A stretch of 64,000 bases of DNA, from the NCBI GenBank assembly GCA_030710605.1, contig CP092872.1:3144757-3208756 (forward strand). Direction: 5' to 3'. Source of the stretch: Cordylochernes scorpioides (taxonomy: Eukaryota > Arthropoda > Arachnida > Pseudoscorpiones > Chernetidae). Under the pieces are notes generated by a model. The model was given only the letters and a program-made list of their open reading frames with translations, was not told the origin of the DNA and made no database searches. Shown here piece after piece: positions 1 through 64,000 of this stretch. The position numbers were made by a program, and so were the translations under genes. How positions within the stretch are numbered: position 1 is the first letter of the stretch; each line of letters starts with the position of its first letter.

Positions 1-639
1 ATAATTGAACTTTTTATCCATCGGCCTTTCAAGTTTGAAATTCTTTGAATAACAATATTCACAAATTTCTGTTAAGCCACCTAAATAATTTTTTTCTATT
101 ATTATACTATTTCCCTTAATAATATATCCTTTAAATTTATCATAAGGGTTATTAAGTATAATAGAAGCTCTTTCTCTATTTAGTCGTAATCTTTGCAAGG
201 TACCTTCTGTAGTTTCATTTTCCCGACTTATAGCCTTATTGTGTCTATCCTTCAATAACCTTTCAGTAGCTTCTCCTTTAGTTTCATTTGCCCGTCTTAT
301 AGCCTTATATTGTCTATCCTTCAATAACCTTTCAGTAGCTTCTCCTTTAGTTTCATTTGCCCGTCTTATAGCCTTATATTGTCTAGCCTTCAATAACCTT
401 TCAGTAGTTTCTCCTTGAGTTTCATTTGCCCGACTTACAGCCATGCTTTGTTTATCTTCCAATAACCTTTGAGATGTTTCTCCTGGAGTTTCAATAGCAC
501 GAATTCTAGCCATATTTTGTCTAACATTTAATAATCGTTGAGATGATATTTTAGAAGTTTCATTTCTTCTTCTAATTGCAACAGATTTAGCCTTTTTCGT
601 TTTCTGTCCTAAGTCAGTAGATTTGCGTTTTTTCGGCAT
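1..639 (-). CDS. Helitron-like replication/helicase protein, N-terminal part
   Basis: The frame is open from an ATG at 639-637 to the left window edge (213 codons), so the gene is truncated by the window. The product begins MPKKRKS, a lysine/arginine stretch resembling a nuclear localisation signal. It continues with about four copies of a 23-residue charged repeat with the core RANETKGEATERLLKDRQ (roughly residues 25-135). These are visible in the DNA as 69-bp tandem units between about 210 and 560. After the repeats come a YDKFKGYII segment and a CxxC pair (CEYC). Helitron Rep/helicase proteins often start with such alternating RAxETPExRxxRL repeats followed by a small Cys motif; the rolling-circle nuclease and helicase domains would lie beyond the window. 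Family assignment is by pattern recognition only. It could be the autonomous partner of the many short Helitrons to its right. Confidence 0.65.
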   Translation of the reverse strand, partial: MPKKRKSTDLGQKTKKAKSVAIRRRNETSKISSQRLLNVRQNMARIRAIETPGETSQRLLEDKQSMAVSRANETQGETTERLLKARQYKAIRRANETKGEATERLLKDRQYKAIRRANETKGEATERLLKDRHNKAISRENETTEGTLQRLRLNRERASIILNNPYDKFKGYIIKGNSIIIEKNYLGGLTEICEYCYSKNFKLERPMDKKFNY

Positions 640-749
640 ATTCTCAGCTCAATGAAATTGGTTATTAACAAAAATATTTAACGATTTGAAAAGGAAGAAA
701 AATAATTTAAATAAAAAAGTAAGAAATCGCTACTACCTCAGTTTGTATA

Positions 750-1330
750 ATACGATTTTTCGAAATAATTATTAGAAATTTGTTTCTGTTTTTTGATTAA
801 TGTAATTTATAAAAATTTACGCATTAATATTTTTCAAAACGTGAATACAATCAGGTGATATATATGAATGCAGTCTTTTGAAATAGATATTTGAGAAATT
901 TATATATTTAAAAAAGATTTCATCATATTAATTATATATACTTCAAATATATATATATATAAATATTAGTTAAACTGATATTTTATATTTTATAATTTTT
1001 CAAATCGCCAGAGATAAAAAATTTTCGAAATAATTATTAGAAATTTGTTTCTGTTTTTTGATTAATGTAATTTATAAAAATTTACGCATTAATATTTTTC
1101 AAAACGTGAATACAATCAGGTGATATATATGAATCTATTCATTTAATAAAAAAATAATGTTAGAAGTTGTCAAACAATAAAATACCTGCAGTCTTTTGAA
1201 ATAGATATTTGAGAAATTTATATATTCAAAAAAGATTTCATCATATTAATTATATACTTTAAATATATATATATATAAATATTAGTTAAACTGATATATT
1301 ATATTTTATAATTTTTCAAATCGCCAGAGA
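750..1330. repeat. Tandem duplication of a 270-310 bp AT-rich segment
   Basis: The block starting at about 750 (TTTTTCGAAATAATTATTAG) recurs from about 1021 with almost no change. The second copy carries about 50 extra bases (near 1135-1187) that are absent from the first. No coding potential is visible. Confidence 0.85.
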
Positions 1331-2720
1331 TAAAAAAATATATTCGCAGTTTTTTGTTACCAAACAAACCAAATATGATGATAAATATGATGATAAAGTT
1401 ATAAGTCAAAAACAATTGAGCTATATTAATTAATATAATAAAGAGAAACGGTCATTCTTTTTTCTTTATATATAGGTTTTGCAACTTTAAGACATTTATA
1501 AGAGACAACAATAAAAACAATAATATAAGACGGCACAATTTAATATTTTACTTTAACAACATTTTCATTTTTAGATTTTCTTTAGAGTACTGTTTTAGTT
1601 TTGTTAAGGTCCTTTTAATTTAATTTTTAATATTTAATATATTATATTATATATATTATATATATTATATTTATATTATATATTATATATTTATATATTA
1701 TTTATATATTATATATTATATTATATTATATATTATATATTTATATATTATTTATATATTATTATTATTTATATTTAATATATTGCATTTATAATTATAT
1801 TATTCTTACTATTTTATTTAGTGTGTACTCTCAGTTGTACTCTCACGGCATATAATATCAACAAAATGTATAGTGTAAAAATGCAAATAAATATATAACT
1901 ATGTGACATAGATCAATATTCGATATATATTGATATTTTATTCTATTTTATTTTGAGCGTCTATTTTGAATATTCACTAAATATCGAAATGAATATCGAA
2001 ATATCGAATAAAGAATATAAATATATATTTAACAAAATAAAAACGGTGCTAAAATGAACAAATTTATTTGTAAATAAAAGTGTTGAAAAAGAAAAAAATA
2101 AAAGTTGTTAAAAGTACGCATTTAAATATTTAGACTATAAAAAATTAGAAAAGAGAAGGCAAGTAAAGTGTAAATTATTTATTATATTATATTTATTATT
2201 ATATATATATATTTATTATTTATATATATTATATTTATTTATATTTATATTTATATTTTATATTTATATTTATATTTATATTTATTTATATATTATTATA
2301 TATTTATATATTTATATATATATTATTTATATATATTATATTTATTATTTAAATTATTCAAATATCAAATTATTTCGTTTTATTTCAATCAATGGCCGAG
2401 CGTGTCGCTAACGTCGAGCTTAACGTCGAGCTAAATGCGTATTTTTGCTAACTGCGTTATTTTTAAAAGTTTAAATATAATTTTGAAGTTACCTGAATAA
2501 TTCCGGGACTAAATGTAATATGTATACGAAATATTGTCGTATAAAATAAAATATTAAGAGAGGAGTTAGGGAACAAACAAACATCCAGACAGACATTTTT
2601 TGCGCTTTAATAATAAGATATATTCACTACTGATGAGCCAGACCCCTTCCCTTTATTTTCTCATCGCAATAACTTGTTTTATTTGTGATAAAAAACAACA
2701 AGAGAAAGTGTTGCACAAAA
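1331..2720. other. AT-rich non-coding DNA with TATATT microsatellites
   Basis: Dense TATAT/TATATT simple repeats lie at about 1610-1800 and 2160-2370. The sequence between them is AT-rich with no supported ORF, RNA or element boundary. Confidence 0.7.
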
Positions 2721-2722
2721 TA

Positions 2723-3563
2723 TAAGGTTGTCCCAAAAGTTCGTGTTTTTCTTAAAACTTTGTTTTTCTTATTACTTGGCGAATATTATTACGGTGGGGT
2801 GGTGTGTGAATACATAATACAATTACTTTATACATAATACAAAGACATTATACATAACGGTGAATAATATTATTACGGCGAATACATAATACAATTACCC
2901 CCACTGCCTGCGCCTTGGCCTGCCGAGCCAGCACCACCCGCTCCCCAAGAGAGGGAGTCGACGCCGGCCATGGCCACACCTCCGCCTCCCACGTCTGCCC
3001 AAATGGAGGCTGACCTAATCGATAAACGTTGCGATGAATTGCAACTTTTAACCATTCAAATGATGAAGGAACTCAACCTGTGGCCACAACTGGGCTCTTT
3101 ATACCCTGACCTCGTGGAAGCGGTGCTATACCCTGAGGATAGGAAGGGCTTCCTCAGGAGACTTTCGCCGGGGGACAAGAAAGCCATCATCCAAATCCTG
3201 GACAAGCTTTCCGAGCACACTCGGGACTTACACTTCCTTACTCTCAGGGACCTATCTGAGCTTAGGGCCGCCTTGCCGTCCGACCTCCTGTTGAAACAAT
3301 TTTAAAATAATTGTAAATATTTGAGCTTTTCTCTCCGGAAGGAACTAATTGACTGTGCGGTCAATAAAATCTGTTTAATTGGTAATTGGTACATAATACA
3401 AAGATATTATACATAACGGCGAATAATATTATTACGGCGAATACATAATAATACATAATACAATTACTTTATACATAATACAAAGACATTATGCATAACG
3501 GCGAATAATATTAGAATTTAATTTTTTTTGCAAGTGTTTACGAACTTTTGGGACAACCTTGTA
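2723..3563. mobile_element. Mariner-like non-autonomous element
   Basis: Terminal inverted repeats AAGGTTGTCCCAAAAGTTCG (from 2724) and its complement (ending 3560) are flanked by TA, as in Tc1/mariner elements. The inside is made of repeated ACATAATACAA / AACGGCGAATAATATT units interrupted by a GC-rich block (about 2895-3385) that carries an ORF. No transposase is present. Confidence 0.75.
2970..3305 (+). CDS. Unrecognised 111-aa ORF in a GC-rich insert
   Basis: I do not recognise this product. The ORF starts MATPPPP and continues as a helical, leucine-rich, charged protein ending DLLLKQF. The frame upstream of the ATG is also open and proline-rich (PPLPAPWPAEPAPPAP), so the true start could lie further 5'. 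The block is much more GC-rich than its surroundings. About 60 bases after the stop it ends GTCAATAAAATCTGTTTAAT, which resembles the 3' ends of LINEs elsewhere in the window (4590, 57665). The simplest reading is the 3' part of a retroelement ORF that inserted into the mariner-like element. A captured host exon is the alternative. Confidence 0.4.
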   Translation: MATPPPPTSAQMEADLIDKRCDELQLLTIQMMKELNLWPQLGSLYPDLVEAVLYPEDRKGFLRRLSPGDKKAIIQILDKLSEHTRDLHFLTLRDLSELRAALPSDLLLKQF

Positions 3564-3574
3564 ATTATAATAGT

Positions 3575-3795
3575 ACTAGCCGAATGACCCGGGCAACGCC
3601 CGGGTTTTACCCGATTGAATGCTTTTATTCAAATACTATTCGTTACAATTATAAATTGGCGCCGTGGATGTCATTCTTGTATAATATATAAATGAGTTTT
3701 AAAAATTGTAAAAAAAAAAAAAAATGCATCGGCCGGGAATCGAACCCGGGGCGCCCGCGTGGCAGGCGAGCATTCTACCACTGAACCAAAAGCAA
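3575..3795 (-). mobile_element. Helitron 3' end carrying a tRNA-Gly copy
   Basis: Read on the minus strand, the element ends in a CCCGGG-loop-CCCGGG hairpin, about ten bases, then CTAG followed by T. That is the signature of Helitron 3' termini. A tRNA-Gly copy lies upstream of it within the element. The copy is cut at 3788-3795 where LINE-type sequence begins. Confidence 0.6.
3725..3788 (-). pseudogene. tRNA-Gly(GCC) pseudogene, truncated
   Basis: The D arm, GCC anticodon arm and TΨC arm are recognisable. The 5' acceptor strand is lost at the truncation and one G/C change lies next to the T stem. Confidence 0.8.
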
Positions 3796-3889
3796 ACGGT
3801 GACAGAATTAAGAACGCATGACGCTGATAACTGTATATATTAATGTGTTGGCAGTAAGTGTTCCTTGCTGGGTAGTGTACTGTTGTTTC

Positions 3890-4624
3890 GCTTATGCATC
3901 AAATAAATCGCATCAGGCAGCTCTCGCCAGAAGACCATTCTGTGCGAATTCCTCAACATGGCAATTGAGCATGCGGGGAACAACAGCTCCATTATATCCA
4001 AGGACCTATCCGGACTCAGGGCGGCTTGTAGCCCTTGATGTAATCTAGATGTCCCTCGGGGAAGGCCTCGAGTCTGATGTCATGTATGTCGTAAACCCGG
4101 GTAAGCCAACAAGTGAGTTGGAAGCAGTCGGGGTTGAGTGGCAAGGCGTTCAGAGTGGGAAGTCCGCACGGGACAGTAAGGACAAAGTTTGGGATTAAAA
4201 GACGCTCTCCTAGTACGTCTCACGTGGCACCAGGACCAGGGGAAAGTTAAGGATTAACTGAGGAAGGCTCGATGTCCTGCATGAAGCCGCGGAGGCAGGG
4301 AGGAACCAAAACGGCGGCCACGAGGGCCGCCGTGAGACCTAGCACTGAGCGGCCTGTCCGAAAATATCCACTGTAACCTAACTAACTGTCAACATCCTGA
4401 CCAACGCCCCTTTTTTTGTCCCTCCCTGGATCCCCCGGGTGTCCAGTGGCAAGCTGGTGTCACTTTGAGACGACTAGAAAAGACGTAATACTTTATTACT
4501 TAAATATCACATTGTTTAAATTACGATATGTATATATTTTATTATAATGCTGATAGCTGTAATTTTGTTGTAACTTTGTTTTTATGTTGACTGGAAGTCA
4601 ATAAAGTATGTTTCAATAAAAAAA
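3890..4624 (+). mobile_element. LINE 3'-terminal fragment
   Basis: A moderately GC-rich non-coding stretch ends with GTCAATAAAGTATGTTTC and an A-rich tail. It looks like the 3' UTR of a CR1/L2- or Jockey-type LINE. A short frame (about 3950-4040) encodes SKDLSGLRAA, faintly like the end of the ORF at 2970-3305. The family is uncertain. Confidence 0.5.
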
Positions 4625-4658
4625 TCTCACATTTGAATTTCAACAATGCGGTTTAAAA

Positions 4659-4758
4659 NNNNNNNNNNNNNNNNNNNNNNNNNNNNNNNNNNNNNNNNNN
4701 NNNNNNNNNNNNNNNNNNNNNNNNNNNNNNNNNNNNNNNNNNNNNNNNNNNNNNNNNN
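4659..4758. other. Assembly gap, 100 N
   Basis: Exactly 100 undetermined bases, the usual placeholder for a join of unknown size. It falls inside a LINE copy. Confidence 0.99.
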
Positions 4759-6702
4759 GTGCACAAAATATATCCCAAAGCGCGCATACTCTAAAGTCCT
4801 GCACGAACTAACCTCTGATCATCTCCCAGTACAACTTGTGCTACAGGATTTCAAAATCTCCTACTGAAATACAAAAATAAAAATTACAGATTGGGCCCTA
4901 TTCAAGTACAAAATGGAAATCGCTGAACCTCCTGAACTGATCCTAGACACATCTTCAAAAATAGACGAGGCCATTACACACATTGAAGAACAAATGGTGC
5001 AAAATTTGAAAGATTCAACAAAATATAAGGACCCGGAACTAGAACGAAGATATCCACCTCACATTAAAGAAAAATACAATCCACCAACAGACTAAGAAAA
5101 AAATGAAAAAAACCTGCGACACAAGAGATAAATCAGCCTACATGACGGCCCGGAGAGAATCACAGAAACTTACAAAAGAGCACGATAACACCAGCTGGGA
5201 TCACTTTATCGAAAACTTGAAAGTCACGGACCAAACCATATGGAAAGCCATCAAACGATTATCCAACTCTGAAAAACAAGGAATAACACTGAAGACAAAC
5301 AATGGGCAGACACTAACCACAGAAGAAGCAGCTGAATCATTAGCCAACAACTATGAAAAACAGTTCACCCCCAATCCCTATACATCCCACTCCAAACCTA
5401 CTCGTACATACATAAAACGTGTGAACTCATACATGAAAAAAAAAAAAGAAACAGGACTAGAACCAACAAAACATTGGTGAAATAAAAGCGATTATTGAAT
5501 ATCTACCAAATAAAAAAGCTCCCGGAATCGACGAATTGCCTAATGAAGCTCTCAAACTGCTCCCTAATTATATACTAGCATCAATAGCCGAAATCTTTAA
5601 CGCCTCACTGCAGCTTGCCCACTTCCCTGACAGATGGAAAACGTCCATTATCTGTCCCATACAAAAAAAAAGGAAAATCCATGCATGAATTTCGCTGTTA
5701 CCTGCCATCTCAAAACTATTCGAAAGAATTGTTTTAAGAAGACTCAGAAAATCCCTAGAAGAAAAGAATCCACTCAGACCTGAACAATTTGGCTACCAAG
5801 CCAAGCACTCAACATTGCACCAGCTAGTTATTGTCACTGAAAAATTAAGAAAAGCCATGGACCTAGGCCAAATAACAGGAGCCATATTCTTCGATATTGC
5901 CAAAGCATTCAATAAAGTCTGGCACGAAGCCCTTCTCTACAAAATGTGCAAAAAGCTCCTTCCTTGAGACATCATAAAAATAACGCAAAACTTCTTAACA
6001 AATAGAACATTCAAGGTACGAGTCAAAGACGAACTTTCAACAGCTAGGAACATCCTTGCCGGGGTCCCCCAAGGATCAGTCACAGGACCAACCTTATTTG
6101 ACATATATATATATGACTTCCCCTGTATCAAAGACACCTATTTGCCGATGATGCCGCCATTTTGGCCTCGACATACGACTTCGACAGACTCCACATGAAA
6201 CTTCAAGAGGCCTGCATCTTTTCCACGCTCTGGTGTAAAGAATGGCGAGTCACAATGAACCCCCAAAAAAGTGAAGCAATAATTTTTGCAGAAAAAAAAA
6301 GACAAAATTAAGAAACCTTTAGATGAACTTTTTGTTTTCGAAGACAATATTAAATGGAAAGAGAACATCCGATACCTAGGGATGACCCTAGACGAGCACC
6401 TAACATTCAAAAATCACATCGAAAACAGAATTAATTTGGCGAAAGCGGCCCAACACCGACTATCCCTACTTCTAGGACCGAAAAGCAAATTATCCCTTCA
6501 TTGCAAAAGAACCATTTACACATCAATAATAAGACCAATACTCATATATGTCCACCCCATTTTTATGACTGCACTTAAGTCCATCCTTAAAAAGCTAGAA
6601 GTCTTCGAAAATAAAATGATTAGAAAAATCATGTCTCCACCCTGGTTCGTTCGGAACACAATCCTCAGGAACGATCTAAATATCGAAAACATCAATGACT
6701 AA
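4759..6702 (+). pseudogene. Jockey-type LINE ORF2 pseudogene
   Basis: The broken frame begins after the gap with the end of an endonuclease domain (SDHLPVQL, near 4815). It continues through the linker (5103-5480) to a reverse transcriptase. Recognisable RT blocks are KAPGIDELPNEALK (about 5515), LFERIVLRRL, RPEQFGYQAKHST, the motif-A region FFDIAKAFNKVWH (about 5890) with its catalytic aspartate, and AGVPQGSVTGPTLF (about 6055). The YxDD motif is destroyed, reading as out-of-frame residues near 6145. The thumb and C-terminal part follow at 6286-6702 (YLGMTLDEHLTFKNHI). Several frameshifts and stops make it dead. The order EN-RT and the wording of the motifs fit the Jockey group; exact clade not determined. 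Confidence 0.85.
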
Positions 6703-7364
6703 ATTATTAGAAAATCATTTAAATTCTATGAAAAATCCGAAAAATTAGAAAACCCAACCTTTAAGGAAGCCACAATATATTTGGAACTTGGAAACATATT
6801 AATATTGAAATTCCAAGTTTTTTTACAACGTCTTTCGATAATTATATTACAAAAGTATCGAATTGAATTTAGTATACTTGGAACACATTGTTACAATTTA
6901 TAAATATAATTTCACCAGAAGCCGCTAGAGGGCTGCTTGAGAGTGAAAGAAGAAAATTTGCAAATAAAATTGCAAATAATATTTATTTCAAACCGATTTC
7001 AAACCAGAAACCTTCCCAGTAGTATAGTAAATAACTTCCTAAAGTTTCACGGCGATTGGATAATCTTACCTTTTAAAAACATTCATCATGCGAACAAACT
7101 AGCATTCATCGTGTAAACAAACCACGTGTTAATTTTTAACCAATCAAATTCATTTATCGTCGCGACCAGTGCTGCGCCCAAGCGGTAAAAGGCTGGAACT
7201 AACGCTTTTTTGTTTTATATTATTTTAAAAAATCACATTAACTTTTTTAGTTTTTTTGAATAGCCTATATGTTAAACGAAATCTTCAGCTACCTACATGC
7301 GAAATTTCATAATGATTTATTCCGTAGATTTTGCGCAACGCGATAACAAACATCATTTTGAATT
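6703..7364. other. No gene seen; LINE tail and unassigned DNA
   Basis: The LINE 3' flank (GGAAGCCACAATAT, 6765) fades out. From about 6900 there are pieces resembling Helitron interiors. Nothing else can be supported. Confidence 0.5.
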
Positions 7365-7570
7365 TCATTTTTATATATATAAGGAAGGAAGGATAGGGAT
7401 GAATGTATGTGTGTGTGTGTGTGTGTCCTTTATGCCTGACCAAACCACTCTTTGGAAGGCCATGAAATTTGGAAAGTTATTTAGTATAGTACTGGGAAGG
7501 TTTCTAGCAAATAAAATTTTTGAAATAACTTTTCACCTGAAAATAATCAAGATAAATTTTCTAAATCATC
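7365..7570 (+). mobile_element. Helitron 5' terminal fragment
   Basis: It starts with a TATATATA tract followed by GGATGAATG and a TG microsatellite. It then reads as the inverted copy of 7885-8050, so two Helitron 5' halves face each other. Confidence 0.55.
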
Positions 7571-7576
7571 TGTTAC

Positions 7577-8074
7577 TATAGCGGACGTACCCGGCTTCGC
7601 CCGGGTTTTACCCGAGTAAAGGTTTGTCTAACGAATCTCTCGATAAAGTAAACATTTTTTCCCGGTCCCTTGAAAAATACTCGATAAGTTGAATAAAATC
7701 AATATTAATTGGTTCCCTCGGTAATTAGAAGTTAAAGGAATAGTATCATGCCTATGAATTGTATCATTATTCTTGTCTCAAATAAATTGCCGTGTCATCC
7801 TGAATTTTGTCTTTCCTAATTTTCTACATTATAAAACCATCGTATCATCATGATAATATTTAGAGCAGATTGTGTTGAATTATAACAGATAAATTAGAAT
7901 ATTTATCTCGATTATTTTTAGGCGAAAAGTTATTTCAAAAATTTTATTTGCTAGAAACTTTCCCAGTACTATACTAAATAACTTCCCAAAGTTTCATGGC
8001 GTTCCAATGAGTGGTTTGGTCAGGCATAAAGGACAGACAGACACACACACATACATTCATTTTTATATATATAG
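7577..8074 (-). mobile_element. Non-autonomous Helitron
   Basis: On the minus strand the 5' end is TCTATATATATAAAAATGAA followed by a TGTG tract. The 3' end is a CCCGGG-GCGAAG-CCGGG hairpin about ten bases before the terminus. Length about 0.5 kb, no ORF. Confidence 0.65.
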
Positions 8075-8078
8075 AAGA

Positions 8079-8943
8079 CTAGACGAATGGCCCGGGCAAC
8101 GCCTAGGTTTTACCCGAGTGCGCATATATTTTAAAAACGTTTTGATTCAAATACTATTCGTTACAATTATAAATTGGCGCCATGGATGTCACTCTTGTGA
8201 AACGTCCCGTTCCAAACTGTGTGTTTTTAAAATGTTTCAATTAAAGTACTATTCGTTACAATTATAAATTGGCGCCGTGGATGTCTCTCTTGTGAAACGT
8301 CCCGCCCCAAACTGTGTGTGTCTTGAAATTATAAAAATAAAAATGTGAATTTTCATAAAGATTTCATCATGTCGATTTTTTTTTTTGCATTTCAACTACT
8401 AAATCGATAGAGATAATTACATTTGCAACATGAACTTAGGTATATTGACTACTAGACGAATGACCCGGGCAACGCCCGGGTTTACCCGATTAAATGTTTT
8501 ATTCAAACACTATTCGTTACAATTATAAATTGGCGCCGTGGATGTCACTCTTGTGAAACGTCCCGCTCCAAACTTTACAGTCAGATTAGTTACGATATAA
8601 ATCTTCAAATCGAGCGAGCGTCTATAAATATTTCGATTTAGATCAAGTATTCTAATTATTAAGCGAACTATTATTAATAAAATTTTGAGAAGATTTCGAT
8701 TTTAAACGTATTTATAACCTTGATAGAAGGCGCTGTTCGTGAGCTAAGTAGAATAATTTGAATATATAGTTTTAATATTTAATTTATATATAATTTAAAA
8801 TAGCCTATCGTTTTCCTCGTATTTTTTTACCTATGTATGGAAATTTTGGTTTGAATTAGTGAACTACTGCGAATTTGTATACCGGACATACAAACCAACA
8901 AACAAACAAACAAACATACAAACATTCATTTTTATATATATAG
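8079..8943 (-). mobile_element. Two adjacent Helitron copies
   Basis: Minus-strand 3' termini (CCCGGGCAACGCC hairpin plus CTAG) lie at 8079 and 8451. The second copy has its 5' end TCTATATATATAAAAATG at 8943. The block 8079-8450 holds an internal duplication of ATTCGTTACAATTATAAATT-GGCGCC and is repeated at 9760-10130. Confidence 0.6.
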
Positions 8944-8985
8944 AAGATATAATATAAATGAGTTTTAAAAATTGTTAAAAAAAAA

Positions 8986-9056
8986 TGCATCGGCCGGGAA
9001 TCGAACCCGGGCCGCCCGCGTGGCAGGCGAGCATTCTACCACTGAGCCACCGATGC
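8986..9056 (-). tRNA. tRNA-Gly (anticodon GCC), apparently intact
   Basis: The 71-nt minus-strand sequence begins GCATCGGTGG and ends GGCCGATGCA. It has a full 7-bp acceptor stem, a D loop with TGGTAGA, anticodon loop CTGCCAC and T loop GGTTCGATTCC. An uninterrupted T run directly follows its 3' end, as expected for a Pol III terminator. It is the only one of six copies with a complete acceptor stem. It sits between Helitron termini (3' end of one at 8943, 5' end of another at 9290), so it may be a captured gene that is still functional. Confidence 0.8.
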
Positions 9057-9621
9057 GTATACAAAATGGCCTTATTTGGGTATTCATTCCATTCCGGATT
9101 ACTCCGCGTAAAAAAATAGTTCTTCAAATTAAAAAAAGAAATAGCCAAAAATAATAAGCAAAATGTAGCCAAAAATTTTCCTCAGGTTTATAAAAAGCGA
9201 CATGCAAAATTTGGAACCAATTGGTTCAGTAGTTTTTGAGTTTATCGCGAAACAGACAGACAGACAGGAATTGACTTTTATATATATAGAGAAATAGAAA
9301 ACTGCATAGTAATAAAGATCATTTTTTAAAGGCACCATATCGTTTTTTTTTTCAATAAAATCGAAACAAAAATTAACGATAAATAACGATAATTGCCTTA
9401 AAAAGAAATTGCCTTAAAAAAAAGAAACATTCGCGGTGATTTTGTCTTGCATTCGTTTATACAATTATTATATACGAATGACCCGGGCAACGCCCGGGTT
9501 TTACCCGATTAAATGCTTTGATTCAAATACTATTCGTTACAATTATAAATTGGCGCCGTGGATGTCATTCTTGTATAATATATAAATGAGTTTTAAAAAT
9601 TGTAAAAAAAAAAAAAAAAAA

Positions 9622-9692
9622 TGCATCGGCCGGGAATCGAACCCGGGCCGCCCGCGTGGCAGGCGAGCATTCTACCACTGAACCACCGATGG
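9622..9692 (-). tRNA. tRNA-Gly(GCC) copy, first base pair mismatched
   Basis: Same as the intact copy at 8986-9056 except that position 1 is C, leaving C opposite C at the top of the acceptor stem. A T run follows the 3' end. Possibly a pseudogene. Confidence 0.6.
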
Positions 9693-10454
9693 TTATGAAA
9701 AATCCCATCCGTGAGCTTCAAACAGAAAAACAGACAGAATAAGGCAAATATATAAGTAGACTAGACGAATGGCCCGGGCAACGCCCGGGTTTTACCCGAG
9801 TGCGTATATATTTTAAAAACGTTTTAATTCAAATACTATTCGTTACAATTATAAATTGGCGCCATGGATGTCACTCTTGTGAAACGTCGCGTTCCAAACT
9901 GTGTGTTTTTAAAACGTTTTAATTAAAATACTATTCGTTACAATTATAAATTGGCGCCGTGGATGTCTCTCTTGTGAAACGTCCCGCCCCAAACTGTGTG
10001 TGTCTTGAAAATATAAAAATAAAAATGTGAATTTTCATAAAGATTATATCATGTCGATTTTTTTTTTGCATTTCACCTACTAAATCGAAAGAGATAATTA
10101 CATTTGCAACATGAACTTAGGTATATTGACTAAATAGAAAACTGCATAGTAATAAAGATCATTTTTTAAAGGCATCATATCGTTTTTTTTTTTCAATAAA
10201 ATCGAAACAAAAATTAACGATAAATAACGATAATTGCCTTAAAAAGAAATTGCCTTAAAAAAAAGAAACATTCGTGGTGATTTTGTCTTGCATTCGTTTA
10301 TACAATTATTATATACGAATGACCCGGGCAACGCCCGGGTTTTACCCGATTAAATGCTTTTGTTCAAATACTATTCGTTACAATTATAAATTGGCGCCGT
10401 GGATGTCATTCTTGTATAATATATAAATGAGTTTTAAAAATTGTAAAAAAAAAA

Positions 10455-10525
10455 TGCATCGGCCGGGAATCGAACCCGGGCCGCCCGCGTGGCAGGCGAG
10501 CATTCTACCACTGAACCACCGATGG
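10455..10525 (-). tRNA. tRNA-Gly(GCC) copy, first base pair mismatched
   Basis: Array unit copy sharing the same C at position 1; otherwise complete, with a short T run downstream. Confidence 0.6.
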
Positions 10526-10723
10526 TTATGAAAAATCCCATCCGTGAGCTTCAGACAAAATAAGGCAAATATATAAGTAGATACGAATGACCCGGGCAAC
10601 GCCCGGGTTTTACCCAATTAAATGCTTTTATTCAAATACTATTCGTTACAATTATAAATTGGCGCCGTGGATGTCATTCTTGTATAATATATAAATGAGT
10701 TTTAAAAATTGTAAAAAAAAAAA

Positions 10724-10794
10724 TGCATCGGCCGGGAATCGAACCCGGGCCGCCCGCGTGGCAGGCGAGCATTCTACCACTGAACCACCGATGG
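10724..10794 (-). tRNA. tRNA-Gly(GCC) copy, first base pair mismatched
   Basis: Array unit copy sharing the same C at position 1. Confidence 0.6.
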
Positions 10795-11015
10795 TTATGA
10801 AAAATCCCATCCGTGAGCTTCAGACAAACAAACAGACAAACAGACAGAATAAGGCAAATATATAAGTAGATACGAATGACCCGGGCAACGCCCGGGTTTT
10901 ACCCGATTAAATGCTTTTATTCAAATACTATTCGTTACAATTATAAATTGGCGCCGTGGATGTCATTCTTGTATAATATATAAATGAGTTTTAAAAGTTG
11001 TAAAAAAAAAAAAAA

Positions 11016-11086
11016 TGCATCGGCCGGGAATCGAACCCGGGCCGCCCGCGTGGCAGGCGAGCATTCTACCACTGAACCACCGATGG
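11016..11086 (-). tRNA. tRNA-Gly(GCC) copy, first base pair mismatched
   Basis: Last array unit; the same position-1 change shows all array copies descend from one already mutated tRNA. Confidence 0.6.
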
Positions 11087-11153
11087 TTATGAAAAATCCC
11101 ATCCGTGAGCTTCAGACAAACAAACAGACAGAATAAGGCAAATATATAAGTAG

Positions 11154-11416
11154 ATAATTCAACAATCTGCTCTAAATATTATCATGATGATACGATGATT
11201 TTGTAATGTAGAAAATTAGGAAAGACAAAATTCAGGATGACACTTCAATTTATTTGAGACAAGAATAATGATACAATTCCACCAATTAATATTGATTTTA
11301 TTCAACTTATCGAGTATTTTTCAAGGGACCGGGAAAAAATATTCACTTTATCGAGAGATTCGTTAAACAAACCTTTACTCGGGTAAAACCCGGGCGAAGC
11401 CGGGTAAGTCCGCTAG
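11154..11416 (+). mobile_element. Helitron 3' half
   Basis: Inverted relative of 7577-7895. Ends with CCCGGGCGAAGCCGGG hairpin, then CTAG at 11413-11416 followed by T, exactly as a Helitron 3' end. Confidence 0.7.
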
Positions 11417-11616
11417 TAAAAAATAAAATTGAGAGGCTCTGGGCAAAAATAGTTGTTTTTTGTCAGAAAATGATTATGACAATATTGCTGTATCATGTTT
11501 GATTATCAGATACAAAATTATATCTAGAAAAACCCCAAAAAGCTGAGACCACGGGTGAAGCCAGTTCATTTTTAGTGTGCAGGAACAAAATTCTAACAGA
11601 AAACATTTATTCGAGC

Positions 11617-11752
11617 AGAAGACATAAAGTTTGGAGCGGGACGTTTCACAAGAGTGACATCCACAACGCCAATTTATAATTGTAACGAATAGTATTTGAA
11701 TATAAACATTTAATTGGGTAAAACCTGGGCGTTGCCTAAGTCATTCGGCTAG
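11617..11752 (+). mobile_element. Helitron 3' fragment
   Basis: Carries the GGAGCGGGACGTTTCACAAG block seen in other copies and ends CTAG followed by T at 11752. The hairpin is partly decayed. Confidence 0.6.
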
Positions 11753-11756
11753 TTAC

Positions 11757-12575
11757 AAATAAAACTCATGGACAAAAGGAAGTTTTACCTTTATGCATGT
11801 ATATCGGGATTCATACAATAACTCTGGAAGATATTAAAGTGACCTTTATTGAAGACTCACTCATGGACAAAAATTAAGGAAGTGGTACCCTTTAGCCTGT
11901 ATAATAGGATTCATACAATAACCTTTATTGAAGACAAACTCATGGACAAAAATTAAGGAAGTGTTACCCTTTAGCAGGTATATCGGAATTCATACAATAA
12001 CTCTGAAAGATATTACAGTGACCTTTATTGAAGAAATACTCATGAACAAAAATTAAGGAAGTGGTACCCTTTAGCATGTATAACAAGATTCATACAATAA
12101 CGTTTATTGAAGACACACTCATGGACAAAAATAAAGGAATGGTACCCTTTAGCAGGTATATCGGGATTCATACAATAACTCTGAAAGATATTACAGTGAC
12201 CTTTATTGAAGACACATTCATGGAAAAAAATTAAGGAAGTGGTACCCTTTAGCCTATATAACAGTATTCATACAATAACCTTTATTGAAGACACACTCAT
12301 GGACAAAAATATAGGAAGTGGTACCCTTTAGCATGTATAACAGGATTTATACAATAACCTTTATAGAAGACATACTCATGGACAAAAATTAAGGAAGTGG
12401 TACCCTTTAGCAGGTATATCGGGATTCATACAATAACTCTGAAATATATTACAGTGACCTTTTTTGAAGACACACTCATGGACAAAAATTAAGGAAGTGG
12501 TACCCTTTAGCAGGTATATCGGGATTCATACAATAACTCTGAAAGATATTACAGTGACCTTTATTGAAGACACAC
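11757..12575. repeat. Satellite array built from a mariner-type MITE
   Basis: About nine units start with ACTCATGGACAAAAATTAAG. Two lengths alternate (about 80 and 100-118 bp) because some units lack the TCTGAAAGATATTACAG part. The unit start matches the terminal repeat of the complete MITE at 51425-51638. Confidence 0.8.
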
Positions 12576-12579
12576 GAGA

Positions 12580-13430
12580 TAATTAAGTTTGAACAACCTC
12601 TGTCTCCTTCAAAAATCAGATGACAGGCGAAACGTCAAAATTTGAAACTTCCTTAAGTTTTGTTCATGAGTGCATTTTGAAGATTGAAAATGCTAAAAGA
12701 ACACGTATTCAAATTGAGTTGAAAGAACGAGGCCTAAAGATCAGGATGAACCTCAGAGAAGGCGAGCATCTCCCAGAGCAGAGGAAACTCCAGTAACTGT
12801 ATCTACATCTGGATGGGATATATCTACCTCTGACACGATGTCGGGGTATGATGTCGACGTAGTTACTCTGTTGCAAAAGTGAATGATGGACTGAGGTGTG
12901 ACGGCGCGGCAATCGGCTATTAGTTCCTGCTGCCACCACGAGGGGGAGCCCGCAGAGTAAATTCCAGACGCCACCACCAGGGGGAGCTACATTAAATTTA
13001 TTCAAACGGCGGGTCAGCTCTGCCTTTTTTTGCTGTCCCAATATAATTATACTTTTATTTTGTATCTTTATTTTTCTTAATGAACAATTTGTTATTAAAT
13101 AATCACTGCCTTAAATTTTGAAAATATACAAAAAAACGCCGACAGCGTGTCGACCTAGGGGGTGGAGCAATGGGAAGTCGAAGAAGTCACCAGATATCTG
13201 ACATCTGGTACACTTACTTAGTCCGGTGCCATGTGCTGGCAATATGGTTGAGGGGACCACGTAGGACAATAGTCTTGTTAGCGTATCCAATAGTTGAGTT
13301 GGCGCTTTCCTCAAATAGATTTGTTCACACAGGTGGCGCTATTTGTATTAAACGCGGGTCATCATTAAAAAATCTTCTTCGATCGTCTGCAGCCAGAGTT
13401 CTGGCGACCACAGAAATCTGTTGTATATAT
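12580..13430. other. Non-repetitive stretch, no supported gene
   Basis: This is one of the few stretches without a recognised repeat. A plus-strand frame near 12720-12885 reads hydrophilic residues and stops (ending TLLQK), and a minus ORF overlaps it. Neither has a recognisable domain. It holds the CTCF-like motifs listed separately. Confidence 0.4.
12933..12989 (+). promoter_or_regulatory. Two CTCF-like motifs 38 bp apart
   Basis: CCACCACGAGGGGGAGC (12933-12949) and CCACCACCAGGGGGAGCTA (12971-12989) resemble the core of the animal CTCF motif. A third, AGGTGGCGCTAT (13331-13342), matches the insect-type core. Binding is inferred from resemblance only. Confidence 0.3.
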
Positions 13431-13444
13431 ATACACTCATAGAC

Positions 13445-13885
13445 AAAACATGAGGACTTAATGACGTCCGTAGTCTATTTTTTTGAAGTAAAAGAGGCAA
13501 TTTTTTTCACAGTTGGTTATCTCGTGTGTCTTCAATATAGGTCATTGCGTATCAAATATCTTTCAGAGCTATTGTCTGAATCCCAATATACATGCCAAAA
13601 GGTACAACTTCCTTAAGTTTTGTCCATGAGTGTATAAACACTTGGTTATCTCGTTTGTCTTCAATAAAGATCACTGTAATATCTTTCAGAGTTATTGTCT
13701 GAATCCCGATATACATTCTAAAAGGTACAACTTCCTTAAGTTTTGTCCATGAGTGTATACACACTTGATTATCTCAAGTGTCTTCAATAAAGGTCACTGT
13801 AATATCTTTCAGATTTATTGTCTGAATCCCGATATACATTCTGAAAGGTACAACTCCCTTAAGTTTTATCTAAAAGTGTATATGA
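13445..13885. repeat. MITE-derived satellite, inverted orientation
   Basis: Three to four units of about 118 bp ending CTTCCTTAAGTTTTGTCCAT. Same family as 11757-12575 and 32385-33362. The last unit belongs to the duplicated block that starts near 13755. Confidence 0.8.
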
Positions 13886-13947
13886 ACCTAAGCCTTAAGG
13901 ACAGTTAGACATATAAATACACGCGATAACGTGCCAACTATATAAGG

Positions 13948-14112
13948 TAGAACCTCCCTGTGAAAGATACCTAATTGCAGAGCCAAAGTGTCCTTTTTAC
14001 CGGTGAGTTGCAATAAAGTAAAAATGGTGATATTGCAAATGAAAACTGTATTTTATAGAGAGGTGTTCTCTAGCGTAAGTGTCCTCTCATGGAGGTTCTA
14101 CTGTAAAAGAAA
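13948..14112. mobile_element. Pogo/Tigger-like MITE, family A
   Basis: Ends AGAACCTCCCTG and its complement GGAGGTTCTACTG. The inside repeats TGTCCT-type blocks on both strands. Part of duplication copy A. Confidence 0.7.
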
Positions 14113-14229
14113 TAGAAGTATCAATGCACGAATATTTCTTTTAAAAATAAATCACAAACAATTTTATTTAAAAAATACATAAATATGAAACTATTTATTT
14201 CAGTATATATAACACATATAAAAAGAAAG

Positions 14230-14649
14230 TTAATTTTCTCCACTGATGTAACGGTCTAATAATTCATCGAGCTGTCTTTTCTTAATGCCATTGACGAAGT
14301 GCTTGACAATGCAATCCACCATGGCTGCGATTCCAAGAAATTCAGCTGCATTGCCCAATTCCTGCAGGAAATCGTGATCTTTTTTCAAGAAATTGGCGTC
14401 CCATTCTGAGAATACATGCATTTGAGGTGTGGGTTTGGTTTGGGTCTCTTCATCAAATGGAGGGTCATCCTTGTGATAGTTCAACCATATGACAATTTGT
14501 TCGAAGCACATAGAGTCAACAAAAGGAACAGGTACTCTTGCGTTCCCAAAACATATATTTTCATCGATTTGTGGAATCTTGGCGGCTATTTCTCGATTGA
14601 TCCTGAAAATCTTGCCATCAGAAGTTTCAACTTCAACTGTGTTGCTCAT
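14230..14649 (-). CDS. SKP1-like protein (copy A), short C-terminus
   Basis: The 139-aa product starting MSNTVEVETSDGK is SKP1-like: an N-terminal BTB/POZ-type fold with SDGKIFRI (residues 9-16), a variable loop, then IVIWLNYHKDDPPF. HKDDPP is the signature of SKP1 before the acidic linker. WDANFLKKD and LGNAAEFLGIAAMVDCIVKHFVNGI then match the SKP1 helices up to the dimerisation/F-box region. In SCF ubiquitin ligases SKP1 links CUL1 to F-box proteins. Canonical SKP1 is about 160 aa and ends with WCEEK; this one stops after LLDRYISGEN, so about 25 residues that help grip F-box proteins are missing. An upstream in-frame ATG at 14706 would add 19 residues; I prefer the inner start because it aligns with the family. 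No intron is visible, so a retrogene origin is possible. Confidence 0.8.
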   Translation of the reverse strand: MSNTVEVETSDGKIFRINREIAAKIPQIDENICFGNARVPVPFVDSMCFEQIVIWLNYHKDDPPFDEETQTKPTPQMHVFSEWDANFLKKDHDFLQELGNAAEFLGIAAMVDCIVKHFVNGIKKRQLDELLDRYISGEN

Positions 14650-15174
14650 TTTGATATATTTACTTTGTTTTTCTGACGGGAAATATAAAACGATTTTTTT
14701 GTTCACAAATTGGTTGAAAGAGATATAGCAAACTAAAAAAGGATGATTTTTCTTTTTTCTAAATCTTTTTAAAATGAAAAATTTAACTCAATGATATTAA
14801 TAATTATTTATTTGAAAATAAAATATAAATATTATTTATATATTTCCCATATTTAATTTTTAAAAATTATATTCAATAATTAGTACGCGCACAAATGTGT
14901 GTTTTAAAATAATACTTTAAATCAGAAACCTCTCCATCTCCTGGTTAGAAATCCTGATAATAGTATATATTTTGACGCAGAAGATAGAGAGACACGCTTC
15001 CAAAATCAACTACCACCCTAGCGACCATCCCCCGTACCTGGAGTCCAGCCATTTCCCCATAACTCTACTCTAGAATCTTGGCCTTTCGGATAGCTTATCA
15101 CCAATTTTACAATGTGTTAAGAATTTAATAAAACATAATGTTAAAGTGATAATCATGTTGAAGGACTGACAAGT
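14650..15174. other. SKP1-like upstream region, no other feature
   Basis: AT-rich DNA upstream of the minus-strand gene. No clear TATA box or initiator can be picked out from many AT stretches. The region is duplicated at 25084-25600. Confidence 0.4.
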
Positions 15175-15487
15175 CCTTTTTTTACTTATCCTTAGTACAC
15201 GTGGTACAGGCCATGATAATCATGGTGGGTACTTAGCGACTGCTTTTACTATAAAGCGCTCCACATGTCTACGCATGTGAAAAGCAGTTCGACTTTGCAC
15301 TTACAAATGTGCCAGAACCCCGTTTGGTGACTTGCACTCGCTGGTGGGGTTGGACCTTTTCAAGAATCGGGGGCCATTGGAGATTTTTTTTTTTTTCTAA
15401 TCAGAAAAAAAGTGTCCAATGCGGGAATCGAACCCGGGCGTAGTGGTCGAAAACCAAACGGTTTAACCAACCTTCCACCGACCCCCC
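15175..15487 (-). mobile_element. tRNA-headed SINE
   Basis: On the minus strand it starts with a tRNA-like head (GGTCGGTGGAAGGTTGGTT, B box GGTTCGATTCCCGCATTGG). It continues through a body with CACATGTGTAGACATGTGG-like text and ends in an A run. Seven copies occur in the window. Confidence 0.8.
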
Positions 15488-15734
15488 CTAAAGCTTGAAA
15501 ATAAAATTTGTATAAGAAACTTAACCCTGGAAGCTTCATTTATTTTATATTAAAACATCATTACTTGTTAATTAGTTTCAACGTGCGCGTTGATTCATTT
15601 TAAATAGATATCGAAATATATGAGAAAGAGATACCCCATAATAGTAACAGATAGGTAACCCAAGCTCCTAGAGCATATCCATAGATTGGTAACTACGCGG
15701 TCTGTCCTGTAGCTTAGGAGTCTATATTGGTAGC

Positions 15735-16090
15735 CTTAGTCTTCATCTTCTTCTTTCTTATCTCCACTCAATCATACTAAGGTATCAAGCTTGTAGAGCT
15801 GTAACCATGACTGGGTGAAGTAGAATGCCTTTGTCATTTAGACTGGGAGCACTACTCAGTGGCAGGCCGACTTAGCTCCAAAATAAATGGCCGCCTCTGA
15901 CATGAGGAACAAACGCCATGTACAGCCGCTCCTAACATGGAGTACAAACGCTGCTCATCCTGTATCCCTGGATCAGGAGCTCTTACAGGGTACTATCAGC
16001 CGGGCCAGCTGAGCCCAGGTTTTTTAGTGAGCTTGTTACTGCTCCCCCTCCTCCTTTTTCATCCGGGCTTGGGACAGGCAAAGGCGGAGT
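15735..16090. repeat. Interspersed repeat, unassigned
   Basis: Shared with 26165-26520, 47040-47400 and (inverted) 53330-53690: TTCTTTCTTATCTCCACTCA to GGGCTTGGGAC. GC-rich with no lasting ORF. It may be the untranslated leader of a retroposon, but I cannot name it. Confidence 0.6.
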
Positions 16091-16267
16091 TGTATCCTAA
16101 GTGAACCAGTTCGCCGAGTGTTTCCAAGCCGGTCTTGGTAGATTCAACAGGGCAATGTAGCCGTCTGGAATCTCTGTAGCTGGAATGCTGGGCAGCTGAC
16201 ACCACATACACTGTCATGGACAAAAAAACTCAAGAAATTTTTGATCATACATCTCCTTATTTGCTTA

Positions 16268-16349
16268 TACAGGGTGGCCCATAAGTTCCGAGAAATTTTC
16301 ATTTTTTTATTAAAAATTAAAAGGTTCAGGACTTATGGGCCACCCTGTA
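16268..16349. mobile_element. Short mariner-like MITE
   Basis: 82 bp bounded by TA. Inverted ends CAGGGTGGCCCATAAGT and complement nearly meet, leaving a short AT-rich loop. Confidence 0.75.
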
Positions 16350-16479
16350 TAACAACGGATTTCCTATATATGTAAATCGAACGTTCTCCTCTTTAAAAAA
16401 TAATAAATATAATAAAAAATATTTATATATTCTAAAAGGTACAGTTTCCTTAAGTTTCATTCTCCCGTGAGTATATATA

Positions 16480-16945
16480 TATATATTCAAATATTTGCAT
16501 CGAGCAATGTCTTCATTGGTGTCATTAATGACTTCATTCGATGTATATAGATGGAGCGTTATTGCTTTGTAGTAAAGATATATATATATGTCATAATTTG
16601 CCTAATACCCGAGAGGTATAATTTCTTTTCCCCCTGTTGGAATGTTAATTCAAATTCATCCATCTATAAATACACTGTACAAAATAAACATGGGAGCCAG
16701 AGCGCGCGGGCGATTACTACGGCACGCCGCGCGCGGGCGAATACTACGGCACGCCGCGCGCGCGCTTATTTGCGTGAAACGAATTCTTTTCGAAGCTTAG
16801 ATGCATAACATTTGTACCCTTCCATTCGATCATGACATATATATATATATATTTAATACAAAGCAATAACGCGCCATCTATATACATCGAATGAAGACAT
16901 TAATGACACCAATGAAGACATTGCTCGATGCAAATGTTTATATGT
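16480..16945. repeat. Foldback element
   Basis: Arms of about 90 bp (TTGCATCGAGCAATGTCTTC at the left, complement at 16900-16940) carry the GCGCCATCTATATACATCG block. The middle is a CG-rich tandem (16690-16765) that has lost one unit in copy B. Another foldback half with TACTGCCCTTACTGCGATG lies at 17110-17525. Confidence 0.65.
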
Positions 16946-17719
16946 AATTCCACTGTCCTAAAAGCTTATGTCCATCGTTTTCTAAAATACCATTTCTAAT
17001 ATTCCACCCTTCAGTGTAACATATAAAAGCAGAATGATTCAATACAGTATTAGAGCTCTAAAGAAGCGATCTGGTAGATTAAATTGGCAAAACCACTGGG
17101 AAGGCTCAGCACTAATGAGCCAATCCCTCACAGTATTTTTTCATCGCAGTAAGGACAGTGGAAGTTTGTTTCATTTGTAAAAGAAACATTCGTGTATTAA
17201 TGACTTCATTTCTTATATTTATTAACGGGAAACCTTCATGAGATTCAAGACTTCTCTTGTTCAGGAAATAGGTCTGAAACGATAGTCAATCTCAAACGTC
17301 ATATTAATGGTTTACCTCAATAAAGTTGAATAATAAATAATGACGTAGCAATAACGCGCCATCTATACATATAAAATGAAAGGATTTAAAAGCACGAATG
17401 TTTCTTTTATACATAATACAAACTTCTACTGCCCTTACTGCGATGAAAAATATATTGGGAGGGCTTGGCTCATCAGTGGTAAACCCTCCCAGCGGTTTCG
17501 CCAATTTAATCCACCAGACCGCTTCTCAGAGCTCTAATAATGAGGGGAGGTTTATGTCTTTCTCTCTCTGATATATTCTGATTCATATTTAGTGAAATTA
17601 ACACGCGTTGAAACTAATTAACAAGTTTCACTAGATTCTTAACCTATTATCTTAACATAGGAAAAAAAATCCTACTTGCGACCCAAAAATCTTTATTTTT
17701 AGTTATAAATATTTCATCT

Positions 17720-17940
17720 AAGACTATATACATATATTTTTGAAAATAGAGCTATCCATAAATAAATCTTCAATCAAAAAGGCATATATTAGATCAAAAA
17801 ATCAATTATTTTTACCAATATTTTACAAAATTTATTTTGTCCATAATATAAATATATATATCAAATTTTCCCCCATTGAATATAACAAAATATTTTAAAA
17901 ACTTAATTCTGTTGACGTTATGTGGCGCTGAGTTTGTTGT
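17720..17940. other. AT-rich DNA, nothing supported
   Basis: No ORF, RNA or element edge seen between the duplication end and the repeat at 17940. Confidence 0.4.
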
Positions 17941-18040
17941 TGACACACTTTAAAATGTTTTAACACCTTGATAAAGGTTGGCGTCCAGCCAACTGAAATA
18001 TTGATAAAATAAATGATTTTTTGATCCAATATATGACTTT
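17940..18040 (+). repeat. Short repeat with degenerate hammerhead-like hairpin
   Basis: Contains TTGATAAAGGTTGGCG, a short loop, then GCCAACTGAAATATTG. The stem GGTTGGC/GCCAAC flanked by TGATAA and GAAA recalls the hammerhead core of PLE ends, but conserved positions are changed. About nine copies are in the window. Confidence 0.5.
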
Positions 18041-18051
18041 TTTATTAAAAT

Positions 18052-18400
18052 ATCTATATCAATAAAATGCAAATTTCATAAGTGTTGTTCACTAAAAACT
18101 TTCGTTACAATGCATCAATTTCGACCAAATTTTCAACATTTATGTAAAACGAGATGGAGCAGGTTTTGCTTAACATCAAAATATTTTTCCCTAACATTAA
18201 CATGCGTAACTTCGCTGTTATCGATTAAATACAAAAAAAATCAACAGAGTTAATTTTATTTATATATAAATACAAAATTAAATTTCAACAGAGTTAATTT
18301 TTTTTTACATACTAGCTAATAATCTCAATCTAAAAAAATATTCAAAACAAGCAATTTTAAGATAACACCTAATGTAAAACAGTCGGCCAAGAAAACAAAT
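18052..18400 (+). mobile_element. Helitron 5' part, second family
   Basis: Starts TCTATATCAATAAAATGCAA and matches the inverted copies at 22035-22513 and 31432-31924 up to the GATTAAATAC and TAGCTAATAATC blocks. Its 3' half is lost. Confidence 0.65.
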
Positions 18401-18632
18401 AACGTGTAATATATATATAATAAATATAATATATATAATATAACAGTATAATAACGGTATAAAGAAATAATGAGCATATTGTTCAAATTTATAATTGTAA
18501 CGAATAGTATTTATTTAAAACATTTTAAAAACACACAGTTTGGAACGGGACGTTTCACAAGAGTGACATCCATGGCGCCAATTTATAATTGTAACGAATA
18601 GTATTTGAATTAAAACGTTTTTAAAATATATA

Positions 18633-18972
18633 TGTGATAGGATCCTGTCGACTTTCGATGTGGCACTATAGTGATAATAATGTGGTGAGTGAGAAATATG
18701 GGAACAACAAGTTTGGAAGATGGAACCCAGCAAACCGAGGGAGAGAGGGAGCGCTAGCGGGCTGCCACCGCGGAAATGCACGTCTTGTGAGGCCCCCACC
18801 CCCCCCGACTGAGTAAACATAGAACTGAGGTTCCAAGAAAAGGCCCTGCGGTCGCCCCCTTGGAATGTGACTGCTATATCAAGTGACCGGCCTTAGCTGC
18901 GTTCTCTCTCTCTCTCTCTCTGGTCGACTGTAGATTTGTTTTATTAATCCTGGAAGAGCATATATTATGACA
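18633..18972. repeat. Long terminal repeat, left
   Basis: TG...CA ends; GC-rich middle and a CT microsatellite (about 18903-18920) longer than in the right copy. Confidence 0.75.
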
Positions 18973-19122
18973 TATGGCCCCCGTTCAAGAAGGCTGAACA
19001 TGGTTTGAGTATACTTAAAGCTGGTGAAGCCAGGGATAGAGAAAATAATTTTACAGTTAAAATTAGTTAAGGTAATGGTGACATAGTTTTATTTGAAGTA
19101 AACGAAAAAATTGCGCTACAAA

Positions 19123-19204
19123 TTTTAAAATAAAACTACAACCTTTCGCAATAAGATCATAATAAAAGAAACTTATTGCGAAAGGTTGTAGTTTTATTTT
19201 AAAA
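19123..19204. repeat. Perfect 33-bp inverted repeat, 16-nt loop
   Basis: Arms 19123-19155 and 19172-19204 (TACAACCTTTCGCAATAAG and complement) are exact complements within the LTR element. Confidence 0.9.
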
Positions 19205-19282
19205 CATAGTTTTATGTAAATAAAATATTGTATAGTACACAAGTAAATATTATTTACAAGCAGTTTTACAACACCGGGGAGT

Positions 19283-19555
19283 TTGACATTTAAGGAAATC
19301 TTTGAAAATATCAAGGTTATAAAAGGCTATATACAACAAAATCTAATGTACTATAAGGGAAGTGATATGGAGGAGTGTGAACAACGAGAAGAAGAGTCAC
19401 ATACATATGATGAAATTCTGAAGATCATTAAGACTGGGGAACTCTACACTTTAAGATATTTTTTCAGGCGGACATGGCAAGGGAAACTTGTCATGGGCTT
19501 TCTATGCTATAAGTGTAGAGTACGAGAAATGAGGTTGAGGTTGGCAATTGTGTGA
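19283..19555 (+). CDS. Small ORF in LTR-element interior, unrecognised
   Basis: 90 codons, charged and tyrosine-rich, with no domain I recognise. It might be a gag remnant because it lies about 310 bp after the left LTR. Codon use gives no clear support. Confidence 0.2.
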   Translation: MTFKEIFENIKVIKGYIQQNLMYYKGSDMEECEQREEESHTYDEILKIIKTGELYTLRYFFRRTWQGKLVMGFLCYKCRVREMRLRLAIV

Positions 19556-21249
19556 GCTCAGGACTGAGGTAAATATCGAACTACATACAATGTTAGAATT
19601 TCGGCGAACAGAGCGAGGGGAAACTTGCTCTGGGCCAATCTAACTTATCTATGCAGTTACTTGTGTAGCGAGTCCGAGGGGAAAAGTCCCGTGTGTAGGT
19701 GAGGAAGTCGAACGGACTTATATTTAATTTGCGGAAAGTATGCGCGCACAGTGCCAAAAATTGGGACGAGGACTGCGTTGTCCGTTACAAGTGACAAGCT
19801 TCTCGGACACGAGGTGTTTGAACCGTCGTGGGAGCTTGTTCAAGGCGATGATTTCGCGGTGGGTTGAACGTAAGACCCATGTCTGCGCGAAATGATGACG
19901 GACCGGACAGAATCAGCGACGATGTTTAACGTACTTCCGTGGGAAATATCGGAGGTAGGCTATATCGTGCTGGTTTGGACAATGGACAAACATAGATTTG
20001 AAGACAGGGTCCTTGTGGCGAACGTTTGGCGCGAGAAGAAGAAGTGAACTGTGTCGCTCGATGCAGATTGTTCAAGTGCGAACAAAAAGGAGTTGATAAA
20101 TATCTAGCAGTTAGTCAATCTGCATCCTGTGACGAACACACCATTGGCTAGATGGTGTGGGTCGGTGGATATGCTAGAGATGAACTACGAAATATATTAT
20201 CATACATGAAGGGCGAAGATTAGGATTTTGAAATGACAATATTGTTTGCAATAATGTTCGATAATTGATTAATCAATAATTCTATAAAAGGTCCTGAGCT
20301 GGTATAAGGTTGAAAAAGTTGTAAGAATGAGTGGGACATTAAGGGAAAGATAGATAAGAGTCACCAAGGGTTGGTTGTAAGCAAGACTCACGAGGCGGTT
20401 GGAATTCTTCGACGCCTGAATTACAGGGTGAATTTTGAGTCGTTTAGGGAAAGAAATTATTTTTCGTGAGTCGTGCTTACAAGTAGTAGAGGTCATATAC
20501 AAATAGGTATACAAAAGTTTAGGTGTTGGAGGCATATTTTTATAGATAAGTTGATTATAAAAATCTATTTTTAATAGTAAAAAATCGTAAAGCATTAATA
20601 GTAGAATTCCTTTTTTTTTTTTAAGAGTTACGTTAAAATGGAAATTATTTAATTAAAATGACGATTGATAAATTCTACTGGTAAGGTAACTAATTAAATG
20701 CGTTACAAATATCTAAATAAATAGTATGGAGAATAAAATCATTGTTAATAGGCGTGGAGAGAATAAATGGAGCTAATTATGTAAATATTGGGACAATTTA
20801 CAAGGAATGACTTATTTAAAGAATGAATGGTAGGAGTTAAAACAATTACACTCACGAGTTATGTTGGTTTAGGGTGCAGGTAAGTTCATTGAGCTTCGGG
20901 AGAGTTCTGTCTGTGACACTGTGCGTACCAGTGTTGTACATCACAGTAGCGGCAGGGATATGGCGGAGTCTTGTCCATGATGGAGGAAAGTGTCCTGCCC
21001 TGACACGGCGATCGTTCTTGAGTAGATCTAGTGCTGGAAGAAGTGCGTGGCAGCTCCATCTCCGTCGTAGGTGAATACTTCTTCGGGATCACGGTTCAAA
21101 GGTTGGCGAGGAAGGGGTTGAGGGCTCGAAGAGGAGTGGTTACAGTTGAGTTGGGTTTGGTCTATCATCGTGGCTTGGCTTCTTGTTTCTTCATACTCCG
21201 GTATATGAGGGATTCGCTTCCCGGCCAGGTCTTATCCTGTCGACTCTTC
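19556..21249. other. LTR-element interior, no recognised gene
   Basis: Contains GC-richer stretches (19590-20110, 20870-21240) with short frames on both strands but no conserved retroelement motif. No polypurine tract is obvious before 21250. Confidence 0.4.
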
Positions 21250-21585
21250 TGTGATAGGATCCTGTCGACTTTCGATGTGGCACTATAGTGATAATAATGT
21301 GGTGAGTGAGAAATAAGGGAACAACAAGTTTGGAAGATGGAACCCAGCAAACCGAGGGAGAGAGGGAGCGCTAGCGGGCTGCCACCGCGGAAATGCACGT
21401 CTTGTGAGGCCACCACCCCCCCCGACTGAGTAAACATAGAACTGAGGTTCCAAGAAAAGGCCCTGCGGTCGCCCCCTTGGAATGTGACTGCTATATCAAG
21501 TGACCGGCCTTAGCTGCGTTCTCTCTCTCTCTCTGGTCGACTGTAGATTTGTTTTATTAATCCTGGAAGAGCATATATTATGACA
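21250..21585. repeat. Long terminal repeat, right
   Basis: Direct copy of 18633-18972 with a shorter CT repeat and few substitutions. Confidence 0.75.
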
Positions 21586-21719
21586 TATACGCACTCGGGT
21601 AAAACCCGGGCGTTGCCCGGGCCATTCGTATTATATAAATATATAATAAAAAATATAATGTAATGAATATTATTATCATTATTATCATAATAGTCTATGT
21701 TCCGGAAAATTATTTTCAA

Positions 21720-21784
21720 TAATATTCGTTAGGCAAACTTTCACTCAGATAAAACCCGGGCGAAGCCGGGTACACATCCGCTAG
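21720..21784 (+). mobile_element. Helitron 3' terminus
   Basis: CCCGGGCGAAGCCGGG hairpin, then CTAG at 21781-21784 followed by T. Confidence 0.6.
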
Positions 21785-22034
21785 TATTTATATATATATA
21801 TATATATAGTTTTATATTTTTGTTATAACCTGAAATCTCTTTTATTTATACTTTCTTATTCACGACAATAAAGCAATTTTGAATTAATTATTGGAGCCTT
21901 CAAAAAAATATAATTCGTGCATTTTTTCTAATCTCTATCCAGATAATTCCCTAGCACATGAAGTAGATCGTACCAAGACCGGATTTACAGGATACAGATT
22001 GTAAATATTAGTTTTGATGTATAATATATATATA

Positions 22035-22513
22035 CTAGCGGATGTGTACCCGGCTTCGCCCGGGTTTTATCCGAGTGAAAGTTTGCCTAACGAATATTAT
22101 ATATTATGAAGTATAATAAACAATGTTAAAGATTAGTTTTAATTATTAATCAAGATTGTGAGTTAAAATGTGAGAAAGATGTAAAATCGTTGTTGTTTTC
22201 TTGGCCGACTGTTTTACATATGGTATTATCTTAAAATTGCTTGTTTTGAATATTTTTTTAGATTGAGTTGAATGAACTGCTGAATTTTTTTGTATTTATA
22301 TATAAATAAAATTAACTCTGTTGATTTTTTTTTGTATTTAATCGATAACAGCGAAGTTACGCATGTTAATGTTAGGGAAAAATATTTTGATGTTAAGCAA
22401 AACCTGCTCCATCTCGTTTTACATAAATGTTGAAAATTTGGTCGAAATTGATGCATTGTAACGAAAGTTTTTAGTGATGTCCTCTTATGAAATTTGCATT
22501 TTATTAATATAGA
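22035..22513 (-). mobile_element. Non-autonomous Helitron, second family
   Basis: Complete on the minus strand: 5' TCTATATTAATAAAATGC at 22513, 3' hairpin and CTAG at 22035. About 480 bp and no ORF. Closest relatives are 31432-31924 and 38225-38502. Confidence 0.7.
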
Positions 22514-22534
22514 TATATAGAAGATATGATATCT

Positions 22535-22745
22535 CTACAAAATATTCCCTGCTTGCCCAACGCTTCCACCACCCCTGCGACACATCTCCTGCCGCCAGAT
22601 CCTAGGGTCCCTTGCCACCTGACTTCGCGCTTGGGCTAAAAAATCATAACTTTTGGTTAGTAGCCCGTAAAACCATATTTTCTCTACAAAATATTCCCAA
22701 TAATTGAACAGTAACATCGTGTGTGAGTAAGCAAGTTGGAACACT
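22535..22745. other. No gene seen
   Basis: Short duplicated phrase TCTCTACAAAATATTCCC at about 22533 and 22681. Open minus-strand frame without recognisable domain. Confidence 0.3.
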
Positions 22746-22879
22746 GCTGAAACAGCAAAATCTTTATAAAACTCTATGACTTGTATAAAACACAGGGTGT
22801 AGTTTCAGATGTCTATATTGTGAAAATAGATAAAACTTTGTGAAACATTATTTCCTGGTAATCCGATTTCACAATATTC

Positions 22880-23200
22880 ACTTCGAGTTAAAATATTTAA
22901 GGAAGCCACAAGCTACAAATGCGGAAAAAGGAAAATAAGAAATTTAAAACCTAGACAAATTCTCCATCAATTAAGCCAGATGACGAAAAGTGAAAAAAAA
23001 GGAAAAACAAACCCACCTTGAATATCAAACAAGCCAGAAAAAACCTTCTCAAAAACAATATCCCCAAGGACCCAACGACATCAATATAAATTTTAATTGT
23101 AAATGAAGCCCTGTACACCCCCCTCAGTATATTGTAAATATGATGATCTAGGTTGCTCTTTTTGAGCGACACCTAATAAAGTTATTTGGAACCTGATTTA
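22880..23200 (+). mobile_element. LINE 3' end
   Basis: Opens with TTTAAGGAAGCCACAA as does the Jockey copy at 6760. It ends GAGCGACACCTAATAAAGTT, a polyadenylation-type end also seen at 28770-28815, 47935-47980 and 52800-52860. 5'-truncated. Confidence 0.65.
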
Positions 23201-24195
23201 AAATATATTAATGGAACATATACCCTCTCACGCTTACTATATTTTAGCTTTACAAAGATAAAACTTTAATAAAACTTAGAACAGGCTGCTGTTCTCTAGA
23301 CCAGTTCGTAGAATTTTTAATATTATTATTATAAAAAAAACATTATTACCAATCATGATGCAGCAATATTAGAAACACATTTTCATCTTTATAAAAATGG
23401 ATTCAGTAGAGAATGTATATTTGCTCGAAAAATATTTTAAATTAAATATTCATAAAGCAAACTTTCACTCAGGTAAAACCCCGGGTAACACATGCTAGTA
23501 TTCTATAAAACCCAATTTAGAAAAAATTACAATTTTTTATTATCCTTAGTATACTTGGAATAGTCCATGATAATCTTGGTGGGTAGTAGATGGCGACTGC
23601 TTTTACTGCACCACATTTCTACACATGTAACATGAAATATTATATTTTCAATTAAAAAGGCATATATTGGATCATAACATTAAAATATGTTATAACACCT
23701 TGATAAAGGTTGGCGTTCAGCCAACTGAAATATTGGTAAAATAAATAATTTTTGATCCAGTATATGCCTTTATAATTAAAGATTTATTTATGGATTGCTC
23801 TATTTTCAAAAGCAATATTATATATATAGTTAAATAAACAAGTTTTATATTAAGTTTACAAGTATTCAATAAGAGGTAATTTATAAACTTCAGAATATCT
23901 GAAAAATATTTATAATTAAAGACAATCTGATGCCGAGTGAATCAATACTTTAGATTCGGATAGAGGTTAAATTGTTTTAATTAAAAAACAAATGGTTTCA
24001 ATAATCTATAAAAATTGTTATTTAATTTTTCTCTATGGGAGGAGAATATGAAATCCAATTACGTTTTTTTTTTTTGTCTTATTTATATTTGGTCAAAAAT
24101 ATTCCAACATATTCTCATTGTCAGAACTTATATAAGTGGAAAGTTTTTGATGTTGCAGCAGATTGTCTATTTTTTTTTTTTTGGAAACAAGAGGC
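23201..24195. other. Repeat debris, no gene
   Basis: Includes a decayed Helitron 3' end (CTAG at about 23495), a SINE tail fragment (23530-23625) and one hammerhead-like repeat copy (23640-23790). The rest is AT-rich. Confidence 0.5.
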
Positions 24196-24387
24196 AATTT
24201 TGTTCACACTTGGTTATCTCGTGTGTCTTCAATAAAGATCACTTTAATATATTTCAGAGTTATTGTCTGAATCCCGATATACATTCTGAAAGGTACAACT
24301 TCCTTAAGTTTTATCTATAAGTGTATATGAACCTAAGCCTTAAGGACAGTTAGACATATAAATACACGCGGTAACGTGCCATCTATA

Positions 24388-24552
24388 TAGGCTAGAACCT
24401 CCCTGTGAAAGATACCTAATTGCAGAGCCAAAGTTTCCTTTTTACCGGTGAGTTGCAATAAAGTAAAAATGGTAATTTTGCAAATGAAAACTGACCTTTA
24501 TAGAGAGGTGTTCTCTAGCGTAAGTGTCCTCTCACGGAGGTTCTACTGTAAA
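24388..24552. mobile_element. Pogo/Tigger-like MITE, family A
   Basis: Duplicate of 13948-14112. Confidence 0.7.
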
Positions 24553-24663
24553 AGAAATAGAAGTATTAAAGCACGAATGTTTATTTCAAACAATTTTATT
24601 ACGAAATTACATAAAAAATATAAAACTATTTATTCAGTATATATTACACATATAAAAAGAAAG

Positions 24664-25083
24664 TTATTTTTCTCCTTTGATCATACGGTCTAATAATTCA
24701 TCGAGCTGTCGTTTCTTAATGCCATTGATGAAATGCTTGACAATGCAATCCACCATGGCTGCGATTCCAAGAAATTCAGCTGCATTGCCCAAATCCTGCA
24801 GGAAATCGTGATCTTTTTTCAAGAAATTGGCGTCCCATTCTGAGAATACATGAATTTGAGGTGTGGGTTTGGTTTGGGTCTCTTCATCAAATGGAGGGTC
24901 ATCCTTGTGATAGGTCAACCATATGACAATTTGTTCGAAGCACTTAGAGTCAACGAAAGGAACAGGTACTCTTTTGTTCCCAAAACATATATTTTCACCG
25001 ATTTGTGGAATCTTGGCGGCTATTTGTCGACTGATACTAAAAATCTTGCCATCAGAAGTTTCAACTTCAACTGTGTTGCTCAT
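24664..25083 (-). CDS. SKP1-like protein (copy B), short C-terminus
   Basis: Partner of 14230-14649 in the duplication: 139 aa from MSNTVEVETSDGK to DELLDRMIKGEK, with HKDDPP, the WDANFLKKD block and the NAAEFLGI helix kept. It differs from copy A at 13 codons by replacement and at 4 synonymously (21 base changes in 420). Replacements cluster in the N-terminal half, which in SKP1 faces CUL1, and at the last six residues. Both frames remain open. An in-frame upstream ATG at 25140 exists, as in copy A. Expression is not shown by the sequence. Confidence 0.8.
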   Translation of the reverse strand: MSNTVEVETSDGKIFSISRQIAAKIPQIGENICFGNKRVPVPFVDSKCFEQIVIWLTYHKDDPPFDEETQTKPTPQIHVFSEWDANFLKKDHDFLQDLGNAAEFLGIAAMVDCIVKHFINGIKKRQLDELLDRMIKGEK

Positions 25084-25601
25084 TTTGATATATTTACTTT
25101 GTTTTTCTGACAGGAAATAAAAAACGATTTTTTTGTTCACAAATTGGTTGAAAGAGATAAAGCAAACTAAAGGATGATTTTTCTTTTTTTTATAAATATT
25201 TTTAAAATAAATAAATTTAACTCAATGATTAAATAATTATTAATTTGGTAATTTAAAAATATATATATTTCACATTTTAATTTTAAAATTATATATTTAA
25301 ATAATTTGTACGCGCACAAATGTGTGTTTTAAAATAATACTTTAAATCAGAAACCTCTCCATCTCCTGGTTAGAAATCCTGATAATAGAATATTTTATGA
25401 CGCAGAAGATAGAGAGACACGCTTCCAAAATCAACTACCACCCTAGCGACCATCCCCCGTAGCTGGAGTCCAGCCATTTCCCCATAACTCTACTCTAGAA
25501 TCTTGGCCTTTGGGATAGCTTATCACCAATTTTACAATGTGTTAAGAATTTAATAAAACATAATGTTAAAGTGATAATCATGTTGAAGGACTGACAAATC
25601 C

Positions 25602-25905
25602 TTTTTTTTACTTATCCTTAGTACACGTGATACAGGCCATGATAATCATGGTGGGTAGTTAGCGACTGCTTTTACTATAAGCGCTCCACATGTCTACGCA
25701 TGTAAAAAGCAGTTCGACTTTGCACTTAAAAATGTGCCAGAACCCCGTTTGGTGACTTGCACTCGCTGGTGGGGTTGGACTTTTTCAAGAATCGGGGGCC
25801 ATTGGAGCATTTTTTTTATCAGAAAAAAGTGTCCAATGCGGGAATCGAACCCGGGTCGTAGTGGTCGAAAACCAAACGGTTTAACCAACCTTCCACCGAC
25901 CCCCC
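25602..25905 (-). mobile_element. tRNA-headed SINE
   Basis: Duplicate of the SINE at 15175-15487. Confidence 0.8.
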
Positions 25906-26164
25906 TAAAGCTTGAAAATAAAATTTGTATAAGAAACTTAACCCTGGAAGCTTCATTTATTTTATAAAAAAACATCATTACTTGTTAATTAGTTTCAACG
26001 TGCGCGTTGATTCATTTTAAATAGATATCGAAATATATGAGAAAGAGATACCCCATAATAGTAACAGTTAGGTAACCCAAGCTCCTAGAGCATATCCATA
26101 GATTGGTAACTACGCGGTCTGTCCTGTAGCTTAGGAGTCTATATTGGTAGCCTTAGTCTTCTTC

Positions 26165-26520
26165 TTCTTCTTTCTTATCTCCACTCAATCATACTAAGGT
26201 ATCAAGCTTGTAGAGCTGTAACCATGACTGGGTGAAGTAGAATGCGTCTGCCTTTGTCATTTAGACTGGGAGCACTACTCAGTGGCAGGCCGACTTAGCT
26301 CCAAAAGAAATGGCCGCCTCTGACATGAGGAACAAACGCCATGTACAGCCGCTCCTAACATGGAGTACAAACGCTGCTCATCCTGTATCCCTGGATCAGG
26401 AGCTCTTACAGGGTACTATCAGCCGGGCCAGCTGAGCCCAGGTTTTTTAGTGAGCTTGTTACTGCTCCCCCTCCTCCTTTTTCATCCGGGCTTGGGACAG
26501 GCAAAGGCGGAGTTGTATCC
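26165..26520. repeat. Interspersed repeat, unassigned
   Basis: Duplicate of 15735-16090. Confidence 0.6.
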
Positions 26521-26690
26521 TAAGTGAACCAGTTCGCCGAGTGTTTCCAAGCCGGTCTTGGTAGACTCAACAGGGCAATGTAGCCGTCTGGAATCTCTGT
26601 AGTTGGAATGCTGGGCAGCTGACACCACATACACTGTCATGGACAAAAAAACTCAAGGAATTTTTTATCATACATCTCCTTATTTGCTTA

Positions 26691-26772
26691 TACAGGGTGG
26701 CCCATAAGTTCTGAGAAATTTTCATTTTTTTATTAAAAATTAAAAGGTTCAGGACTTATGGGCCACCCTGTA
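26691..26772. mobile_element. Short mariner-like MITE
   Basis: Duplicate of 16268-16349, bounded by TA. Confidence 0.75.
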
Positions 26773-26815
26773 TAACAACGGATTTCCTATATATGTAAAT
26801 CGAACGTTCTCCTCT

Positions 26816-27021
26816 TTAACACTTTCGACCCGAGGGACGCGAATTCACGTTCTTGCCGACGTTTCACAGGTATATTAGATCAGTCCCCCCAACCCACTGA
26901 TAGATAGACAAGAAGGGACAAGATCCTGGTTGACACGAATTTGTGTCGGCCGCCGGCGATTTTATATTTAATTTTGAAAATCGAGGACGCGAATTCGCAT
27001 CCCTCGGGTCGAAAGTGTTAA
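26816..27021. mobile_element. piggyBac-like MITE with TTAA duplication
   Basis: 198 bp between two TTAA sites (26816-26819, 27018-27021). Inverted ends CACTTTCGACCCGAGGGACG and near-complement. Copy A keeps the empty site (CTCTTTAAAAAAT near 16390). The TTAA target and ends are those of piggyBac-type elements. Confidence 0.85.
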
Positions 27022-27089
27022 AAAATAATAAATATAATAAAAAATATTTATATATTCTGAAAGGTACAGTTTCCTTAAGTTTCATTCTC

Positions 27090-28130
27090 CCGTGAGTATA
27101 TATATATTCAAATATTTGCATCGAGCAATGTCTTCATTGGTGTCATTAATGACTTCATTCGATGTATATAGATGGAGCGTTATTGCTTTGTAGTAAAGAT
27201 ATATATATGTCATAATTTGCCTAATACCCGAGAGGTATAATTTCTTTTCCCCCTGTTGAAATGTTAATTCAAATTCATTCATCTATAAATACACTGTACA
27301 AAATAAACATGGGAGCCAGAGCGCGCGGGCGATTACTACGGCACGCCGCGCCCGCGCGCTTATTTGCGTGGAACGAATTCTTTTAGAATCTTAGATGCAT
27401 AACATTTGTACCCCCTTCCATTCAATCACGACATATATATATATTTAATACAAAGCAATAACGCGCCATCTATATACATCGAATGAAGACATTAATGACA
27501 CCAATGAAGACATAACTCGATACAAATATTCAAATGTAATTCTACTGTCCTAAAAGCTTAATGCCATCGTTTTCTAAAATACCATTTCTAAGATTCCACC
27601 ATTCAGTGTAGCATATAAAAGCAGAATGATCCAATACAGTATTAGAGCTCTAAAGAGGCGATCTGGTAGATTAAATTGGCAAAATCACTGGGAGGGTTCA
27701 GCACTAATGAACCAAGCCCTTACAGTATTTTTTCGTCGCAGTAAGGACAGTGGAAGTTTGTTTCATTTGTAAAAGAAACATTCGTGTATTAATGTCTTCA
27801 TATTTTATATTTATTAACGGGAAACATTCATGAGATTCAAGACAGCTCTTGTTCAGCAAATAGGTCTGAAATGATACTCAATCTCAAACGTCATTTAATG
27901 TTTTACCTCAATAAATTTAAATGATAAATAATGACATAGCAATAACGCGCCATCTATATATATAAAATGAAAGGATTTAAAAGCACGAATGTTTCTTATA
28001 TATATAATACAAACTTCTACTGCCCTTACTGCGATGTAAAAAAATATTGGGAGGGCTTGGCTCATCAGTGGTAAACCCTCCAGCGGTTTCGCCAATTTAA
28101 TCCACCAGACCGCTTCTCAGACCTCTAATA
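27090..28130. repeat. Foldback elements, copy B
   Basis: Counterpart of 16480-17525, with the same GCGCCATCTATATACATCG and TACTGCCCTTACTGCGATG blocks. Confidence 0.6.
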
Positions 28131-28526
28131 ATGAGGGGGAGGTTTATGTCTTTCTCTGATATATTCTGATTTATATTTAGTGAAATTAACACGCGTTGAA
28201 ACTAATTAACAAGTTTCACTAGATCCTTAACCTATTCTCCTAACATAGGGGAAAAAATTCCTACTTGCGACCAAAAATCTTTATTTTTAGTTATAAAAAT
28301 TTAATCTAAGACAATTTTATATCTTGTTATAATCTGAACTCTCTTTTATTTATACTTGATTATTCACGATGATAATGCAATTTTGAATGTATTATTGGAA
28401 CCTTTAAAAAATATAATGCGTGCATTTTTTTCTAATTCCCTAACACCACTGATAGAAACATGATGCAGATGTTACAAGACCGGATTTATAAGTTAAAAAT
28501 TTTAAATATTAGTTAATGTATATACA

Positions 28527-28722
28527 GTTAAACCTGTCTATAGCACCCCCTCTCTATAGCACCCTATTTTGGTGAGTCCCAAGAGGGGGCGCTATAGACA
28601 GGTTTAACTGTATGTAGTACGATGCGATTTACATTAAAAGTGACCTGTCTATAGCACACTCTCTCTATAGCACTCTATTTTGGTAAGTCCCAAGAGGAGG
28701 GCTATAGACAAGTTTAACTGTA
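28527..28722. mobile_element. Pogo/Tigger-like MITE, family B
   Basis: Ends CAGTTAAACCTGTCTATAG and complement, flanked by TA. The first 90 bp already form a complete palindrome. Others at 34446 and 35193. Confidence 0.75.
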
Positions 28723-28899
28723 TATATGATGAACCCTTTTAAATAACTATTGATTATGCATTTATGATCTAGGTTGCTATTGCTGAGCGACACCTAATGA
28801 AGTTATTTTGAACTGGAACATTTTTTTTCTAAGGACCTGGTTAAAGAAAATAAGATAAAATAACATATTCGATTAAAAGATGTATAAATACTTGATACT

Positions 28900-29215
28900 G
28901 ATCAGAGCTTATTTTTATATATGTACATCACCAACATATCTGTAACACCAAATTGTTCCTGCGGAGAAACTGAACAAACTGCTCTTCACCTTATCTATGA
29001 CTGTCCGAACTTTACAGAAGTGAGACATCGATTGTTCCCTGATCTAAATGATTTAACTCTCTTATATCACCCACTTGGACTATATAAATTTTATGAACTC
29101 TGCTTATTAATACATGTAAATTTGTAAATATTTAATTCTAAGTTTTAATTTGTTGTTGTTTGTTTCCTCTATAATAGGCGTAAATATTTGAATATCGCGC
29201 TTGGTTGATTAATAA
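28900..29215 (+). pseudogene. LINE ORF2 C-terminal fragment
   Basis: From 28921 the frame reads CSCGETEQTALHLIYDCPNF, the Cys/His cluster found at the C-terminus of Jockey/I-type LINE polymerases. It then runs to a stop at 29127 and a short 3' UTR. The polymerase is absent. Confidence 0.75.
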
Positions 29216-29472
29216 ATAAATTCCTAAAAAACATGTCTGTGGTTCACGGTTTCAACCGAGATCTCTTTGAAGGTTGAGACTGAATTTTTAGAAAGATTGT
29301 TTAGTACACGAACTTCAAATGAGGGCAAGAAATAACATGCATCAGGTTTCTATATCGAGCCCCCTTGAAGATTTAACCGAAAAACAGAATCGATCAAAAA
29401 TATATCATATATCATCCAAGCGATAATTTTTACTTAGACATTTTTCCGTTAAGTATATGCAAAAAAAATTGA

Positions 29473-29656
29473 TACAGTAAAACCTCTCTGTAAAGGACAA
29501 CACCTAATTACAGAGCCAAAGTGTCCTTCAGAGAGAAGTGTCCTCTTACCGGAGAGTTGGAAAAAGGTAAAAATGGTAAATTTTCCAAATGAAAACTGTC
29601 CTTTATAGAGAGGTATCCTCTAGCGTGAATGTCCTCTCATGGAGTTTTTACTGTAC
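29473..29656. mobile_element. Pogo/Tigger-like MITE, family A
   Basis: TA-flanked, ends CAGTAAAACCTCTCTG and TTTTTACTG. With its flank to about 29800 it recurs inverted at 33540-33850. Confidence 0.75.
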
Positions 29657-30033
29657 ATACAAAGGCCTTGATTTATCAAATTATTAAAATTTAATCCATA
29701 TCAATTTGTAAAACCTGTCTTAAGAGGCAAATTATTTAAAGAAGATTTTGTTGTATAAATTCAAACAATGTTCATACGCATGAAGAATAATTGTATGAGG
29801 ATTCATTTTTGAAAATAGAGCAAAAAATTTGGAATAGATTTTCAATTAAAAAGGCGATTATTATTCGAATTAAAATTGGATTAAAAATAATTTATTTACC
29901 AATATATCAGTTGGCTGAACGCCAACCTTTAATATAGGCAAAATATATTTTGAACTTAATTCTATTAACGTTAGGTGGCTTTGAGTTTGTTGTTGACATA
30001 TGTTGTAATATGATGCACTAGCGTGCCATCTGT

Positions 30034-30303
30034 TATCAAAATTCGAAACTATTTTAAAGGCGTAAGATTCTTCTTGATATTAAACAATTTCTACTGCCCT
30101 TACTGCAATGGAAAAAAATAATGAGAGGGCCTGGCTCATCAGTGGTGAACCCTCTCAGCGATTTCGCCAGTTTAATCTACCATACCGCTGCTATATTGCA
30201 TTTTTGGAACTTCCTTTAAAAAATTTCCATTGCAGTAAGGGCAGTAGAAATTGTTTAATATCAAGAAGAATCTTACGCCTTTAAAATAGTTTCGAATTTT
30301 GAT
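30034..30303. repeat. Long near-perfect hairpin (foldback element)
   Basis: Arms of about 80 bp (30036-30115 and 30222-30302) look exactly complementary, with a loop of about 105 bp containing GGCCTGGCTCATCAGTGGTG. The arms carry the TACTGCCCTTACTGCAATGG block of the foldback family. Confidence 0.9.
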
Positions 30304-30429
30304 ATGTTGTAATACCTGAAAAAGGTTGACGTGCAGCCAACTGAAATACAGTAGAACAAACTCCTTGTCTTCTTCTTTCTTTCATATCTCCACTCACTTG
30401 TAAAGCTTGAGATTTGACAACCATCATGA

Positions 30430-30598
30430 CTGGAACCTCCCTGTAAAGGACAACACCTAATTGCAGAGTCAAATTGTCCTTTAGAGAAAGGTGTCCTCTT
30501 ACCGGAGATTTGAAAAATGGTAATTTTGCAAATGAAAACTGTCCTTTGTTGATAGGTGTCCTCTAGCGTGAGTGTCCTCTCATGGAGGTTCTACAGTT
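30430..30598. mobile_element. Pogo/Tigger-like MITE, family A
   Basis: Starts GGAACCTCCCTGTAAAGGAC, ends GGAGGTTCTACAG. Confidence 0.7.
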
Positions 30599-30722
30599 TT
30601 GGTAAATAAACTATTTTTGATCCAATAAATGCATTTTTAATTAAGATTTATTTGATAAAGTTAGTTGTTTCAAAAAAAAATTATCTCTCTCTATCAATAC
30701 GACACACTTGTATATATATAAC

Positions 30723-31431
30723 TACTAGCGGATGTACCCGGCTTCGCCCAGGTTTTTCTCGAGGGAATGTTTGTAGTCTAGTAATAAGAAAATATACTAC
30801 ACCTAAAAACTATCAGAGAAAAGAGAAACCACGGAAGGTGAACAGAAAAATGCTTACAATGGATGTATATGTTTACGATATCAAGTTAAATAAAAACAAA
30901 GATAAAATTTGCATATGTTGGTCACTATAAATTTGTATATTTGTTAGGCGATATTAGAAACATGATAAAACAATTGGGTATTTAAAAACAAATGTAGAAA
31001 TAAAAGTTGAAATATAATAAACAATGTTAAAGGTTAGTTAATTATTAATCAAGATTGTGTGTGAATATGTGAGAAAGATGTAATATCGTTGTTGTTTTCT
31101 TGGCCGACTGTTTTTCATATGGTGTTATCTTAAAATTGCTTGTATTGAATATTTTTTAGATTGAGATTATTAGCTAGTATGTAAAAAAAATTAACTCTGT
31201 TGAAATTTAATTTTATATTTATATATAAATAAAATTAACTCTGTTGATTTTTTTGTATTTAATCGATAACAGCGAAGTTACGCATGTTAATGTTAGGAAA
31301 TATATTTTGATGTTAAGCAAAACCTGCTCCATCTCGTTTTACATAAATGTTGAAAATTTGGTTGAAATTGATGCATTGTAACGAAAGTTTTTAGTGATGT
31401 CCACTTATGAAATTTCCATTTTATTAATATA
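30723..31431 (-). mobile_element. Helitron, second family, with extra interior
   Basis: 3' hairpin at 30725-30765, then about 200 bp of other sequence. From 31015 it follows the second-family Helitron text to TTTATTAATA at 31430. It abuts the next copy head to tail. Confidence 0.6.
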
Positions 31432-31924
31432 CTAGCGGATGTGTACCCGGCTTCGCCCGGGTTTTATCCGAGTGAAAGTTTGCCTAACGAATATTATATA
31501 TTATGAAGTATAATAAACAATGTTAAAGATTAGTTTTAATTATTAATCAAGATTGTGTGTGAATATGTGAGAAAGATGTAATATCGTTGTTGTTTTCTTG
31601 GCCGACTGTTTTACATATGGTGTTATCTTAAAATTGCTTGTTTTGAATATTTTTTTAGATTGAGTTGAATGAATTGCTGAATTTTTTTTATTTTTTTTGT
31701 ATTTATATATAAATAAAATTAGCTCTGTTGATTTTTTTTTTTTTTGTATTTAATCGATAACAGCGAAGTTACGCATGTTAAAGTTAGGAAAAATTTTTTG
31801 ATGTTAAGCAAAACCTGCTCCATCTCGTTTTGCATAAATGTTGAAAATTTGGTCGAAATTGATGCATTGTAACGAAAGTTTTTAGTGAACAACACTTATG
31901 AAATTTCCATTTTATTAATATAGA
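31432..31924 (-). mobile_element. Non-autonomous Helitron, second family
   Basis: Complete: CTAG and hairpin at 31432-31475, 5' end TCTATATTAATAAAATGG at 31924. Confidence 0.7.
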
Positions 31925-31954
31925 TAGATATATATGTATTAGATAGTAAAAAGG

Positions 31955-32110
31955 CATATATTGGATTCAATAAAAGATTTATTTTGCCAATATTTCGGCT
32001 GGCTGAACGCCAACCTTTATCGAGGCATTTGGTTGGCGTTCAGCCAGCCGAAATATTGGCAAAATAAATCTTTTATTGAATCCAATATATGTATTTTTAT
32101 TATCTAATGA
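31955..32110. repeat. Inverted pair of hammerhead-like repeats
   Basis: Two copies of the GGTTGGCGTTCAGCCAGCCG repeat point at each other around a short spacer (about 32025-32030). The pair forms a hairpin of roughly 70 bp per arm. Confidence 0.8.
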
Positions 32111-32384
32111 ATTAAATATGGATTGCTCTATTTTTTCAAAAAAATATATATGTATATTTATCAATTGTTTTATATATTTATATCTATTTATTCATATATT
32201 TATCATTTTATAATCATATTTATATTTATTCTGTATTTAATCTTATATAATATATCTTATATGGACATTGTAATAAATCAGTTTCAAACTCTTTATCAAG
32301 TATTTATCCATCTTTGAATGTGCCACCGATACATCATTTAAAAAATGTCCTCTCTTACCTCTCCATCTTGATGAAAATAAACTT
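32111..32384. other. AT-rich DNA, nothing supported
   Basis: TATTTATA-rich, no feature. Confidence 0.4.
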
Positions 32385-33362
32385 CCTTAAGTTTTGTCCA
32401 TAAGTGTATATTGGTTATCTCGTGTGTCTTCAATAAAGGTCACTGTAATATCTTTCAGGGTTATTGTCTGAATCCCGATATACATGTTGAAAGGTACAAC
32501 TTCCTTAAGTTTTGTCCATGGGTGTATATTGGTTATCTCGTGTGTCTTCAATAAACGTCACTGTAATATCTTTCAGAGTTATTGTCTGAATCCCGATATA
32601 CATGCTAAAAGGTACAACTTCCTTAAGTTTTGTCCATAAGTGTATATTGGTTATCTCGTGTGTCTTCAATAAAGGTCTCTGTAATATCTTTCAGAGTTAT
32701 TATCTGAATCCCGATATACATGCTAAAAGGTACAACTTCCTTAAGTTTTGTCCATGGGTGTATATTGGTTATCTCGTGTGTCTTCAATAAAGGTCACTGT
32801 AATATCTTTCAGAGTTATTGTCTGAATCCCGATATACATGCTAAAAGGTACAACTTCCTTAAGTTTTGTCCATGGGTGTATATTGGTTATCTCGTGTGTC
32901 TTCAATAAAGGTCACTGTAATATCTTTCAGAGTTATTGTCTGAATCCCGATATACATGCTAAAAGGTACAACTTCCTTAAGTTTTGTCCATAAGTGTATA
33001 TTGGTTATCTCGTGTGTCTTCAATAAAGGTCTCTGTAATATCTTTCAGAGTTATTGTCTGAATCCCGATATACATGCTAAAAGGTACAACTTCCTTAAGT
33101 TTTGTCCATAAGTGTATATTGGTTATCTCGTGTGTCTTCAATAAAGGTCTCTGTAATATCTTTCAGAGCTATTATCTGAATCCCGATATACATGCTAAAA
33201 GGTACAACTTCCTTAAGGTTTGTCTCCATGAGTGTATATTGGTTATCTCGTGTGTCTTCAATAAAGGACACTGTAATATCTTTCAGAGCTATTATCTGAA
33301 TCCCGATATACATGCTAAACGGTACAACTTCCTTAAGTTTTGCCTCCATGAGTGTATATAAG
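32385..33362. repeat. 118-bp satellite, about eight units
   Basis: Unit contains TTGGTTATCTCGTGTGTCTT, CAATAAAGGTCACTGTAATA and CTTCCTTAAGTTTTGTCCAT. Units are about 95% or more alike. 118 is not a multiple of three, so the overlapping open frames are by-products of the repeat. Confidence 0.9.
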
Positions 33363-33539
33363 GTAGAGCTTTTCTTGGGATATTTCAGAAAGACTTAATC
33401 TTCCACCTACTTTTCCACTGAGAGATTTAAAAAGATGAAACTTGAATAAATCTTAGAACTGGAAGTCGTTCAAAATCCCTTGATTGAACAAACCATTCCC
33501 TTCACTTAGATCAATTATAAAGGAATTCAAAATATTCTT

Positions 33540-33850
33540 CATGCGTATGAACGTTGTTTGAATTTATACAACAAAATCTTCTTAAAAGAATATGCCTCCT
33601 AAGACAGGTTTTGCAAATTGATATGGATTAAATTTTAATAATTTGCCAAATCAAAAGGCCATTGTATGTACAATAGAACCTCCATGAGAGGACACTCACG
33701 CTAGAGGACACCCCTCTACAAAGGAAAGTTTTAATTTGCAAAATTACCATTTTTACTGTTTAGAAACTCTCCGGTAAGAGGACACCTCCTTCTAAAGGAC
33801 ACTTTGGCTCTGCAATTAGGTGTTGTCCTTTACAGGGAGTTTTTTTCAAC
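33540..33850. mobile_element. MITE family A with inverted flank copy
   Basis: MITE at 33670-33850 (GAACCTCCATGAGAGGAC to AGGGAGTTTTTTTC). It and the sequence to its left mirror 29473-29800. Confidence 0.7.
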
Positions 33851-34445
33851 TGTATATGGCTACAAATAGAGATCAGTAAACAATACAATAGCGACCCTGA
33901 ATAAAATTGTATGTAAAGCGCGTAAGTGTTACCGTTTGAGACATGCTCATTGAAAACTATGACAGAAAATTCTCTAAAAACCAAAGAAGGGGATGATGTA
34001 CTATTTTAAATCTCAGCAGGATTCTATATCAAGTTCCTTAGACAATTGACAATACATGCAAAGTGCACAGTCTGCACTATTTAATAAAGATAATATGCAT
34101 TATATACACTATGTACAATGAATATGGCGCCTCTGCCAGCGCTGCAGAGTTTGGTGGAGAATCGCCACTAAAAAACTTTCATATCGCTATATTTTAAAAT
34201 ATGACATCTTTATAAATGCCACCATGTCTCTCTGTGTGATGCACAATATCAATTAAGAAACTGTTGGGAGTTCAGACTTATTTTTTACATCTCTTCTTCT
34301 CAAGATCTCAAACGAGGATGAATATTCAGTTTTATATCTCGAACCCCCATGAAAAAAATACAAGCAAAAAGCAATCAAAATTTAAGATAAATATTAAATT
34401 ATCTGTTATAATATATTAATCTGTTTACATATCATCATTCATATG
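33851..34445. other. No gene seen
   Basis: Weakly similar, inverted, to 29280-29470 (TATATCGA-CCCCC phrase). Otherwise unassigned. Confidence 0.4.
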
Positions 34446-34880
34446 CAGTTAAACCTGTCTATAGTGTCCCCTCTTGGGACTCACCAAAATAGGGTGCTAT
34501 AGAGAGCGGGTGCTATAGACAGGTCACTTTTAATGTAAATCGCATCGTACTACATACACCCATACCTCGCTTTGCGTCGGGGTTACGTTCCAAAAAAACA
34601 CGACGCAAATTGAAACGACGCAAAGTGAAAATATGTGAAGGCGCAATCAAAAACAAAGGTGTTGCCATATTTTAGGAAAAAATTCACAAAAAAAATTAAA
34701 GACTCGAATCCAAAACAACGCAACTTCGAAAATCTAACGACGCACAGTGAAAATCAGTAAAAATTAAGCAGCGACGCAATTTCGAAAAAAAAAAAACGCA
34801 AAACGAAACGACGCAAAGCGAGGTATTGGTGTATTTAAAATCGGGCGCTATAGAGAGGGAGGCGCTATTTAGAGGGACTC
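34446..34880. mobile_element. MITE family B split by MITE family C
   Basis: 34446-34556 and 34832-34880 are the two halves of a family-B element, as shown by the uninterrupted copy at 35193-35365. The interruption is at a TA. Confidence 0.8.
34557..34831. mobile_element. Pogo/Tigger-like MITE, family C
   Basis: 275 bp. Ends CACCCATACCTCGCTTTGCG and complement, flanked by TA. Interior rich in CGACGCAA on both strands. Confidence 0.85.
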
Positions 34881-34887
34881 TATAATG

Positions 34888-34965
34888 ATAAAGGTTGGCG
34901 TTCAGCCAGCTGAAATATTGGTAAAATAAATTATTGTTTGATCCAATATATGCCTTTTAATTTAA
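34888..34965 (+). repeat. Hammerhead-like short repeat
   Basis: Same as 17940-18040: AAAGGTTGGCGTTCAGCCAG then CTGAAATATTGG. Confidence 0.5.
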
Positions 34966-34999
34966 AAAAAAATTGAAATAATATATTTAATTTATCAAT

Positions 35000-35178
35000 T
35001 AGAACCGCCGTGGGAGGACACTCATGCTAGAGGATACCTTTATACAAAGGACAGTATACATTTCCAAAATCACCATTTTTACTATTCAACATTTCTCCGG
35101 CAAGAGGACACCTCTCTCTAAAGGACATTTTGGCTCTGCAACAAGGTGTTGTCCTTTACAGGGAGGTTCTACTGTATT
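35000..35178. mobile_element. Pogo/Tigger-like MITE, family A
   Basis: TAGAACCGCCGTGGGAGGAC to GGGAGGTTCTACTGTA. Confidence 0.7.
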
Positions 35179-35192
35179 ATTTATAAACACAT

Positions 35193-35365
35193 ACAGTTAA
35201 ACCTGTCTATAGCGCTCCCTCTAAATAGCGCCTCCCTCTCTATAGTGCCCGATTTTAAATACGTAGTACGATGCGATTTACATTAAAAGTGACCTGTCTA
35301 TAGCACCCCCTCTCTATAGTACCCTATTTTGGTGAGTCCCAAGAGGGGGCGCTATGGACAGGTAT
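35193..35365. mobile_element. Pogo/Tigger-like MITE, family B
   Basis: Uninterrupted copy, CAGTTAAACCTGTCTATAG to CTATGGACAGG. It serves as the empty-site reference for the family-C insertion at 34557. Confidence 0.75.
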
Positions 35366-35552
35366 ATAATAAATATATAGATTGAATGTTATTTAAAATT
35401 TAACATTTTAATGAGCTCTCTCTGATTAGTCTCAAGTAATTACACACTTTATTAACAAAGTGAAGTATTTTATAAAATAAATCAATTCTCCATGCTGAAG
35501 AATGTTTCAGAATTTTTAGAGACTCTCTTTGCCAAAGTAGAAAAGGTTCAAA

Positions 35553-36773
35553 TCAGGTTTCTTCTTGACTTCTACCGCCTATATCCCCAGCTAAGTACCT
35601 TTTATAGATTGAAACCACTTTATTGACTTCTAGCCAATAGAAATAAACAATAGATTTATACGAAAAATATATATTTACATCAACACGAAGCCTTTTCCGA
35701 AGGGTCGTCAAGTTTAAATCAAGGGTTACAAGACACCCTGAATTTGGATAGGCCTTTATAGAGAATCGGCATTGACTTTGTTGGTCATTTACCACCTACG
35801 AGATATAAAGAAAAAATGGATAATTGTACTGAGACTTTACACAAACAGGTATTCAGAAACAAAGACAGTCTCGGAAGCAACAGTAAAAGAGGTTTCCAAA
35901 TTTTTAATCGAAGATATTTCCTACATCATAGGGCCCCATACTTTCTTATTAGCGATAGAGGTTCACATTTTACCAGCAACTACTCAATGAATGAGCCATA
36001 GAAACATAGGGCGGCTCTCCGGTCAATATAAACGTCAAAAGGAGAGGCGCCTTATGCTTCTATGGATCAATTTCCTCTCGTAAAATTTTCCATCAATGAA
36101 TCAGGTGATTAAAATGTGCAAGATTAAACATTGTTTTACAGCCAGCTACCCGCCCCCAGACTAATAGACTAACAGAAAAAGACTAATTGGAAGATTAATT
36201 AATATATAATTAGCATGTACGTGAACACCGATCAGAAGAATTGGGATGAAGTGGTTCCATTTTTTGGAAATGGACCGGGCCGGACACACCCACCCTAAAG
36301 AGGCTCCACCCGGACGACGGCTCCAGTCGTTAGCCCTAGCGACCTCCCAACACTCCAAGGAGGTCATACCCCCTCCACGCTCCAGGAAGAGGGCGATACT
36401 CTAGGCACCAGTGATTCCATTACTAACTCGTACGTACAAAACTGTGATCCAAGAAACCACGACTACTCTCCATTTTTCTTGTTGTTTCGAAAGGAAGCTA
36501 AGTTCCTCTTGGACGATGGAAATATCTCGTTGCACTCCAGCATAGATGATTATGATGAATACATAGATAATTACTTGGATAGAATGAGCAGAACGAGAAA
36601 AGTAGTTATCAACAACACAGAGAAGACCCAAGAAAGAATGAAAAAGAACTATAACATGAAACAAAAGTAGAGAAGCTATGAATCAGGAGAATTAGTAGCA
36701 GTTTAGACACCTATTAGGAAAATAGGAAAGTGTGAAAAACTATTGAGGAAAAATAATTTGGTCCATATAAAAT
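35553..36773 (+). pseudogene. Ty3/gypsy integrase remnant
   Basis: Broken frames encode an integrase core: RIGIDFVGHLPP (about 35765) with the first catalytic Asp, then after a frameshift KKWIIV, SEATVKEVSKFLIEDI, and FLISDRGSHF (about 35945) with the second. Later blocks are NTDQKNWDEVVPF (about 36218) and PFFLLFRKEAKFLLDD to TQERMKKNYNMKQ (36470-36668). A PIRKIGKCEKLLRKN stretch (about 36710-36760) belongs to the integrase C-terminus. About 150 bp at 36265-36420 do not fit and may be an insertion. Stops and frameshifts make it inactive. The frame resumes at 38506 beyond the Helitron complex. Confidence 0.8.
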
Positions 36774-37732
36774 ACTAGCGGATGTGCCCGGCTTCGCCCG
36801 GATTTTACCCGAGTGAATGTTTGTCTAACGAACATTTGTTAAAACAATTCTCTATAAACTTATAAAACGTACTCGGCTTCGCCCGGGGTTTTACCCGAGT
36901 AAAGGTTTGTCTAGCGAACATTTGTTAAAACAATTCTCTAAAAACTTATTTAAAAAAAAAAGATATATTTTGATAATTTGAAACTCGTAAATTTGAATCT
37001 CTCGATAAAGTGAACATTTTTTCCCGGTCCCTGTGTGCCGTGTCATCCTGAATTTTGTCTTTCCTAATTTTCTACATTAGAAAATCATAGTTTTATCTAG
37101 TGAACATTTTTTCCCGTGTCACATTGCCGTGTCACATTGCCTTTATTCTTCATTGTTGGCTTTTTGTATTATATTTACTCTTCATTGTTGGCTTTTTATC
37201 TTAAATTTATTCAGGAGAATTAGTGGCAGTTTAGACACCTATTAGGAAAATAGGAAAGTGCGAAAAACTATTGAGGAAAAATAATTTGGTCCATATAAAA
37301 TACTAGCGGATGTGCCCGGCTTCGCCCGGGTTTTACCCGAGTGAATGTTTGTCTAACGAACATTTGTTAAAACAATTCTCTATAAACTTATAAAACGTAC
37401 TCGGCTTCGCCCGGGGTTTTACCCGAGTAAAGGCTTGTCTAGCGAACATTTGTTAAAACAATTCTCTAAAAACTTATTTAAAAAAAAGATATATTTTGAT
37501 AATTTGAAACTCGTAAATTTGAATCTCTCGATAAAGTGAACATTTTTTCCCGGTCCCTGTGTGCCGTGTCATCCTGAATTTTGTCTTTCCTAATTTTCTA
37601 CATTAGAAAATCATAGTTTTATCTAGTGAACATTTTTTCCCGTGTCACATTGCCGTGTCACATTGCCTTTATTCTTCATTGTTGGCTTTTTATATTATAT
37701 TTACTCTTCATTGTTGGCTTTTTATCTTAAAT
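36684..37732. repeat. Tandem duplication, about 524-bp unit, spanning a gypsy-Helitron junction
   Basis: The segment starting CAGGAGAATTAGT occurs at 36684 and again at 37207 with few differences. Each copy has the end of the gypsy frame, two Helitron 3' hairpins and the start of the minisatellite. Confidence 0.9.
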
Positions 37733-38502
37733 TTATTCTTCATTGTTGGCTTTTTATATTACATTTACTCTTTATTGTTGGCTTTTTATCTTACATTCAT
37801 TCTTCATTGTTGGCTTTTTATATCATATTTACTCTTCATTGTTGGCTTTTTATATTATATTCTGACCAAAATCTATCTGTGAACTTCACACAGTGAACTT
37901 CACACAGACAGAATAAGGCAATTATGTAAGTAGATTTACTCTTCTTTGTTGGCTTTTTATCTTACATTCATTCTTCATTGTTGGCTTTTTATATTACATT
38001 TACTATTCATTGTTGGCTTTTTATCTTACATTCACTCTTCATTGTTGGCTTTTTATCTTACATTCATTCTTCATTGTTGGCTTTTTATATTACATTCACT
38101 CTTCATTGTTGGCTTTTTATCTTACATTATTCTTCATTGTTGGCTTTTTATATTACATTTACTCTTCATTGTTGGCTTTTTATCTTACATTCACTCTTCA
38201 TTGTTGGCTTTTTATATTATATTTTTAGATTGAGATTATTAGCTAGTATGTAAAAATATTAACTCTGTTGAAATTTAATTTTGTATTTATATATAAATAA
38301 AATTAACTCTGTTGATTTTTTTGTATTTAATCGATAACAGCGAAGTTACGCATGTTAATGTTAGGGAAAAATATTTTGACGTTAAGCAAAACCTGCTCCA
38401 TCTCGTTTTACATAAATGTTGAAAATTTGGTCGAAATTGATGCATTGTAACGAAAGTTTTTAGTGATGTCCTCTTATGAAATTTGCATTTTATTAATATA
38501 GA
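36775..38502 (-). mobile_element. Composite Helitron inserted in gypsy pol
   Basis: Minus-strand 3' end CTAG at 36775-36778 preceded by A; 5' end TC at 38502 followed by T. This is the A/T target of Helitrons. The gypsy frame reads into both edges, so the entire 1.7 kb was gained after gypsy inserted, followed by the internal tandem duplication. Confidence 0.7.
37663..38222. repeat. 32-bp minisatellite
   Basis: Units of TTCATTGTTGGCTTTTTAT plus a TTACATTCACTC-like spacer, in two runs (37663-37860 and 37926-38222). It produces repetitive hydrophobic open frames that are not real proteins. The inverted copy is at 63710-64000. Confidence 0.9.
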
Positions 38503-38505
38503 TTA

Positions 38506-38652
38506 AAGAAGATGTCTAGCGTCAATTATCTAATAGAACCGAAAGATACACCTAGACAAGATCCATTGAAAGTTCATGTTTCGAAACTCAACCTTATTAT
38601 AAAATAATTAATGAGGTAATTCATGAGGATGTGACAACCTCAGGAGGGGGAA
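38506..38652 (+). pseudogene. Ty3/gypsy pol C-terminus and polypurine tract
   Basis: VNYLIEPKDTPRQDPLKVHV (about 38520-38580) continues the integrase C-terminus. A purine run AGGAGGGGGAAG (38641-38652) directly precedes the 3' LTR. Confidence 0.75.
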
Positions 38653-39040
38653 GTGTTGCATCCTGTTTGATGTGCCCTCCATTTAATTAAAATAATCTCT
38701 GATATTTTAAATATATTTATACAATTAATATCAATTAAGGAGGATCAGAAGATGAGTTTCTTTTATTGTATGAATGCAACGAGCTTTCGGGCAAAAGCCC
38801 TTCGACAGGCAAAATATAACTATACAAAGAAAGATAACGATTTATATATGTTAATCTTAACTGAAAACCGATTTTTGAATAAAGTAAATATTAAATCTGC
38901 TGTCTGAGACCACGAGACGGCGCATGGTTTGGGCTATTGAAATAAACATGTGGGAGGTTTAAATGTAGTTTGTGTAGGCTGCGGGGATGTCTATTTTTCT
39001 ATTTATGCTGTGTAGCTTGGATGAAACTATGGATTCTAGA

Positions 39041-39193
39041 ACCAAGACAGCGAGAATACAATTTTCACCGACCTCCACACTTACAATCCCAACATCACAT
39101 TCACTCTTGAGAGAGAACATGAGCTTGTTATTCCTTTCCTGGACGTCCTAGTCATACGCACCCCAAACACCTACCATACCACAGTCTACTACA
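39041..39193 (+). pseudogene. PLE reverse transcriptase, C-terminal piece
   Basis: Reads TDLHTYNPNITFTLEREHE then VIPFLDVLVIRTPNTYHTT, matching the PFLDV region of PLE RT. The frame is broken by the insert at 39194. Confidence 0.75.
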
Positions 39194-39774
39194 GATTAGA
39201 AAATTCGGCTCACATAGCCAGGGACGATATAGGCAGCAATGCCCTTGCGTCCCCTCTAGCGTCACACAGCCCGAAGGAATGATGCATTCTCCATGCACCG
39301 AGCGGCCTTTGGTAGGCCCCTCGCGCCCGCCAGTATGGTCCGGCTACAATGGGGTTGACCACTCACCCACAGGCGTCTCCGAGAGTTCATTGGCAAGGTT
39401 ACTGTCCGAGCCCTCTCGTTCGGACTTAGATCCACCCGTCCTACGCTCCTATAGGACTCCCCCCCCTTTAGCCCTCGCACCCTTACCCAGTCCTCCCTGA
39501 ATCTGCCGTCGAATCAAGGACCTCTGAGGTGCCGAGGTTGACGCGGGGACACCGACGTGGAGGCGGGGGGGTGGTACTACTGTGTGCACCCCTTGGTTTC
39601 TCATGGTGCGCACGGCAAGGACGCTCCCAATGGCGCACACACAGAGCGAAGACCCAAGAGTTTCAAGACACGTGCGCCTCGCTTTCGCGAGTGCAACACG
39701 TAGAGACGCCTCTCTACACTCACTCCCCTCTAGGGTGACCGTAGAGGGCAGCCCCACAGGGTCTTCCGCCCCCG
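39194..39774. mobile_element. 581-bp GC-rich insert with 14-bp target duplication
   Basis: Flanked by CACAGTCTACTACA at 39180-39193 and 39775-39788. The right-arm PLE has the same flanks but only 63 bp between them (62666-62728), matching the first part of this insert. The sequence is rich in CpG, has open frames on both strands and resembles no element I know. Confidence 0.75.
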
Positions 39775-39775
39775 C

Positions 39776-40489
39776 ACAGTCTACTACAAGAAAAACCACC
39801 CCCCCAGATACACCCATTATAGGTCGCACTGTCCAACCTCCCACAAAATCAATATAGTTAAAGCCCTCACCCGCCGCCTATTAACCCACTGCTCACTCCC
39901 CATCTTCAAAACTATTGAAAAGAACCGCATCATCTCCCATCTTACAATTTCAGGTTTCCCTCTATCCTTCATAGAAAAACACACCTATTCACCTGTTCCT
40001 CTCAACCCTCCTGCAACTTACAAATCCACATGTGTGATCCCATTCTCTCCCCTCTTAGTTAACCTCTCCCGTTTCCTCAAACCCTTTGGCATCCGTACCT
40101 TTTTTACTAACACACCTAACCTCCACTCACTCCTTAGGCATCCCATCACAAAAACCGACTCCTCCACTGATCCTCTAACATCTTCTGGAGCAGTCTACTC
40201 GGTCTCGTGCCAACAGTGTCCTGCCACCTATGTGGGGGAGACCGGTAGAACCATCGCCATCAGAATGAACGAACACACACGCAACATCACCAACCGAGAT
40301 ACCCGTTCCCTTATTTTCCAACACATTGCATCTTCTGGCCATTCCTTTGACACTGCTAACCCAACCATTCACTACAAAAATATCTCCAACCTACACCAGA
40401 GATTGGTTCTAGAATCCATAGTTTCATCCAAGCTACACAGCATAAATAGAAAAATAGACATCCCCGCAGCCTACACAAACTACATTTAA
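39776..40489 (+). CDS. PLE C-terminal region with GIY-YIG endonuclease
   Basis: The frame is open for about 238 codons from the insert edge. It begins VYYKKNHPPRYTHYRSHCP, the thumb-like end of PLE RT that includes the HK residues. The endonuclease follows near 40195: VYSVSCQQCPATYVGETGR carries the GIY (VYS), YIG (YVG) and CxxC features. Further on come IAIRMNEHTRN with conserved Arg and Glu-His, and HIASSGHSFD. PLE endonucleases nick chromosomal DNA to prime reverse transcription. Without the RT core the element is not autonomous. Compared with the right-arm copy it keeps four extra residues (TRSL). Confidence 0.8.
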   Translation, partial: TVYYKKNHPPRYTHYRSHCPTSHKINIVKALTRRLLTHCSLPIFKTIEKNRIISHLTISGFPLSFIEKHTYSPVPLNPPATYKSTCVIPFSPLLVNLSRFLKPFGIRTFFTNTPNLHSLLRHPITKTDSSTDPLTSSGAVYSVSCQQCPATYVGETGRTIAIRMNEHTRNITNRDTRSLIFQHIASSGHSFDTANPTIHYKNISNLHQRLVLESIVSSKLHSINRKIDIPAAYTNYI

Positions 40490-41004
40490 ACCTCCCACAT
40501 GTTTATTTCAATAGCCCAAACCATGCGCCGTCTCGTGGTCTCAGACAGCAGATTTAATATTTACTTTATTCAAAAATCGGTTTTCAGTTAAGATTAACAT
40601 ATATAAATCGTTATCTTTCTTTGTATAGTTATATTTTGCCTGTCGAAGGGCTTTTGCCCGAAAGCTCGTAGCATTCATACAATAAAAGAAACTCATCTTC
40701 TGATCCTCCTTAATTGATATACCTTACTAGAAGAGTCTTTACCTTTATACAATTAATATCAACAGATTATCTAATATGGTATCATTCATTTTGTAACATT
40801 GTTATTGTTTACATCTTGATTGTTTATTTTTGGGAAGAGAGGAGCGATCGACGCGAAGTCTCAAGATCACCAACTACGAGGAAAATAACAGATAAATAAA
40901 GATACAAAATTGTATAGATAAACATTTCATTAATTTGAAAAAAAAAATATCACAAACGTGATAAATATGCTGGGATAGGATTCATAAATTTAAAAAGTAA
41001 AAAG

Positions 41005-41065
41005 GCATCTCCTTATCAGGCAACTGAAAGTTACTGATGACTACAGTTGCCCGATAAGGAAATGC
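41005..41065. repeat. 61-nt hairpin in both arms
   Basis: GCATCTCCTTATCAGGCAAC pairs with GTTGCCCGATAAGGAAATGC around a 17-nt loop; the flanks also pair. Counterpart at 61391-61451. Length and shape recall a miRNA precursor, but a MITE remnant is as likely. Confidence 0.7.
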
Positions 41066-41104
41066 TATTTTTTTAAATTTCATTAATTACTTTTTATTAT
41101 AATA

Positions 41105-41380
41105 CACCTATCCCCCGATTTACACGGTAGATACGTTCCTGAGAAAAACGTGTAAATCGAAAATTATTTTTTTTTTTAATTAGAAATACAGACACAGTGT
41201 GCGTGTGCAGCAAGTCAGCACATAAGCTCGGGATTTCTCGTGAGATGTGTACACAGCGCATGTGTTTAATCACAGTAGCATTTAGTATAGTGCGATAAAA
41301 ACAAAAAAAAAACTTATTTGGGAAACCGTGTGAAAGCTAAAACGTGTAAAACAAGTACCGTGTAAATCGGGGGATAGGTG
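41105..41380. mobile_element. Pogo/Tigger-like MITE, family D
   Basis: 276 bp with ends CACCTATCCCCCGATTTACA and complement, TA on both sides. Mirror copy at 61073-61351. Confidence 0.85.
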
Positions 41381-41408
41381 TACAATATAATGCGGCCTAT
41401 GATTGTAA

Positions 41409-41671
41409 AACGATGATAGACAAATTTTACCGCAAATGCTTCTTTTTAAACGAAAAATCGTAATTTTTATTCAAGGAGAAAAAACGACTATTCCCAACCT
41501 TAAGGGATGAAGTAGGAAAGGATGAATTGTGAAGAGTAATGATGAACGGAAAAATAAAAGTGTCCAGAGATGGGAATCGAACCCACAGTGTTCCGCTTAC
41601 CGAGCAGATGCCATGTCCAGGGTAGCTTAGTGGACATGGCATCTACCCGGTAAAATTTGTCTAACATCGTT
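41409..41671. mobile_element. TIR element enclosing a tRNA-like region
   Basis: 24-bp inverted ends (AACGATGATAGACAAATTTT and complement, one mismatch) enclose a minus-strand Pol III B-box-like GGTTCGATTCCCATCTCTGG. A hairpin with 14-bp arms AGATGCCATGTCCA also lies inside (41603-41643). Mirror copy at 60781-61044. Confidence 0.7.
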
Positions 41672-42056
41672 ATACTTTTTTTTATTTACTTCTATTATGG
41701 AATCATCCTCTGGAAACATGTATGACGTCAAGAAGAAGAAAACAATGTCGATTATCCTGCAAATCTGCAACTGAACAACAATATTCAACAATTAACTTGT
41801 AGTTGCTTTCCGTGAGGGACAGATTATAAGAATATAGATACTCCTAGAGGTGGTCTCTTATTGGAGGTTTGGATAATTACTTTTTAACTTATTTCAAAAT
41901 TGCTTATCAGAAATGGCTTTCACATGAAATTACACTCCATTGAGCATAAGGTCACTTATACCAACATATCAACGGACTGGTAAATATATTTTGTAAAAAA
42001 AAAAAATCATCGAACGCTTTTAAAAAATATACTTTACCGAGTATTTTAAAGAAATA

Positions 42057-42245
42057 CAGTAGAACTTACTTGTAAAGGAAACATAGTTGCAAAGCCAAAG
42101 TGTTCTTCACAGAGAGATGTCCTCTTACAGGAGAGTTGCTTTATAGTAAAAATAGTAATTTCGGATATATATATGTGAGAAAACTGTCCTTTGTAGAGAA
42201 GTGTCGTCTAGCGTCAGTGACCTCTCATGGAGGTTTAACAGAACT
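42057..42245. mobile_element. Pogo/Tigger-like MITE, family A
   Basis: CAGTAGAACTTACTTGTAAA to GGAGGTTTAACAG. Mirror copy 60210-60396. Confidence 0.7.
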
Positions 42246-42309
42246 TCCTAAGTCAATTCTAATTTTCAAAATCTAAATGCTTAAATTAACCTCTTAAAGC
42301 AAAAAAAAA

Positions 42310-42614
42310 TTTTTTTGGCTTATCCTCAGTACACGTGGTACAGGACATTATAATCATGGTGGGTAGAGGTAGGCGACTGTTTTTACTGTAAGTGCACCAC
42401 ATGTCTACACATGTGAAAAGCAGTTCGACTTTGCACTTGCAAATGTGCCAGAGCCCCGTTTGGTTACTTGCACTCGATGATATGGTTGGACTTATGCAAG
42501 AATCGGGGTCATTGGAATTTTTTTTTAATCAGAAAAAAAGTGGCCAATGCGGGAATCGAACCCGGGTCGTACGGTCGAACACCAACGGTTCAGATCATCC
42601 TTCCACCGACCCCT
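42310..42614 (-). mobile_element. tRNA-headed SINE
   Basis: Same insertion as 59837-60141 in the right arm, hence older than the arm split. Confidence 0.8.
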
Positions 42615-42990
42615 AAAGCAAAAGTAAAAACGGTATAAAAATTTATTATTATTATTTGAATAATAATTTTCTAAGTTTCCGTAGACCGTTGCCAGTTTAC
42701 CAGAATGTCCTGACGTGTAAAAGAATTATGTACATATTATATTTTACCGTCCTTTAAAAAAAGCTTATGTCCTCAGCTTCCTTTGCCAGAATTTCTCTTG
42801 AGAATCATTGATTATAGTAAAGGAACAAAAAAATGGCAAGAGTACCAATCAATACCTTTTATTTTTAGACTTTTAGTATTATTTACAGATAACACAGAGA
42901 GAGATTACAGATATTATAGATAAGATTGAAGTTTACCTCAATGCCTGCGTAGAGATCTATTATAAAATATCGTTTATTTACCTATTTTAT
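42615..42990. other. Gene flank, no feature seen
   Basis: Downstream flank of the minus-strand SKP1-like gene. AATAAAA-type signals lie close after the stop on the minus strand (near 42985). Confidence 0.4.
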
Positions 42991-43509
42991 TTAAATCTTA
43001 CATTTCAATCCAAACTTATCCATTTCTTCTTGAATTTGTTCCCGTTTGATATCATTAGCGAAGCTCTTGACAAGAAGATCTTCTAGAGCGTAGAGCTCCA
43101 GAAAGTTGGCTGCGTTTGCTAATTCCGTTCGTTCGTCGAAGCTCTTCTGTACAAACTCGGTATCCCATGGGGAGAAGACATCTGGGACGTACTTGATATG
43201 TACAGGTTCCTCAACAAACGGTGGGTCGTCTTTATGATGATTCAACCATTCAATTATCATCTTGAGGATAGGGCCTGTGGTTCCAGGTACCAACATTGGT
43301 TCATCAGGATTATGGTCATCTATAAAGATATTAACGTATATAATTTTCATGGCTATCTCGAGATCTGCTTCGATTATCTCACCATCAGGGGATTGTAGTT
43401 TGATCATCTTTGCTGTGCTAGGTGTTGTTGGGAGGTTCGTTGCTACCTGGTCATCCTCTGCAGCACCTTCCATGGTAGATACAGTTGAGTTTCCCGGTAA
43501 TGTCTCCAT
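42991..43509 (-). CDS. SKP1-like protein, long N-terminus (left arm)
   Basis: The 172-aa product has a 34-residue polar, acidic leader (METLPGNSTVSTMEGAAEDD...) and then a SKP1 body: MIKLQSPDGEIIEADLEIA (35-53), MLVPGTTGPILKMIIEWL, NHHKDDPPF (the SKP1 signature), WDTEFVQKSFDERTELANAA (118-137) and NFLELYALEDLLVKSFANDI. It ends EEMDKFGLKCKI, where SKP1 would still have an EEEAQVRKENQWCEEK-type tail. The CUL1-facing fold is thus present and part of the F-box-binding tail is gone. A likely 3' splice site lies 5' of the ATG (mirror of 58868-58869), so the gene has a 5' UTR intron and is not a plain retrocopy. The right-arm gene encodes the same protein. Confidence 0.85.
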   Translation of the reverse strand: METLPGNSTVSTMEGAAEDDQVATNLPTTPSTAKMIKLQSPDGEIIEADLEIAMKIIYVNIFIDDHNPDEPMLVPGTTGPILKMIIEWLNHHKDDPPFVEEPVHIKYVPDVFSPWDTEFVQKSFDERTELANAANFLELYALEDLLVKSFANDIKREQIQEEMDKFGLKCKI

Positions 43510-43559
43510 GAAGCTGTTTGTGAATTTATTTAGTCAAATACTTAGAAAAACAGTTTAGT

Positions 43560-43907
43560 TATCACCCGGTCTCCTGGAGCCCTACAGACAAAAAGCAAAC
43601 AAAATAAACGATTTCAATATTATTTTTTATTCATACTAAGAATTTATCTAGATAACATATATTGACTCTGTTTTTATTTATTCTATGATAAAAATATATG
43701 CCTTCAATTTTTTGCTTGTGTGTGTAGTTTTGTATTTGGAATATTATTTGCTTTTATTCAACTTTATTTTAAAAAATGTATTGCAGAATATATGTGTGAG
43801 AGAGGTACGTTCGTTTGAAAATAGAATAAATATTTGGTATTGAAATAATTTTCATTTAGAGATGAAAATTAATGATAAGGCACAATTTGGATTATAGATT
43901 ATAAACA
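43560..43907. other. Upstream flank of SKP1-like gene
   Basis: AT-rich. On the minus strand TTTGTTTGCTTTTTGTCTG then TAG ends near 43581, a pyrimidine-rich tract with AG fit for a 3' splice site. About 1% different from the right arm. Confidence 0.45.
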
Positions 43908-43941
43908 CAAGGTAATAAGACCAAATATATAAATAGTGTGT

Positions 43942-43975
43942 GACGTTTCAGTAACAGTGTTGTTGCCATCATCAG
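43942..43975 (-). ncRNA. PLE-type small hammerhead ribozyme motif
   Basis: On the minus strand CTGATGA, a stem-loop, then GAAACGTC. All invariant core bases of the hammerhead (CUGANGA, GAAA) are present. The very short stem III (CGTC) is the form described for PLE hammerheads, which cleave as dimers. One stem II pair is mismatched. Confidence 0.65.
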
Positions 43976-43995
43976 ACATCATTCAGTACTTTTGA

Positions 43996-44029
43996 CTGAA
44001 GATGGTAACAACGCTGTTACCGGAACGTC
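43996..44029 (+). ncRNA. PLE-type hammerhead motif, core altered
   Basis: CTGAAGA, stem GGTAACA-ACGC-TGTTACC (perfect), then GGAACGTC. The GAAA is changed to GGAA, so activity is doubtful. Confidence 0.5.
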
Positions 44030-44072
44030 ACACACTATTTATTTATTTGGCTTTAATTACCTTGTGTTTAGA

Positions 44073-44769
44073 GATGAAAATTTTTCATTTTGTGAAGTCG
44101 TTTTGTGAAAATTTATATAAAGTTCATGTGAAAACTATTCGAAATATACAATATTAATAAATATACAAAGTTTGTTTTGTGTCCGCTTATAATTTTTTAA
44201 AATGGTGTTCCCAGAATTTTATGTGTCTGAGATACTACTGTACATTCAGTAAAAAAATCTATTTACATGACATGTTTCTATCATCAATGGCAACGTTTAT
44301 TCACAAAATTGATTGGATATCGACCTTGCCATTGTGAAGTTAAATAACAAGAATACCTTCATTGTGATTTGCATACAATATTTGGAGCTCTGTGTCGAAG
44401 TGTCGTCTCACGTCAGCCCATTGTCTCAGCCAGATTCCTTGAACTGTGGAATCCGGAGGTGCTGAAGGACCGTTAGCTTGATGCAATGTTTCCTACATAA
44501 CCGTTAGGTTCACTAGATGTTGACTGTCTTCATTAGTTTTATTTGGTTAACCAAGAATTCTATAATTGAATTAAATCAATAAAAAAAAGACTTGTGTATA
44601 TTTGCAGAGTGTCTCTATTCAGAAATTGGAAGGCAAGCTTCCACGCTTCATCAGGCCACTGGCTCTGCAAAGGCGTGTAACATACATATAATAGAGATTC
44701 ACAGAAATAAATTTTAAAATCAAATATAAATAGTTTCCAGTTGTAGACAATGACAATTGAAACAAATTT
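44073..44769. other. Arm sequence without gene
   Basis: Matches 57700-58380 inverted at several per cent divergence. At 44590-44700 is a repeat with CCTGATGAAGCGTGGAAG that looks like another retroelement end. Confidence 0.45.
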
Positions 44770-45150
44770 TATTGACTTCGTGTCAATAATTTACGTTAAA
44801 AAATGGGAAAAAACTAAAATATATATGATCATGCGGGGGATGTGCCCCGGCGAGTGAGCCTTCTTTCCCAGGCGATGAGCGGATGGTCAGCCCAACCTGT
44901 ACGAAGTACCGGTAGATGATGGATTTGGCCGACGTCAAGATGGCCAAGTCGTCATCTTCGAGGCCAGACCCGAAACTCCAGGCCCGTAAGTCAGGGGGTC
45001 GCCCGAGGACACTGAAGGCTTCGATGATGAGGGGCCTGATACGACTGGAGCTCCAGTTGTAGAGGGTTAGGGGGACAGTTTCAATAGGGGTAGGATTATC
45101 TGTCTTGAATATGCTGGAACTGTTGGGGTAGATCTTCTGTTTATGCTGTT
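44770..45150 (-). pseudogene. LINE polymerase C-terminal fragment (left arm)
   Basis: Minus-strand mirror of 57285-57690, with the same IYRYFVQVGL block. Ends with GTCAATAAAATTTGTTTCAA. Confidence 0.65.
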
Positions 45151-45274
45151 ATTGTATAGCGTATTATGGTGACAACTACCCGCGGTCTGTCCTACAGTTC
45201 AAAATAGTTTTTGTTATATTCATAAAACAAGTGGAGTTCTAATTCACAGAGAATAGCGCTAAGATGGTTTATGT

Positions 45275-45590
45275 CTTTAAAATATTGTAAGGAAGGCTGA
45301 GTCTAGATTGGTGGTTCTGTGGGGGCCGAGAGACTTCCTTCCAGCCTGCTGAGATGACAGACCACGGCAAACATACAAGCGGGGGCCTGGAAATAGTACA
45401 GATGGCCACCGCTGCGGCAGATCGGCGGAAGTCAATGAGAACCCAATAGACATTCTAGGGTGTTGTCCTTTTGTCTTCCTATAAAAATGTAGCAAATGCG
45501 TAATACAAAATAAACACTAACTATGAAATACTTTCTGGGCCATCGCTGGACTTAATAAATCGACACACTACAGTTCCTAGGAGGGTCCTG
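45275..45590 (-). repeat. Interspersed repeat, unassigned
   Basis: Three copies (also 49895-50190 and 56870-57175) start TAGTGTGTCGATTTAT and contain GGACAACACCCTAGAATGTC. They yield similar short frames, but frameshifts between copies argue against a protein. Possibly an LTR fragment. Confidence 0.5.
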
Positions 45591-45960
45591 TCTTAAAAAT
45601 GATTTCTGCGTTGAAGTTAAAGAATCCACATTCTCTCTGAGTGAGTTTTCATGGTCTTCACAACGAATGAATTTTTCCAGGCATCTTTAAAACAAAAATA
45701 TGTCTATACCCGAACATGAATAACATCTTCGCTCTTTTTTAGTTACAAGGTAATATAAGATATTAGAATAAAAACCTTGTATTGAGTGAAGAGACAAAAT
45801 TTTGGTATAAAATGTTATCTCCTGGGTGTAAAATCCCATTTTAATATTGGTAATATTTCTTCGGAATGTGGTTTGAAGGTTCTTGAGGCTTCTTCCTTTT
45901 GCTGGAATAGATTCCTTGCAGCTATGAGGAGAGAGGTCACATCCTGAAACATTATTTCAT

Positions 45961-46091
45961 TCAATTCTCCCTTCCAATCATCTCGCAGAGATCAACAGGA
46001 ATCCTACCTTCCTTCCTTGGATCTTCTCTGTACCTAGCAAGGTCTATGGTCACTTTACGTCCTCTACACAACACATCAGAGATTGTCGTAG
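45961..46091 (-). CDS. Candidate exon 2 of MGNCC gene (left arm)
   Basis: Reads ATTISDVLCRGRKVTIDLAR then YREDPRKEGRIPVDLCEMIG and stops at TGA (45961-45963). The 3' splice site would be CTAGAG just 5' of CTACGAC. It is three codons shorter than the right-arm copy. Exon status is inferred from frame conservation and matching phase. Confidence 0.35.
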
Positions 46092-46254
46092 CTCTAGCTA
46101 ATTACTTTAAGAATCATTTCTAACAAGAGCTAATGGCAACGAGATTCTATATTAAAGATATATAAGATTGGCCATCTTTCAGATAATAACTTCCTTCAAC
46201 AGGCTGTAATACGAACACCATTTTTGATGCGTATGATTCTTTTTGAAATAAAAT

Positions 46255-46725
46255 AATTTTCTACTGCCCTTACTGCAATTATAAATTAATAGGAGGGCCT
46301 GGCTCATCAGTGGTGAACTATATTAAGTACACCAATACCTCGCTTTGCGTCGTTTCGTTTTGCGTTTTTTTTTTTTTTTTTCGAAGTTGCGTCGCTGCTT
46401 AATTTTTACTGATTTTCACTGTGCGTTGTTAGATTTTCTAAGTTGCGTTATTTTGGATTCTAGGCTTTAATTTTTTTTTTCTAAAATATGGCAATACCTT
46501 TGTTTTTGATTGCGCCAATTTATTTTCACTTTGCGTCGTTTCAATTTGCGTCGTGTTTTTTTGGAACGTAACCCCGACGCAAAGCGAGGTATGGGTGTAT
46601 GGTAAATTAAACTGGAGAAATCGCTGGGGGATGGATTCACCACTGATGAGTCAGGTCTTCATATTATTTTATTATTGCAGTAAGGGCAGTAGAAAATTGT
46701 CTTGTTTAAAAAGAAATATACGCAT
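46255..46725. repeat. Foldback element interrupted by MITE C
   Basis: Arms hold TACTGCCCTTACTGCAAT and TTGATGCGTATGATTC. A family-C MITE sits in the loop at a TA. Confidence 0.75.
46330..46597. mobile_element. Pogo/Tigger-like MITE, family C
   Basis: Uninterrupted copy, TA on both sides. The right-arm counterpart is split by a copia element. Confidence 0.85.
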
Positions 46726-47039
46726 CAAAAATAATTTACATTCCTAACAACATAAAAGTTTCAAAGTTCGGAGATTTTGTATTCCTACCTTTTGTGCATT
46801 GATCTACCATTGCTGCCAGGATTGTCTGAGTTGTTATAGGAAGTTCAGAGGGAGCTTATAGAGTTTTCTGAAGACGTCGAGTGTCATAGCGATTGCTGAA
46901 GATCTAAATCTCGACATAACGTGAAAAAATTGCTCCTACCTTGTACATTGGTCCACTATTGCCATTGGGAATGCCAGAGTTATACTAAAAGATCTAAAGA
47001 TGGCCTAAAAGCCTCAGGAAATAGCGAATATACAGTAGT
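46726..47039. other. No gene seen
   Basis: Contains a short internal duplication (TGTACATTGGTCCACTATTG near 46940 and TTGTGCATTGATCTACCATT near 46794). Mirror at 53690-54000. Confidence 0.4.
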
Positions 47040-47400
47040 ACATCTCTCTTCTTCTTCTTTCTTATCTCCACTCAATCATATTAGGGTATCAAGTTGACAA
47101 CCATCATGACTGTGTTAAGTAGAAAACGTCTGCCTTTGTCATTAAAACTGGGAGCACTACTCAGTAGCAGGCCGACTTAGCTCCAAAAGAAATGGCCGCC
47201 TCTGACATGAGGAACAGACGCCATGTGCAGCTGCTCCTAACATGGAGTACAAACGCTGCTCATCCGGTATCCCTGAAGACCTTACAGGGTGCTATCAGCC
47301 GGGCCAGCTGAGCCCAGGTTTTTTAGTGAGCTTGTTACTGCTCTCCCTCCTCCTTTTTCATCCGGGCTTGGGACCGGCAACATCTAGTTACAGACGTAAA
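47040..47400. repeat. Interspersed repeat, unassigned
   Basis: Third copy of the 15735 family; mirror of 53330-53690. Confidence 0.6.
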
Positions 47401-47500
47401 CTGTCCTTTAGAGAGAAGTGTCTTCATAGTGGACAACAGCTGATAGGTAAAAATAGCAATTTGGACAATGATAACTATATTTTGTAATAAATTCGAACTA

Positions 47501-47655
47501 TTTTGACGCGTATGATTCAACTAAATAAATATTTTTTCTGTCTTTACTGCAATGATAAAATAATTAGAGGGTCTGGCTCATCATTGCAGTAAGGGTAGTA
47601 GAAAATTGATTTATTTTTTTAAAAAATCATACGCGTCAAAAATCGTTAAAATTTC
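47501..47655. repeat. Foldback element
   Basis: TTTTGACGCGTATGATTCA pairs with its complement at 47625-47645; loop carries GGTCTGGCTCATCA. Mirror at 53085-53240. Confidence 0.75.
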
Positions 47656-48029
47656 TTATAGCAGATGGTGCGCTAACGCATCGTATAACTGTCTTTTGTT
47701 GATTGTCTGTTAGCGAGGATCATGGAGAACCTGCTGACAGGGGTCGTATAAGTTGGTGGACGAGTGGGTAACACCCTCGATTACCGACAGCCATGAACCG
47801 GGATTGAATCCTGGGTTAACCTTTTGTTTAATATGTGAATAACCTTCACATTCATTGTTGCAATTATCATAAACTAGGTTGTTCTTTTTCTTGAAAAAAG
47901 AGATACTTCGGCCAGTATAAATCTTCACGATAGGTTGTTCTTGTTGAGCGGTACCTAATAAAGTGATTTTGGAACCGAACCTACTGACAGGGTGAAGATG
48001 TCTGAGGAAGGAAGGGTGGGTCAACAAAC

Positions 48030-48274
48030 CTCTTTGTTCCTCCATCTCCAGTTGTCTCAGCTCTATGGCAGACTGCAGCATCCTCCGTCGAATGAGTTCT
48101 TTCTTCCTCTTCTTGTTCAACTCCCGCTCAGCTATCTTCATCTCTGCGTTCTTCCGGATCTGCTCCAGCTTCATGGACGCACACACCAACACGTTCCTCA
48201 CGTCACCTTCTGTCTGTGGCCTCGGATTCTGCGATGGCGGAGGGGTAGCTGACTGCCGCTCGGACACATTGCCT
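48030..48274 (-). CDS. MGNCC gene exon 1, 3' part (left arm, cut by gap)
   Basis: Runs from the gap to a predicted 5' splice site (GAACAAAGAG then GTTTGT). It reads GNVSERQSATPPPSQNPRPQ, then the charged helix KLEQIRKNAEMKIAERELNK to IELRQLEMEEQR. Compared with the right arm it has six replacements in about 80 residues. The N-terminus would lie in the gap. Confidence 0.5.
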
Positions 48275-48374
48275 NNNNNNNNNNNNNNNNNNNNNNNNNN
48301 NNNNNNNNNNNNNNNNNNNNNNNNNNNNNNNNNNNNNNNNNNNNNNNNNNNNNNNNNNNNNNNNNNNNNNNNNN
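48275..48374. other. Assembly gap, 100 N
   Basis: Exactly 100 N at the inner end of the left arm. The sequence after it does not continue the mirror of 52305-52513. Confidence 0.99.
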
Positions 48375-49096
48375 GATAACACACTTATCTGTGCAAAAGA
48401 TAAGGTCAACAAAGGCGGTCTTCAAGATAATAACAGCGGTCCAATTTTCTCCTCTCGGTGTTATCTTGGCAACAATTAGAGCTGTTTAGGACTCAAGACA
48501 CCTACTGTTGGAATGCCCACTTTTCTATAAGGTTAGATAACAGACAGTTACTGATGTTGAAGATCTGTTTGAATTTGTAAATACTAAAGAGAATTGTCAG
48601 ATTTTTAATCATTTGTGTAAATATATTTATGATTATCTTTCATACCTAAAAGGATCAGGTTCCTAATACAATAGAACCTTCCTGTAAAGGACAATACCTA
48701 ATTACAGAGCCAAAGTGTCCTTTAGGGAGAAGTGTCCTCTTACCGGAGAGTTGCAAAATTGTAAAATGGACAAAACTTAAAGAAGTTGTACCTTTCAGCA
48801 TGTATATCGGGATTGAGACAATAACTCTGAAATATATTATAGTGACCTTTATTGAAGACACACGAGATAACTAAGTATGAACAAAATTGCCTCTGTTTTT
48901 TTTTTTTTTTTGGTTAGTAGCCGTAAAACCATATTATCTCTCTCTTCTTCTTCAAAAAAAAAAGACGACGGGCGACATCAGAGACTTTTCACTTCCTCAG
49001 GTTTTGATCATGAGTACATTAGTAAGATTGTCTATAAAACCAAAACTTTGTTCATCAGCAATTTATGCATGCAGTGTTATTATTATTATTATATTT
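48375..49096. mobile_element. MITE fragments in the palindrome spacer
   Basis: 48670-48765 is a partial family-A MITE (AGAACCTTCCTGTAAAGGAC). 48773-49020 is a mariner-type MITE (ATGGACAAAACTTAAAGAAG at the left, CACTTCCTCAGGTTTTG at the right). 48375-48669 shows no feature. Confidence 0.6.
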
Positions 49097-49396
49097 TAAA
49101 TTATCTCTAGTACACGTGGTACATGCAATGATAATCATGGTGGGAAGAAGTAGGCGACAGTTTTTACTGTAAGTACACCATATGTCTATACATGTGAAAA
49201 GCAGTTCGACTTTGTATTTACAAATATGCCAGAGCCCCGTTTGGTTAGTTGCACTCGCTGGTGGGGTTGGACTTTTACAAGAATCGGGGACCATTGGAGC
49301 ATTTTTTTTATCAGAAAAAAAGTGCCCAATGCGGGAATCGAATCCGGGTCGTAGTGGTCGAAAACCAACGGTTTAGACCATCCTTCCACCGATTCC
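49097..49396 (-). mobile_element. tRNA-headed SINE
   Basis: Head CGGTGGAAGGATGGTCTAAA at the right, tail at the left with CTAGAGATAATTT. It abuts the U6 pseudogene. Confidence 0.75.
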
Positions 49397-49510
49397 GTGC
49401 ATGCAGTATTTCTTCGGTAAGTACGATCTAAGAATTGAAAGATACACAGAGAAGATTAGCATGGACCCTGTGCAAGGATGACAGACAAAATCTCAAAGCG
49501 TTTGTAAATT
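49397..49510 (+). pseudogene. U6 snRNA pseudogene
   Basis: CACAGAGAAGATTAGCATGG followed by CCCTGTGCAAGGATGACA and CTCAAAGCG match the ACAGAGA box, catalytic AGC region and internal stem-loop of U6 in order. The 5' hairpin CTTCGGTAAGTAC is partly kept. Small insertions and substitutions and the lack of a clean T run after the end point to a pseudogene. U6 is the catalytic snRNA of the spliceosome. Confidence 0.8.
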
Positions 49511-49894
49511 TTGCCTGTCATTCAATGTCATTTAAATTCCGGTCTGGTGTCGCCAATGTCACACATGGCAGTACAAGACAATGGGGGCAGAAATGTCAAG
49601 AAAAAGTACAAAGTTGATAGGCAATAAATCTCTACATGAGCTTATACTTCGTCTGTGTTTAATGGGAAAAGTACATGTGCTTGATGCCTCCCAAATCCTA
49701 TCCTACAGCCTCAAGGTGGCGGGAGGGTGTAAACACAGGACGTCGGGAGTTTAACTCCTGGTAGGGCCACCTTGTACCCTGCTAATGTATCAATTGTCTG
49801 TTCTCCATAGGAGCGGCTCCATGTCAGGAGACCAAAGTCACACTGAGTGGTACTTCCAAGTCTTCAAACCAAAAGCACCCCTCTTTCCTTCTCT
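49511..49894. other. No gene seen
   Basis: A GGTGGC / GCCACC pair encloses 49715-49770 with GTTTAACTCC inside; no further support for an RNA gene. Confidence 0.35.
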
Positions 49895-50190
49895 ATGATG
49901 TTGTAGTGTGTCGATTTATCAAGTCCAGCGATGGCCCAGAAAGTATTTCAAAGTTAGTGTTTTATTGGTATTACTTATTTGCTACATTTTTAGAGGAAGA
50001 CAAAAAGGACAACACCCTAGAATGTCTATTCTGGTTCTGTTAGCTTCCGCCGATCTGCCACGCCGCGCAGCGGTGGTCATCTCCTATTTCATGTCCCCGC
50101 TTGTATGTTTGCTGACGGCGTGGTCCGTAATCCCAGCAGGCTGGGAGGAAATCTCTTGGCCCCCACAATGTCTACATGTGCTTGATTGAT
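49895..50190 (+). repeat. Interspersed repeat, unassigned (spacer copy)
   Basis: Most diverged of three copies (see 45275). Confidence 0.5.
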
Positions 50191-50197
50191 ATATGAT

Positions 50198-50870
50198 TAC
50201 ACTAATGGACAAAACATAAGGAAGTTTTACCTTTTACCATGTATATCGGGATTCAGACAAGTATTTATATACTCCGAAATATCAGCTATACCTTGTTTGA
50301 TTAAAAAAACTAAAGTTGAAGTAGTTGTGCTACACACAGATCTGGATTTTTAATTAAAAAAGGCATATATTGGATCAAAATATCATTTATTTTACCAATA
50401 TTTCAGTTGGCTGAACGCCAACCTGTATCAAGGTATTATAACATATTGACATTTTTTTTTTTTGCTTATCCCTAGTACACGTGGTACAGGCCATGATAAT
50501 CATGGTGGGTAGTTAGCGACTGCTTTTTTTTTTACTGTAAGCGCACCACATGTCTACACATGTGAAAGCAGTTCGACTTTGCACTTACAAATATGCCAGA
50601 GCCCCGTTTGGTTACTTGCACTCGCTGGTGGGGTTGGACTTTTGCAAGAATCGGCGGGCCATTGGAGCATTTCTTATATATTTTTTTAAACAGAAAAAGT
50701 GTCCAATGCGGGGATCGAACCCGGGTCGTAGTGGTCGAAAACCAAACGGTTTAACCAGCCTTCCACCGACATGATTAATATGTTATAATACCTTGATAAA
50801 GGTTGGCGTTCAGCCAACTGAAATATTGGTAAAATAAATGATATTTTAATCTAATATTTGCTTTTTTAAA
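50198..50870. mobile_element. MITE piece and hammerhead-like pair split by a SINE
   Basis: 50198-50280 is a mariner-type MITE end (ACTAATGGACAAAACATAAG). 50350-50450 and 50772-50870 are two inverted hammerhead-like repeats. A minus-strand SINE (50452-50770) sits between them and probably inserted in their spacer. Confidence 0.65.
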
Positions 50871-51344
50871 TAAAGATTTATTTATCGATTACTCTATTTT
50901 CAAAAAAATATCTAGATACTTCATCCATTTAAGGTTCAGAGTTACAAAGACATGTGATAAATAGAACTATAGTCTACTGTACAATCACTCCATCCCGTTG
51001 TACATTCGATAGAGAAGGCAGAGGATATATATGAACCGAAGTAAATCTGCGGTTTGACACACCATAGTTTCGGCTGGAACATACAACTAACGCCATCTTT
51101 TGATTGTTTTTGTAACTACTCTCCATACACTGCGCAATCAGATCCAGAATATTCCATCCAATATAGATAACATTTTATATTTGATTCAACATACCAGCTC
51201 CACCTAGAGTTTGGATTGTAAAAACAATACATTATTCTAGATATCAATAATTCTCAACCGATATGGATCTGGGAAAACCTGTTCTCGGAGATTTTTAAAA
51301 TCACAGTTCACATTAAAAAAAAAAAAAAAGTTATTTTAAAAATT
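50871..51344. other. No gene seen
   Basis: Ordinary AT-rich sequence without detectable element edges. Confidence 0.4.
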
Positions 51345-51424
51345 CATTCATAGACAAAACTTAAGGAAGTTGATATAACTTTTAGTATGTATATCGGGAT
51401 TCAGACAATAACACTGAAAGATAC

Positions 51425-51638
51425 ACTCATAGACAAAACTTAAGGAAGTTGTACCTTTCAGCATGTATTTCGTGATTCAGAGAATAACTCTGAAAGATAT
51501 TACAGTGACCTTTATTGGAGACACACGAGATGACCAAGTGTGAATAACCTCTGTATCCTTAAAAAAAAAAAAAAAAAAACAGACGACCGGTTATATCAAC
51601 GACTTTCCACTTCCTTAAGTTTTGTCTACGAGTGTATA
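51425..51638. mobile_element. Complete mariner-type MITE
   Basis: Ends CACTCATAGACAAAACTTAA and complement, TA on both sides. It is the source unit of the three satellite arrays. A partial second copy precedes it (51343-51424). Confidence 0.8.
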
Positions 51639-52304
51639 GCCATTTATAGTCAGCGTGGTACAGGTTTTACCTCAGCGACCAAAAATTTGATCCAAGATAC
51701 GCTTTCCTGAGAAATTATATTTATATAATATCATATAAACCTCTTGAATATATATTGCAATATATTCTTTTCTTTAAAGGATAACACCTAGTTGCAGAGC
51801 CAAAGTGTCTTTGAGAGTGAGGTGTCCTCTTACTGAGGAAGTATCAATGCGTAAAAATGATAATTTTGGAAATTAAAACTGTTCTTTTTATAGAGTCGTC
51901 CTCTAGTGGGAGTATCCTCTAGAATATCCTCTAGTGTATTGAATGATGGAGAACTATTCAGGTTAAGCAGAGCACCGTCCACAAATTCCTCTACTGTAAA
52001 AATCTAAGAAGGAAAAAAATGATCTCCATTAAGAAAACGAAAACAAATCTTCACTCTCTCAGCGCGCCTATCTTGTGCGTGGCACGTTGTTTGTATACGG
52101 CCAACACATGCTGCTGGAGAAAGTTACGCTAGTTTATCAAATTGTGGCTTTCTACCATGGCCATTCCTAAATCTCAAGCCATTGTACAGAACTCTATTGT
52201 CCCTTCCGACATAAGACATCCATAACTTTGAAATGTAGAGGCATTGTGGTTACATCCATAACAATCGCATTGTGCCTGCATCAAGCAAGTGAAAAAACGA
52301 CCAA
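51639..52304. other. Degenerate MITE A and 5' flank of the MGNCC gene
   Basis: 51775-51970 resembles family A but is decayed. 52140-52304 is the immediate upstream region of the gene; no clear promoter motif. Confidence 0.4.
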
Positions 52305-52755
52305 ATGGGGAATTGCTGTCGGAAGACGTTGAGTTTTGAAGAAGGTGCGGGAGACAATAAAGAGAATCCTGGTAAACAGCCAAGAAAAAATGGCCGGAAT
52401 ATTTCGTTCGCTAAGGAAATGCTTGTACAGCCGTTCAAGCCCAAGGAGGCTCCAATGGACCTGAAGTCCAGGAATGCCAGCATGGTAGCCTTAGACATTC
52501 TGTTCGTACCAGGCAATGTGTCCGAGCAGCAGTCAGCTACCCCTCCGCCATCGCAGAATCCGAGGCCAAAGACAGAAGATGACGTGAGGAACGTGTTGAT
52601 GTGTGCGGCCATGAAGCTGGAGCAGATCCGGAAGAACACAGAGATGAAGATAGCTGAGCGGGAGTTGAACAAGAAGAGGAAGAAAGAACTCATTCGACGA
52701 AGGATGTTGCAGTCTGCCATCGAGCTGAGACAACTGGAGATGGAGGAACAAAGAG
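52305..52755 (+). CDS. MGNCC coiled-coil protein, exon 1 (right arm)
   Basis: I do not recognise the family. The ATG has a favourable context (CCAAATGG). The N-terminus MGNCCRK fits N-myristoylation at Gly2 with palmitoylation at Cys4-Cys5, so membrane attachment is expected. A basic stretch follows, then SRNASMVALDILFVPG and a proline patch SATPPPSQNPRP (about 76-87). A strongly charged helix (about 100-150: MKLEQIRKNTEMKIAERELN to IELRQLEMEEQR) is probably coiled coil. Faint likeness to stathmin-type helices is too weak to name it. The frame runs on to 52862, but that part is the inverse of a LINE 3' end. I therefore place a 5' splice site at 52756 (GAG then GTTTGT). The exon ends in phase 1, compatible with the candidate exon 2 at 56028. 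Confidence 0.55.
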
Positions 52756-53084
52756 GTTTGTTAACCCACCCTTCCTTCCTCAGACATCTTCACCCTGTCA
52801 GTAGGTTCGGTTCCAAAATCACTTTATTAGGTACCGCTCAACAAGAGCAACCTAGTTTATGATAATTGAAACAATGAATAATATATGAAGGTTATTCACA
52901 TAGTAAACAAAAGGTTAACGCAGGATTCAATCCCGGTTCATGGCTGTCGGGAATCGAGGGTGTTACCCACTGGTCCACCGACTTATATGACCCCTGTCAG
53001 CAGGTTCTCCATGATCCTCGCTAACAGACATCAACAAAAGACAGTTATTCGATGCATTAGTGCACTAACTTTTATAAGAAATTT

Positions 53085-53240
53085 GAACGATTATTGGCGC
53101 GTATGATTTTTGAAAAAAATAAATCAAATTTCTACTACCCTTACTGCAATGATGAGCCAGACCCTCTCATTATTTTACCATTGCAGCAAAGACAGAAAAA
53201 TGATTTATTTAGCTGAATCATACGCGTCAAAATAGTTCGA
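53085..53240. repeat. Foldback element
   Basis: Mirror of 47501-47655. Confidence 0.75.
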
Positions 53241-53329
53241 AATATATTATAAAATATAGTTATCATTGTCCAAATTGCTATTTTTAACTTTCAGCTGTTC
53301 TCCACTATGAAGACGCTTCTCTCTAAAGG

Positions 53330-53690
53330 ACAGTTTACGCCTGTAACTAGAAGTTGCCGGTCCCAAACACGGATGAAAAAGGAAGAGGGGGAGCAGTAAC
53401 AAGCTCACTAAAAAACCTGGGCTCAGCTGGCCTGGCTGATAGTACCCTGTAAGGTCTTCAGGGATACCGGATGAGCAGCGTTTGTACTCCATGTTAGGAG
53501 CAGCTGCACATGGCGTCTGTTCCTCATGTTAGAGGCGGCCATTTATTTTGGAGCTAAGTTGGCCTGCCACTGAGTAGTGCTCCCAGTCTTAATGACAAAG
53601 GCAGACGTTTTCTACTTAACAAAGTCATGATGGTTGTCAACTTGATACCCTAATATGATTGAGTGGAGATAAGAAAGAAGAAGAAGAGAG
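53330..53690. repeat. Interspersed repeat, unassigned
   Basis: Mirror of 47040-47400, a few per cent diverged. Confidence 0.6.
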
Positions 53691-54668
53691 ATGTACTACT
53701 GTATATTCGCCATTTCCTGAGGCTTTTAGGCCATCTTTAGATCTTTTAGTATAACTCTGGCATTCCCAATGGCAATAGTGGACCAATGTACAAGGTAGGA
53801 GCAAATTTTTCACCTTATGTCGAGATTTAGATCTTCAGCAATCGTTGTGACACTCGTCGTCTTCAGAAAACTCTATAAGCTCCCTCTGAACTTCCTATAA
53901 CAACTCAGACAATCCTGGCAGCAATGGTAGATCAATGTACAAGGTAGAAACACAAAATCCCCGAACTTTGAAACTTTTCTACTTTTTTGTTGTTAGAAAT
54001 GTAAATTATTTTTGATGCGTATATTTATTTTAAAACAAAACAATTTTCTATTGTCCTTACTGCAATAATAAAATAATATGAAGGCCTGAAGGCCTGATTC
54101 ATCAGTGGTGAATCCTTCCCCAGCGATTTCTCCAGTTTAATTTACCATACACCCATACCTCGCTTTGGGTCGGGGTTACGTTCAAAAAAAAAAAAAAAAA
54201 AAAAAAAACACGACGCAAAGTGAAAATAAATTGGCGCAATCAAAAACAAAGGTATTGCCATATTTTAGGAAAAAAAATTAAAAAAAAAAAAAATTAAAGA
54301 CTCGAATCCAAAACAACGCAACTTCGAAAATCTAACGACGCACAGTGAAAATCAGTAAAAATTAGCACCGACGCAACTTCGAAAAAAAAAAAAAAAAAAC
54401 GCAAAACGAAACGACGCAAAGCGAGGTATTGGTTGTTATTTTGTAATTTATTTAACACATAAATATACTACAAATTAAGATAATATCTTATTTTATTATC
54501 TTTACCAAGATTGCAAACATATTAATTAGAGAATTATTTACAACACACTAAAAGGTAAACATTAGGGCTATATGCATTCCTTTGTTCTGTACTGCCAGGG
54601 TTGCTGAAACACATTTATTTTAACACCCCCCTCAATTGGCATTTTCACAAATGTCAATTGCACAATTT

Positions 54669-55488
54669 TCACCCCATGTTGGAAAGTTTCATGAATTTGT
54701 TCAACATGTCTTTACATAAGGGTTTAGTTAACATGTCTGCTATGTTTCTGCATTCCTTAATGTAGTCTATTTTGATTTCAGTATTTATTGTTTCTATTGC
54801 TGTGATTACATTTTCATACTCTTCATTCAATGACAATAACAGATGACATATTTTGTCAGATTCATCCATTTTGGAACCTATATTATCCAATTCACGAATT
54901 ATAGAATCAAATTTAAGAAAATGGTCCTCTAATTTTTCATTATGTTTGCATTTTAAAGTCAACAACTTTCTTTTTAGTGTTAGTTTTGTAAACACGCTTT
55001 TTCTTTCAAATATATTTTCGAGCGCTTTCATCATTTCTTTAGCTGTTTTTGCATCTTTAATTATGTCTAGATGTTTATCAGTTAAACATTGAACAAGCGT
55101 AGATTTTGCCTTTGCATCTTCAATTGCAAATAACTCGCGTTCTTTTTCATCGACAAAATCATTAATTTCCTTTCTAATGTTAGATGTATTTGTTTTTCTT
55201 CTAACAATAGTTTAACTCAACAACAACAACAACAACAAAAAGCCTTTATTCAGGGTCACTGACCCTATACAGGATTCACCAGAGGTATGCATAAGACCAA
55301 AGCAGTGAGACAAAGGAAATAGCGATATATACAGAAGAAAAGGAAAAAAAAAACAAGAAAGAGAAAGAGGGAAGCAAGAAAAACAACACAAAAAGAGTAG
55401 CAGTAAGAAAGTGTAGTTTAACTCTAAATTTACAGCTGTTGAAATTTGTACCAGTCAAAATTGGCAAATTAGAATTAATTACGCTCAT
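54669..55488 (-). pseudogene. Copia gag fused to RNase H tail
   Basis: Starts MSVINSNLPILTGTNFNSC (55488), typical of copia gag, then is broken by a LINE at 55219-55413. It resumes with KALENIFERKSVFTKLTLKR and LEDHFLKFDSIIRELDNIGS. A deletion joins it to ECRNIADMLTKPLCKDML, the C-terminal RNase H motif of copia Pol. Protease, integrase and RT are lost; mobility would need proteins in trans. Confidence 0.85.
55219..55413 (-). mobile_element. 5'-truncated LINE with (GTT)n tail
   Basis: Minus strand ends AATAAAGGCTTTTTGTTGTT repeated; 11-bp duplication TAGTTTAACTC at 55208-55218 and 55414-55424. Nested inside copia. Confidence 0.85.
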
Positions 55489-55770
55489 TTTAAAATATAT
55501 TTAAAGTTGTACTTACTAAAACACGTTCTTGATATTTCTTTGTTATTATTTCAACTTCAGTCTCATAATCTGTTATTTTGTAGTTTAATTAACACATAAA
55601 TATACTACAAATTAAGATAATATCTTATTTTATTATCTTTACCAAGATTGCAAACATATTAATTAGAGAATTATTTACAACACACTAAAAGGTAAACATT
55701 AGGGCTATATGCATTCCTTTGTTCTGTACTGCCAGGGTTGCTGAAACACATTTATTTTAACATTGGTGTA

Positions 55771-56020
55771 CTTAATAGAGTTCACCACTGATGAGCCAGG
55801 CCCTCCTATTAATTTATAATTGCAGTAAGGGCAGTAGAAAATTATTTTATTTCAAAAAGAATCATACGCATCAAAAATGGTGTTCGTATTACAGCCTGTT
55901 GAAGGAAGTTATTATCTGAAAGATGGCCAATCTTCTATCTCTTTAATATAGAATCTTGTTGCCTTTAGCTATTATATTCCTCCTTATAGCTCTTGTTAGA
56001 AATGATTATTAAAGTAATTA
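55771..56020. other. Foldback half and intron-like DNA
   Basis: Mirror of 46100-46325 (GGGCCTGGCTCATCAGTGG reversed, GGGCAGTAGAAAAT). No other feature. Confidence 0.45.
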
Positions 56021-56027
56021 TCTAGAG

Positions 56028-56167
56028 CTACGACAATCTCTGATGTGTTGTGTAGAGGACGTGAAGTGACCATCGACCTTGCTAGGTACAGAGAAGCTCC
56101 AAGGAAGGAAGGTAGGATTCCTGTTGATCTCTGCAAGATGATTGGAAAAGAGAATTGGATGAAATAA
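56028..56167 (+). CDS. Candidate exon 2 of MGNCC gene (right arm)
   Basis: After TATCTAGAG the frame CT-ACG-ACA reads TTISDVLCRGREVTIDLARY then REAPRKEGRIPVDLCKMIGK and ends ENWMK-TAA. Its phase fits the predicted end of exon 1 at 52755, giving a protein of about 195 aa. The intron would be 3.3 kb, full of transposons. A frame is also kept in the left arm. Splicing is a prediction. Confidence 0.35.
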
Positions 56168-56457
56168 TGTTTCAGGATGTGACCTCTCCCTGCATAGCTG
56201 CAAGAAATCTATTCCAGCAAAAGAAAGAAGCCTCAAGAACCTTCAAACCACATTCCGAAGAAATATTACCAATATTAAAATGGGATTTCACATCCAGGAG
56301 TTAACATTTTACCAACATTTTGTCTCTTCACTCAATACAAGGTTTTTATTGTAATACCTTATATTACCTTATAACTATGAGGGAAGATGTTATTCTTGTT
56401 CGAAAATAGGCATCTTTTCGTTTTAAAGATGCGTAGAAAAATTCATTCTTTGTGAAG

Positions 56458-56770
56458 GGGGGTCGATGGAAGGCTGGTTAAACCGTTTGGTTTACGACCA
56501 CTACGACCTGGGTTCGATCCCCGCATTGGACACTTTTTTCTGTTTGAAAAAAAATGCTCCAATGGCCCCCCCCCGATTCTTGCAAAAGTCCAACCCCACC
56601 AGCGAGTGCAAGTAACCAAACGGGGCTCTGGCACATTTGTAAGTGCAAAGTCGAACTGCTTTCACATGTGTAGACATGTGGTGCGCTTACTGTAAAAAGC
56701 AGTCGCTAACTACCCACCATGATTATCATGGCCTGTACCACGTGTACTAGGGATTAGCAAAAAAAAAAAA
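56458..56770 (+). mobile_element. tRNA-headed SINE with perfect 13-bp duplication
   Basis: ATTCTTTGTGAAG flanks it at 56445-56457 and 56771-56783. The left arm has a single site (TTCATTCGTTGTGAAG mirrored, near 45660). It defines the SINE: tRNA head first, poly-A last. Confidence 0.95.
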
Positions 56771-56869
56771 ATTCTTTGTGAAGACAATGAAAACTTACTC
56801 AGAGAGGATGTAGATTCTTTAACTTCAACGCAGAAATAATTTTTAAGACAGGACCCTCCTAGGAACTGT

Positions 56870-57175
56870 AGTGTGTCGATTTATTAAGTCCAGCGATGGC
56901 CCAGAAAAGTATTTCATAGTTAGTGTTTATTTTGTATTACGCATTTGCTACATTTTTATAGGAAGACAAAAGGACAACACCCTAGAATGTCTATTGGGTT
57001 CTCATTGACTTCCGCCGATCTGCCGCAGCGGTGGCCATCTGTACTATTTCCAGGCCCCCGCTTGTATGTTTGCCGTGGTCTGTCATCTCAGCAGGCTGGA
57101 AGGAAGTCTCTCGGCCCCCACAGAACCACCAATCTAGACTCAGCCTTCCTGGAAATAGTTTTAAAGACATAAACC
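56870..57175 (+). repeat. Interspersed repeat, unassigned
   Basis: Mirror of 45275-45590. Confidence 0.5.
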
Positions 57176-57284
57176 ATCTTAGCGCTATTCTCTGTGAATT
57201 AGAACTCCACTTGCTTTATGAATAGAGCAAAAAAATTTTAGATCTGTCGGACAGCCCGCGGGTAGTTGGTAACATAATACGCTA

Positions 57285-57690
57285 TACAATAACAACATAA
57301 ACAGAAGATCTACCCCAACAGTTCCGGCATATTCAAGACAGATAATCCTACCCCTATTGAAACTGTCCCCCTAACCCTCTACAACTGGAGCTCCAGTCGT
57401 ATCAGGCCCCTCATCATCGAAGCCTTCAGTGTCCTCGGGCGACCCCCTGACTTACGGGCCTGGATTTTCTGGTCTGGCCTCGAAGATGACGACCTGACCA
57501 TCCTGGCGTCGGCCAAATCCATCATCTACCGGTACTTCGTACAGGTTGGACTGACCACCCGCTCATCGCCTGGGAAAGAAGGCTCACTCGCCGGGGCACA
57601 TCCCCCGCATGATCATCTATATACGTATTTTAGTTTTATTTCCATTTTTTAACGTAAATTATTGACAAGAAGTCAATAAAATTTGTTTCA
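57285..57690 (+). pseudogene. LINE polymerase C-terminal fragment (right arm)
   Basis: Frame from about 57300 reads IYPNSSGIFKTDNPTPIETV, LYNWSSSRIRPLIIEAFSVL, RAWIFWSGLEDDDLTILASA and IIYRYFVQVGL. This is the downstream part of a non-LTR polymerase. It ends with GTCAATAAAATTTGTTTC. 5'-truncated. Confidence 0.65.
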
Positions 57691-58420
57691 ATTGTCATAT
57701 TGTCTACAACTGGAAACTATTTATATTTGATTTTAAAATTTATTTCTGTGAATCTCTATTATATGGGTGTTGCACGTCTTTTCGGAGCCAGTGGTCCTAT
57801 GAAGCGTAAAAGCTTGCCTTCCATTTTCTGAATAGAGACACTCTGCAAATATACACAAGTCTTTTTTATTGATTTAATTCAATTATATAATTCTGGGTTA
57901 ATCAAATAAAACTAATGAAGGCAGTCAACATCTAGTGGACCTAAGAGTTATGTAGGAAACAACATTGTATCAAGTTAACGGTCCTTCAGCACCTCCGGAT
58001 TCCACAGTTCAAGGAATCTGGCAGAGACAATGGGCTGACGTGAGACGACACTTCGACACAGAGGTTCCAAATATTGTATGCAAATCACACTGAAGGTATT
58101 CTTGTTATCTAACTTCACAATGGCAAGGTCGATATCCAATCAATTTTGTGAATAAACGTTGCCATTGATGATAGAAACATGTCATGTAAATAGACATTTT
58201 TTACTGAATGTACAGTAGTATCTAAAAGATTAAATTCTAGAAACACTATTTTAAAAAATATATATGCTGACACAAAACAAACTTTGTATATTTGTTTATA
58301 TTGTATATTTCGATTTTTTTTACATGAACTTTATAGAAATTTTCACAAAACGACTTCACAAAATGAAGAATTTTCATATCTAAACACAAGGTAATAAGAC
58401 CAAATAAATAAATTGTGTGT

Positions 58421-58454
58421 GACGTTTCTGTAAGAGCGTTGTTATCATCTTCAG
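58421..58454 (-). ncRNA. PLE-type small hammerhead ribozyme motif
   Basis: CTGAAGA, stem-loop (ATAACAACGCTCTTA), then GAAACGTC on the minus strand. Core complete; stem II partly weakened. Confidence 0.6.
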
Positions 58455-58474
58455 TCAAAAGTACTGAATGATGT

Positions 58475-58508
58475 CTGAAGATGGTAACAATGCTCTTACA
58501 GAAACGTC
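58475..58508 (+). ncRNA. PLE-type small hammerhead ribozyme motif
   Basis: CTGAAGA, TGGTAACAATGCTCTTACA, GAAACGTC. Core complete (CUGANGA, GAAA); stem II weakened by a G-to-C change. Such minimal hammerheads with tiny stem III are known from PLEs. Confidence 0.6.
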
Positions 58509-58867
58509 ACACACTATTTATTTATTTGGTCTTATTACCTTGTGTTTATAATCTATAATCCAAATTGTGCCTTATCATTAATTTTCATCTCTAAATGATA
58601 TATTATTTCAATACCAAATATTTATTCTATTTTCAAACGAACGTACCTCTCTCACACATATATTCTGCAATACATTTTTTAAAATAAAGTTGAATAAAAG
58701 CAAATAATATTCCAAATACAAAACTACACACACAAGCAAAAAATTGAAGGCATATATTTTTATCATAGAATAAATAAAAACAGAGTCAATATATGTTATC
58801 TAGATAAATTCTTAGTATGAATAAAAAATAATATTGAAATCGTTTATTTTGTTTGCTTTTTGTCTGT

Positions 58868-58869
58868 AG
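58868..58869 (+). promoter_or_regulatory. Predicted 3' splice site before SKP1-like ATG
   Basis: TTTGTTTGCTTTTTGTCTG then TAG precedes GGCTCCAGGAGACCGGGTG, about 70 nt 5' of the ATG. Same in the left arm. The matching donor was not located. Confidence 0.45.
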
Positions 58870-58941
58870 GGCTCCAGGAGACCGGGTGATAACTAAACTG
58901 TTTTTCTAAGTATTTGACTAAATAAATTCACAAACAGCTTC

Positions 58942-59460
58942 ATGGAGACATTACCGGGAAACTCAACTGTATCTACCATGGAAGGTGCTGCAGAGGATGA
59001 CCAGGTAGCAACGAACCTCCCAACAACACCTAGCACAGCAAAGATGATCAAACTACAATCCCCTGATGGTGAGATAATCGAAGCAGATCTCGAGATAGCC
59101 ATGAAAATTATATACGTTAATATCTTTATAGATGACCATAATCCTGATGAACCAATGTTGGTACCTGGAACCACAGGCCCTATCCTCAAGATGATAATTG
59201 AATGGTTGAATCATCATAAAGACGACCCACCGTTTGTTGAGGAACCTGTACATATCAAGTACGTCCCAGATGTCTTCTCCCCATGGGATACCGAGTTTGT
59301 ACAGAAGAGCTTCGACGAACGAACGGAATTAGCAAACGCAGCCAACTTTCTGGAGCTCTACGCTCTAGAAGATCTTCTTGTCAAGAGCTTCGCTAATGAT
59401 ATCAAGCGGGAACAAATTCAAGAAGAAATGGATAAGTTTGGATTGAAATGTAAGATTTAA
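58942..59460 (+). CDS. SKP1-like protein, long N-terminus (right arm)
   Basis: Encodes the same 172 residues as 42991-43509 (see there for domains). Overlapping frames in the other strands are also identical, so the DNA itself is identical or nearly so over the gene, while its immediate flanks differ by about 1%. AATAAA at 59460-59465 and 59473-59478 can serve polyadenylation. Like all four copies it lacks the canonical SKP1 tail. A role as a specialised SCF adaptor is possible but not shown. Confidence 0.85.
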   Translation: METLPGNSTVSTMEGAAEDDQVATNLPTTPSTAKMIKLQSPDGEIIEADLEIAMKIIYVNIFIDDHNPDEPMLVPGTTGPILKMIIEWLNHHKDDPPFVEEPVHIKYVPDVFSPWDTEFVQKSFDERTELANAANFLELYALEDLLVKSFANDIKREQIQEEMDKFGLKCKI

Positions 59461-59836
59461 ATAAAATAGGTAAATAAACGATATTTTATAATAGATCTCT
59501 ACGCAGGCATTGAGGTAAACTTCAATCTTATCTATAATATCTGTAATCTCTCTCTGTGTTATCTGTAAATAATACTAAAAGTCTAAAAATAAAAGGTATT
59601 GATTGATACTCTTGCCATCTTTTTGTTCCTATACTATAATCAAGACTCTCAAGAGAAATTCTGGCAAAGGAAGCTGAGGACATAAGCTTTTTTTAAAGGA
59701 CGGTAAAATATAATATGTACATAATTCTTTTACACGTCAGGACATTCTGGTAAACTGACAACGGTCTACGGGAACTTAGAAAATTATTATTCAAATAATA
59801 ATAATAAATTTTTATACCGTTTTTACTTTTGCTTTA
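59461..59836. other. Gene 3' flank, no other feature
   Basis: Mirror of 42615-42990. Confidence 0.4.
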
Positions 59837-60141
59837 GGGGTCGGTGGAAGGATGATCTGAACCGTTGGTGTTCGACCGTACGACCCGGGTTCGATTCCCG
59901 CATTGGGCACTTTTTTTCTGATTAAAAAAAAATTCCAATGACCCCGATTCTTGCATAAGTCCAACCATATCATCGAGTGCAAGTAACCAAACGGGGCTCT
60001 GGCACATTTGCAAGTGCAAAGTCGAACTGCTTTTCACATGTGTAGACATGTGGTGCACTTACAGTAAAAACAGTCGCCTACCTCTACCCACCATGATTAT
60101 AATGTCCTGTACCACGTGTACTGAGGATAAGCCAAAAAAAA
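59837..60141 (+). mobile_element. tRNA-headed SINE
   Basis: Flanked by TTTTGCTTTA at 59827-59836 and 60148-60157. Shared with the left arm. Confidence 0.85.
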
Positions 60142-60209
60142 TTTTTTTTTTGCTTTAAGAGGTTAATTTAAGCATTTAGATTTTGAAAATTAGAATTGAC
60201 TTAGGAAGT

Positions 60210-60396
60210 TCTGTTAAACCTCCATGAGAGGTCACTGACGCTAGACGACACTTCTCTACAAAGGACAGTTTTCTCACATATATATATCCGAAATTACTAT
60301 TTTTACTATAAAGCAACTCTCCTGTAAGAGGACATCTCTCTGTGAAGAACACTTTGGCTTTGCAACTATGTTTCCTTTACAAGTAAGTTCTACTGT
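60210..60396. mobile_element. Pogo/Tigger-like MITE, family A
   Basis: Mirror of 42057-42245. Confidence 0.7.
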
Positions 60397-60780
60397 ATTT
60401 CTTTAAAATACTCGGTAAAGTATATTTTTTAAAAGCGTTCGATGATTTTTTTTTTTTACAAAATATATTTACCAGTCCGTGAATATGTTGGTATAAGTGA
60501 CCTTATGCTCAATGAAGTGTAATTTCATGTGAAAGCCATTTCTGATAAGCAATTTTGAAATAAGTTAAAAAGTAATTATCCAAACCTCCAATAAGAGAAC
60601 ACCTCTAGGAGTATCTATATTCTTATAATCTGTCCCTCACGGAAAGCAACTACAAGTTAATTGTTGAATATTGTTGTTCAGTTGCAGATTTGCAGGATAA
60701 TCGACATTGTTTTCTTCCTTCTTGACGTCATACATGTTTCCAGAGGATGATTCCATAATAGAGGTAAATAAAAAAAGTAT

Positions 60781-61044
60781 AACGATGTTAGACAAATTTT
60801 ACCGGGTAGATGCCATGTCCACTAAGCTACCCTGGACATGGCATCTGCTCGGTAAGCGGAACACTGTGGGTTCGATTCCCATCTCTGGACACTTTTATTT
60901 TTCCGTTCATCATTACTCTTCACAATTCATCCTTTCCTACTTCATCCCTTAAGGTTGGGAATAGTCGTTATTTCTCCTTGGAATAAAAATTACGATTTTT
61001 CGTTTAAAAAGAAGCATTTGCGGTAAAATTTGTCTATCATCGTT
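60781..61044. mobile_element. TIR element enclosing a tRNA-like region
   Basis: Mirror of 41409-41671. The plus strand carries the 14-bp hairpin (60809-60848) and B-box-like GGTTCGATTCCC. Confidence 0.7.
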
Positions 61045-61072
61045 TTACAATCATAGGCCGCATTATATTGTA

Positions 61073-61351
61073 CACCTATCCCCCGATTTACACGGTACTT
61101 GTTTTACACGTTTTAGCTTTCACACGGTTTCCCAAATAAGTTTTTTTTTGTTTTTATCGCACTATACTAAATGCTACTGTGATTAAAACACATGCGCTGT
61201 GTACACATCTCACGAGAAATCCCGAGCTTATGTGCTGACTTGCTGCACACGCACACTGTGTCTGTATTTCTATAATTTAAAAAAAAAAATAATTTTCGAT
61301 TTACACGTTTTTCTCAGGAACGTATCTACCGTGTAAATCGGGGGATAGGTG
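61073..61351. mobile_element. Pogo/Tigger-like MITE, family D
   Basis: Mirror of 41105-41380, TA on both sides. Confidence 0.85.
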
Positions 61352-61390
61352 TATTATAATAAAAAGTAATTAATGAAATTAAAAAAAATA

Positions 61391-61451
61391 GCATTTCCTT
61401 ATCGGGCAACTGTAGTCATCAGTAACTTTCAGTTGCCTGATAAGGAGATGC
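61391..61451. repeat. 61-nt hairpin
   Basis: Mirror of 41005-41065. Confidence 0.7.
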
Positions 61452-61711
61452 CTTTTTACTTTTTAAATTTATGAATCCTATCCCAGCATATTTATCACGT
61501 TTGTAATATTTTTTTTTCAAATTAATGAAATGTTTATCTATACAATTTTGTATCTTTATTTATCTGTTATTTTCCTCGTAGTTGGTGATCTTGAGACTTC
61601 GCGTCGATCGCTCCTCTCTTCCCAAAAATAAACAATCAAGATGTAAACAATAACAATGTTACAAAATGAATGATACCATATTAGATAATCTGTTGATATT
61701 AATTGTATAAA

Positions 61712-63187
61712 GGTAAAAACTCTTCTAGTAAGGTATATCAATTAAGGAGGATCAGAAGATGAGTTTCTTTTATTGTATGAATGCTACGAGCTTTCGGGCA
61801 AAAGCCCTTCGACAGGCAAAATATAACTATACAAAGAAAGATAACGATTTATATATGTTAATCTTAACTGAAAACCGATTTTTGAATAAAGTAAATATTA
61901 AATCTGCTGTCTGAGACCACGAGACGGCGCATGGTTTGGGCTATTGAAATAAACATGTGGGAGGTTTAAATGTAGTTTGTGTAGGATGCGGGGATGTCTA
62001 TTTTTCTATTTATGCTGTGTAGCTTGGATGAAACTATGGATTCTAGAACCAATCTCTGGTGTAGGTTGGAGATATTTTTGTAGTGAATGGTTGGGTTAGC
62101 AGTGTCAAAGGAATGGCCAGAAGATGCAATGTGTTGGAAAATATCTCGGTTGGTGATGTTGCGTGTGTGTTCGGTCATTCTGATGGCGATGGTTCTACCG
62201 GTCTCCCCCACATAGGTGGCAGGACACTGTTGGCACGAGACCGAGTAGACTGCTCCAGAAGATGTTAGAGGATCAGTGGAGGAGTCGGTTTTTGTGATGG
62301 GATGCCTAAGGAGTGAGTGGAGGTTAGGTGTGTTAGTAAAAAAGGTACGGATGCCAAAGGGTTTGAGGAAACGGGAGAGGTTAACTGAGAGGGGAGAGAA
62401 TGGGATCACACATGTGGATTTGTAAGTTGCAGGAGGGTTGAGAGGAACAGGTGAATAGGTGTGTTTTTCTATGAAGGATAGAGGGAAACCTGAAATTGTA
62501 AGATGGGAGATGATGCGGTTCTTTTCAATAGTTAAGGTGGGGAGTGAGCAGTGGGTTAATAGGCGGCGGGTGAGGGCTTTAACTATATTGATTTTGTGGG
62601 AGGTTGGACAGTGCGACCTATAATGGGTGTATCTGGGGGGGTGGTTTTTCTTGTAGTAGACTGTGAGAGGGGACGCAAGGGCATTGCTGCCTATATCGTC
62701 CCTGGCTAGGTGAGCCGAATTTTTAATCTGTAGTAGACTGTGGTATGGTAGGTGTTTGGGGTGCGTATGACTAGGACGTCCAGGAAAGGAATAACAAGCT
62801 CATGTTCTCTCTCAAGAGTGAATGTGATGTTGGGATTGTAAGTGTGGAGGTCGGTGAAAATGGTATTCTCGCTGTCTTGGTTCTAGAATCCATAGTTTCA
62901 TCCAAGCTACACAGCATAAATAGAAAAATAGACATCCCCGCAGCCTACACAAACTACATTTAAACCTCCCACATGTTTATTTCAATAGCCCAAACCATGC
63001 GCCGTCTCGTGGTCTCAGACAGCAGATTTAATATTTACTTTATTCAAAAATCGGTTTTCAGTTAAGATTAACATATATAAATCGTTATCTTTCTTTGTAT
63101 AGTTATATTTTGCCTGTCGAAGGGCTTTTGCCCGAAAGCTCGTAGCATTCATACAATAAAAGAAACTCATCTTCTGATCCTCCTTAA
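61712..63187 (-). mobile_element. Penelope-like element (right arm copy)
   Basis: Same insertion as 38735-40743, flanked by TTGATATTAATTGTATAAA (61693-61711, 63188-63206). It has the inverted 3' end at 62883-63187. The foreign insert is reduced to 63 bp. Confidence 0.8.
61966..62409 (-). pseudogene. PLE GIY-YIG endonuclease (right arm)
   Basis: 147 residues are still open, with VYSVSCQQCPATYVGETGR and IAIRMTEHTRN. A 12-nt deletion removes TRSL. Upstream (about 62525) a 2-bp deletion puts the RT tail out of frame, so the longer left frame is broken here. Confidence 0.75.
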
Positions 63188-63424
63188 TTGATATTAATTG
63201 TATAAATATATTTAAAATATCAGAGATTATTTTAATTAAATGGAGGGCACATCAAACAGGATGCAACACTTCCCCCCTCCTGAGGTTGTCACATCCTCAT
63301 GAATTACCTCATTAATTATTTTATAATAAGGTTTGAGTTTCGAAACATGAACTTTCAATGGATCTTGTCTAGGTGTATCTTTCGGTTCTATTAGATAATT
63401 GACGCTAGACATCTTCTTTAATCT

Positions 63425-63710
63425 ATATTAATAAAATGCAAATTTCATAAGAGGACATCACTAAAAACTTTCGTTACAATGCATCAATTTCGACCAAATT
63501 TTCAACATTTATGTAAAACGAGATGGAGCAGGTTTTGCTTAACGTCAAAATATTTTTCCCTAACATTAACATGCGTAACTTCGCTGTTATCGATTAAATA
63601 CAAAAAAATCAACAGAGTTAATTTTATTTATATATAAATACAAAATTAAATTTCAACAGAGTTAATATTTTTACATACTAGCTAATAATCTCAATCTAAA
63701 AATATAATAT
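63425..63710 (+). mobile_element. Helitron 5' part (right arm)
   Basis: Mirror of 38225-38502, starting TCTATATTAATAAAATGC. Confidence 0.7.
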
Positions 63711-64000
63711 AAAAAGCCAACAATGAAGAGTGAATGTAAGATAAAAAGCCAACAATGAAGAGTAAATGTAATATAAAAAGCCAACAATGAAGAATGAATG
63801 TAAGATAAAAAGCCAACAATGAAGAGTGAATGTAATATAAAAAGCCAACAATGAAGAATGAATGTAAGATAAAAAGCCAACAATGAAGAGTGAATGTAAG
63901 ATAAAAAGCCAACAATGAATAGTAAATGTAATATAAAAAGCCAACAATGAAGAATGAATGTAAGATAAAAAGCCAACAAAGAAGAGTAAATCTACTTATA
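63710..64000. repeat. 32-bp minisatellite (right arm)
   Basis: Mirror of 37926-38222, with one 32-bp unit completed where the left copy has a short deletion (near 38128). Continues beyond the window. Confidence 0.9.

Follow-up and report, generated by a model that had tools for sequence, protein, structure and literature searches.

A palindrome-like block of SKP1-like genes in the Cordylochernes scorpioides assembly is very probably an overlap of contigs from two haplotypes

On the human Y chromosome, ampliconic palindromes are an established structure. Like these, the locus described here presents large inverted arms and a short spacer, however its join is an N gap and its inner arms are about 5% different. 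Palindromes in a tunicate have been argued to be real by means of depth, duplicated-gene and error checks, according to the part of the report considered here (PMC12448946). For the draft genomes of parthenogenetic animals (Adineta vaga, Folsomia candida and others), the sections at hand state that erroneous scaffolding can create artificial palindromes (PMC7953838). Our locus shares with the palindromes of these animals the inverted homologous blocks on a single scaffold, but those were, in the same sections, called by gene collinearity, whereas here contig ends explain the borders. Retained heterozygous overlaps and the damage they do to scaffolding have been described (PMC7203741, purge_dups), and so has false heterotype duplication (PMC9516828). 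As in the excerpts of these two papers on retained haplotigs, the locus has two diverged adjacent copies with an assembly gap between them, and the ends of the match are contig ends. In contrast to the haplotigs described in these excerpts, the two copies here run in opposite directions, which makes the site read as a palindrome, and it is known here from sequence alone. We conclude, with a probability of roughly 0.94, that the palindrome is a heterozygous overlap between the contigs of two haplotypes that was retained in the primary assembly. A literal reading of the sequence would make the site an ampliconic palindrome and double the local count of SKP1-like genes.

The window, a stretch of 64,000 nucleotides (C10:3144757-3208756), belongs to an assembly of 2.62 Gb in 24 sequences. 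The initial annotation had noted an inverted match of more than 10 kb on each side, and a BLAST comparison of the window with itself confirms it (37927-48274 against 63998-52511). The right arm ends 2 bases short of the window end in this window-only comparison, which makes the outer border suspect. With flanking DNA included (100 kb on either side of the window and 40 kb further upstream, 304 kb in total) the full inverted match pairs 13517-48274 with 97658-52511 in window coordinates; the outer borders proposed earlier, 37926 and 64000, were set by the window edge only. The arms are 34.8 kb (left) and 45.1 kb (right) long, and nine matching blocks hold 89% and 69% of their bases, respectively. 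Two outer blocks reach 99.49% identity (13517-28731 with 97658-82459) and 99.17% (34302-37654 with 72111-68757), and the shorter blocks between them lie at about 94-95%. The outer part of the left-contig overlap (13517-37926, plus strand) thus has a partner that extends up to 97658, beyond the window. Its inner part (37927-48274, plus strand) was delimited by self-comparison and global alignment, and the right arm inside the window (52511-64000, minus strand) by self-comparison and the flanking DNA.

Nine 100-N gaps divide the 304 kb into ten contigs, c0 to c9. Two of these gaps lie inside the window, at 4659-4758 and at 48275-48374, the latter being the scaffold join between c4 and c5; another (67257-67356) divides the right arm between two contigs, and a further one begins at 97659, right after the right arm ends. 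The left arm is part of c4 (4759-48274), with its inner part forming the end of that contig, and the right arm is made of c5 (48375-67256) and c6 (67357-97658). As had been claimed, the inner end of the left arm falls on the 100-N join, with homology up to the final base before the gap (48274 paired with 52511). This inner border is the final base of c4, and c5 continues unbroken for 4.1 kb past it; the outer border is the final base of c6 (97658), and c4 continues unbroken for 8.8 kb past it. Hence, each border is the end of one contig, with no visible breakpoint in the other, and the pattern is a dovetail overlap of contigs. As is typical of haplotigs, the copies are parted by an assembly gap and the match stops at contig ends while the partner runs on, and this favours two haplotypes. 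In an ampliconic palindrome arm, spacer and arm would be contiguous; here 100-N gaps interrupt the sequence between left arm and spacer, inside the right arm and where the right arm ends on its outer side. The spacer of about 4 kb in the initial annotation does exist as a stretch of DNA (48375-52510, plus strand), but it is the end of c5 reaching beyond the end of c4 and not a defined spacer. Its edge next to the arm (51950-52510) has one match in the genome. A 189-aa open frame (52293-52862, plus strand) spans the inner border; it is complete on c5, and its left copy is truncated by the end of c4, which likewise speaks for haplotypes. The frame matches no Pfam family, and over 340 bases the two copies show 5 synonymous and 6 nonsynonymous codon differences. 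The coincidence of match borders and contig ends in flanking DNA can largely settle a question of this kind without reads. Contig c6 ends within a unit of a 118-bp tandem repeat, of which 8.3 copies are found at 32380-33359, with related scattered units near 11776, 13513, 24205, 48766 and 51418.

On the explanation by two haplotypes, c4 would represent one haplotype and c5 together with c6 the other, in opposite orientation. The latter two contigs would have been placed beside c4, inverted relative to it and joined via the 100-N gap, their orientation or placement presumably having been set wrongly in scaffolding, and the two arm copies would be alleles. The simplest layout would consist of parallel haplotype tilings, c1+c4 and c0+c6+c5, that were shuffled by scaffolding. 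Of the two readings offered earlier, the contig tiling in flanking DNA lends strong support to the tail-to-tail joining of haplotypes, and not to the ampliconic palindrome with gene conversion.

Both arms carry SKP1-like genes, as had been annotated, namely one intronless open reading frame each within the window (left copy 42991-43533, minus strand; right copy 58918-59460, plus strand). The two frames differ at 1 of 543 nt and encode identical proteins. Both belong to the SKP1 family by their match to Pfam PF03931 (Skp1_POZ), at 46.8 bits against a curated cut-off of 21.9, and the protein matched 33 PDB sequences, with SKP1 at the top (E 4.1e-23). The outer overlap holds two more SKP1-like frames on the minus strand, at 14230-14787 (partner 96394-96951, 2 nt different) and 24664-25221 (partner 85974-86531, 1 nt different). 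Searched as a 1-kb query, the SKP1 kilobase of the arms has two full-length places in the genome, both at this locus, the four other matches being short and 78-90% alike. These two places, together with the single one for 51950-52510, argue for the haplotype overlap. A tblastn search with two SKP1 proteins found 14 SKP1-like places in the 304 kb, one of them partial, and by our own count about 8 or 9 loci remain after overlapping contigs are paired. The cluster of intronless SKP1-like genes is real, and its apparent size is inflated by duplication. Genome-wide, PF03931 gives 97 matches at E <= 0.001 (92 without internal stop). Many of them are clustered (C1, 85.79-86.09 Mb; C5; C10, 2.80-3.20 and 14.48-14.62 Mb; C18, 29.32-29.50 Mb), and many appear by eye as neighbouring pairs of equal score; at C1, 85.98-86.04 Mb, six pairs are each set 32.5-36.1 kb apart. 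Even allowing for haplotype doubling, there is a large genomic expansion of SKP1-like genes. Surveys of gene families or palindromes on this assembly must have the overlaps removed first.

The arms were described before as differing by substitutions and clean insertions, and this holds. When the inner arms are aligned globally, the aligned columns (about 9.7 kb) contain 253 mismatches, and there are 46 indels besides. Of the mismatches, 26 fall in 37927-43926, the first 6 kb (about 0.5%), and 227 in the remainder, 43927-48274 (about 5.3%), with an abrupt step near 43.9 kb. With such divergence and with insertions specific to one arm, the arms are not near-identical throughout, as those of an ampliconic palindrome would be. 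The right arm alone contains a short copia-type LTR element of 1.33 kb (54434-55762, minus strand), with 192-bp LTRs that are 98.96% alike, a gag fragment and a 5-bp duplication, and a copy of a dispersed repeat of about 310 bp (56458-56770, minus strand) with a target duplication of about 13 bp, which we take to be SINE-like. Only the left arm has 517 bp (39258-39774, plus strand) adjoining a GIY-YIG-like open reading frame, presumably Penelope-like (E 0.0004, just below the Pfam cut-off), and 56 bp (47875-47930, plus strand) that give the left copy of the 189-aa frame a different C-terminus. Past the window end, the right arm alone carries a further insertion at about 64.23-68.72 kb; it measures about 4.4 kb, has terminal inverted repeats, holds the gap at 67257-67356 and contains LINE-like fragments, the element names being our own reading of the sequence without a database match. 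Insertions of this kind commonly distinguish alleles and may also distinguish old duplicates. Judged by their sequence, the differences between the arms look allele-like, in patches of 0.5% and 5.3% and in clean LTR, SINE-like and 4.4 kb insertions, and this again points to haplotypes. Another copy of the 310-bp repeat adjoins a U6 snRNA-like sequence (49407-49512; 71.1 bits, gathering threshold 44), which to us appears degenerate compared to U6.

The principal alternative is a real inverted segmental duplication of the SKP1-like block, in which gene conversion would have partly homogenised the 35-45 kb arms and the assembler would have broken at the repeat borders. If true, this would be an ampliconic region within an expanding SKP1-like cluster, with outer arms homogenised and inner arms diverging, in an invertebrate-like genome. 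Conversion tracts could give outer arms that are 99.5% alike over 15 kb beside an inner 4.3 kb that is about 5% different. However, inner arms that have diverged this far, and of which only one carries the 1.3 kb LTR element and the 0.3 kb repeat, should not confuse an assembler. Contigs do break at repeat borders too, but at each border here only one of the two contigs breaks, and the inner border cuts an open frame. Smaller inverted repeats inside nearby contigs are in line with a real palindrome, yet the stretch also contains duplicates in direct orientation, parted by gaps, that show this same coincidence with contig ends, including the series c7, c8 and c9. A real palindrome is thus much less likely than a haplotype overlap, and we regard it as improbable. 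It is hardly conceivable that the site arose from a palindromic chimera in a long read or from one molecule duplicated as an artefact, since the false chimeric PacBio palindromes mentioned in the consulted part of PMC9516828 are of 7-17 kbp, and the arms here are 35-45 kb long, differ by 0.5-5% in sequence and also in transposon insertions that carry target duplications, and extend over three contigs.

Support for the haplotype overlap also comes from the neighbouring contigs. Contigs c0 and c1 are 99.6% alike over 20 kb in direct orientation, their match ending with the final base of c1, and the tail of c0 matches the head of c4 in three blocks of 97-98%, from the first base of c4 to the final base of c0. 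c8 matches its neighbours on both sides, c7 to the left and c9 to the right, at about 89-95%. The final base of c7 and the first base of c9 correspond to two adjoining bases in c8, which means that c8 is inserted between two pieces that belong together. These gap-separated, directly oriented duplicates (c0/c1, c0/c4 and c7/c8/c9) match the appearance of unpurged haplotigs, and their presence on the same scaffold argues for a like origin of the inverted pair. Among the 18 contig ends at gaps, 7 fall inside matches (at least 300 bp and 88%), and inter-contig matches (at least 500 bp and 88%) cover 55.7% of 303.1 kb. Some observations run counter to a simple pairing of haplotypes. At a threshold of 500 bp and 88%, c2 and c3 have no partner within the 304 kb. 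A query from c2 matched a dispersed repeat, and among the 40 of 251 candidates that were scored the best other places were 90-91% alike, on C10, with no partner of 95-100%. The overlap shared by c0, c4 and c6, 1.5 kb long, contains three sequences and not two: 5 of 1478 positions separate c4 from c6, and c0 is separated from these two by 46 of 1474 and 50 of 1468. A retained heterozygous overlap would present no more than two copies of its region; the SKP1 kilobase has two, and this one overlap has three diverged sequences. This could mean that the tail of c0 is a paralogue belonging to the tandem SKP1 array, or that the assembly took in more than two haplotypes. Inverted repeats within contigs also count against the preferred explanation; c1 has one at window coordinates -60634 to -51222 (arms of 4.4 kb, 94.8%), with matching stretches in c0. 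As it was assembled inside one contig, it is probably a real inverted duplication. In the left part of the window, the minus strand carries six tRNA-Gly(GCC) genes (3724-11086), three of them in a 289-bp tandem array (10313-11120).

Duplication over short distances is found elsewhere in the genome as well. Among 40 scored copies of the copia-type element, taken from 4154 first-look candidates, there are six pairs on the same chromosome less than 400 kb apart, compared to 0.24 expected for random placement. The flanks match in five of these six, three in direct and two in inverted orientation: the direct pairs on C1, C12 and C15 and the inverted pair on C21 have flanks whose longest block is 96-100% alike; on C11, the inverted pair has 99% over 151 bp, then an insertion, then 97% over 74 bp. 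Neither of the two pairs compared that lie more than 1 Mb apart shares flanking DNA. This difference favours retained haplotypes, and the five pairs indicate short-range duplicated loci on other chromosomes in both orientations, the gaps there not having been seen. On the other side, the flanks of the C10 pair (218 kb) do not match, and the central 10 kb of the C21 pair contain neither a gap nor an inverted match, so that the latter pair may be a real duplication. The doubling is also uneven: for PF00940 (POLRMT) there is one gene, on C4, and the N-terminal part of the domain (positions 24-133) was matched once; the assembly is thus doubled in patches and not throughout. The other PF00940 matches are fragments on C15, C18 and C21. 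On C15 (18346779-18533477) one such fragment, covering profile positions of about 289-347, was matched 15 times in clusters, with several copies about 840 bp apart, perhaps an exon caught in a satellite-like array.

Follow-up and report, generated by a model that had tools for sequence, protein, structure and literature searches.

Whether a large palindrome with SKP1-like genes in both arms is a real structure, or instead two haplotypes joined tail to tail, is the question raised by a region of the Cordylochernes scorpioides assembly. The window, by which we mean the whole stretch of 64,000 nt that was analysed, corresponds to G000:C10:3144757-3208756 of the parent scaffold, and all positions are given in window numbering. 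A scaffold neighbourhood from -109999 to 174000 (284 kb) was compared with itself by BLAST, and the contigs between its joins are referred to as c0, c1 and so on. We consider, at a probability of roughly 0.88, that the palindrome is an assembly artefact, in which c4 and c5+c6 would be two haplotype copies of one locus, placed side by side in opposite orientation. The "duplicated" SKP1-like genes are probably alleles that have been counted twice.

Results

The window contains an inverted match of more than 10 kb, as originally predicted. Positions 37927-48274 align with 63998-52511 over 9,738 columns, with 253 substitutions and 47 gaps. The spacer, predicted to be about 4 kb long, measures 4,136 bases (48375-52510, plus strand); it is c5 sequence past the end of the c4 overlap, and holds repeats also present in c4. 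There are two 100-N joins in the window (4659-4758 and 48275-48374), and the second directly follows the left arm at its inner end, a coincidence already pointed out and exact to the base, since 48274 is the last base before it. The outer limit proposed at 37926, which pairs with the end of the window, proved to be a window-edge effect. Self-comparison of the parent scaffold shows that the inverted match goes on, pairing 34302-37654 with 72111-68757, 33203-34319 with 73316-72204 and, in the outermost block, 13517-28731 with 97658-82459 (15.2 kb, 99.5%). The left arm is the part of c4 that matches reversed c6+c5 (13517-48274, plus strand); it includes unmatched stretches, chiefly 28732-33202, and its inner part was aligned base by base. 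Inside the window the right arm consists of c5 sequence (52511-64000, minus strand), and outside it extends through c5 and c6 to 97658. The full arms are about 35 kb (left) and about 45 kb (right) long, the right one including another join at 67257 and extra insertions. Around that join, 3.0 kb before it and 1.4 kb after it have no c4 match of at least 200 bp, which marks an insertion in the right copy. The length and closeness of the inverted match exclude chance.

The borders of the arms coincide with contig ends. When c4 (4759-48274) is set against reversed c6 (67357-97658) plus c5 (48375-67256), the match begins where c6 ends, at a point within c4, and finishes where c4 ends, at a point within c5. 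The outer end of the right arm, 97658, is the last base of c6, directly before the next 100-N join at 97659. The contigs overlap end to end in a dovetail-like manner, as two reads would, and because homology reaches the contig ends on both sides, the inverted match behaves like a contig overlap. The border between right arm and spacer falls inside an open reading frame (ORF; 52293-52862, plus strand) whose left counterpart, in the frame 47710-48384 on the minus strand, is cut by the join, an observation that favours the haplotig reading. This ORF has no match at E ≤ 0.001 in the protein database.

The arms were predicted to differ by substitutions plus clean insertions, and the in-window alignment bears this out, with five gaps of at least 20 bp besides the substitutions. 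The left arm has an extra 517 and 56 bp, and the right arm an extra 326, 1,334 and 21 bp. Substitutions are distributed in blocks. There are 26 in 5,437 columns (0.48%) in 37927-43900 and 227 in 4,301 columns (5.3%) in 43901-48274, and the arm alignment places the step between the lower outer and the higher inner value at 43851-43928. Further out, 34302-37654 has 20 substitutions in 3,350 columns, the first 500 columns from 33203 onward have 44, and 13517-28731, where c4 is compared with c6, has 49 in 15,189 columns. Counted per 500 columns, the arms range from 0 to 44 substitutions, the measured parts of the c7/c8 pair from 2 to 31, and those of c8/c9 from 19 to 30. The range in the arms overlaps those of the two neighbouring pairs, which we count in favour of haplotigs. 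The step near 43.85-43.93 kb could reflect old recombination between haplotypes, which we prefer, or the edge of a conversion tract.

The largest gap is a retrotransposon-like insertion with long terminal repeats (LTRs), present in the right copy only (54434-55767, minus strand). It has 192-bp LTRs with two differences between them, TG...CA ends, a 5-bp target duplication (included in its 1,334 bp) and a copia-type gag. The 326-bp insertion, likewise confined to the right copy (56458-56783, minus strand), belongs to a dispersed repeat family and has a target duplication of about 13 bp; we read it as SINE-like. In the left copy only, 517 bp at 39258-39774 (plus strand) show no clear target duplication, and may therefore represent a loss in the right copy. 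This segment adjoins an ORF with a GIY-YIG match of 21.1 bits, just below the curated cut-off of 22.6, which we take to be a Penelope-like element. Haplotypes commonly differ by insertions at sites that are otherwise empty, and paralogues can differ in this way too. Together, the presence or absence of transposons and the blockwise divergence of 0.3-5.3% are consistent with alleles.

SKP1-like genes are present in both arms, as predicted. The ORFs at 42994-43533 (minus strand) and 58918-59457 (plus strand) encode proteins identical at 180 of 180 residues, as domain search and protein comparison indicate. In the left copy the Skp1 POZ domain (PF03931) scores 46.8 bits against a curated cut-off of 21.9 (E 3.3e-12). 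Matches to SKP1 structures in the PDB extend as far as residue 177 of the 180-residue query, and leave about 20 residues at the end of the full-length SKP1 chains unmatched. As to the C-terminal F-box-binding helices of the SKP1 family, Pfam reports the POZ family alone for this ORF, and the protein has no match at E ≤ 0.001 in the protein database. The window holds two SKP1-like ORFs besides the predicted pair, both on the minus strand, with matched parts at 14248-14646 and 24685-25080; their right-arm partners are 96394-96948 and 85974-86528, respectively. Each of the three SKP1-like genes on c4 has a positional counterpart on c5/c6, with protein identities of 100, 98.9 and 99.5%, whereas the paralogues at 14.6 and 25.0 kb on one contig are 87.6% alike, a contrast that points to alleles.

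In the 284 kb, 12 SKP1-like places were counted, including an extra copy at the end of c0 that is 95.7% like the 14.6-kb copy over 162 residues. Four of the 12 can be read as second copies of loci already present, which leaves about eight. The remaining places form a real local cluster, some of its members having a stop within the matched stretch.

The neighbouring contigs show related patterns among the 10 joins between -109999 and 174000. Contig c7 (97759-116641) matches c8 (116742-152339) from the first base of c8 to 3 bases short of the end of c7, and c9 (152440-169058) matches c8 from the second base of c9 up to 2 bases short of the end of c8. Between these matches BLAST left 4 bases of c8 unaligned; by eye, they are filled by the last 3 bases of c7 and the first base of c9, so that the ends of c7 and c9 abut. 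Contig c8 looks like the counterpart of c7+c9, placed between them. This abutment is expected if a haplotig has been inserted between two fragments of the alternative haplotype, but not from a tandem duplication. Three SKP1-like queries gave no hit in c7, c8 or c9 at E up to 1e-4.

The end of c1 is overlapped by contig c0, the two differing by 5 substitutions and 27 indel events over 5,303 columns. Contig c0 also overlaps c4, starting from the first base of c4 and lacking the c4 stretches 7777-11280 and 12538-13465. Even so, the scaffold has c0 ahead of c1 and some 100 kb away from c4. Within these 284 kb of one chromosome, the same assembly therefore has other misplaced overlapping or allelic contigs (the c7/c8/c9 interleaving, and c0), and such contigs, not real duplications, explain the interleaving.

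Six inter-contig chains have at least 5 kb aligned. Of the 11 chain ends that can be seen, nine are no more than 10 bp from the end of a contig, and two border the single insertion that surrounds the join at 67257; a twelfth coincides with the limit of the compared region. Four shorter chains of 1.5-5 kb (c0 with c1, inverted; c1 with c4, both ways; c1 with c6) have two of eight ends at a contig end, and we read them as dispersed repeats. Flush contig ends in general were dropped as proof of haplotigs: an inter-contig match of at least 200 bp runs right up to 10 of the 20 contig ends, yet with 54.5% of contig bases lying in matches of this kind, random breaks would give as many. The evidence kept, whose scope is 284 kb on one chromosome, consists of the chain ends, the abutment of c7 and c9, and the overlaps of c0.

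In the whole genome (2.62 Gb, 24 contigs), a 2-kb arm probe (41000-43000) gave two full-length matches, which are the two arms, among 40 scored of 19,691 candidates. A spacer probe (50800-52700) found itself as the sole full-length match, and otherwise repeats, among 40 scored of 8,972 candidates, a list that is not exhaustive: the last 190 bases of the probe are arm sequence, yet the left-arm copy is absent from it. The spacer probe thus decides nothing about where c4 continues. Both sets of matches are predicted equally by haplotigs and by a palindrome.

Discussion

Of the two readings offered by the original prediction, haplotypes joined tail to tail gain from the homology that runs to contig ends and from the interleaved neighbours, and an ampliconic palindrome loses from the mosaic divergence. 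We propose that the assembler kept the haplotypes separate on account of their transposon insertions and of a divergence that reaches about 5%, and that the scaffolder then placed both because of their common neighbours, one copy being reversed. On this view, the SKP1-like genes, three per arm, would be alleles, and old recombination between haplotypes would have produced the blocks of 0.3-0.6% and about 5% divergence. The clean one-copy insertions with target duplications also argue for this explanation. It faces several difficulties, however. Flush ends would likewise result if the assembler had broken a genuine long palindrome. The divergence of c4 from c6 is 0.32% over 15 kb, below the 2-5% of other pairs. 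Contig c0 carries a third version of 13466-15000, which differs from c4 by 3 substitutions in the first 1,000 columns and by 40 in the next 500, and a third version exceeds the number expected from one diploid individual; there may be more than two haplotypes in the sample, or the contig tip may be faulty. In addition, c0 sets c1 and c4 about 2.1 kb apart, which puts the position of c2 and c3 between them in doubt.

A real inverted duplication of at least 35 kb would comprise two facing loci around a spacer of about 4 kb, with an outer part recently gene-converted, an inner 4.4 kb diverging, and an assembly broken at 48275, 67257 and 97659. The long collinear inverted match is what it predicts, the sharp change from 0.48% to 5.3% is what the edge of a conversion tract would give, and one contig does contain true direct SKP1-like copies (13760-17724 and 24205-28312). 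We nevertheless regard it as unlikely, since the next contigs break the symmetry: c7 against c4 4759-13516 gives two matches only, of 235 and 156 bp, and c3 against c7 gives no match of at least 150 bp. Moreover, both arm limits lie on joins, the right inner border cuts an ORF, and the neighbouring contigs are interleaved. Quite unlikely, too, is a true palindrome lying inside an expanding SKP1-like cluster, whose arms of at least 35 kb with three SKP1-like genes each would have an outer part recently homogenised by gene conversion between the arms, with a sharp boundary near 43.85-43.93 kb. In the human Y ampliconic palindromes, arm similarity is above 99.9% and maintained by gene conversion (PMC3723533). 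The present structure resembles them in having inverted arms with genes around a spacer, but differs in its mosaic arms (0.3-0.6% and about 5%) and in borders that lie on scaffold joins. Arms and spacer do not form one contiguous sequence here (joins at 48275 and 67257), nor are the arms near-identical throughout, with 0.3-0.6% in the outer part, 5.3% in the inner 4.4 kb and 44 substitutions in 500 columns from 33203.

Two further explanations fare worse. A polymorphic structural variant, in which the SKP1-like block is duplicated in inverted orientation on one haplotype only, would account for the three versions of 13466-15000 on c4, c6 and c0. The third version, however, is on c0, which overlaps c1 and c4 like an ordinary overlapping contig, and the variant requires the same coincidences with joins; we hold it to be very improbable. 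An artefact of fold-back or chimeric reads, with both strands of one molecule read, would produce the inverted layout, but nearly identical arms would be expected, as opposed to 253 substitutions and whole transposon insertions in the window. It was rejected on these differences, and is hardly credible.

Setting these alternatives aside, we return to a haplotig false duplication, here placed in reverse, as the known class of artefact to which the structure most likely belongs, rather than being a real feature. Such an artefact would inflate the real SKP1-like cluster from about eight to 12 places, and so affect gene counts; haplotigs need to be purged before this assembly is used to claim an SKP1 expansion, a palindrome or an inverted duplication. 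Were the palindrome true, gene conversion would be acting on a cluster of ubiquitin-ligase adaptor genes.

Heterotype false duplications, as described in the main text of Ko et al. (2022; PMC9516828), provide one precedent, with an assembly gap between the copies, haplotype-like differences and false gene gains; half depth, discordant pairs and 1-copy k-mers are other marks given there, and the word "inverted" does not occur in that main text. At the present locus the copies lie on separate contigs and match up to the contig ends, which are 48274 for c4 and 97658 for c6, and the 100 N at 48275-48374 form an assembly gap between them. The false segmental duplications described in the main text of Kelley and Salzberg (2010; PMC2864568) as duplicated overlapping or contained contigs (DOC/DCC) are similar, in that contigs from divergent haplotypes, overlapping at their ends or contained, are placed adjacent and mimic a recent duplication. 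Neither "inverted" nor "orientation" occurs in that main text. Unlike those cases, one copy here is reversed, which makes the false duplication look palindromic.

Duplications and repeats in the two copies

The left copy of the large inverted match contains a direct duplication of ~4 kb (13760-17724 and 24205-28312), both units of which lie inside one contig. The duplicates are 91-95% alike, each carries an SKP1-like gene, and they are paralogues.

Two repeats are found in both copies: a minisatellite with a 32-bp unit (37668-38224 and 63709-64222, the second running just beyond the window end) and a palindromic element of ~168 bp (43902-44070 and 58381-58548). The latter lies near the point where divergence between the copies steps from 0.5 to 5%. 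Other features belong to the right copy and lie past the window, whose numbering is continued here beyond both ends. A tandem array at 79020-82662, with a unit of ~111 bp as estimated by self-match spacing, sits where the lengths of the two copies differ. An insertion present only in the right copy (64228-68756) surrounds the join at 67257, and its ends are 425-bp inverted copies of one another, 96% alike.

RNA genes

Five tRNA-Gly(GCC) genes, all on one strand, occur at 8986-11086 in c4, the contig that holds the left copy. A sixth, with a lower score than these five, is found at 3724-3794, on the other side of the join at 4659. The spacer between the arms includes a U6 snRNA-like sequence (49407-49512; 71.1 bits).

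Neighboring contigs

Contig c1, to the left of the window, internally holds an inverted repeat at -60634 to -51222 (G000:C10:3084122-3093534, where G000:C10 is CP092872.1), all in one contig. Sequence self-comparison gave arms of 4.4 kb that are 94.8% alike, with a spacer of 642 bp. Both arms are matched by the start of c4 (4759-6775), and because the ORFs there look like non-LTR reverse transcriptase, the c1 repeat may be two facing transposon copies.

To the right, in the stretch 97759-169058 (G000:C10:3242515-3313814), contig c8 is placed between c7 and c9. In sequence comparison of the contigs, c9 begins directly where c7 ends along the c8 sequence, and c8 is likely a misplaced haplotig.
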